A stretch of DNA of 36,228 nt from Nostoc sp. 106C (GTDB lineage Bacteria > Cyanobacteriota > Cyanobacteriia > Cyanobacteriales > Nostocaceae). The stretch lies in the NCBI RefSeq assembly GCF_002154725.1, contig NZ_MTAW01000061.1, positions 1 to 36,228 of the forward strand. The letters are read 5' to 3'. Under the pieces are notes generated by a model. That model saw only the letters and a program-made list of their open reading frames with translations. It had not been told where the DNA came from and ran no database searches. Below are positions 1 through 36,228 of the stretch, one piece after another. Numbering within the stretch: the first letter of the stretch is position 1; each line of letters begins with the position of its first letter. The translations under genes were made by a program, and so were the position numbers.

Positions 1-5
1 AATCT

Positions 6-50
6 GTTGCTCAACTTATGCTTTCACAGTTGCTCATCTTATGATTTCAG
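6..50. repeat. Two tandem 22-bp direct repeats
   Basis: Two 22-bp units, at 6-27 and 29-50, match at 19 of 22 positions and are separated by one base. Both share the core GTTGCTCA(A/T)CTTATG. They lie about 70 bp upstream of the first gene of a recombinase-containing cluster. Short tandem units of this size are typical of transposase or recombinase binding sites at element ends, but they could also be operator repeats. No terminal inverted partner was found in the window, so the assignment is open. Confidence 0.5.
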
Positions 51-66
51 TGACATATGATGGTTG

Positions 67-90
67 AAGTCGGAGGTCGGAGGTCGAAAG
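67..90. repeat. Heptanucleotide tandem repeat (GTCGGAG type)
   Basis: About three consecutive GTCGGAG-like heptamers lie just upstream of the first gene (69-75, 76-82, then a degenerate third unit). The same heptamer family, in opposite orientation, forms a longer array at 19842-19901. Short tandemly repeated heptamers of this kind are well known in Nostocales genomes and have no established function. Confidence 0.7.
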
Positions 91-120
91 TAAGAATATG
101 GAAGTGGAATAGGTGCAGTT

Positions 121-1047
121 GTGGATAAAAATATTGAGATTGCTGATGGTAGGGCACAGACAACTTTTAATGTCGCAAACAGTGATTTAGTTTCTACAGC
201 AATAAGTTCAAAATCGAATTACCAGCCGCAAGCAGCTAATACAAACATTGAGGCAGACATATACCTATTCACTCGCCTACGGCAACTTTCGCTTCCTCAA
301 CGTTTAGAAATGTTCGTGGCTCATGAGCGAGGAGTCAAAAAACTTTGCCTTGCAGGAATTAAATTTCGGCATCGTGGAGCGCCTTTAGAGGAAATACGGC
401 GTGTATTTACCCGTGCTGTACTAGCAGAAAAATATAGGGTAGATTTTCACCCCAAAGGTAACGATGAAAATATGTGGATTCAGGATTCGATCTCATTAGC
501 AGCAGAGCTACACCAAATTTTTGAGTCAACAAATATTCTTTACTACGTCAGCGGTGGTGTTGCAGCTTCGCTACACGGAGAACCGCGTTCGACTCGTGAT
601 TTAGATTTGGTGATTGAAGTCCAACCAGAGCAAATCGATTTGTTGGTGGCAACACTTGAAGGTGCCGGATACTATTGTCCAGCAGGTGCGGTTGAGGGTT
701 TAAAGCAAGGACGCGAGCGAATGCTGAATATCACGCATACCGAAACTATTGCTAATGCAGATTTATATATCAGTGATGTTTCATTGTTTGCAGTGTCTCA
801 GATGGAACGTCGCCAACTAATTGACTTAGAAGGAATACCTAAGTTTTGGGTAGCCTCGGCAGAAGATACAATTTTACAGAAATTACAGTGGGGCAAAGGG
901 AGCCAATCTGAAAAACAGTGGCGCGATGTATTGGGGATATTAAAGTTGCAAGCAGAAAGTTTGGATTATATATACCTAACACAATGGGCAGAAAGTTTGG
1001 ATTTGGTTGATGCTTTAAGTCTGGCATTTACTGAAGCTGGGGTGTAA
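121..1047 (+). CDS. Nucleotidyltransferase-fold protein (AbiEii/DUF6036-like)
   Basis: The 308-residue product starts at GTG 121; no in-frame ATG upstream looks better. Residues 1-45 are Ser/Asn-rich and probably disordered. Residues 46-120 form a helical segment rich in Arg and Leu. Residues 141-166 carry the nucleotidyltransferase signature: a GG loop (YYVSGGVAASLHG) followed by RDLDLVI, whose aspartates D160 and D162 would bind metal. The C-terminal segment (240-308, containing AEDTILQKLQW and QWRDVLGIL) matches the helical tail usual in bacterial toxin-like or stand-alone nucleotidyltransferases. Family knowledge suggests NMP or phosphate transfer to tRNA, protein or a small molecule; the substrate cannot be told. 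The gene precedes a tyrosine recombinase by 22 bp and is probably co-transcribed with it. A 15-bp direct repeat (CAGAAAGTTTGGATT) near the 3' end duplicates a short motif. Confidence 0.7.
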   Translation: MDKNIEIADGRAQTTFNVANSDLVSTAISSKSNYQPQAANTNIEADIYLFTRLRQLSLPQRLEMFVAHERGVKKLCLAGIKFRHRGAPLEEIRRVFTRAVLAEKYRVDFHPKGNDENMWIQDSISLAAELHQIFESTNILYYVSGGVAASLHGEPRSTRDLDLVIEVQPEQIDLLVATLEGAGYYCPAGAVEGLKQGRERMLNITHTETIANADLYISDVSLFAVSQMERRQLIDLEGIPKFWVASAEDTILQKLQWGKGSQSEKQWRDVLGILKLQAESLDYIYLTQWAESLDLVDALSLAFTEAGV

Positions 1048-1069
1048 TTTTGAATTTGGAAGTAAGAAA

Positions 1070-2116
1070 ATGCGATCGCCTGATAATTTCAAACAAGATT
1101 CCTTACCACCGATTAAACTTATCCCACTGGAAAATAGTAATGCGGCATCTGTTAATACTGCTACAAAACTGAGTAGCAGAGTCAAAAAGATAACAGCACC
1201 GATTGATATTCGCCTTGTGAAAGTGCAGGAATTTTTACGTAGCAACAATCTCGCACCCAATAGCCGCAAGCTATATGAACGCGAACTCAAGCGGTTTTTA
1301 GGATGGACGCAATTGCACTATCATGAACTGCGATCGCGTCACATTGGTCTGTACAAACAATACTTGATGGAGGAAATCTGCACAGACGCGGGTAAACCAC
1401 TTTCCAAAAGCAGCATCAATGCTGGATTGGCTGCTATCAAGAGTTTCTTCAAATGGTTGACTCTCACCTACCCGGAGATGATGACTACAAATCCCACACA
1501 GGGGGTCAAGCTGGAAAAAGTACCTCTGCCACCTGCTCAAAGTTTAACAGCAGAACAGATGGAATCAGTGTGGTCAGCTTTGGAATATTTAGGCGAAACT
1601 AAGGAACGAGATACCGCACTGGTTCATATCCTCAGTCATGGACTCCGCGCTGGGGAAGTGGTGAATTTAAATGTCGGGTCATTTGATGGTAAGCTGCTGT
1701 TCTTACCTGACACAAAGACCGCCCAACCTCGCTTAGTACCTTTAAGAAAAGAAAGCAGAGAGGTACTGGTAGAGTATTTACAATGGCGAGAACAGCAGGG
1801 GGAGGTTTTAACTAGCCTCAGTCCACTGATGATTTCGCATCATCCATCATATCTTGGAGAACGCCTGAGTTATCACGGTATTTACTTTGCTGTGGAGAAA
1901 ATTGGGGAATTAGCAAGCATTGAAGACTTGCATCCTCATCAATTCCGTCATACTTATGCTACTGATTTATTGCTATTAGGTGTAGATCCAACTCATGCCC
2001 GGAAACTAACTGGACATACTAGCGAGAAGGCGTTTCGACGGTATACACTTCGCAGTGAGCAAGAAGCAGCGATCTCTGCCTACTACAAAGCTATTGGCGA
2101 AGAGGAAGTAGAGTAG
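1070..2116 (+). CDS. Tyrosine recombinase / phage-type integrase
   Basis: The 348-residue product starts at ATG 1070, with GGAAG about 10 bases upstream. It has the two-domain layout of XerC/D-like recombinases. Residues 48-135 form the SAM-like core-binding domain (NSRKLYERELKRFLGW, then SSINAGLAAIKSFFKWL). Residues 165-340 form the catalytic domain. All six catalytic positions can be placed: R193 (HGLRAGE), K216 (DTKTAQPR), H290 and R293 (HQFRHTYATDLL), H316 (LTGHTSEKAF) and nucleophile Y325 (RRYTL). The enzyme should therefore be able to cut and rejoin DNA. Length and motifs fit XerC/D-like or plasmid/element recombinases rather than large phage integrases. It is second in a four-gene run with 22, 3 and 2 base gaps, so its partners probably work with it. 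No att core could be defined in the window. Confidence 0.93.
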   Translation: MRSPDNFKQDSLPPIKLIPLENSNAASVNTATKLSSRVKKITAPIDIRLVKVQEFLRSNNLAPNSRKLYERELKRFLGWTQLHYHELRSRHIGLYKQYLMEEICTDAGKPLSKSSINAGLAAIKSFFKWLTLTYPEMMTTNPTQGVKLEKVPLPPAQSLTAEQMESVWSALEYLGETKERDTALVHILSHGLRAGEVVNLNVGSFDGKLLFLPDTKTAQPRLVPLRKESREVLVEYLQWREQQGEVLTSLSPLMISHHPSYLGERLSYHGIYFAVEKIGELASIEDLHPHQFRHTYATDLLLLGVDPTHARKLTGHTSEKAFRRYTLRSEQEAAISAYYKAIGEEEVE

Positions 2117-2119
2117 GAA

Positions 2120-2584
2120 ATGCCAAAACCGTTAAATCCTAAGTGTCAGTTATGCGCTAAGTTACCGACTGCTAAAGCAAAGGTGTTGCATGGAACTGAA
2201 GGGGATGGATGCTGGAATCCTCGTGTCTGCCATAATCGGCGCTCATTTTACCGTAGCCGAACTGAAGACAATAGAAGCATTGATTCGATAACAGTCGAAC
2301 CACCTGCAACATATTTTGCAGTGCTATATCTATATAAAGAACCGGGAGATAAACCATTACATGCATTGGGTGCTGAACTGTGGTTGGGGCAACAACCGAT
2401 TTGTCGTCTAGAACCAATTCATTGCTTTGGGTTAACTGCTGGTAAGATACGCACTTATACAGATCGGGTATTACAAGCATTCGCCAAAGAATATGGTGTT
2501 TCGCTGTATCAATATAAGGATATGTTTGAGATTAGTCCAGATAACTGTCCAGTGCGTCCTTGTCCGCTACATCCGGAGTCGTAA
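2120..2584 (+). CDS. Cys-rich hypothetical protein downstream of recombinase
   Basis: The 154-residue product starts 3 bases after the recombinase stop, so it is almost certainly translated from the same message. It has an N-terminal metal-binding look: C9-x2-C12 and C31-x5-C37, in a Pro/Lys- and then Arg-rich stretch. A second cysteine pair, C143 and C148, lies at the C-terminus (NCPVRPCPLH). The middle (about 60-125) is predicted mixed alpha/beta with alternating hydrophobics. The cysteine spacing suggests a zinc ribbon or similar small metal-binding module, possibly a recombinase accessory or DNA-binding factor; that role is inferred from context only. I do not recognise the family by name. 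Confidence 0.75.
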   Translation: MPKPLNPKCQLCAKLPTAKAKVLHGTEGDGCWNPRVCHNRRSFYRSRTEDNRSIDSITVEPPATYFAVLYLYKEPGDKPLHALGAELWLGQQPICRLEPIHCFGLTAGKIRTYTDRVLQAFAKEYGVSLYQYKDMFEISPDNCPVRPCPLHPES

Positions 2585-2586
2585 AG

Positions 2587-3270
2587 ATGACTGCATATCG
2601 ACAATTAACGATTTGGGACGTACTTGATGAGATTTCAGAAGCGCCTCCAAACTCTTCACTTGCTGCGGTGTGGGATTGTTTGGATACAGAACTCCCAGAT
2701 TTATCTGTGGAAGCACAGTTAGAGACTGCTGCTGTTGCGTTTAATCAAATTGCAGATATTCTTAAATCTCGTGCGGTAATGCTGTTGCAGGATGTGCGTG
2801 ATCGTAATCATCCTGACGGACCAATTGTCAGCATTGATATCTTTGCTGGGTTAGTGCGAACTACAATGCACCTTGATTTAGACGATTTGATTGAACCTCC
2901 CATACCGCAGACTTTCAAACCACATGGCCCGCATCAGTTTTCAAATACTAGTGAAAAGGGTTATTCGGTGGTAGCACCTGTGGAGAAAGAGAAAGTCTTA
3001 GAAATGTTAGAGGAAGTGAGGAGTATAGAAGATGTTCACAAGCTTGCGGGGGATGAAGATGTGCAGAAGTGGCAAAATGCGATCGCTCGCTATCTTGCAG
3101 ATATTCAAGATGAAATTTCGCTCCCTCAACTGCAACGTGCTTTGAAAATGCCGATTGTTGAGGTGTGGCTGGGATTGTTGTTGGGTGGTTTTACATTGGA
3201 GCAGCGTGGAGATTTTTATCATAGCCAGAATGTTTGGGTAATTAGAAACTCAAAGACGATGTTTATATAG
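2587..3270 (+). CDS. Hypothetical protein, copy 1 of a duplicated gene (weak ScpA-like look)
   Basis: The 227-residue product starts at ATG 2587, two bases after the previous stop; an in-frame TTG at 2560 lies inside the upstream gene and is less likely. Residues about 45-70 (LETAAVAFNQIADILKSR) are amphipathic helix. The last 75 residues (DEISLPQLQRALKM, VEVWLGLLLGGFTLEQRGDF) look like a winged-helix unit followed by a short beta hairpin. This is weakly reminiscent of the C-terminus of kleisin/ScpA-type proteins, but not enough to name it. It closes the recombinase operon. A second, N-truncated copy lies at 26211-26861 in the same orientation, with bases 2884-3062 identical to 26493-26671. 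A role in DNA transactions is possible from context only. Confidence 0.75.
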   Translation: MTAYRQLTIWDVLDEISEAPPNSSLAAVWDCLDTELPDLSVEAQLETAAVAFNQIADILKSRAVMLLQDVRDRNHPDGPIVSIDIFAGLVRTTMHLDLDDLIEPPIPQTFKPHGPHQFSNTSEKGYSVVAPVEKEKVLEMLEEVRSIEDVHKLAGDEDVQKWQNAIARYLADIQDEISLPQLQRALKMPIVEVWLGLLLGGFTLEQRGDFYHSQNVWVIRNSKTMFI

Positions 3271-3278
3271 TATAAAAA

Positions 3279-3301
3279 TGCACTCTTTTGACAAAAGTGC
3301 A
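3279..3301 (+). terminator. Hairpin after the recombinase operon
   Basis: TGCAC and its complement GTGCA, extended by TTTT/AAAA, pair around a GAC loop with a small bulge. The hairpin begins 8 bases after the stop at 3270. There is no strong T-tract, so termination is likely but not certain. A second 7-bp hairpin follows at 3341-3359. Confidence 0.5.
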
Positions 3302-3340
3302 ATTACCTCAACCTCTAACGGATGCTATCCTAGAGCGCTC

Positions 3341-3359
3341 GCCGAACTTTTCGTTCGGC
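3341..3359. repeat. 7-bp inverted repeat (GCCGAAC/GTTCGGC)
   Basis: A perfect GC-rich stem of 7 bp encloses a 5-base TTTTC loop, in the 440-bp gap between the recombinase operon and the next gene. It may reinforce termination or be an RNA processing site. The rest of the gap (3360-3690) is AT-rich, with no ORF and no further structure that I can support. Confidence 0.45.
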
Positions 3360-3711
3360 TGACTTTATAAAAGCAATACGTTGATATGTGGCGATCACTT
3401 AAATAGATATCTAACTGACTTTACGCAGAAATTCGCAGATACAAATCTCAAGAAAAAGTGTATAAAGTTACAAGTAGTGCTGCTCAAACGAGTTCAGTAG
3501 TAAGTTGCATATCAAGAGTTAGAGCTACTGGCATTTTCTTGTTCATTATCCACAACAAAAACAGCTTGATGACGCTCTGATTTTGATAGCAGACAGCGTA
3601 GCTTATAAAGCTCGCTGTTTGTACAGCAAATTTTGCAGGGCGTGTTTCACTAAGTGACTACATTACAACCAACACAATTAAAAGTTAATTTTGAGTTATC
3701 AGGAAAATCTC

Positions 3712-4449
3712 ATGAGCCAAAACTTAATTACGCAAGAGTTCGGGATTATTATTGCTGCTAAAAATCATAAACCTACTATTCTAAATCCAGAGTTTCTCAA
3801 ATATAGTGGCATTGTCCCGACTGAGTGGGAATTGGCTCGTCAACCTATATCTACCCAAAACGTAGCCCAAGTTACCTTCACCAACGGCGTTACTATTATC
3901 GCTGAACCAACAAGAGTCATATTTATAGAAGCTATTGAAGAAAAAGCGATCGCAGAAATTGCAGTTGCAGATATTGCTAAAAAATACGTTCAAACCCTAC
4001 CTAATGTAGAGTATGAAGCTGTAGGTATCAATCCCAGAAGCTACATTACTTTCGACCAACAGCAAGATGCAGCACGCCTATATTTAGCCTCAACATTGCT
4101 GAATGGAGGTGCTTGGCAAGAAGTTGGTACAAAGCCGATGCGAGCAACACTAAACTTAGCTTACACCTTGGAGCGTTGCCCATTTTATCTGACTGTAAAT
4201 GAAGCAGCATTGCGAAATCCAGATGAAACAACTACCCCGATTGTGTTATTTAATGGCAGTTTTAGCTATGAAGTAACTCAGGAAAATCCCACAGAACGCC
4301 TAATAAATTTGCATCAAATTATTAATAACTGGCAAGCAGATTTGACTATCTACCAAGAAATTATCAGCGCCAAATTTCTCGTCAAAGCACCTGTTGACAC
4401 AACTGTAGTCCCAAATATACTCACGATGAGTGCTAGTGCAGTAGCCTGA
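3712..4449 (+). CDS. Conserved-looking hypothetical protein
   Basis: The 245-residue product is placed at ATG 3712 because AGGAAA lies 6 bases upstream; an in-frame TTG at 3691 has no ribosome binding site. There is no signal peptide or membrane segment. The N-terminal half has alternating beta-like stretches (ITQEFGIIIAAKNHKPTI, VAQVTFTNGVTIIAEPTRV). The middle (about 115-165) contains RLYLASTLLNGGAWQEVG and MRATLNLAYTLERCPFYLTV. The C-terminal 50 residues are helical. The composition is normal and the reading frame is clean, so it is a real gene. It is monocistronic, with hairpins on the 3' side. I do not recognise a function; similar stand-alone proteins are, to my memory, found in filamentous cyanobacteria. 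Confidence 0.8.
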   Translation: MSQNLITQEFGIIIAAKNHKPTILNPEFLKYSGIVPTEWELARQPISTQNVAQVTFTNGVTIIAEPTRVIFIEAIEEKAIAEIAVADIAKKYVQTLPNVEYEAVGINPRSYITFDQQQDAARLYLASTLLNGGAWQEVGTKPMRATLNLAYTLERCPFYLTVNEAALRNPDETTTPIVLFNGSFSYEVTQENPTERLINLHQIINNWQADLTIYQEIISAKFLVKAPVDTTVVPNILTMSASAVA

Positions 4450-4595
4450 TATTTCTTACACTCTCAATATAGTTGGGATAGAGAAAGTTATTCGTTAAGA
4501 CAAGCTCTTGTAGCTGTTGAATAGTTATTGAACAGTCACCATCTATTCTTCTAGCTCTTATATCATTTAACTTTAATAATGATACAAATACGTAG

Positions 4596-4624
4596 GTAAG
4601 GGTTTAGCATTGCTAGACCCTTAC
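4596..4624. repeat. Palindromic intergenic repeat / hairpin
   Basis: GTAAGGGT and ACCCTTAC pair, and the stem continues through a wobble position with TAGCA/TGCTA to a very short loop. This gives a stem of about 13 bp starting 147 bp after the stop of the preceding gene. The shape and sequence (GGGTTTAGCATTGCTAGACCC) resemble a palindrome scattered in many cyanobacterial intergenic regions. It may act as a terminator. Confidence 0.6.
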
Positions 4625-4771
4625 GAAAAATCTATCCGTATCAGAATTTTCGTGAATTGGTATTACAAGGTCATTGCTCAAGGGTCTCAAGAGTTTATTC
4701 CAAATGTATTAGCAACACTCCCAATGCCAACTCAAAAAATACTAATAACAGCAAAGTAATTGCTATTAATA

Positions 4772-4816
4772 TTGGGCTTGAGTTTCAAGTCAAATGTACT
4801 TGAAACTCAAGCCCAA
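4772..4816. repeat. Perfect 19-bp inverted repeat upstream of the giant RHS gene
   Basis: The arms 4772-4790 (TTGGGCTTGAGTTTCAAGT) and 4798-4816 are exact reverse complements around a 7-base loop. It ends 70 bp before the start codon of the giant gene and 323 bp after the preceding gene. Without a T-tract on either side it is not a textbook terminator. It could be a transcription attenuator, a protein-binding palindrome, or one copy of a dispersed repeat. Confidence 0.8.
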
Positions 4817-4874
4817 AACTAGGCTGAACTTTCATATTTGATTCCACTAAAACAATTAACAATTTACTACTAAC

Positions 4875-4880
4875 AAGGGG
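4875..4880 (+). promoter_or_regulatory. Ribosome binding site of the giant RHS gene
   Basis: AAGGGG lies 6 bases before ATG 4887 and supports that start. The 60 bases upstream are AT-rich; no convincing -35/-10 pair could be fixed. Confidence 0.5.
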
Positions 4881-4886
4881 TTAGTC

Positions 4887-7800
4887 ATGGGTAGTCCTGA
4901 AAACTTTGGGACCAACAATGCATCTTCTAGCAATGGTGGGATAATGCCCTTATCTCTACTAGAAAGTGCATCCTTGGGCGCAGCGTTGGATGATAATTCT
5001 GCCTTAATATCATTGCAAAAAACTCTCAGGACGCCCAGTGGCTCTGACCCCATAAACTCAGAATTAGCAAGTCTAAAAAAATCGCCAAATGCCACAGAAG
5101 ATAATCAATCCTCTCAGGATAGTACTAACTACACTTCACCTGGTAGCAACATCTTTGGTCAAGAGCAGTTATCTAACCAACCGCAGAGTTTTATAAACAC
5201 TTCCTTATTCCCTAGTAGTAACAATAAAAACTCTAACAAGGCAAAGGATAAAGATTCGCTCACAGGTAACGCTAAAGACACTTCATTAATCGGCATTACC
5301 GAACAAAACTCTCTCACTACTGGAGCATTGGGGATAGAACAATCCCAACAAAATTCTTCACCCTCCACAGCCAAAACCAACTCTAGCGCATCTACAACCA
5401 ATCAAACTACCATCCCCAACTTTGCCATTCGTACAGAAGGCACTATCAGCATTAATGGTAGTTCCGATTTCGATGGCGTACCAACTGACTTGAGTGATGA
5501 TGCGCTGATTTATGCAGCCAAGGGATTTACAATTAACGGCAACCCCACATTACCTGTTCAAAGAGATGCTCAGGGTAATCCGATTCGAGATGCATCAGGT
5601 AAACTAATTCTCGTAGATAAAGCCGTCGCTGTCGCCGCAGGCTACACCGTCACCAACGGACCGAGTAATCAGTATGCAGGCTTAAATCCCCCGACAGTAG
5701 TACCACAACAGACAGTCACCGTTCCAGCCTATGCAGATATCAAACAGCTGGAGTTGGCAAAAAGAATTCCCAACGGAACGCCGACTGTTACCTTCAACAT
5801 TTCCCAAAACCCCATCAATAATGCTAACGATTGGTCGAAGAAATTTCCACCTCCAGGGACAGCGAGTAATCCTACTGTTGTGAGGGTAACAGGTGGCGGA
5901 CTGAATATTCCCGCCAACGTTACCTTAAACAACTACGTCATCACCGTCGAGCAAGGAGATATAAATTTCAACGGTAACGGTCACAATTTTAATAATGTTG
6001 TCCTCGTTGCTAATAACGGCAACATCAACCTGTCTAACGTGCAAGCTAGGGATTTGTCTGTTTTCGCTTCCGGTTCTATCAACATGAACGGTGGCGCAAG
6101 ATTTGCTGGTTCTTCATTGCTGGCGAATGGCAGCAATAATGGCAACATCACCTTTAACGGTGCTACTAGCAGCACAAATACAAATGATAACCTGAAGGTT
6201 ATTTCCCAAGGAGATATCACCTATAACGGTGCATCGAACACCCGTGGCTTATTTTTGAGCGTCAAGAACTTTACCTTTAATGGCAGTTCCACCTTATATG
6301 GTTCAATTAGTGCCAAAGGTAATATCATCTTCAACGGTAAAGCCACAGTGATTGCTGTAGCTGAGTTAATGCCAGACATCACTGCACCTATAATTACCGC
6401 TACATTAGCTCGCGATACTGCACCTCTTGGACAAACTAATACAGATAAAATTACCTTCGACCCGACGATCGCCGGAACTGTGATTGATGCTAGTCCAATA
6501 CTGGAGTTTCGTGCTGGCTTTAATAATACCCCACCCACCAACTATACCAATGTTATTGCCCAGCGCAATAGTGATGGCAGCTTTAGTTTTACTCGCGCTC
6601 AACTAGAAACTATTTACGGCAGTACGCTCTTAGATGGCATTTACACTCTGCACCTGCAAGCAAAGGATTTATACGGCAACCTCTCAAACAGCTTTGATGT
6701 TACCTTCACTCTCGACACAACTACACCTGACCCTAGTAACTTAGACCTGTCTGCCATTGACGACAGCGGTGCTAATAATACTGACAATATTACAAATAAA
6801 AAATTACCTGCTATTACAGGTAATGCTGAAGCTGGTGCAGTAGTTCAACTCTTCAATCAAGGACAAATCCTCGGTCAATCAACAGCCAATAATGCTGGTA
6901 CATGGCAGATAGTTACTAGCGACCTCACAGATGGTACTTATAATCTCACTGCAAGCTCAACTGATATTGCCGGGAATGTCAGCACTGCATCTAATCCACT
7001 ACAAGTAGTCATTGACACAGTTGCTCCTAATGCTCCTACTAATTTAAAACTTACAACAGCCAGCGATACTGGAGTTAGCAACAGCGACAATATTACTAAA
7101 AACGCTACCCCAACCATCCAAGGCAGCGCTGAAGCTGGAACGATAGTGCGCCTATTCAAGGATGGACAACTAGTAGGACAGACAACTGCTAGTGTAAATG
7201 GTGCATGGCAATTGCAAGTTGGGCCGTTGACTGATGGACAACATATTTTTACTGCCTCTTCAGAAGATAAAGCAGGTAATGTCAGCGTTTCATCTAATCA
7301 ACTAACGGTTACAGTTGATACGCAAATTGCACCACCCAGCAACTTAGATTTGCTAGCAGCAAGCGATCGCGGTTCTAGCGACAACGATAATATCACTAAT
7401 GACACTACCCCAACTATTGCAGGTCATGCAGATGCCAACTCCCTAGTTCAATTGTTCAACGATGGACAACTGGTAGGACAAACTACCACCGCTGCTAATG
7501 GGGAGTGGCAGCTTACTACTAACAGCTTGACAGATGGCGTACATAACTTCACAGCGATCGCCACTGATAGCGCTGGCAATTTCAGCAGTCCTTCAGCACC
7601 ATTAGCTGTTACGCTCGATTCTGCGTTACCACTGTTAACACTAAATACTCCGCTGGAGACGACACCGCTAATACCAAATGCCAGATTCATCGGCAGTATA
7701 GACGGTACTGGTTCGGCTGTCACAGCACTTAGCTACCGCTTCAACAACCTAGCAGCAGTTGCAGTAGCATTCAACGCCACAGGCGGCTTTGATCAAGCTT

Positions 7801-10800
7801 TCGATTTGACTGGACTCAACAACGGTTCGCACATCCTCACGATTACTACAACCGATAAGGCAGGTAATGTCAAGACAAATCAATATAATGTCACAGTTAT
7901 TCTGGATCGAGAAGCACCTGTAATTAGCGCTAGACTGACACGAGATACAGCCCCTGGTGGGATTACCAATAGCGATACGATTACCTTTGACCCTACGTTT
8001 GCGGGAACTGTAATTGATGCCAGTCGCGTAGTTGATTTTCGAGCGGGCTTTGACAGCACACTTATGGCTGACTTTACCAATGTTACGGCACTGCGCAATG
8101 CCGACGGTAGCTTTAGCTTTGACCGCACTCAATTAGCAACGATTTACGGTAACACATTACCAGATGGCATCCATACCTTGCACTTGCAAGCAGTCGATGA
8201 ATTTGGCAACACATCTAATGTTTTTGACATCAGCTTCATTCTTGATACTATTACGCCAGAACCTGTCTTTAACCTAGATGCGGTATCTGATTCTGGTGTA
8301 GCGGGCGATCGCCAAACTAAATTTGATACTGTAACTTTGGTGGGTCAAAGTGAGGCATATGCTACTGTTGTTCTAGAACAAATTGGTGCGGTCACAACCT
8401 CAGACCACAACGGACAATTTAGTTTCACCAATGTCCAGTTAGCCATTGGCAACAATTCCCTAACCGCACGCGCAACTGATATTGCTGGTAACGAAAATAC
8501 TTTCTCTACAAACATCTATCGATTTAGTCCACCGACTGCGATTAACTTAACAGGCAACATAGTTGCTGAAAATAGTATTAGCGGTACGGTCATCGGTCAA
8601 CTTAGCAGCACTGACCCTGATGCGGGAGATAGCCATACCTATACTTTAGAGGATGATGCTGGTGGGCGTTTCCGCATTGTTGGCAACCAGTTACAAGTAG
8701 CTGATGGTACACTGCTTAACTTTGAAAGTAGCACCCAGCATTCCATCACAGTCAAGAGTACTGATACTAACGGCTTAAGTAACAGCTTTAAGTTGACTAT
8801 TGGCGTGACCAACGTTAATGAAGCACCCAGCTTTACCAGCACGCCCATATCGACAGTTGACTTGGGTAGTTTATACAGATATAACATCGTCACCAGCGAC
8901 CCCGATGCGGCAGATACCAGAAGAATCATTGCAGATAACCTCCCCAGTTGGTTAACTTTGGTGGATAACCTGGATGGAACTGCAACCTTGAGTGGTACAT
9001 CTACCAACTTCTTGGATAACACCAACATCAACTTGAAAGTTACTGATGCGGGTGGGCTGACAGCAATTCAAGAGTTTACTATTACTTCTAGTAACGCTTT
9101 GGTAGAAGGAACTAACTTTACAGCTTCTCGTAGCTTCCCTGTGACAATTGGCGCAACTCCTTCTATCCTCAGCTTTAAGATTGACAAGAGCTTCGATACA
9201 ACTGATATAGATGCAATTAATGATGCCTTGGAAGTAGCATTAATTGATGCCAATGGTAAATCCTTAGTTCATACTATTGCCAGCGGTCGAGATGCCTTTT
9301 TTAACTGGACGGAAGGTGAATCTGCGCTATTGGGTGCAGGTGCGAGTTATGATGCTGCAAGTCGCACTGTTAGCTTGAATCTCACTGGTATTACCCCTAC
9401 TAATGCACAATTAGTGTTCCGTCTGGTAAATAACGATAGCGACACCACTAGCAGCGTGCGGATTACAGATTTTGCCATCACAGCAGCACCTACTGGCACC
9501 CAACCTCCAGTGCAGTCTGATTTTGGTACACAAACATCCCTCAACACTGGGAATGTACTCCTCTTTAATTTGCTTGCAGATATCTCACAAAGCTTTGTTG
9601 CTGAGTACCATCGTACCAGCTTGAATGCAGATAGCCGCCTGCTGTATGCAGATATCGCAATCCGCAATATTGGCTCCTATAGTATTGATGCTCCGTTGAT
9701 TGTGGCTGTTAACCACATTAGCAACCCCAGCGTTTTGGTACGCAACTCTGATGGCTTTACACCAGAGGGAGTTCCTTACTACGATTTCAGCAAGTTGGTA
9801 GGCGATAGCAAACTCGATCCTCAGGAACTGACACAACAGCGCAGTCTCATCTTTTACAATCCTAACTCTGTGCAGTTCACCTATGATTTATCAGTGCTGG
9901 CCCAATTAAATGCTGCTCCTGTTATTCAAACTCAAGCCAACAAGGAAATCATTACTGGACATTCCTACAGCTATGATGTTGATGCTACAGACCCTAACGG
10001 TGATTCTCTTACGTATAAACTGCTGGTTTCTCCTCAGGGTATGACCATTGACTCAACTAGTGGTTTGATTAGCTGGAATACAACGAGCAATAACATTGGT
10101 AACTATGCAGTTGAAGTCGAAGTCAGCGACAGTCACGGTGGTATTACAAAGCAACAGTATACCTTAGCAGTAATTTCACCACCGCCAAATCGACCGCCCC
10201 TCTTTACCTCTATCCCAGTAGTTAACGCAGCAATTAATACTAATTATACTTATCAAGCAAAAGCCATCGATCCAGATGACAACCCCTTAACTTTCTCCCT
10301 TGCTAGTGCTCCTGAAGGCATGAGCGTTAACCCCAATACAGGAGTGATAACTTGGAAGCCTAATGGCAATCAGCTCGGCTTGCTACAGGTAATCTTGAAC
10401 GTGACCGATGGCTTTGGTGGCACTACCCAACAGCGTTTTCAGATTCAAACGCAAATTGAGCCAGGAAACCACGCACCTATCATCACTAGCACAGCGCCTA
10501 CAACTGCTTATACAGCTACAGGTTATACCTATCAAATACAGGCTTTAGACGCAGACCAAGACACCTTGACCTATGCCTTAGATACAGCACCTGCTGGTAT
10601 GACTATTGATGCCACAACAGGACAAATATTGTGGACAACAAAGTCCAACAATGCAGGTACTTACAATATTGCCGTGAAAGTGTTAGATAAGCGAGGTGGT
10701 GTAGATACTCAGAACTTTACTTTAAATCTGTCAAGCAACCTGCCAGGACAAATTTGGGGACGAGTATTTGCAGATGGCAGCAATCTACAACTAGGTTCAT

Positions 10801-13800
10801 ACAGTTCGCAGTCACAGCCACGACCGAGAACTGGCAATCGACTAGCAGCACAACCAATTCCTCTGACCTCAGTCCTTAACCTTCCCAACGGTTTTTACTC
10901 TGCCAGTGGTATGGAGTACTACGAACCCGCAGAGCAAATTTTGATTTCAGATACAGGTTCTACCCGCACTACCTCTAGACTTAATCTGATTCAACCAGAC
11001 GGAACCTTAGTGCCATTTTCTAATGTCACGCAAGATGTTGGACCCAGCTCCTCTGGAATTGCCATCACAGCACTACGCTATTTCACTACAGTTCCTCAGG
11101 ATAATCTTGGTGGGTTCACACCAGGAGACATTTTTGGTAACGCTGGATTTAGGTATTCAAGTTTTGGCTATGACCCTTATATTACAAAAATTACAGACGG
11201 GGGAGCAACAATTATTCCTCAATGGGCAGCCTTGCCAGCAAATTTGACCTATAGGGAAATCTCCTTCCAAATTGATACAACAGGCATATTTGGAGGAGAC
11301 CTGATTGTGCAAGGGTCTACTAGTGTAGATTCCAGAGGTTACGATCTGTCTAAATCCACACTTTTCCGAGTCAAAGCTGATGGTACGGTTAGTCGTCTTG
11401 CTACCTTGGATAATGACTATGGTGGCAATACCTCTTTTGAAATTGTTCCTAACGACTCTGCAAGATACGGTCCTTTAGCTGGCAAGATTATTGTGGCGCA
11501 TAACGGAGCATTTTCTACCGTTGATGTTGCAGGTAATGTTCAATATATTCCCTTACAGGGATCTGGAAGTATTCGGTTAATCCGTCCTAATGAAAATTTG
11601 TTTGCTGGAAGCTACAGTTATAATCCTCAAACTCTGTTAAGTATTCCTGCATCTAATTTTCAACCGATGGTGGGTGACTTTTTAATTGGTGGAGATGGTG
11701 GCCTTCTTAGACGTATGTATTGGGATGGTCAGGCAATAAAAATAGAAATTTTGAATGGACGACAGCTAGCAGGAATGACCTTTGCACCTGTAGGTATTAA
11801 TAACATTGCATCTGTCAGTCCTGTGAGTTTAGCTGACTGGACCGTATATGTCGATAAAAACAATAATGGACGGCGTGACTCGGATGAGTTATCTACCACA
11901 ACAGATACTAACGGTATTTACTCATTTACTCTACCAGTAGGCAATTACACCATAGCGCAAGAATTACCAGGAGGATGGAGCCAAATCAAGCCAGCCTCTA
12001 ATCAACCAATTCAAGTTACCCTCAGTAGCGGTCAGACAATTACCGGGGTTGACTTTGGCAACATCAAGAGCGACCCCGCACCACAAGAAAATCAAGCTCC
12101 TTTATTTACCAGCTTTGCGCCGACTCAAGCTATTGCCAATCAAAGGGTAGTTTATAAAGCAGTTGCTTCTGACCCAGATGGAGATGTTTTGAGCTACGAC
12201 CTGGTAGTTAAACCAGATGGAATGGTGATAGACTCCAATACAGGAATTGTTGCTTGGCGTCCAACATCTGAACAAGTTGGAACTCAGAATGTGATTGTGC
12301 GGGTACGAGATGCTCAAGGGGCACTAGACTTGCAATCATTCCAAGTCCAGGTAGGTTCATCGCAGACACCACCTTTATTTACAGCTTTACCCAAGTCTGG
12401 TTCGGTTGCAGCAGTGGGAGTACCCTTCCAGTTCCAAATCCAAGCTCGCAACCCAGCCCTAGACCCGATAACTTTTGAGCTAACAACAGATGCTCCCGGA
12501 GTTGTCTTAGACTCATCTACGGGGTTGTTTAAGTGGACACCCACTGTAGAAAAAACTTATAACTTTACAATCACAGCAAATGATGGCAAGGGAGCCAAGA
12601 CAACAAAGTCTTTCCAACTTCAGGCACTAAAAAATGTTCCTAATGATGCTCCGATCATTACTTCTCAACCTCCCAGCCAAATCACACCACTGGGACTTCC
12701 TTACGTTTATACTGTTCAAGCCAGCGACCCAAACAACGACCCCCTGACTTATACCCTAGTGACTGCACCCCAAGGAATGACCTTGGATAAGTTAGGCAAT
12801 CTCTTTTGGCAACCTCAAGCTAACCAATTAAGACTCAATTCTATAGCTATTAAAGTCAGTGACGGTCGAGGTGGTGAAGCTACTCAAAGCTTTAATGTTA
12901 ATGTTGCCAGCAGCGCTACTATTGCTAACCATGTACCTAGCATTACCTCCACTCCTGTCCAGTCTGCTGTGGTTAACAAGGTCTACCAATATGAGTTGAA
13001 GTTCAGCGACCTCGACAATGATTTTCTGCTCTTAAACCTGAAACAAGCACCCCAAGGAATGTTCCTTGACCCAGCAACTGGAATTTTACGTTGGATTCCA
13101 ACAGAGGCACAATTGGGAGAAAACACTGTAGTAGTGCAGGTACAAGATTCGCACGGTGCATTTGACTTGCAAGAGTTCAAAGTTAATGTCCGGCTTGTAA
13201 ATACTCCACCTGCAATTAATTCCAATCCTCCAACAGTTGCATCTGCCGGAAAACTCTACAAATATCAGGTGCAAGCCACTGATGTTGATAGTGACTCTCT
13301 TGCTTATAGTCTAGTCAATGCCCCATCTGGAATGACGATTGATGCTAAAACTGGACTGATTCAGTGGACTCCTACTAATACTCAACTGGGGCGGCAAGAT
13401 ATTATAGTTGCGGTCAATGATGGTCAAGGTGGCAGTGCCAATCAAAGTTATAGCTTGCTGGTAAGTGACACGGCGGTGAATAATGCGCCTGCTATTACTT
13501 CTGTTCCAATTACTGTTGCTGCCGTAGATAGACCTTATCAGTATCAAGTTGTTGCTTTTGATCCTGAAGGACAATCTTTGCAGTTTGCTTTAGAAAATGC
13601 CCCATCTGGAATGACGATTGATGCGACTGGATTATTGCAGTGGCATCCCACTATTAGCCAGATTGGTTCGTATACAATCAAGATTTTAGCTACTGATGCT
13701 GCTGGTGCGGTGGCAGTACAGAACTATACTCTGCTTTTACGTGCTAACGCTAGCCCGATTATTAATTCTCATCCATCCCTGATTGCAACTCTAGATACTG

Positions 13801-16800
13801 TTTACGCTTACGATGTCATTGCGAGTGATGTTGATGGCGATCGCCTAACGTACACCTTAGACCAAGCATCCCGTAATTTGGGTATGACTCTGGATACTTT
13901 GGGCAGATTGCGATGGACTCCGACTACTAGCAATGTTGGTAGTCACCATGTCGTGCTATCAGTGAGCGATGGAGTTGCGTTACAGCAGCAAGAGTTTGAC
14001 CTAGTGGTGGCATCTGATACTATTGCACCGAAGGTGAGCTTGATTGCTAATTATAACCAAGTCAACCTTGGAGAAACAGTCATCTTCCAAGCACGGGCTA
14101 CTGACAATATCAAAGTTGCTGGGCTGCAACTGTTGATTAACAATACGCCTGTGGTGCTGGATGCTAACGGGATGGCAAGGTTTACTCCCAATCAGGCGGG
14201 GACGATTATTGCAAAAGCGATCGCTACTGATACTGCTGGTAATATTGGACAAGTAACTTTTGATGTGGCAGTAATTGATACCAGCGATGTGAATGCACCG
14301 GAAGTGAGCCTTGATTTGGGAGCTTATGCTGGTAATTTGGTGACTGCACCCATTGACATCAAAGGTAGTATTTCTGATGATGGCAGCTTAGATTACTATC
14401 GTCTGCTGGTTGCACCTGTGGCGGGTGGGGAGTTTAAGCAGATATTGTTTGTTGATAATCCAAATGTGATCGCCAATGGTGTTCTTGGTAAATTTGACCC
14501 ATCGCTGTTGCAAAATGACTCTTATATTCTGCGGTTAGAAGTTGCTGATAACGGCGGTCATATCAGCTATGCAGAAGAAGTGGTAGATGTTGCTGGTGAG
14601 TTGAAGCTGGGCAATTTCCGACTGTCGTTTACTGACCTCTCCATTCCGGTAACGGGCATCCCAATTACGCTGACACGGACTTACGACACGCTGACTTCAG
14701 CAAGCACTGACGATTTTGGTTATGGCTGGCGGATGGAGTTCCGCGATACTGATTTGCGGACTAGTCTCAAGCGTGACGCAGAAATGGAGGAGTTGGGTTA
14801 CTACACTGCGTTTAAAGAAGGTACAAGAGTTTATATTACTCTCCCTGGTGGCAAGCGTGAGGCTTTCACCTTCAAGCCCAAGATGGTGGAACAGTATGAT
14901 GGTGTTTATTTGGGTCAATTTGCTAAGTACTTCTACCAGCCTGAATTTGTTGCAGATAAAGGCGTAACAAGTACACTCACAGTTGAGAGTAATTTTATCA
15001 CCAAAGGTCAAGGCACTGACCAATTCTACGGTTTTGCAGGCAATGCTTACAATCCAGAAGACCCATACTTCGGTGGCAAGTATAAGTTGACAACGAAGGA
15101 AGGCGTGGTTTACGAAATCGACGCTGTTACGGGTGATTTGCTCACTGTTACGGATACTAACGGTAACAAGCTGACGTACACTGATGCAGGGATTTACAGT
15201 TCTACTGGTAAGCAGATTACGTTTGAACGGGATGCACAGGGGCGGATTGCCAGCGTTAAAGACCCGATGGGTGAGTTGATTCGCTACACCTATGACGCGA
15301 ATGGGGATTTGGTGTCGGTGACAGACCGGGAAAATAACACTACCCGGATGGAGTATAAGACTGAGCGATCACACTACCTCGATAAAATAATTGACCCACT
15401 CAACCGGACTGGCATACGTAATGAATATGGCGATGATGGGCGGTTGAAGGAGATTGTGGATGTTAAAGGTCAGAAGGTGGAAATGTCTTATGACCAGAAT
15501 AATTCTAGACAGACTGTACTAGACCAACTTGGTCATGCCACTATCTACGAGTATGATGCCAGGGGCAATATTCTTACAGAGATTGACGCTGAGGGTCAAA
15601 TTACCAAACGCAAGTATGATGATGACAACAATATTCTCGAAGAAACCGTTATCTCAGATCGCTCTGGCCCAGATGGTTTTACTACTAAATATACCTACGA
15701 CAACAAAAATAATAAATTAACCCAAGAAGACGCATTAGGTAACATTACTCGTTACACCTATGGTGCTTACAGTCGCTTGCTAACTGAAACTGATGCTTTA
15801 GGGCGTACTACTACCAATGCTTATGACAGTTACGGTAATCTCTCAGCCACCAAAGATGCGGTGGGTAAGGTCACAAGCTACGGCTATGACGGCAACGGTC
15901 AGCTAACTTCTTTTGTAGATGCTAATAAACAGGCTACCCGTTTTGACTACGACTCAAATGGAAATGTCACACAAGTAACAGATGCTTTGGGCAATGTCAC
16001 CAAATACACTTACAACCGTAATGGTGACAAGCTAACCGAAACAAGATACATGACTCTGGCTAACGGTCAAGTACGGGAGCTATTAACGAAGTGGACGTAT
16101 GATGATAACGGTCGCGTGAAAACGATGACGGATGCTGAAAATCATACAACTAGTTACGAATATGATGCTAACGGAAAGCAGATTGCTGTAATTGATGCGC
16201 TTCAGCACCGGACTGAGTATAAATACAATGAGAGGGGCGAACTGGTAGAAACAATCTATGCGGATGAGACTCCCGATAATCCATTTGGTAACCTGCGAGA
16301 TATTAGTCGCTACGATGCAGCTGGGCGTACAATCGCCACCATTGATAAAGCTGGACGCGAAACACGTTTTGTTTATGATGATGTTGGTAGGCTAATTAAA
16401 ACTATTCTGCCAGATAACACGCCAAATAATTGGGATGATAATCCTAAAACTCGCACTGATTATTATTCAGACGGCTTAGTTAAAGCAGAAATTGATGAAA
16501 GGAGTAATCGTACTGAGTTCCGTTACGATGCCGTTGGAAGGCTTCTTGAAATAATTTACGCCGATAACACGCCAAATACACTGGATGACAATCCCCGCAC
16601 TACTTATAAATATGACAAAGCAGGGCAGCGAATTGCTGAAACAGATGCGCTCAACCATACTACTACCTATAAATATGATGATTTAGGAAGATTGATCGAG
16701 ACTGAGTTCAACGATAAAACTTATACTACTAGCGAATACGACAACTTGGGTCGGCGCATTGCGATGACTGAGCAGAATGACAAACGGACTGAATATCGTT

Positions 16801-18911
16801 ATGATGCTTTGGGTCGCTTGACAGGCGTGAAAAATGCGCTCCAAGACTGGACAGAATACGGCTACAACGAGGTCGGCAACTTAATTTGGATGGAAGATGC
16901 TAACGATCATCGCACTAAGTATGAATATGACAGTGTTGGTCGTCGCACAGCAGTCATCTTGCCAATGGATCAGCGTTCCGATAGTGTTTATGATGCAGTT
17001 GGCAATCTGAAAACATATACTGACTTCAATCGCAATACTACGACCTATCAGTACGACCCCATGAACTGGATAACTTCTAAGCAGTTCCAGGATGGATCTA
17101 AGGTAACGTATGCTTACACAGCAGTAGGGTTACAGGATGTTATCACTTTTGTTGATGCTAATGGTGTAACTACTGCAATCTACGATTATGATTACGATGA
17201 GCGCGATCGCCTCGTTAAGCGTACTGATAATATTGGTGGGGTAAGTCGCAATATTAGCTACACCTACGATGCAGCAAGTAATCGCACTTCAGTTACTACC
17301 GCATCCGGTACTGTTAACTATACTTTCGATGTCCGTAACCGCCTTGACCAAGTAATTGAAGATGGGGTTGTTACAACAGATTATGACTACGACGTGGTAA
17401 GTAATCTGGTGCGTACTACTTTTGTTAATGGTACGCAAGAAATTCGTCAGTACGATGACCTCAATCGTTTGAAATATTTAGAAAATCGTAAAGGTGATAG
17501 TGTGCTCTCAAGCTATACCTATACCTTAGACAAGGTGGGCAACCGTACCAAAGTTGTAGAACATGATGGACGTACTGTTGATTACACTTACGATGACCTA
17601 TATAGGTTAACTCAAGAGAAAATCACTGATAGTGTTAATGGTAATCGCATTTATGAGTACAACTACGATAAAGTTGGCAACCGCACGGCTAAGAATGAAA
17701 CTGTCAACGGTACTACAAAGGTTACTAACTACGGCTACGATGCCAACGATCGGCTATTAAATGAGACAGTTAATCAACAGGTAGTTGTTAATTATACCTA
17801 CGATAATAACGGGAACACTTTAACTAAGACTGAAAACGGTATTACAACCGAATACAGTTGGGATTATGAAAATCGATTGATTGCCGCAAGGTTTAAGGAT
17901 GCTGATGATATAACACAACAATCAATGCAGTATCAATATAACGATAATGGCATTCGGGTTTCATCAACAGTTAATGGTGTTGAAACACGGTATTTAATTG
18001 ATGAGGTACAGCCGTATGCACAGGTCTTGGAGGAATATTCCCCAAATGGTGCTGTGCAGGTTGAGTACTTTTATGGCAATGATTTGATTGCACAGGGGCA
18101 GGATAACAGTCGTACTTACTACCATGTTGATGGTTTAGGTAGTACACGAGTGTTGACTGATTTAAGTGGTAGTGTTGTTCACACTTATGATTATGAAGCT
18201 TACGGAGAATTAATTAGCTCTACTGGTGGGGTAGAGAATAAGTACCTGTTTGCTGGAGAACAATTTGATGAAGTACTGGGAGATTATTATAATCGGGCAA
18301 GATATTATGATGCTGATACAGGAAGATTTATCAAAAAGGATGATTATGAGGGACAAATTAGTGAGCCATTGACTTTACATAAGTACCTTTATACTCATAA
18401 CAATCCTAGTAATTTTATTGACCCAACTGGACTTTTTACTGTAGCTGAAATATCCGCAGCAGATTCAATCCGCAATATACTATCAAGTATACAGATTGAT
18501 CTTGGAGCGAATCTTATAGGAAACATTATAGGGAATAATGAGCCAATTTCTGATGATTATTATATATTAGTTAATTCAGGAGGTTTAGACCTTAATGAAC
18601 GAGTTGTAAACTACCTTGAAAACTATACCACTAGAGATTATGCAATTCGATTTTTAATTTATGGAGGCGCGTTACCAATTCCTAAAAGACTTATAGGAGT
18701 TCCTGTTTTACCAGGTAGTAGTAAATTGACAAATCCAATTAGTATTATAGGGTTACATCCAGCCGTTAGAAGAAGGTTAAGGCTACCTAGAAGAATTCTA
18801 GGCACTACAAATGCTGTAAGAGCATTAGGCCGTGCTAATGTAATATTGGCTACTGGTTTATTAATTTATGATGCAGCATTATTTGCGAAAAACTTAATAA
18901 ATGATGATTAA
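4887..18911 (+). CDS. Giant Ig-stalk RHS/YD-repeat polymorphic toxin or adhesin
   Basis: The 4674-residue product begins with a Ser/Asn/Thr-rich tract (1-170) and no Sec signal. Residues 176-494 repeat GNI.FNG-like motifs, a beta-helix or bactofilin-like pattern. Residues 495-1310 hold Ig-like modules: two long related ones (about 495-618 and 1009-1122), three Bap-type repeats (617-910) and a cadherin-like unit (1215-1310). Eleven modules of about 93 residues (He_PIG/cadherin-like, opening N-x-x-P-x-I/F) start near 1311, 1675, 1769, 1861, 2402, 2495, 2587, 2681, 2772, 2866 and 2955. An SdrD-B-like unit (DKNNNGRRD) is at 2312-2392. The RHS part starts near 3239 (GYGW near 3278), with dozens of YD repeats to about 4450. 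The RHS core (YYHVDGLGSTRVLTD) ends in DPTGLF at 4512-4517. A 157-residue AT-rich tip follows. RHS shells encapsulate a C-terminal toxin; here the adjacent PPIase, ABC and HlyD genes suggest type I export. Confidence 0.93.
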   Translation: MGSPENFGTNNASSSNGGIMPLSLLESASLGAALDDNSALISLQKTLRTPSGSDPINSELASLKKSPNATEDNQSSQDSTNYTSPGSNIFGQEQLSNQPQSFINTSLFPSSNNKNSNKAKDKDSLTGNAKDTSLIGITEQNSLTTGALGIEQSQQNSSPSTAKTNSSASTTNQTTIPNFAIRTEGTISINGSSDFDGVPTDLSDDALIYAAKGFTINGNPTLPVQRDAQGNPIRDASGKLILVDKAVAVAAGYTVTNGPSNQYAGLNPPTVVPQQTVTVPAYADIKQLELAKRIPNGTPTVTFNISQNPINNANDWSKKFPPPGTASNPTVVRVTGGGLNIPANVTLNNYVITVEQGDINFNGNGHNFNNVVLVANNGNINLSNVQARDLSVFASGSINMNGGARFAGSSLLANGSNNGNITFNGATSSTNTNDNLKVISQGDITYNGASNTRGLFLSVKNFTFNGSSTLYGSISAKGNIIFNGKATVIAVAELMPDITAPIITATLARDTAPLGQTNTDKITFDPTIAGTVIDASPILEFRAGFNNTPPTNYTNVIAQRNSDGSFSFTRAQLETIYGSTLLDGIYTLHLQAKDLYGNLSNSFDVTFTLDTTTPDPSNLDLSAIDDSGANNTDNITNKKLPAITGNAEAGAVVQLFNQGQILGQSTANNAGTWQIVTSDLTDGTYNLTASSTDIAGNVSTASNPLQVVIDTVAPNAPTNLKLTTASDTGVSNSDNITKNATPTIQGSAEAGTIVRLFKDGQLVGQTTASVNGAWQLQVGPLTDGQHIFTASSEDKAGNVSVSSNQLTVTVDTQIAPPSNLDLLAASDRGSSDNDNITNDTTPTIAGHADANSLVQLFNDGQLVGQTTTAANGEWQLTTNSLTDGVHNFTAIATDSAGNFSSPSAPLAVTLDSALPLLTLNTPLETTPLIPNARFIGSIDGTGSAVTALSYRFNNLAAVAVAFNATGGFDQAFDLTGLNNGSHILTITTTDKAGNVKTNQYNVTVILDREAPVISARLTRDTAPGGITNSDTITFDPTFAGTVIDASRVVDFRAGFDSTLMADFTNVTALRNADGSFSFDRTQLATIYGNTLPDGIHTLHLQAVDEFGNTSNVFDISFILDTITPEPVFNLDAVSDSGVAGDRQTKFDTVTLVGQSEAYATVVLEQIGAVTTSDHNGQFSFTNVQLAIGNNSLTARATDIAGNENTFSTNIYRFSPPTAINLTGNIVAENSISGTVIGQLSSTDPDAGDSHTYTLEDDAGGRFRIVGNQLQVADGTLLNFESSTQHSITVKSTDTNGLSNSFKLTIGVTNVNEAPSFTSTPISTVDLGSLYRYNIVTSDPDAADTRRIIADNLPSWLTLVDNLDGTATLSGTSTNFLDNTNINLKVTDAGGLTAIQEFTITSSNALVEGTNFTASRSFPVTIGATPSILSFKIDKSFDTTDIDAINDALEVALIDANGKSLVHTIASGRDAFFNWTEGESALLGAGASYDAASRTVSLNLTGITPTNAQLVFRLVNNDSDTTSSVRITDFAITAAPTGTQPPVQSDFGTQTSLNTGNVLLFNLLADISQSFVAEYHRTSLNADSRLLYADIAIRNIGSYSIDAPLIVAVNHISNPSVLVRNSDGFTPEGVPYYDFSKLVGDSKLDPQELTQQRSLIFYNPNSVQFTYDLSVLAQLNAAPVIQTQANKEIITGHSYSYDVDATDPNGDSLTYKLLVSPQGMTIDSTSGLISWNTTSNNIGNYAVEVEVSDSHGGITKQQYTLAVISPPPNRPPLFTSIPVVNAAINTNYTYQAKAIDPDDNPLTFSLASAPEGMSVNPNTGVITWKPNGNQLGLLQVILNVTDGFGGTTQQRFQIQTQIEPGNHAPIITSTAPTTAYTATGYTYQIQALDADQDTLTYALDTAPAGMTIDATTGQILWTTKSNNAGTYNIAVKVLDKRGGVDTQNFTLNLSSNLPGQIWGRVFADGSNLQLGSYSSQSQPRPRTGNRLAAQPIPLTSVLNLPNGFYSASGMEYYEPAEQILISDTGSTRTTSRLNLIQPDGTLVPFSNVTQDVGPSSSGIAITALRYFTTVPQDNLGGFTPGDIFGNAGFRYSSFGYDPYITKITDGGATIIPQWAALPANLTYREISFQIDTTGIFGGDLIVQGSTSVDSRGYDLSKSTLFRVKADGTVSRLATLDNDYGGNTSFEIVPNDSARYGPLAGKIIVAHNGAFSTVDVAGNVQYIPLQGSGSIRLIRPNENLFAGSYSYNPQTLLSIPASNFQPMVGDFLIGGDGGLLRRMYWDGQAIKIEILNGRQLAGMTFAPVGINNIASVSPVSLADWTVYVDKNNNGRRDSDELSTTTDTNGIYSFTLPVGNYTIAQELPGGWSQIKPASNQPIQVTLSSGQTITGVDFGNIKSDPAPQENQAPLFTSFAPTQAIANQRVVYKAVASDPDGDVLSYDLVVKPDGMVIDSNTGIVAWRPTSEQVGTQNVIVRVRDAQGALDLQSFQVQVGSSQTPPLFTALPKSGSVAAVGVPFQFQIQARNPALDPITFELTTDAPGVVLDSSTGLFKWTPTVEKTYNFTITANDGKGAKTTKSFQLQALKNVPNDAPIITSQPPSQITPLGLPYVYTVQASDPNNDPLTYTLVTAPQGMTLDKLGNLFWQPQANQLRLNSIAIKVSDGRGGEATQSFNVNVASSATIANHVPSITSTPVQSAVVNKVYQYELKFSDLDNDFLLLNLKQAPQGMFLDPATGILRWIPTEAQLGENTVVVQVQDSHGAFDLQEFKVNVRLVNTPPAINSNPPTVASAGKLYKYQVQATDVDSDSLAYSLVNAPSGMTIDAKTGLIQWTPTNTQLGRQDIIVAVNDGQGGSANQSYSLLVSDTAVNNAPAITSVPITVAAVDRPYQYQVVAFDPEGQSLQFALENAPSGMTIDATGLLQWHPTISQIGSYTIKILATDAAGAVAVQNYTLLLRANASPIINSHPSLIATLDTVYAYDVIASDVDGDRLTYTLDQASRNLGMTLDTLGRLRWTPTTSNVGSHHVVLSVSDGVALQQQEFDLVVASDTIAPKVSLIANYNQVNLGETVIFQARATDNIKVAGLQLLINNTPVVLDANGMARFTPNQAGTIIAKAIATDTAGNIGQVTFDVAVIDTSDVNAPEVSLDLGAYAGNLVTAPIDIKGSISDDGSLDYYRLLVAPVAGGEFKQILFVDNPNVIANGVLGKFDPSLLQNDSYILRLEVADNGGHISYAEEVVDVAGELKLGNFRLSFTDLSIPVTGIPITLTRTYDTLTSASTDDFGYGWRMEFRDTDLRTSLKRDAEMEELGYYTAFKEGTRVYITLPGGKREAFTFKPKMVEQYDGVYLGQFAKYFYQPEFVADKGVTSTLTVESNFITKGQGTDQFYGFAGNAYNPEDPYFGGKYKLTTKEGVVYEIDAVTGDLLTVTDTNGNKLTYTDAGIYSSTGKQITFERDAQGRIASVKDPMGELIRYTYDANGDLVSVTDRENNTTRMEYKTERSHYLDKIIDPLNRTGIRNEYGDDGRLKEIVDVKGQKVEMSYDQNNSRQTVLDQLGHATIYEYDARGNILTEIDAEGQITKRKYDDDNNILEETVISDRSGPDGFTTKYTYDNKNNKLTQEDALGNITRYTYGAYSRLLTETDALGRTTTNAYDSYGNLSATKDAVGKVTSYGYDGNGQLTSFVDANKQATRFDYDSNGNVTQVTDALGNVTKYTYNRNGDKLTETRYMTLANGQVRELLTKWTYDDNGRVKTMTDAENHTTSYEYDANGKQIAVIDALQHRTEYKYNERGELVETIYADETPDNPFGNLRDISRYDAAGRTIATIDKAGRETRFVYDDVGRLIKTILPDNTPNNWDDNPKTRTDYYSDGLVKAEIDERSNRTEFRYDAVGRLLEIIYADNTPNTLDDNPRTTYKYDKAGQRIAETDALNHTTTYKYDDLGRLIETEFNDKTYTTSEYDNLGRRIAMTEQNDKRTEYRYDALGRLTGVKNALQDWTEYGYNEVGNLIWMEDANDHRTKYEYDSVGRRTAVILPMDQRSDSVYDAVGNLKTYTDFNRNTTTYQYDPMNWITSKQFQDGSKVTYAYTAVGLQDVITFVDANGVTTAIYDYDYDERDRLVKRTDNIGGVSRNISYTYDAASNRTSVTTASGTVNYTFDVRNRLDQVIEDGVVTTDYDYDVVSNLVRTTFVNGTQEIRQYDDLNRLKYLENRKGDSVLSSYTYTLDKVGNRTKVVEHDGRTVDYTYDDLYRLTQEKITDSVNGNRIYEYNYDKVGNRTAKNETVNGTTKVTNYGYDANDRLLNETVNQQVVVNYTYDNNGNTLTKTENGITTEYSWDYENRLIAARFKDADDITQQSMQYQYNDNGIRVSSTVNGVETRYLIDEVQPYAQVLEEYSPNGAVQVEYFYGNDLIAQGQDNSRTYYHVDGLGSTRVLTDLSGSVVHTYDYEAYGELISSTGGVENKYLFAGEQFDEVLGDYYNRARYYDADTGRFIKKDDYEGQISEPLTLHKYLYTHNNPSNFIDPTGLFTVAEISAADSIRNILSSIQIDLGANLIGNIIGNNEPISDDYYILVNSGGLDLNERVVNYLENYTTRDYAIRFLIYGGALPIPKRLIGVPVLPGSSKLTNPISIIGLHPAVRRRLRLPRRILGTTNAVRALGRANVILATGLLIYDAALFAKNLINDD
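18438..18911 (+). other. Variable C-terminal tip (candidate toxin domain) of the giant RHS protein
   Basis: This is the part of the giant coding sequence after the RHS core motif DPTGLF. It encodes 157 residues (4518-4674). The base composition is visibly richer in A/T than the preceding YD-repeat DNA, as expected for tips exchanged by recombination. The peptide has a glycine-rich hydrophobic start (LGANLIGNIIG), a basic stretch (HPAVRRRLRLPRRILGTT) and a hydrophobic C-terminal helix (ILATGLLIYDAALFAKNLI). I see no HNH, deaminase, ADP-ribosyltransferase or RNase signature. The basic plus hydrophobic layout would fit a membrane-acting or membrane-translocating tip, but that is inference. Confidence 0.6.
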
Positions 18912-18924
18912 GCCAGGTTTATAT

Positions 18925-19179
18925 ATGTCTAACGCAGAACAACTAAACATTGAGAGAACTGTTTTAGAGCTTTTAGAGTATTTTGTTTGTGAGGCAGGAC
19001 AAAAACCTCAGCTGACAGATATTTTAATTGATGACTTAAAGGTTGATGGAGATGACTTTGGAATGGATTTCGTTCTAGAACTTCAAAGAAAATTTCAAAT
19101 CAAAATTCCAGCAAAAGAATGGAATGAAGTATTTACAGTCCAGGACGTTGTTAATCTAGTGAAAAGATTTTATCAGTAA
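18925..19179 (+). CDS. DUF1493-type acyl-carrier-like protein without the carrier serine; candidate immunity protein
   Basis: The product has 84 residues from ATG 18925 (AGG about 9 bases upstream). An alternative ATG at 18901 overlaps the giant gene by 11 bases and would add 8 residues. The fold reads as an acyl carrier protein: helix 1 (IERTVLELLEYFV), the loop DDLKVDGDD (36-44), helix 2 (FVLELQRKFQIKIP) and a final TVQDVVNLVKRF. In true carriers the loop is D-S-L and the serine takes phosphopantetheine; here Gly42 occupies that place, as I recall for DUF1493 proteins, so it should not carry acyl groups. Its position, directly after or overlapping the toxin tip, is where polymorphic toxin loci keep the cognate immunity gene. 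That role is inferred from context and has not been shown. Confidence 0.8.
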   Translation: MSNAEQLNIERTVLELLEYFVCEAGQKPQLTDILIDDLKVDGDDFGMDFVLELQRKFQIKIPAKEWNEVFTVQDVVNLVKRFYQ

Positions 19180-19261
19180 AAATTTCAAGCCAAGATTACA
19201 AGATAATTCTTTGTCATCAACATTGTTCAATAAGCCTCAATTTGGCGGGTAATTTACATAA

Positions 19262-19393
19262 TTAAACGTTGCTGATGTGTTTTACGACAATGGTACAGAA
19301 TTTATCAAGTTCACCAACGGCAAAGAAATTACGGTAGATGCTGCGTGGCGTTGGGATTGGGAACGATTGCTGAAATATGCCACTAATCGATAG
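19262..19393 (+). pseudogene. Orphan C-terminal fragment (possible displaced RHS tip)
   Basis: An open stretch of 43 codons has no start codon and is bounded upstream by an in-frame TAA at 19259. It encodes VADVFYDNGTEFIKF followed by TNGKEITVDAAWRWDWE and ends RLLKYATNR-stop. The coherent, hydrophilic, tryptophan-rich peptide does not look like random translation. Silent or displaced toxin tips commonly accumulate behind RHS genes, so this is probably the 3' remnant of an older tip or partner gene. I could not assign a family. Confidence 0.45.
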
Positions 19394-19399
19394 CAGACG

Positions 19400-19594
19400 C
19401 TACTCATCCCACTTGACCAGTACCCCATCTGCCGCTACCAACCCCCACTGCGGAAACTTGATCACCAGTTTCTTGATTACAATCCGCAAGGCTGGATCAT
19501 CCGCCCAACACTCCAGCAAAAACTCAACGCTAGGATTCTCCTTCGATATTCCCACCTTCTTAAGTAAGTTTCTCCATCGCCCTAGTCGCGCCTT
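19400..19594 (-). pseudogene. Degraded gene fragment, C-terminal part
   Basis: On the minus strand, 64 codons read KARLGRWRNLLKKVGISKE, then PSVEFLLECWADDPALR, and end GVLVKWDE-stop at 19400. A stop lies immediately upstream and there is no start codon. The fragment overlaps, in another frame, the end of the minus-strand ORF at 19582-19743. One frameshift near 19590 would join the two into a protein of about 115 residues, so this is probably a decayed gene. The family was not recognised. The plus-strand ORF over the same bases has atypical composition and is taken as its shadow. Confidence 0.45.
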
Positions 19595-19743
19595 TTACAA
19601 TAGAGTGATCGCTTCACTCGACCAATTTTCTTTCCTTGGGGACGGACGCACGTAACTTGTATCCCCTTAAAAGCCATTCTCAGTATTTCTAGGTACTCAG
19701 CAGCTATTCCTCTTACCAACTTACGTATACCCATCATTGTCAT
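19582..19743 (-). pseudogene. Short minus-strand ORF, possible N-terminal part of the same decayed gene
   Basis: ATG 19743 opens 53 codons (MTMMGIRKLVRGIAAEYLE ... KRSLYCKRRD) ending at a stop at 19582. The peptide is basic and starts with an amphipathic helix. Its 3' end overlaps the in-frame continuation of the downstream fragment (19400-19594), which suggests a single frameshifted gene. There is no recognised family and no clear ribosome binding site. Confidence 0.3.
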
Positions 19744-19841
19744 ATTTAAAGCCATCAAGCCATGATGCTAAAGGGAAACACTAATATCACTAAATTAAGT
19801 CGGAAGTATTAGGTGGGAATTCGGAAGTGATAAATAAATTA

Positions 19842-19901
19842 CCTCCGACTTCCGACCTCCGACCTCCGACTTCCGACCTCCGACTTCCGACCTCCGACTT
19901 C
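19842..19901. repeat. Heptanucleotide tandem repeat array (CCTCCGA/CTTCCGA)
   Basis: About eight to nine consecutive 7-bp units alternate between CCTCCGA and CTTCCGA-like forms, just upstream of the PPIase gene. Two separate related units (TCGGAAGT) lie nearby at about 19799-19806 and 19831-19838. This is the reverse complement of the heptamer at 67-90. It fits the short tandemly repeated repetitive sequences of Nostocales and may be replication-slippage prone. Confidence 0.85.
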
Positions 19902-19934
19902 TAAAATTCCCCTCACCTTGCTGCATCTTACCCT

Positions 19935-20834
19935 ATGGCTCAAATTCTCCAATTTGGCAACCACCGCATCAGCAATGCAGAAGTTTTTCCCATGCTTGCT
20001 GGTTACCAAATGCTACCGCAATTGTGCCGCTTCTTAATCATCGATCAGGCGATCGCCCCCATCTCCCTCACCACAGAAGAAAAAACCAGCGCCATAGAGC
20101 AGTTCTACCAAAAAAATCAGCTAGCCACCCCAGAAGCACGCACAAAAACCCTAAAACATTACTGTATGAGCGAGGCACAACTAGAAGCCCTCGCTACCAG
20201 AGAATTAAGAATTGAAAAATTTAAAATCGCCACTTGGGGAAGCAAGCTAGAACAATACTTTCTGCAATATAAATCCCAGCTAGACAAAGTAATTTATTCC
20301 CTAATTCGCACACCAGATGCAGAAGTTGCTCAAGAACTCTACTTTCGCATCAAAGCAGGAGAACAGACATTTGCCGAATGTGCCAAGGAATACTCGCAAG
20401 GACAAGAAGCCCAAACAGGAGGAATGCTAGGCCCCGTTCCCATTAGCCAACCCCACCCAGAGATTGCCCAAAAACTCGCCATCTCTCAACCAGGACAGTT
20501 GTGGCCCCCAATGCGATTGGATAACTGGGTAGTAATCGTCAAACTCGAAAAGCTAATTCCTGCCCAACTAGATGATGCCATGCGCTCCACCCTCCTCAAT
20601 CATCTATTTGAGACTTGGCTAGCAGAAGAGATGGGCACTGCACCGTTGTCGCTTTGCGACGATGAGCAGGTGGGGAGGTTGGGAGATGGGGAGATAGGGA
20701 GGTCGGGAGATGAGGAGGTGGGGAGGTGGGGAGGTTGGGAGATAGGGAGAAAGAATCGCTTGGCGACGATGGAGAGAATAATTTCACCCCATCCCCTCAT
20801 CACCCCATCACCCCATCTCCCACTCCCCTGGTAA
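19935..20834 (+). CDS. Parvulin-type peptidylprolyl isomerase (PpiC/SurA-like) of the secretion set
   Basis: The 299-residue product has an N-terminal helical SurA/PpiC-like part (1-110, including the LTTEEKTSAIEQFYQKNQ and MSEAQLEALATRELRIEKF segments). A rotamase domain spans about 118-207 (RIKAGEQTFAECAKEYS, QTGGMLGPVPISQPHPEIA). There is no signal peptide, so it may act on the cytoplasmic side, for example to keep an exporter substrate competent. It lies 4 bases before the ABC exporter gene. Parvulins next to C39-like ABC and HlyD genes are a recurring arrangement in cyanobacteria. The last ~60 residues are not family sequence: they are encoded by G-rich/C-rich repeat DNA (20669-20830), giving GRLGDGEIGRSGDE-like text and a Pro/His/Ser tail. 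The original C-terminus was therefore probably replaced. No clear ribosome binding site precedes ATG 19935. Confidence 0.85.
   Translation: MAQILQFGNHRISNAEVFPMLAGYQMLPQLCRFLIIDQAIAPISLTTEEKTSAIEQFYQKNQLATPEARTKTLKHYCMSEAQLEALATRELRIEKFKIATWGSKLEQYFLQYKSQLDKVIYSLIRTPDAEVAQELYFRIKAGEQTFAECAKEYSQGQEAQTGGMLGPVPISQPHPEIAQKLAISQPGQLWPPMRLDNWVVIVKLEKLIPAQLDDAMRSTLLNHLFETWLAEEMGTAPLSLCDDEQVGRLGDGEIGRSGDEEVGRWGGWEIGRKNRLATMERIISPHPLITPSPHLPLPW
20669..20830. repeat. G-rich/C-rich repeat element, copy A, inside the PPIase 3' end
   Basis: A left half of GGGAGAT/GGGAGGT heptamer-like units is followed by a unique centre (AAGAATCGCTT...GACGATGG) and a right half of CCCCATCA-like units. The two halves are partly complementary. 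The 83-bp section 20732-20814 matches 21220-21302 in the next gene at 78 positions. The element supplies the C-terminal codons and the stop region of the PPIase. Confidence 0.8.
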
Positions 20835-20838
20835 CAAG

Positions 20839-23800
20839 ATGACAGAAAGCACTGCCACAATCAAAGAGTTTCTAGCCAGCATCCACCCCTTTGATCAACT
20901 GGATATCGCCACTATTGAGCGCATTTCCACAAAACTTGAACCTTTACGCTACCGCATGGGACAAGCAATTCTCGTGCGCGAAACCCTACCAGCTAGAGTA
21001 GCCATTCTCTACCAAGGTCAAGCTCGTTTACTAGGATATGCCCCTGGTGCTGCTGCTCCAGATACCCTACAACTACTTCAACCAGGGTCAATCTTAGGTT
21101 GGACAAGCTTGCTGCGTGGCGTTCCTTGCGAAACAGCGATCGCCTCAATTGAAACCCTTTGCCTGACGTTGAAAGCAGCAGATTTTCTAACTCTACTAGA
21201 AGAAGATGGGGAGATAAGGAGGTTGGGAGATAGGGAGAAAGAATCGCTTCATGACGATGGGGAGAATAATTTCACCTCATCCCCTCATCACCCCATCACC
21301 CCACCACCCCATCACCCCACCTCCTCATTTGCTACCTACTTCCGCAACCATCCCAGCCTGATAGAAGTCTTTGATTTATTAGGTACAGAACTAGAACGCC
21401 GGGGCAAAAGTCCAGACAATCTCAAAGAACTAGCCATAGTTGCTACAGAACAAGCTACTATCCTTAACCTACCCCCTGGTAAAACACCACTCCAGCAATT
21501 AGACCCCAACTTGCTGTGGCTAGTTAGCAGTAAAGGTTCAAACTATATAGTAGGCGATCGCCTCAATCCCGGCGAAACGCAAGCCGAAATCACTGGAGAA
21601 GTTCGCCTAATCGGTTTTATCGACCCCACACTCCCCATCGCTGCATCCTCCCATCTCCTCACATCCTCATCTCTCTACTCTGATATCTGGGAAAAAGCCC
21701 CCTACGCCCCCCTCAACCCAGAACAACCAGAAGAATTAGAACCAACCTCACTAGTCAAATATCCTCACATATCCGGTCGCGGGCCTGTGGATGGCACTCT
21801 CGCCTGCTTTCAAATGCTAGCGCAACATCTGGGGATGCCATTCCGCCGCGATGTCCTGCGCCGTGCTTTAATCAACAATAAAGAACGCACTGGCAGCATT
21901 TCCATTCAATTATGCGGTGCTTTGGCAGAACTCATGGGACTCACCTCCCAACTCGTCAACGTTCCCGCCGTCGCTATTTCTAAACTACCAACCCCTGTCC
22001 TTATTCCTTGGCAAGATAGTTTTGCTATTCTCTACAAAGCATCTGAAAAAGAACTAATTCTCGCCATCCCAGAACAAGGAATTACCCGCAAAAAGCCAGC
22101 AGATTTTGCTGAAACTTGGGGTGAAGAAGGACAAGTACTACTGCTACAACCTACTAAAGAAACTCCAAAAAAGCGATTTGGTTTATCTTGGTTTCTCCCA
22201 GCGATTAAAAAGCACCGCACTGTACTCATAGAAGTATTTATCGCCTCTTTATTTGTGCAACTATTGGGATTAGCCAATCCCCTAATTACTCAAGTCATTA
22301 TTGATAAAGTTATTATTCAAAACGGTATTAATACTCTCAACGTTTTAGGCTTTCTGCTCATCGCAATGGCTATAGTAGAAGGTGTAATTACTTGGCTGCG
22401 TACCAATCTTTTTGTCGATACCACCAACCGCATCGATTTATCTTTAGGTAAAGATGTTATCGACCACTTGCTGCGCTTACCCCTGCGTTATTTCGAGAAG
22501 CGTCCCGTTGGCGAAATCTCTAGCCGCATCAACGAATTAGAAAACATTCGTTCTTTTCTTACAGGTACTGCCCTGACAGTTGTTTTAGATGCTATTTTTT
22601 CTGTTATCTATATTGCGGTGATGATTTTTTATAGCTGGTTGCTGACTATCGTCGCACTAGCAACAGTACCACTATTTGCACTTCTTACTTTTATATTTGC
22701 ACCAATTATTCGCAGTCAAACTCGAACTAAAGCCGAACGCAATGCCGAAACTCAATCGTATTTAGTTGAGGTGGTATCTGGGATTCAAACAGTTAAAGCA
22801 CAAAATATTGAACTTAATTCCCGCTGGCAATGGCAATCTCGCTATGCTAAATATATTAGCGCTAGCTTTGAAAATGTTCTGACTTCTAATACTGCTAGTT
22901 CTCTCTCTAACTTCCTCAACAAACTCTCCAGTTTACTGCTGCTTTGGGTAGGAGCATATTTAGTATTGCAGCAAAAATTAACTTTGGGACAATTAATCGC
23001 TTTCCGCATTATCGCAGGTTATGTTACAAGTCCCTTACTGCGGCTAATTCAACTGTGGCAGAATTTCCAAGAAACTGCTTTATCCCTGGAACGCTTGGCA
23101 GATATTCTTGATACTCCCCAAGAAACAGAAATTGCTGGGCGCAATAACATTCCCATGCCAGCAATTATTGGTACAGTTCAGTATGAGAACGTTACTTTTA
23201 GTTTTGGTAAAAGTCCGAACCCCCAACTCAATAACGTTCATCTTGATATCCTTCCGGGAATGTTTGTCGGAGTTGTCGGTCAAAGTGGTGCAGGTAAAAG
23301 TACATTAACCAAACTTCTACCCCGCCTCTACGAACTAGACTCTGGTCGCATCAAAATCGATGGCTATGACATTAACAAGGTAGAACTCTACTCCCTACGC
23401 TGTCAAATTGGCATGGTGCTGCAAGATACTTTGCTGTTTGACACTACAGTACAGGAAAACATTGCCTTGACTATGCCTGATGCTACACCAGAAGAGATAG
23501 TAGAAGCTGCCAAAATTGCCTGTGCCCATGATTTTATCATGAATTTGCCTTCGGGTTACGAAACCCGTGTGGGGGAGAGAGGTTCGGCTTTATCTGGAGG
23601 ACAAAGACAAAGAATTGCGATCGCCCGCACCGTATTACAAAACCCACCGCTGTTGATTCTGGATGAAGCGACCAGTGCTTTAGATTATGCTACCGAACGT
23701 CAGGTGTGCTTGAACCTGGCACAAGCATTTAAGGGTAGAACAGTATTTTTTATTACTCACAGGTTAGCAACAATCCAGAATGCAGATGTGATTTTGATGA

Positions 23801-23904
23801 TGAGTACCGGAAGGATTGCTGAACAAGGAACTCATGCAGAACTTATGGCTATGAAAGGGCTTTATTACTGTTTATATCAGCAGCAAGAAGCTTCTAGCGG
23901 TTAG
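20839..23904 (+). CDS. cNMP-domain / C39-like / ABC exporter (HlyB-type, peptidase-dead)
   Basis: The 1021-residue inner-membrane exporter has an N-terminal Crp-like cyclic-nucleotide-binding-type domain (about 18-190), interrupted at 123-164 by a repeat-encoded insertion. A C39-like domain follows (about 305-430), then membrane helices (about 448-740) and the ATPase. The C39 active site is lost: the catalytic Cys position is G319 (VDGTLAC), the His position is S394 (WQDSFAILY) and the Asp position is I410. It should therefore bind substrate without cutting a leader, as HlyB does. The ATPase is intact: Walker A G814-T822 (GQSGAGKST), signature LSGGQ at 918-922, Walker B D942/E943 (LILDEATSALD) and H-loop H974. 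With the PPIase (4 bp upstream) and HlyD (downstream) it forms a type I secretion set. The likely cargo is the giant RHS protein; this is inferred from position. No TolC-like gene is in the window. Confidence 0.93.
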   Translation: MTESTATIKEFLASIHPFDQLDIATIERISTKLEPLRYRMGQAILVRETLPARVAILYQGQARLLGYAPGAAAPDTLQLLQPGSILGWTSLLRGVPCETAIASIETLCLTLKAADFLTLLEEDGEIRRLGDREKESLHDDGENNFTSSPHHPITPPPHHPTSSFATYFRNHPSLIEVFDLLGTELERRGKSPDNLKELAIVATEQATILNLPPGKTPLQQLDPNLLWLVSSKGSNYIVGDRLNPGETQAEITGEVRLIGFIDPTLPIAASSHLLTSSSLYSDIWEKAPYAPLNPEQPEELEPTSLVKYPHISGRGPVDGTLACFQMLAQHLGMPFRRDVLRRALINNKERTGSISIQLCGALAELMGLTSQLVNVPAVAISKLPTPVLIPWQDSFAILYKASEKELILAIPEQGITRKKPADFAETWGEEGQVLLLQPTKETPKKRFGLSWFLPAIKKHRTVLIEVFIASLFVQLLGLANPLITQVIIDKVIIQNGINTLNVLGFLLIAMAIVEGVITWLRTNLFVDTTNRIDLSLGKDVIDHLLRLPLRYFEKRPVGEISSRINELENIRSFLTGTALTVVLDAIFSVIYIAVMIFYSWLLTIVALATVPLFALLTFIFAPIIRSQTRTKAERNAETQSYLVEVVSGIQTVKAQNIELNSRWQWQSRYAKYISASFENVLTSNTASSLSNFLNKLSSLLLLWVGAYLVLQQKLTLGQLIAFRIIAGYVTSPLLRLIQLWQNFQETALSLERLADILDTPQETEIAGRNNIPMPAIIGTVQYENVTFSFGKSPNPQLNNVHLDILPGMFVGVVGQSGAGKSTLTKLLPRLYELDSGRIKIDGYDINKVELYSLRCQIGMVLQDTLLFDTTVQENIALTMPDATPEEIVEAAKIACAHDFIMNLPSGYETRVGERGSALSGGQRQRIAIARTVLQNPPLLILDEATSALDYATERQVCLNLAQAFKGRTVFFITHRLATIQNADVILMMSTGRIAEQGTHAELMAMKGLYYCLYQQQEASSG
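21206..21330. repeat. G-rich/C-rich repeat element, copy B, in frame inside the ABC exporter
   Basis: It has the same architecture as copy A: GGGAGAT-like units, the centre AGAATCGCTT...GACGATGGGGAG, and CCCCATCA units. Bases 21220-21302 match 20732-20814 at 78 of 83. It is read in a different frame from copy A yet keeps the exporter open, encoding Gly/Arg/Glu-rich then Pro/His-rich text (residues 123-164). The flanking protein sequence reads smoothly when the insert is removed. Confidence 0.8.
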
Positions 23905-24106
23905 CTGTTAATTTTTAGCCTCAGTAATTAAGCATTAATTTATTCTCTACTGGTTTACAACTCAAATTTTTGGATTGTAATTTGTCTATCCAACTTAAAT
24001 CATCAGCTAGTAACAATTAATATTCTCATTCCCTATCAAAACGAATTGTAAATTATAAAAGCTTGCTTTTCAGCAAAAAAAATTTAAATTTAATTCTTAA
24101 CTACTT

Positions 24107-25744
24107 ATGAATACTAATAATAGTAATGGCAATAACGGCAATGGGAATCATAACGGTAACGGGGCTAATGGAACTGGTAATAATGGAAACAGCAATTCAT
24201 CGATACCCTCAATAGTTTCCATCCAACAATTAGAAGAACTAGCAAGTAAAACATCGCCAACTCCCCAAGAAATACAACCCAAACCGCCCTCTACTGCACC
24301 TCGCTACGTTCCTAAATTCGACCAACCAGTAATCTTGCAACAATCCCGGAAATGGTCGCGAGCTATCCTTTGGGGTTTAATTAGTGCTACAACTGGTGCG
24401 ATTATTTGGGCAAATGTTGCCAAAATTGAAGAAGCAGTTTCAGCTACTGGTAAACTAGAACCATCTGGGACTGTTAAAGAAATACAGGCTCCTGTAGGTG
24501 GGGTAGTCAAAGATATATATGTTGAAGATGGCAAGCAAGTGAAAGCAGGAGAAAAGCTATTAAGTCTTGACCCCACAACTGCTAATGCTCAACTTGATTC
24601 TTTCAATAAAATTCGCTCATCTCTAGTCATTGAAAATCAATTCTACCAATCTCAAATGAAGGGTGGGGCTGCTGTTGGCGTTACTAATTTGCAAATTTCT
24701 CATCAAATGCTTGATTTGACAAAAAGTCGAGCTACTTTAGTTGCTGAAAATCAACTATACCGCGCTCAATTAGATGGTAATTTATCCAGGACTTCTTTAA
24801 CGATAGAACAAAGAGAACGTCTACAATCAAATCAAGTAGAATTAGATGCACGGGTTGCTGCTGCGAGTTTAGAAGTTGACCAATTAAGCCGCCAACTTAA
24901 GCAAACCGAAATTAAACTAATTTCAACTAAAGATACTTTAGCTATGAATACAGGGATTTTGGACAATGTTACTCCATTAATGAAAGATGGAGCAATTTCC
25001 AAGATTCAATACCTGAAACAGCAACAGGAAGTAAGTAATGCTCAGTCAGAAATTGAGCAATTACAGCAGGAGCGTTTACGTCTGCAATCTGCTATTGGAC
25101 AAGCCCAAGCTAAGTTGCATTCAACTGTAGCTGTTTCACGTAAGGATTGGCTCACTCAAATTGCAGATAATAACAAAAAGATTGCAGAGATTGACTCTCA
25201 ACTTACTAAAGCTATCGTAGAAAATAATAAGCATATTGCAGAAATTGATTCTCAGTTGAGTCAAACACAAATGAACCTGAAATATCAGGAAATCATTGCT
25301 CCTGTTGATGGTACAGTCTTTGAACTCAAAGCTCATACTCCAGGGTTTGTGGTGACATCGAGCGAACCAATTCTCAAAGTTGTTCCTGATGATGCGTTGA
25401 TTGCTAAGGTATACATCACCAATAAAGATATTGGTTTTGTCAAAGAGAACATGACGGTAGATGTGCGAATTGACTCGTTTCCTTTTAGCGAATTTGGTGA
25501 TGTCAAAGGTACGTTAATTTGGATTGGTTCAGATGCTCTCCCACCAGATCAGATTTATCCCTTCTACCGTTTTCCTGCTAAGGTGCGACTTGAGCGACAG
25601 TCAATTTTGATTAATGGGCGCAATGTGACTTTGCAATCAGGGATGTCGGTTACTGGTAATATCAAGTTGCGTGAGCGGACAGTGATGAGCATTTTCACTG
25701 ATATGTTTGGCTCTAGTGTCGAAAGTCTCAAATTTGTTCGCTAA
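24107..25744 (+). CDS. HlyD-family membrane fusion protein (type I secretion adaptor)
   Basis: The 545-residue product has an Asn/Gly-rich low-complexity N-terminus (1-35) and a Pro-rich linker. One transmembrane helix is at about 84-103 (RAILWGLISATTGAIIWANV). The first half of a lipoyl-like domain follows (VQAPVGG-type motif: IQAPVGGVVKDIYVEDGKQV, about 126-150). A long coiled coil spans about 165-390, with two imperfect repeats ending in IAEIDSQL. The second lipoyl half (KYQEIIAPVDGTVFELKAH) and the beta-barrel and C-terminal domain complete it. This is the periplasmic adaptor that links the ABC exporter to an outer-membrane channel. It lies 202 bp after the exporter gene with no obvious ribosome binding site, so it may be transcribed from its own AT-rich promoter region. 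Confidence 0.93.
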   Translation: MNTNNSNGNNGNGNHNGNGANGTGNNGNSNSSIPSIVSIQQLEELASKTSPTPQEIQPKPPSTAPRYVPKFDQPVILQQSRKWSRAILWGLISATTGAIIWANVAKIEEAVSATGKLEPSGTVKEIQAPVGGVVKDIYVEDGKQVKAGEKLLSLDPTTANAQLDSFNKIRSSLVIENQFYQSQMKGGAAVGVTNLQISHQMLDLTKSRATLVAENQLYRAQLDGNLSRTSLTIEQRERLQSNQVELDARVAAASLEVDQLSRQLKQTEIKLISTKDTLAMNTGILDNVTPLMKDGAISKIQYLKQQQEVSNAQSEIEQLQQERLRLQSAIGQAQAKLHSTVAVSRKDWLTQIADNNKKIAEIDSQLTKAIVENNKHIAEIDSQLSQTQMNLKYQEIIAPVDGTVFELKAHTPGFVVTSSEPILKVVPDDALIAKVYITNKDIGFVKENMTVDVRIDSFPFSEFGDVKGTLIWIGSDALPPDQIYPFYRFPAKVRLERQSILINGRNVTLQSGMSVTGNIKLRERTVMSIFTDMFGSSVESLKFVR

Positions 25745-25856
25745 TTGAAAAATTTGTGAGTTATGTGTCAACCACGCTGACAACGCGCATGAACCCACAC
25801 ACTGTGTCACGCTAGACGGTAAACTGTATGTACTAGGGTATATAAGTGGTGTAGAC

Positions 25857-26030
25857 ATGGCTTCTATAGAACGCGAATCAATTAATTTCAAACTTCCCAA
25901 AACCCTGACCAAAGCACTCCGCACTGCCGCACGAGAACGTCACACCACTGCAGCAGAGAGAAAATGGTCGCTAAGAACAACTGTCCCATTTTCAGTGATT
26001 GGGGCAACTAAAGTGAGCAAACTGCATTAA
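25857..26030 (+). pseudogene. Truncated ribbon-helix-helix (CopG-like) regulator
   Basis: The 57-codon ORF starts ATG 25857. The first 31 residues (ESINFKLPKTLTKALRTAAR within) are typical of small cyanobacterial RHH/CopG-like proteins: a beta strand followed by helix A. In that family the helix continues with a second DNA-binding helix, but here the sequence changes abruptly after RERHTTA to unrelated AERKWSLRTT and soon stops. The break coincides with DNA containing ACTGTCCC-type repeats, suggesting an insertion or deletion that removed the 3' half. A TATATAAG box lies 15-20 bases upstream. It is probably an antitoxin or autorepressor remnant. Confidence 0.55.
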
Positions 26031-26056
26031 CGCAAAATCAAGCTTTTCTTGCATCC

Positions 26057-26088
26057 ACTGTCCCCCTTTTGACTAAAAGTGGGACAGT
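26057..26088. terminator. Hairpin with ACTGTCCC arms
   Basis: ACTGTCCCCCTTTT pairs with AAAAGTGGGACAGT (one mismatch) around a GACT loop. A third ACTGTCCC occurs about 80 bp upstream near 25979, inside the truncated RHH ORF. It may be a terminator or the end of a small non-autonomous element whose insertion broke the RHH gene. Confidence 0.5.
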
Positions 26089-26210
26089 TAACCCCTTAAA
26101 ATATCAGAGTAGGCTGAATTGATGCTGATTCTTGAAGTGCTTGTTATGTCTGGCTTTCAGCGCTATCAGTTTCCTTAAAGACCAAAATTTCTCCATTACT
26201 ATACAAAGGC

Positions 26211-26861
26211 GAATTAACGATTTGGGATGTGCTTGATGAAATTTCAGTTGCACCACCAACTTCTTCACTTGCTGCGGTATGGGATTGTTTGGATACAGAA
26301 CTCCAAGATTTATCTGTGGAAGCACAGTTAGAAACTGCTGCTGTTGCGTTCAATCAAATTGCAGATATCCTCAAATCTCGGGCGCTGATTTTATTGCAAG
26401 ATCTGCGCGAGATCAATAGTCCTGAGGGGCCAATTGTCAGCACCGATATCTTTGGAGGGTTGGTGCGAACGACAATGCACCTTGATTTGGATGATTTGAT
26501 TGAACCTCCCATACCGCAGACTTTCAAACCACATGGCCCGCATCAGTTTTCAAATACTAGTGAAAAGGGTTATTCGGTGGTAGCACCTGTGGAGAAAGAG
26601 AAAGTCTTAGAAATGTTAGAGGAAGTGAGGAGTATAGAAGATGTTCACAAGCTTGCGGGGGATGAAGATGTACACAAGTGGCAAACAGCGATCGCTCACT
26701 ACCTTGCAAATATTCAAGATGAAATTTCGCTCCCTCAACTGCAACACGCTTTGAAAATGCCAATGGTAGAGGTGTGGCTGGGATTGCTGTTGGGTGGATT
26801 TACTTTGGAACAGCGTGGAGATTTTTATAATAAATCGGATATTTGGGTGATGGCAGACTAA
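26211..26861 (+). pseudogene. N-truncated copy 2 of the duplicated hypothetical gene
   Basis: Homology to the gene at 2587-3270 begins at 26211 (GAATTAACGATTTGGG) and runs to the stop at 26861. The first codons (MTAYR in copy 1) are missing. The frame is open from 26136, but the only usable start is GTG 26229, which has no ribosome binding site. The body is otherwise intact, including the winged-helix-like end. Bases 26493-26671 are identical to 2884-3062, whereas the flanks on both sides differ at many third positions. The last few residues diverge (NKSDIWVMAD against HSQNVWVIRN). No recombinase or Cys-rich partner is present here. It could still be expressed from GTG; I call it a probable pseudogene. 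Confidence 0.6.
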
Positions 26862-27084
26862 ACCGAACGGCACGCTCGCCAAGTCACAACAGTTAGTATT
26901 TTATTAATTTCCAAGCATTTTTCTTATCTGCGATCGCTTTTAGCGTGGCTAACCTAACAGACCCTCAGCAATACTGTGGTGTTAACACTTCAGATTCAAT
27001 TGAAATCCGCAATCATAACGATGTAAAATCGCAATTTCTACTAATGGTATCAAATGCTGCAATAAACTTCAGAGATTGCAGTTA

Positions 27085-30000
27085 TCAATTTAACCCAGCA
27101 CAGGTGAAAGCTGCCCAATAATATGGGTGAGAGAAAGGTTTAGACTCTCGACAAAAAAATTCTAAATCTTTTTTTGCTTGATAAATCAATTTTCCGATTT
27201 TGTCATATTTTTTGTATTGTTGATCGCATTGTTCATATAGTAAAGAACTATGCGGATGGCTATCCCGTTTTTTTTGAATTTTTTTACGCAGCGTGTCAGT
27301 TTCCTTGAGTTTCTGTGTCAAAAAAGAACTTAACTTAGGTTTGTAAATTGTGGTAAGAGTTTCACCTGTAAGGGTACGCAGTTCAAATTGAGCTTGTCTG
27401 ATTGATTGCAGTCGCTTGTTTCCCTGATGTCGGGATTGATAGTAAAATACTGAAAAGAGTGCTGTTGCCAAGTCATTTACTGCCCAGAGTGTACTGATAA
27501 CACTTTTAGCACCAGCACAAAGGAAAGCTGTTGAAAAAGTGAGAATATCGTCAGTTATTTCAGTCACACTTAAACCAGTTTCACAGCAAGATAGAAATAC
27601 ATCTTCTAACTGAGGATTGCGCCAACTGGGAGTTAATAACTGACTTAATGTAATACAGCCATCTCCTAAAAATAATGCGGATTCTAGAGGATTATCGAGC
27701 CGCGAGCGCGCGTGATGACTAGAATGAATTACTTGGACTTTTTGTATCAGTTGACGATAGTTGCTGACACTAGCTTCTTGACTACCTTTTAAACGTTGAT
27801 GATTGGGAATATTATATAAATTTGCTAGTTGTTCTCCTTCCCAACTAGCGTAGGGTAAATCTTCAGTAGCATCTTCAACAATACCGTAATTCATAAGACT
27901 ACTTACTGTGGGGCGGTTGTGACAAAATTCTAAAATTTGGCAGCTAGGAACATAACGAATGAGAAATTTATCCCCCAAATATTGATTTTCTCCAATTGGT
28001 AAAGCAGCAAAAGGAATTTGATGTAATGCCAGATGAGGAATAAGAATCAATTCATCAATATTTTTCAGATGTTGTGCAATTAAATCATTTAACTTTAAGA
28101 CTTCAGCTAGTTCTGCTATTAAAAAACTAAATTGCTCTTTCCAAGTATCTTGATTATTAAGATATTGCCCTAACCAGTGAGTTAAAATCGATGATTGTAA
28201 AGTCTCAAATCCCAAGTTAGTGCAAGTGTGCAAAGTAATTTGACTCTGCCGGATGATAAAGATATGAGTGTCATTCGAGGTGGTATAAAAGCTCAGAATA
28301 GCTGTGGTGGGTAGGTCAATTAACTGCTGTATAGATGATAAATTCATAGGGCTTACTTGAATTTGACCAGCCAGGACAGGATCTAGACGGCGCATTTGTT
28401 CCCAAATTTGCTGTTTGTCAGCTTCCAAATCTGCAATTATTTTGTTATGAGCTTCAATAGCAGCACGGTTCTGTGGGCTTTTTCCGAGTTTACTACCATC
28501 AAAGTTACTGGTATTATTATAGTGTCTTAATTCATTATCAATTTGCCGCTGTATAGCTTCAAAATCTTGTAAATACTGTTGAATTTCATCAGGAATTTCA
28601 CCATCTGAATAAAGGTCATTACTGACTATTAAATCTACGAGTCGTTTTGAGCGAGAACGTTCGACATATTCAATAGCTTTATTCAGTTGTTTATTATTAA
28701 TACAAGCTTGCACCATATTTTCATAAACATGGAGAGAATCAGCTAAGATTTCTTGACGGCGTGATTCTGAACTTGCCCAAGTGCGACTGGTTTCTACAGC
28801 TTCAATTGCCACACTATAGCCCCTAATCGCTTCAGCCCAATCACCAATGTAAAAAGCAGTGTTTCCCAGCATTTGTCCTGCTTTTAGGCAATCTGCGGGA
28901 AAAGCCGTGGGAGTGAATATCTTTAAACCTGAACGATAAGAGGTAATTGCTGCTTCTATTTGCTGTTGTTGTAAGAAGACATTTCCTAGATTCAGATGAG
29001 TCATAGCCCACTGTCGCGGATATTCTTCTTTCGTTAAAACTTGTAAAGCAGATTGATGAGCAGCGATCGCCTTTTCTAAATTTTCGCTCCTATCCCCATG
29101 AATTCGGTGAAGATAGGCATTAGCCAAATTCATGTGTACTTCTGCCCAACCTTGAGGGAAGGCTGCTTTTGTGTAGACTTGTAAAGCAGATTGATTAGCA
29201 GCGATCGCCTTTTCCACATTTTCTGCTGCATCACCTTTGAGTCTGTGACGATAGGCAGATGCTAAATTCATTTGAGTTTGCGCCCAAAGTTCTGGGAAGT
29301 CTTCACGAGTACGAATGGAAAGAGCATTTTGATAACAAGCGATCGCTTTTTCTAAATTCTCAGCTTTGTCACCTGCAAGGCGATCGCGGTAAACAATACC
29401 TAAATTGTTTTGGATTTTTCCCCATCCTTCAGGAGATTGATCGCGAGTGAAAACCTGCATCGCAGCTTCACCAGCCTTAATCGCTAGTTCTGCATTCTCT
29501 ACTTGATCGCCACGAATCCGATAGCCATAAACAATGGCCAAATTGCTGTAAATTTCTGCCCAAAGTTCGGGAAACTGCTCACGGTTACAGACTTTCAAAG
29601 CATTGTGCAAGTAAGAAACGGATTGTTCCAGGTTTTCTGCTTGCTCACCTTTTATTCGACGGTGGTAAGCATTGCCCAGCATGAATTGACACATACCCCA
29701 TGCTTCTGGTAAAGCTTCGCAAGTCAAAATTTTAGAAGCAATTTCATACCCTGTAATGGCAATCTCTAAATTATTCGCCTCATTACCGTGTCGAAATTCT
29801 TTAATCAGAAGACTTAAACCTAAGAGGCTGGCGGCAATATCTTTTGCATACTTTGGCGAAATTTCAGACAACATAGCTTCTGTCTTTAATCGCAATACAG
29901 TTGCAAAACGTTCATCGAGTTTATATTTATTTGCTTCCAGTAATGGGTATACAACAGCTTTAGGATTTTCTAGGTTCTTGAATACTGCTTCAAATAGCTG

Positions 30001-31920
30001 AATCTGAAATAGTTCGCGGATCGCATCTTGAATGTTTCCCCATTGTTCAGGGAAATCTTTTTTGGTATAAATAGTAGCGGCTACCTCATAACCTGTGGTA
30101 GCAATTCTTAAGTTAATTGCTTTATCGCCTTGTGGAAACTCCCGAATCAGATTACTAAAACTTAAAATAGTTGTAGCAATTTGAAGAGATTGCCCTGATG
30201 GTATGTGTCCGAAAACATCCTCAAGCTTTTGTAAGTGTTGAACAAATTGCTCATCTAATTTATTCAGGTTGTTTTCTAGTATTTGATATACAGCCTGTGA
30301 TTCTCCATTGTTTTCAGCAGTTGCTTGTAATACCTGTCCGAGGAATTGTAAATTTGAGTAAATTTGTTGAAATTCATCACTATCTAAAAGATTTAAAACC
30401 TGTTGATAACCAGAACATTCTGCATATTCTCTAGCTTTATCTCGTTCCCCATTGGTGATACAAAAAACCACCATCTCTGTGTATGCAAGAATTTCTTGTT
30501 CCTGAGAAATTCCAGCCCAGTGACGGCTTTGTTCAACAGCTTCAATGGCGATCGCATAACCTTCAAAAGCTTCCGCTTTCATACCAGCAGCCAAAGCTGT
30601 TTTACCTAAACTCAATCCAGTTGTGATGCAATATCTAGGGAAATTGGTGGGAGTGAAGACTTGCAACGCAGCGCGGAGACAGTCAAGCGCTTCAGTAATT
30701 TGACCTGTTTTATAATAGGTATTTCCCAGGCTGGTTTTTGTTTCCGCCCATCGCTGAGGATAATCAGAAATAGTGTAGACTTCTAAGGCGTTAATATATG
30801 CCAAAATCGCCTTTTCTAGATTCTTTTGTTTATTGCCTAAAATTCTTTGAGCGTAGGCAGAACCGAGGTTATTTTGACTGCTAGCCCAGTAATAGGGCGA
30901 TGCCGAACGTGTACGTACTTGTAGCGCGACTTGATAACAAGCGATCGCCTTTTCTAAATTCTGTGCCTTATCACCTTGAATTCTAAAAAGGTACGCATTG
31001 CCCAAATTATTTTGAAGAGTACCCCAAAGTTCAGGAAGTTGAGCGCGGTTAACAACTTTTAAAGCAGTTTCATAGCAAGAAATTGACTTTTCGATATTTT
31101 CAGCTTTGTCTCCTGTAATCCTATCTGTATAGACAAGACCGAGATTATTTTGCACTCTTGCCCACTCTTCTGTAAAACCGTCACGGGTATAGATGAGTAG
31201 GGCATTATTACAAGCAGCAATTGCCTTTTCTTGATTATCGGCGTGATTTCCTCGTATTCGATTACGGTAGGCTGGTGCTAAATTAGTTTGAATATGCGCC
31301 CAAGTTTCTGGGACAATTTGACGGTTAAAAATTTTGGCAACTGCTTCTAAACCTGTAATGCTAATTTCTAAGTTAATTGCCCTGTTTCCTTTACGAAACT
31401 GCCCAAGCGAGGTGCAGAAATCAACAATACCCAATCCTACTAATATTACTTGTTCTGTTATTGAGTCGTTGTTGAGTAGGCTAAAGTTTATCCAGTAATT
31501 AAACTGTTCATAAAAATCATCATTGAGTTGATCTAAGTTAGCTTTAAGTAGACGATCAAGAGCTTGTGGATTGCTTTTATTTTGTGAGATCGCACACAAG
31601 ATTTCACCCAAGAAAGCTGGAGGTTTAATAAAATTGGCTGTTGCTGAAGGCTCATCTCTATATAATTCCAGTTCTTCAACTAGCCAATGGGCTAAATTTA
31701 TCAAAAAGTAAGCAGAACGAATATCTCCTTGATTAAACCGGATTTGAGCTACCATTTCTAAAGTTTCTACGAACCCAGCATCAACCAAGTGTGCGTGTTT
31801 CCTGAGAATCTTCATTTCTCTGCCATGAGGACAGTTGAGTAGCTGTTTAATCAGTCTGAAATAAGCTTTTTGGCGTTGAGTAAAATCTGGTAATTTTTGA
31901 TAGCCGAATCCTTTAGCCAT
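27085..31920 (-). CDS. TPR-repeat protein with C-terminal CHAT caspase-like protease domain
   Basis: The product has about 1611 residues from ATG 31920 (MAKGFGYQKL). The frame is open to 31989, overlapping the upstream gene, but the extra 23 residues look non-native. Residues 1-200 are helical. Two tetratricopeptide arrays (about 215-495 and 735-1100) have units of about 46 residues around motifs such as GDKAENLEKAIACYQNAL. The arrays resemble each other, so an internal duplication is likely. Residues about 1180-1611 are a CHAT domain. The catalytic pair is visible: H1403 (IHSSHHARS) and C1446 (LSCCETG). CHAT proteases are clan CD relatives of caspases and separase; TPR-CHAT proteins act in prokaryotic immunity, for example Csx29. 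It is the last gene of an operon with DUF1822 and sigma-like genes, 50 bp upstream. Target unknown. Confidence 0.92.
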   Translation of the reverse strand: MAKGFGYQKLPDFTQRQKAYFRLIKQLLNCPHGREMKILRKHAHLVDAGFVETLEMVAQIRFNQGDIRSAYFLINLAHWLVEELELYRDEPSATANFIKPPAFLGEILCAISQNKSNPQALDRLLKANLDQLNDDFYEQFNYWINFSLLNNDSITEQVILVGLGIVDFCTSLGQFRKGNRAINLEISITGLEAVAKIFNRQIVPETWAHIQTNLAPAYRNRIRGNHADNQEKAIAACNNALLIYTRDGFTEEWARVQNNLGLVYTDRITGDKAENIEKSISCYETALKVVNRAQLPELWGTLQNNLGNAYLFRIQGDKAQNLEKAIACYQVALQVRTRSASPYYWASSQNNLGSAYAQRILGNKQKNLEKAILAYINALEVYTISDYPQRWAETKTSLGNTYYKTGQITEALDCLRAALQVFTPTNFPRYCITTGLSLGKTALAAGMKAEAFEGYAIAIEAVEQSRHWAGISQEQEILAYTEMVVFCITNGERDKAREYAECSGYQQVLNLLDSDEFQQIYSNLQFLGQVLQATAENNGESQAVYQILENNLNKLDEQFVQHLQKLEDVFGHIPSGQSLQIATTILSFSNLIREFPQGDKAINLRIATTGYEVAATIYTKKDFPEQWGNIQDAIRELFQIQLFEAVFKNLENPKAVVYPLLEANKYKLDERFATVLRLKTEAMLSEISPKYAKDIAASLLGLSLLIKEFRHGNEANNLEIAITGYEIASKILTCEALPEAWGMCQFMLGNAYHRRIKGEQAENLEQSVSYLHNALKVCNREQFPELWAEIYSNLAIVYGYRIRGDQVENAELAIKAGEAAMQVFTRDQSPEGWGKIQNNLGIVYRDRLAGDKAENLEKAIACYQNALSIRTREDFPELWAQTQMNLASAYRHRLKGDAAENVEKAIAANQSALQVYTKAAFPQGWAEVHMNLANAYLHRIHGDRSENLEKAIAAHQSALQVLTKEEYPRQWAMTHLNLGNVFLQQQQIEAAITSYRSGLKIFTPTAFPADCLKAGQMLGNTAFYIGDWAEAIRGYSVAIEAVETSRTWASSESRRQEILADSLHVYENMVQACINNKQLNKAIEYVERSRSKRLVDLIVSNDLYSDGEIPDEIQQYLQDFEAIQRQIDNELRHYNNTSNFDGSKLGKSPQNRAAIEAHNKIIADLEADKQQIWEQMRRLDPVLAGQIQVSPMNLSSIQQLIDLPTTAILSFYTTSNDTHIFIIRQSQITLHTCTNLGFETLQSSILTHWLGQYLNNQDTWKEQFSFLIAELAEVLKLNDLIAQHLKNIDELILIPHLALHQIPFAALPIGENQYLGDKFLIRYVPSCQILEFCHNRPTVSSLMNYGIVEDATEDLPYASWEGEQLANLYNIPNHQRLKGSQEASVSNYRQLIQKVQVIHSSHHARSRLDNPLESALFLGDGCITLSQLLTPSWRNPQLEDVFLSCCETGLSVTEITDDILTFSTAFLCAGAKSVISTLWAVNDLATALFSVFYYQSRHQGNKRLQSIRQAQFELRTLTGETLTTIYKPKLSSFLTQKLKETDTLRKKIQKKRDSHPHSSLLYEQCDQQYKKYDKIGKLIYQAKKDLEFFCRESKPFSHPYYWAAFTCAGLN

Positions 31921-31970
31921 GACAATTGGATGTTTTGGGTAGTTATATACATCATTCCCAACCCCAAAAA

Positions 31971-32726
31971 CTACGCAACATTTCCCCAAATTTGGGCTAA
32001 CTTCTCCAATAGCATTTCGGCTAAATCTTGTAATTCGCTATCATCTTGCTGAATTGTTTCACGGGTAGCACCAACAGCAAGAGTATCTCCAGCTAATATT
32101 TCCCCTCCGGCGTACCGCCACTCAAATTCATCGACAGTCCGGAAAAGAAGCTCAAATTGTGCCACAATCTCTGATAAAGGTTTATTGTTTAATACAGAAC
32201 GTACTTGTACTGCCACTGAGTCATCAGTTTGTAAAAAAGCGATCGCTTCTTCAAGACGGGTGATTTGCTGTAGGAGAGCGTCAATAGGTTGGAGTTGGGA
32301 CACTTCTAGCTGTGCAGGCGGATTTACTTCATCAAAGGCAGGTGCAAATCCCAATAGCTCCACTGAATCTAAGCTTTCCTGAAACTGTATAGCTACATAG
32401 CCAATCCGATTTTCATTATCTGGTAATAATATGACAGTTTCTTGGGGTAAAACTGGACAGCATTCTAATATCCCCACATTTGGAATTACCAAATCGGCTG
32501 CATTCGATAAAGCTGCTTTTACTGGATTCCAACAATCTGATTCCTGAAAATTTGTTGTTATTTGCAACCATTTTAAATAGCTATGAACTGCGTAAACTGC
32601 TAACGCATTCAAATAAACTCGCTTACCTTTTTCTACTGTGTTTTGTTGAGTCGCTAAATGTCTGGCTCTAGAATGAATTTCTAAATCTAGGGGAACCATT
32701 AATAAAGGGGAAGTTGTGCTACTCAT
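31971..32726 (-). CDS. DUF1822 family protein
   Basis: The 251-residue product starts at ATG 32726, which overlaps the stop of the sigma-like gene by 4 bases, a translational-coupling arrangement. The N-terminus (FAxxHA-like region: LEIHSRARHLATQQNTVEKGKRV, in two parts) is followed by YLNALAVYAVHSYLKWL and then a DCWNP motif, which together mark DUF1822 as I know it. A beta-rich middle (GILECCPVLPQETVILLP) and helical C-terminus follow. DUF1822 proteins are cyanobacterial and uncharacterised. They recurrently sit with sigma-like and CHAT genes, so a regulatory or protease-substrate role is plausible but unproven. No signal or membrane segment is present. Confidence 0.85.
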   Translation of the reverse strand: MSSTTSPLLMVPLDLEIHSRARHLATQQNTVEKGKRVYLNALAVYAVHSYLKWLQITTNFQESDCWNPVKAALSNAADLVIPNVGILECCPVLPQETVILLPDNENRIGYVAIQFQESLDSVELLGFAPAFDEVNPPAQLEVSQLQPIDALLQQITRLEEAIAFLQTDDSVAVQVRSVLNNKPLSEIVAQFELLFRTVDEFEWRYAGGEILAGDTLAVGATRETIQQDDSELQDLAEMLLEKLAQIWGNVA

Positions 32727-33418
32727 AACGATTGCTCCTGTTTATATCCCAAATCTTCAGCAATTTTTTGCAACATCGGTTTGCAATTTCTGTTCCAATG
32801 CGAATTGACAGTTGTTCTAGGAATGCTCAAGTCTCGCGCTATATCTGTAACTTTGTCAGGTGGTTCTTTGAGTACTAATCGTTGGCTAAGGAATTGGCAA
32901 TTACACTTAGCACAAGAACGAGGATAACTATTTTTGAGCTTTTCTTCGGGATCTCGCTCAATATAAAGCTTTAATTCTAGACCAATTCGTTGCTTACTTT
33001 CTCTCTGAGAATTTTCAATTAAGCCATCCAAACCACTCAAAGTAGAATTGGGTAATTTATCCAACAGAGTTATTTCCCCAAAGTCTGAGGCAATGGTGGC
33101 ATCTAAGCTGAGTGGAGCATTTTTATCAGCAGAGTACAAATCTTGAATTCGCCAGCGAAGGTAACCGTTAACCCATCTCACCAAACTTTCTGCAACCGAG
33201 TCAGAATAAGGCTCAAATTCAGAAATATTATTGCTAACCCACTCGAATGTACGGTTTAGGGCTGCTGGATAGTCAGGATGAGGGGATTTGAGTAATCTTG
33301 GAAATTGCTGAATTTCACGTAGTAATCGATTCATGGCCAATCGCCATTGTAGGCTCTTAGGTACGTGTTGACGTATCTGCGTAATTAGACCGATCAACTG
33401 TTGCTCTAGGTCATCCAT
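32723..33418 (-). CDS. Sigma-70-like helix-turn-helix protein
   Basis: The 231-residue product starts at ATG 33418 and is the first gene of the CHAT operon. Residues about 75-95 (AESLVRWVNGYLRWRIQDLY) resemble the end of sigma region 2. PLSLDATI at 102-109 resembles the linker after it. Residues 188-213 (DKVTDIARDLSIPRTTVNSH) are a region-4-like helix-turn-helix. A cysteine cluster C169-x2-C172-x-C174 precedes the HTH and could bind a metal or sense redox state; this is not a feature of ordinary sigma factors. The protein is shorter and more divergent than group 1-3 sigmas. It may bind RNA polymerase or act as a specific regulator, perhaps controlling its own operon. The 4-bp overlap with the DUF1822 gene implies stoichiometric coupling. 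Confidence 0.75.
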   Translation of the reverse strand: MDDLEQQLIGLITQIRQHVPKSLQWRLAMNRLLREIQQFPRLLKSPHPDYPAALNRTFEWVSNNISEFEPYSDSVAESLVRWVNGYLRWRIQDLYSADKNAPLSLDATIASDFGEITLLDKLPNSTLSGLDGLIENSQRESKQRIGLELKLYIERDPEEKLKNSYPRSCAKCNCQFLSQRLVLKEPPDKVTDIARDLSIPRTTVNSHWNRNCKPMLQKIAEDLGYKQEQSL

Positions 33419-33543
33419 GCCACTTTTTTAACAGGCGGTTTTTGCGATCGCTATTATGGCATTTGGCTAGATGCTTACACCTATAACGATATCTAATAAT
33501 TTTCGGGGGCATCTTTTCACAAAATTCAACTGGATGCTTGTTC

Positions 33544-33804
33544 TTAGGAAGTTTTATTTGCAAGCTCAAAAACATTTCTTAACCGTGGAGGTAACAGACT
33601 GTTACCACGAGAATTATTGCAACTGAAACAAGCCAAACGCAAATTCGAGAGACTATTAGATCCACCCAGGCTCTTGGGAACCAAGTGTTCAATGGTTCTT
33701 TCCGATTTGGTCATTTGCTTACCACACCAGCAACAATGGTTTCCATACATTTGTAGTAGTTGGTGTCTCTTGCGACGCTTAGAGACTGGAGACATATTAG
33801 CCAT
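33544..33804 (-). CDS. Small HNH endonuclease
   Basis: The 86-residue product consists almost only of an HNH domain. Zinc-ligand pairs C24/C27 (CCWCGK) and C59/C62 (CFSCN) frame the ββα-metal core: H40 (IEHLVPKSLGG), N54 (NLRLAC) and N63/N64 (CNNSRG). All key residues are present, so nuclease activity is plausible. The N-terminus is basic (SKRRKRH). ATG 33804 is chosen; ATG 33795 is an alternative. It lies 125 bp upstream of the sigma/DUF1822/CHAT operon on the same strand and may or may not be co-transcribed. Stand-alone HNH proteins of this size occur in phages, mobile elements and defence loci. Confidence 0.88.
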   Translation of the reverse strand: MANMSPVSKRRKRHQLLQMYGNHCCWCGKQMTKSERTIEHLVPKSLGGSNSLSNLRLACFSCNNSRGNSLLPPRLRNVFELANKTS

Positions 33805-33959
33805 AATTCAGCTGCCTGAGTTTCAAGGTTTGAAGGTGTTCACTTGCTTAACAGGGCAGTATTAAAAAATGACGCAAAATTTTTAAGGGCGTTGTAAAAA
33901 GTAGAAACTATAGCAGTTCTTGTTTGGATGCAACGGTAGCTTATTCGTGCCAACTTAAC

Positions 33960-34145
33960 CTTAAAAATGTGGTTATAAACCGCACGCCAGTCGGCTCAAG
34001 TCGAGACAACCGCTTGCCGGGGGAAGCTCCATTGTGGGGACTGGAGTTGGAAACCATGCACGGCAGTACCTCCAGGAGAAAACCTCCAAAACCGGACTGC
34101 CGAACCGCGCTAACACCACGGCACTGGCTCGTGTACACAAACAAA
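33960..34145. repeat. Interspersed palindrome-rich repeat region
   Basis: This is a GC-rich block in an otherwise AT-rich intergenic region, with several short complementary segments, for example CGGCAGT at 34061-34067 and ACTGCCG at 34096-34102. It has CCAGTCGGCTCAAGTCG- and GCACTGGCTC-like text that I recognise as a dispersed cyanobacterial intergenic repeat type. Both strands give short open frames (67-81 codons) that I regard as artefacts. The remaining gap sequence (33805-33959 and 34146-34255) shows nothing I can support. Confidence 0.55.
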
Positions 34146-34255
34146 ACTTCCCTCCAGATAAGGGATTAGAACCAACAGAGCGTTCTGATTATTTTGTAAC
34201 TGAAAGCTAAAATTTTAATAATGTAGGGGTATATCTGACGAAGCAATGCAGGGAA

Positions 34256-34777
34256 ATGACCGAACTATATAAGGCTGGAATCATTGAGGTAACAGAAGCC
34301 GAAGATGAGGATGAGGATGAAGATTTATTTGAAGTCGCGGTGCATTTTGACGGCGATATTTTTCTTCCCAGCGTTGTTTTTGAAGGCAAAGACCACGCAT
34401 TGCGGCAAGCTAAAAAACTTTATGATTGGCTAGAAGCTAATCCAAAAGAAATTAAGGGTGAGCGACTACGTTGGCAATCATACACAGTTAATCGCGAATC
34501 TTTAAGAGAATATCCAGCTTGCTATTTACCTTACTACTACTTCAGGTACGAGCAGTGCTTAAAAGTTTCAGTTTTTGACGAGCAAAACTCCCAAGCGATC
34601 GCTTATGGTTGGTTAGAGGCTGAACCTTTACCTTACTATGTGGATAAAGAAGATAGTTTGGTAGTTCTTGGAGACATTTCAGATGATGCTGTGCTTGCTG
34701 GTTGGCATAAAGCTATTGATATACGCATTCACATTTACTCTTTTATCTACCAGTCAAATAGCAGTCACAAGCTTTAA
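34256..34777 (+). CDS. Acidic hypothetical protein
   Basis: The 173-residue product starts at ATG 34256, with AGGGA only a few bases upstream (tight spacing). An acidic run of Glu/Asp (EAEDEDEDEDLFE, residues 15-27) follows a short N-terminus. The rest reads as a small alpha/beta protein: FEVAVHFDGDIFLPSVVFEG, then the helix HALRQAKKLYDWLEAN, and later ACYLPYYYFRYEQ and AIAYGWLEAEPLPYYV. No signal peptide, membrane helix or catalytic motif is recognised. It is followed 27 bases later by the small gene split by the group II intron, probably in one operon. Confidence 0.75.
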   Translation: MTELYKAGIIEVTEAEDEDEDEDLFEVAVHFDGDIFLPSVVFEGKDHALRQAKKLYDWLEANPKEIKGERLRWQSYTVNRESLREYPACYLPYYYFRYEQCLKVSVFDEQNSQAIAYGWLEAEPLPYYVDKEDSLVVLGDISDDAVLAGWHKAIDIRIHIYSFIYQSNSSHKL

Positions 34778-34804
34778 TAATCAGTTGAAAATTAGGAGCT
34801 TTAG

Positions 34805-34912
34805 GTGCAGCGAAAAATCGAATTAAAAAGAGGTAGCGATAACACATCTGTTGAAGCATATTTGGTAGATTTAGGACAAAGACATGTTGATGATTATGTA
34901 AATGATTGGGTC
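34805..34912 (+). CDS. 5' exon of a small gene interrupted by a group II intron
   Basis: GTG 34805 is preceded by AGGAG at 34794-34798, a good ribosome binding site. It opens 36 codons (QRKIELKRGSDNTSVEAYL, then GQRHVDDYVNDWV). The reading frame then enters GTGCGATTCG at 34913, the 5' signature of a group II intron, and stops within 8 codons. The natural downstream exon lies beyond the window. The peptide is unlike anything I can name. If the intron splices, the gene is functional; if not, it is broken. Confidence 0.6.
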
Positions 34913-35573
34913 GTGCGATTCGTTTGCTCGAAATAAGTAGTAATACTTAAGGATGAGCAGCAAGGATTACAAGAGCAAAGCCCTTACAGAACCTTGACAA
35001 CTCAATTTTCGTGATGGTGAGACGCAAAGTCAATCCCATCCCTCTAGGTGCAAGAGTGACAGCAAGTCCCCTAGCTATTTAAAGGTGGTTCCTTAAAAGG
35101 TTAAAGCGGGGAATCATGGCGGTAAAGCTGCTAGCCTAATGTGGTTTCCGTCGAGCATAGCTGGTCATGGGTAGTAATACAAATCTCTCGTGTGAACCAT
35201 CGTTACATTTAACAAGCCAAAAGGCTCAGTTGAGTTAATCCCAACTAAAGGCTTGACCCAAAAGGGTAAGGATTACTGGATGGCTAATTTTAAAATAGAC
35301 CATCAAAAGCTAGGCAGATAACCCACTGACCCAGCAGCACCCACAATAAACCCGGTGGACAGAGAGAACCCTAAAATCAGCGCAATAACGAAAATTGGGA
35401 ACGAAGTAACCATCTCATACGCTCTTAGGATAGGTCGATATCCTAAGTAGATAGCCAGTCAGAAGCTTTGAGATGGAAGGATTGTCTAAGAAGCAAACGT
35501 CTTTAGGAAAGCTAAAGAATACGCTGACGTAGACACAATAACTTGGATGATATAGCTTCCAGTAGCAGCCAAT

Positions 35574-36173
35574 ATGTCTAAAACCGAACTAAAGTTCAGG
35601 GTGGAATGGGAAAACGACATACTAATCTTGAAAGGCATAAAACCTGACATGAAATGGCGGGATATACCTTGGAAGAGATTAGAACGTCGTGTGTACAAGC
35701 TGCAACACAGGATATATCGAGCCTCGCAACGTGGTGAAATCAGTGTAGTTCGTAGACTTCAAAAAACCTTGTTACGCTCTTGGTCAGCCAAGTGCATAGC
35801 GGTAAGAAGGGTAACACAAGACAACCAAGGTAAAAAGACGGCAGGAGTGGATGGAATCAAATCCCTATCCCCAGCAGCACGTCTAGCCCTTGTAAATAAA
35901 CTCCGACTGCGGTCAAAATCCAAACCTACAAGAAGAGTTTGGATACCAAAATCTAACCCAAAAGAAAAAAGACCCCTCGGAATCCCCACAATAGAAGACC
36001 GCGCACTCCAGGCTCTAGTAAAACTTGCGTTAGAACCAGAATGGGAAGCTAGGTTTGAGGAAAATTCTTTTGGATTCCGACCCGGAAGAAGCGCCCATGA
36101 TGCGATTGAAGCAATATTCAACACAATTAGATACAAACCTAAATATGTGTTGGATGCAGACATTGCTAAATGT
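35574..36173 (+). CDS. Group II intron reverse transcriptase, 5' part, interrupted at motif RT3
   Basis: ATG 35574 opens a group II reverse transcriptase/maturase. RT0 (LQHRIYRASQRGE), RT1 (TAGVDGI) and RT2 (RVWIPKSNPKEKRPLGIP, then IEDRALQALVKLALEPEWEA and SFGFRPGRSAHDAI) are clear. The sequence reaches the start of RT3 (YVLDADIAKC, residues about 191-200). The family continues there with F-D-x-I, but this frame runs into V-R-R-D-S-stop at 36191. The switch is exactly at GTGCG (36174), which looks like the 5' end of a second group II intron. The YADD active-site motif, maturase domain and endonuclease domain would lie beyond it. Unless the inner intron splices out, the protein is truncated and inactive. 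Confidence 0.85.
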
Positions 36174-36228
36174 GTGCGCCGTGACAGTTAACGCGGTATC
36201 CCCAACTAAGTTGGGAAAGACTAAGAAG
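36174..36228 (+). mobile_element. 5' end of a second (nested) group II intron
   Basis: Immediately after the codon for Cys in DIAKC, the sequence becomes GTGCGCCGTGACAG, matching the group II GTGYG start. A short hairpin (CCCAACTAAGTTGGG) and purine-rich text typical of domain I follow. It interrupts the conserved RT3 motif of the outer intron's protein in sense orientation. Only 55 bases are visible, so identity rests on the 5' consensus and the exact ORF break. Confidence 0.6.

Follow-up and report, generated by a model that had tools for sequence, protein, structure and literature searches.

A giant Ig/RHS protein gene accompanied by a PPIase-ABC-HlyD exporter in Nostoc sp. 106C: a candidate type I route for polymorphic toxins

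RHS toxins have generally been described in connection with T6SS, Sec, T7SS or injection-type delivery, and those depending on the T6SS or on Sec (WapA) are made of a YD-repeat shell, a DPxG junction and a variable tail and have an immunity gene as a neighbor. The giant adhesins SiiE, LapA and BapA, secreted by type I secretion systems (T1SSs), are repetitive and Ig-like, have no Sec signal and rely on a dedicated ABC transporter and HlyD protein and on a C-terminal export signal. Recognition of T1SS cargo has been linked in general to the C-terminus (PMC3034196), and in the case of Rickettsia felis pLbaR_38 a large RHS-like toxin gene located directly 5′ of RTX-like T1SS genes was proposed to encode their cargo (PMC4316617). 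The terms “type I secretion”, “T1SS”, “HlyD” and “TolC” are absent from the first 300,000 characters of Zhang et al. 2012 (PMC3482391), and a 2024 survey found T1SSs to be commoner in host-associated strains of cyanobacteria and left the released products unexplored (PMC11319675).

The locus described here lies in a window of 36,228 nucleotides (the whole stretch of Nostoc sp. 106C DNA analysed), in which all the features given below as coordinate ranges with two dots are on the + strand. Like SiiE, LapA and BapA, its main product is giant, repetitive and Ig-like, has no Sec signal and is accompanied by ABC and HlyD genes; unlike the window protein, these adhesins are without RHS shell or polymorphic toxin tail. 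With the RHS toxins of the T6SS and Sec (WapA) the window shares shell, junction, variable tail and an adjacent, here candidate, immunity gene (PMC3482391), whereas the export routes of those toxins are other than the T1SS. The R. felis locus represents a one-locus precedent for an RHS-like gene beside type I secretion genes, but this single locus has two ABC transporters and OTU, Tox-SGS and ankyrin domains, whereas the PPIase, Ig stalk and leader of the window find no mention in the portion of that account used here (PMC4316617).

The giant gene (4887..18911) encodes exactly 4,674 amino acids and, as the original prediction had claimed, an RHS protein devoid of a Sec signal; a hydrophobic segment is absent from residues 1–100, where the best 19-residue Kyte-Doolittle mean is 0.98. 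Both RHS models score over cut-off (PF05593, 299.4 bits vs 22; TIGR03696, 66.6 bits vs 32.5), Pfam shows 20 RHS_repeat stretches, and the RHS/YD repeats with the RHS-associated core occupy 15231..18434 (RHS_repeat 15231–17618; Rhs_assc_core at residues 4436–4516). All 17 matches of the RHS_repeat model across the 8.66 Mb genome fall within this gene, which by that model is the only RHS gene of the genome. The predicted stalk of ~3200 residues stood in part, since Ig- and cadherin-like repeats (He_PIG, Big_13, Big_9, Cadherin_5, Ca_tandemer) extend from approximately residue 506 to 3240 (6402..14606), but Ig repeats do not cover the first ~500 residues, where a leader (residues 1–38, 4887..5000) and a low-complexity linker precede a conserved domain (residues ~178–490, 5418..6356) that is beta-rich by eye, has a DUF4097 match below cut-off and is matched in 23 of the 145 family genomes. 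Alignment A2, which covers this domain, was made from 21 of 26 sequences and alignment A1 from 34 of the 40 at hand. In some other giants the same domain is found far from the N-terminus. The giant contains no GGxGxD nonapeptide of the RTX type in its 4,674 residues and not a single Cys, the mean Cys content being 0.86% in 477 ORFs of 150–1,199 aa from 60 loci; absence of Cys has been reported for RTX lipases and S-layer proteins (PMC3034196). What is put forward here is accordingly a giant exported by a T1SS rather than an RTX protein.

The exporter genes are located downstream of the RHS gene, as had been predicted, though not immediately adjacent to it, the 1.0 kb between the RHS stop and the exporter containing a 92-aa ORF and a 7-bp repeat tract. 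Their identification as parvulin, C39-like ABC and HlyD was borne out by models over cut-off: a parvulin-type peptidyl-prolyl isomerase or PPIase (19935..20834, PF00639), an ABC exporter (20839..23904; TIGR01846, 737.3 bits vs 725.55) carrying a cNMP-binding (PF00027) and a C39-like domain (PF03412), and a HlyD-type adaptor (24107..25744; TIGR01843, 232.2 bits vs 208.65). The best PDB match of the ABC protein is HlyB. When the C39-like domain is aligned, though only weakly (E 0.055), with a C39 domain of solved structure, the columns that we take to be those of the catalytic Cys and His contain Gly and Ser, so that the C39-like domain is probably inactive, as the original prediction had proposed, and does not correspond to the active C39 peptidase of the PCAT/NHLP type. 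An inactive-looking C39-like domain and a HlyD adaptor are shared with the hemolysin exporter HlyB/HlyD, from which the window differs by the extra cNMP-binding domain, the parvulin gene and a cargo without RTX nonapeptides. No match to OEP (PF02321) occurs within the window; matches identifying TolC-type genes are found at two other loci of the genome (C105 and C76).

Conservation of the linkage had been set beforehand as the test by which the prediction could be refuted, and the linkage survived: in the sampled genomes of the same family, 14 of 30 close ABC orthologues (≥75% identity) lie ≤30 kb from an RHS-core match, vs 1 of 124 among the distant ABC homologues listed, the RHS rows of this count spanning 47 of the 49 genomes that gave one. 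Four close ABC rows, three of them linked, were contributed only by a search restricted to RHS-positive genomes, and when they are dropped the count becomes 11/26. In a strict subset, with the window left out as well and G115:C4 taken as unlinked (its row being a PKD/Calx-beta giant without the leader motif, whose match is confined to the pre-RHS segment), the linkage is 9/25 vs 1/124 (Fisher P 2e-7, relatedness ignored). In a tree into which 26 of these 30 exporters were placed together with outgroup rows, three of them long-branched, the close exporters form one clade (99/99) within which the RHS label needs at least six changes; the RHS-linked members are on several of its branches and occur in three gene orientations. 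The order u3691, giant, PPIase, ABC and HlyD on the same strand is found in the window, G115:C5, G093, G021 and at 1.5 Mb of G018:C1, and also at 9.4 Mb of the latter, where the leader is encoded by an ORF of its own, apart from the RHS ORFs; in G090 and G134 the arrangement is divergent with u3691 still directly 5′ of the giant, and in G083 it is convergent. The RHS/exporter arrangement of the window is therefore confirmed as real, and as more than a chance occurrence because it involves the sole RHS gene detected in the genome by the RHS_repeat model and because the linkage recurs in relatives.

The list of genes originally drawn up was incomplete, a conserved partner gene, u3691 (3712..4446, within an ORF at 3691–4449), having been missed. 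Located just 5′ of the giant gene, it encodes a 245-aa protein of an unnamed family without Pfam or NCBIfam match, whose AlphaFold model has a mean pLDDT of 88. Of the 145 family genomes, 73 contain a homologue, and several (G134, G090, G093, G018, G132, G108, G083 and others) have it directly 5′ of giants. The leader displays the motif [SN]L[LI][DE].[AS][STN]L, which was written after seeing the sequences and is present in 10/10 exporter-linked giants whose start was read; these include the separate leader ORF at 9.4 Mb of G018:C1, whereas G068, G083:C2 and the RHS ORFs of G070:C377 were left out. Outside the exporter-linked set the motif occurs in one of 19 other RHS-type and one of six non-RHS-type giants, and a search of 388 genomes of the order yielded no usable new case, the only new match being a coiled-coil protein from a contig that carries no homologue of the exporter. 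The u3691 family (~245 aa), the short N-terminal leader and the candidate immunity gene at the RHS stop are the elements that are new here.

We regard it as fairly probable that the locus encodes a polymorphic toxin system and that a T1SS exports its giant effector. The RHS giant would leave the cytosol unfolded, passing through ABC and HlyD and through a TolC whose gene lies elsewhere in the genome; it would be recognized by its N-terminal leader and not by a C-terminal RTX signal, because its C-terminus is a swappable toxin, and the u3691 protein may help its export. The cysteine-free Ig stalk would then fold outside and keep the RHS shell at a distance from the cell, the tail would act as the toxin and the acyl-carrier-protein (ACP)-like protein encoded at its stop could shield the producer, while exporters of the same clade would also handle giants other than RHS. 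Since a C-terminus consisting of a variable toxin, if exported by a T1SS, implies that recognition must differ from the usual one, N-terminal T1SS signals become directly testable at this locus, which also supplies a candidate cargo for cyanobacterial T1SSs; furthermore, that relatives often keep RHS giant and exporter together suggests a little-described export route for RHS toxins. More tentatively, the locus might stand for a T1SS subtype of its own, with an uncleaved N-terminal leader and a dedicated u3691 partner that target giants to a cNMP-domain, peptidase-dead exporter having its own parvulin, the C-terminus being freed for swappable toxins; if so, type I secretion would be joined to polymorphic toxins in multicellular cyanobacteria.

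The exporter could instead serve another cargo, be it another giant or a small protein, with the RHS gene hitch-hiking in a recombining island of conflict and surface genes, a reading to which we give a minor though appreciable chance. It is favored by the 640-bp, 90% identical direct repeat on both sides of the module (2603..3242 and 26212..26851), by the tyrosine recombinase gene to the left of it, by the lack of RHS near the paralogous exporter cassettes of the same genome and by the 16 of 30 close orthologues without an RHS match nearby; yet five of these 16 adjoin another giant surface-type protein (three more are on contigs ending close by, and eight have no giant in the stretch read), and the gene order is maintained with both types of cargo, non-RHS giants being found in the same-strand order at G115:C4 and, as far as read, at G070:C221. 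The single linked case among the distant homologues listed likewise speaks against hitch-hiking. Indeed, since exporters of the same clade adjoin PKD/Calx-beta, SdrD_B, DUF4347 and cadherin/DUF4114 giants, the system looks like a T1SS for giant exoproteins of which the RHS proteins are one cargo class. Many RHS giants of the family, among the matches listed, have no close orthologue of the exporter nearby: G104, G130 and G118, for which no close ABC orthologue is listed, contain giants that combine the N-terminal domain of the window protein with an RHS core, and the RHS relative closest in sequence, that of Nostoc sp. CHAB 5844, has no PPIase in the 2.8 kb downstream before the contig ends. 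The earlier proposal that the T1SS exports the RHS protein thus gains from the recurrent linkage but is only partly supported, because the exporter is not RHS-dedicated and many RHS giants lack it nearby.

Exit of the giant by a T6SS, by contractile injection or by lysis appears improbable; most described RHS toxins do use non-T1SS routes (lists in PMC3482391), but the Pfam and NCBIfam models gave no match to PAAR, VgrG, TcdB or WXG/LXG for the giant, and none was seen in the neighboring ORFs scanned. We also consider unlikely, though less so, that RHS shell and tail are structural rather than toxic, as parts of an adhesin or of a surface protein of the S-layer type. The stalk consists mostly of Ig and cadherin-like repeats, the exporter clade is found beside adhesin-like giants as well, and the 159-aa tail of the window (18432..18911), which starts after a DPTG junction and ends in a hydrophobic stretch, has no toxin match, its last 146 aa being without Pfam match and its last 121 aa occurring in none of the other genomes among 386 of the phylum. 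Against a structural role, linked relatives with similar cores have different tails: 14 are distinct among 15 rows, from 13 of the 14 loci given (the rows include the window itself and L009, whose exporter linkage is not shown), and four of ten exporter-linked tails scanned carry PT-HINT, one together with TreTu_C and one with an AHH nuclease. The toxin role originally assigned to the protein is therefore favored by the differing, partly recognizable tails of its relatives, whereas the tail of the window belongs to no known family. A further argument against the adhesin comes from the small ORF at the RHS stop (18901..19179), a candidate immunity gene for a protein of ≤92 aa, which overlaps the stop by 11 bases when read from its first start codon (alternative start, 18925) and matches ACP models below cut-off (E 7e-7). 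Its product has matches in seven other genomes of the 386 searched, two strong and five weak, and both strong homologues are in RHS arrays (G067, G296). True ACP genes sit beside FabF-like genes, and the two weak homologues opened out of five both adjoin, by eye, genes of this kind.

The ORF 4887–18911, located on contig C14 of an 8.66-Mb genome, encodes a protein of 4,674 residues in which, from the N to the C terminus, a short leader and a linker of low complexity are followed by a conserved domain (residues 178–490 approximately, with a DUF4097 match below cut-off), a long Ig/cadherin-like stalk, the RHS repeats with the RHS-associated core and a tail of 159 aa following the DPTG junction. 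Examination of all 4,674 aa revealed neither a Sec-like hydrophobic N-terminus nor an RTX nonapeptide, and the giant contains no cysteine at all, whereas the mean Cys content of 477 ORFs of 150–1,199 aa from 60 fetched loci is 0.86%. At the stop codon of the giant lies a small ORF (92 aa at most) whose product resembles acyl carrier proteins, and a gap containing a 7-bp repeat tract separates it from the exporter genes, namely those of the parvulin PPIase (19935–20834), of the ABC protein (20839–23904), endowed with a cNMP-binding and a probably inactive C39-like domain, and of HlyD (24107–25744); TolC-type genes are present outside the window, elsewhere in the genome. In a simple pattern scan, uninformative as to a shared giant–exporter transcript, the frequency of promoter- and terminator-like sites within 18800–20100 did not exceed that of shuffled sequences. 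Short tandem repeats at 19841–19898, 20668–20829 and 21272–21328, which precede the PPIase and ABC genes or fall within them, add low-complexity coding sequence to this region.

Six more homologues of the ABC protein (41–63% identity; contigs C134, C103, C36, C82, C147 and C77), as well as more distant ones, are encoded in the same genome, none having an RHS neighbor since all RHS_repeat matches of the genome fall within the giant of the window. This type of cassette being common, any test of the linkage had to take its frequency into account. Searching 145 genomes of the same family with an RHS segment yielded a match in 49; the ABC protein was searched for in 48 RHS-positive genomes (the window's own being excluded) and also in the same 145. 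Among the matches listed, the ABC homologues split into two groups, one with 75–91% identity (close exporters) and the other with 69% or less, and an RHS match lies within 30 kb of 14 of the 30 close ABCs compared with 1 of the 124 others, the latter (in G033) being a short fragment. Thus, the conserved linkage expected from the original prediction, according to which the exporter set exports the RHS giant, is borne out in the sampled genomes of this family. Within the matches listed, the difference persists when only RHS-positive genomes are considered (14/22 vs 1/46) and in the strictest count (9/25 vs 1/124; Fisher P 2e-7, a test that ignores relatedness). Giant and exporter are mostly on the same strand, their orientation being divergent in G090 and G134 and convergent in G083.

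In a tree of 32 exporters, the 26 close ones included form a single clade (support 99/99) on which the RHS label must change 7 times, at least 6 of these changes being forced by well-supported branches. Because of these repeated changes, the association does not represent one inherited block; in G115, sister exporters adjoin giants of different types, one RHS and the other PKD/Calx-beta. Of the 16 close exporters that have no RHS match nearby, 5 adjoin another giant surface-type protein: PKD/Calx-beta giants at G116:C2 (this one also containing an Endonuclease_NS domain) and G070:C221 (assigned by eye), an SdrD_B repeat protein at G076:C12, a DUF4347 protein at G076:C164 and a cadherin/DUF4114 protein at G030:C3. 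Three of the 16 lie close to a contig end (G142, G010 and G036:C269) and 8 display no giant surface-type protein within the stretch read. Judging from these sequence comparisons, RHS giants are genuinely and recurrently paired with a single clade of type I exporters, and type I export of the RHS giant is the best reading, with a probability of roughly two in three.

The closest precedent seen is Rickettsia felis pLbaR_38, a single locus in which an RHS-like toxin lies upstream of an RTX-like T1SS (PMC4316617), and the use of either T1SS or T4SS has also been suggested for R. buchneri REIS_1424 (PMC9111745). The terms "type I secretion", "T1SS", "HlyD" and "TolC" are absent from the part of the 2012 polymorphic toxin survey text examined, and titles and the openings of abstracts, drawn mostly from outside subscription journals, yielded no report of cyanobacterial RHS proteins being exported by a T1SS.

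A short N-terminal motif, whose pattern was composed after sight of the sequences, is common to all 10 exporter-linked loci for which the beginning of the giant was read; the RHS core belongs to the same ORF in 9 of these, the leader ORF being separate at G018:C1 (9.4 Mb). Of 19 other giants with RHS or the N-domain, a single one has the motif, and a close exporter lies 35 kb away from it on the same contig; among 6 non-RHS giants (including that of G115:C4) the motif is likewise present in one; a search of 388 genomes of the order produced no usable independent case. By eye, the N-termini are hydrophilic in the remaining RHS giants read from their start. The N-terminal domain is also present in giants of genomes for which no close exporter is listed, and a one-to-one correspondence is thereby made less convincing.

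Homologues of the upstream gene u3691 (3712–4446) are found in 73 of the 145 family genomes. The next same-strand ORF runs past the locus end in 22 of 30 loci from this search, at least 4 of these ORFs not being giants. In 20 loci read further (18 from the 30 and two picked for a known nearby RHS match), the gene is immediately followed by an ORF >1,000 aa in 12, a single small ORF intervenes in 1 and no such ORF follows in 6, G051 not being judgeable because its contig ends; excluding the two picked loci, the figures are 10 plus 1 of 17. Distant exporters, too, have a u3691 homologue at a distance of 4 to 6 kb (G104, G083, G130, G045, G118 and G140). Pfam and NCBIfam scans of the family gave no match, and the confidently predicted model (pLDDT 88) has weak fold matches only. 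That u3691 is a secretion partner is a guess from gene position. A T1SS subtype having an N-terminal signal and its own partner protein is possible, though less likely than not.

The tails diverge after similar RHS cores. The 15 rows tabulated, one being the window itself and another an RHS locus without established exporter linkage (L009), comprise 14 distinct tails, with 13 of 14 loci represented. A pretoxin HINT domain is present in 4 of 10 scanned tails, accompanied in one by TreTu_C and in another by an AHH nuclease; the remaining 6 contain no family above its cut-off. The toxin role assigned to the giant by the original prediction is partly supported: toxin delivery is supported, at the level of sequence, by the differing and partly recognizable toxin tails of the relatives, whereas the window's own tail, with no match in Pfam, is a candidate only. 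The last 121 aa of this tail match nothing in any other of 386 genomes of the phylum. For the acyl-carrier-protein-like product of the ORF at the stop codon, a candidate immunity protein, 7 of the 386 genomes searched, besides its own, gave a match, two strong ones (G067 and G296) being inside RHS arrays; 2 of the 5 weak ones were opened and lie, by eye, beside FabF-like genes, as do ordinary acyl carrier proteins. In the G067 array (L219:3226–8475), an orphan C-terminal fragment of an RHS protein is accompanied by small genes, one being the homologue of the candidate immunity protein, and a u3691 homologue is present as well.

The whole module is bracketed by a 640-bp direct repeat (2603–3242 and 26212–26851; 90% identical) corresponding to a duplicated unnamed gene, copies of which also surround giants in G090:C7 (L132); it may offer a route by which cargo modules move or swap. 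A tyrosine recombinase gene is located at 1070–2116. On the minus strand, 27085–33418 encodes a 1,634-aa TPR-CHAT protein together with a DUF1822 protein and one of 231 aa that belongs to no known family, possibly constituting a separate conflict or signaling cluster. Downstream of an RHS giant of G121, a 779-aa fusion protein (L128:14490–16829) combines a parvulin domain 43% identical to the window PPIase with a part 42% identical to the product of 27085–31989. Finally, a reverse transcriptase gene of the kind found in group II introns (RVT_N, RVT_1) begins at the contig edge, its initial part occupying 35574–36191.
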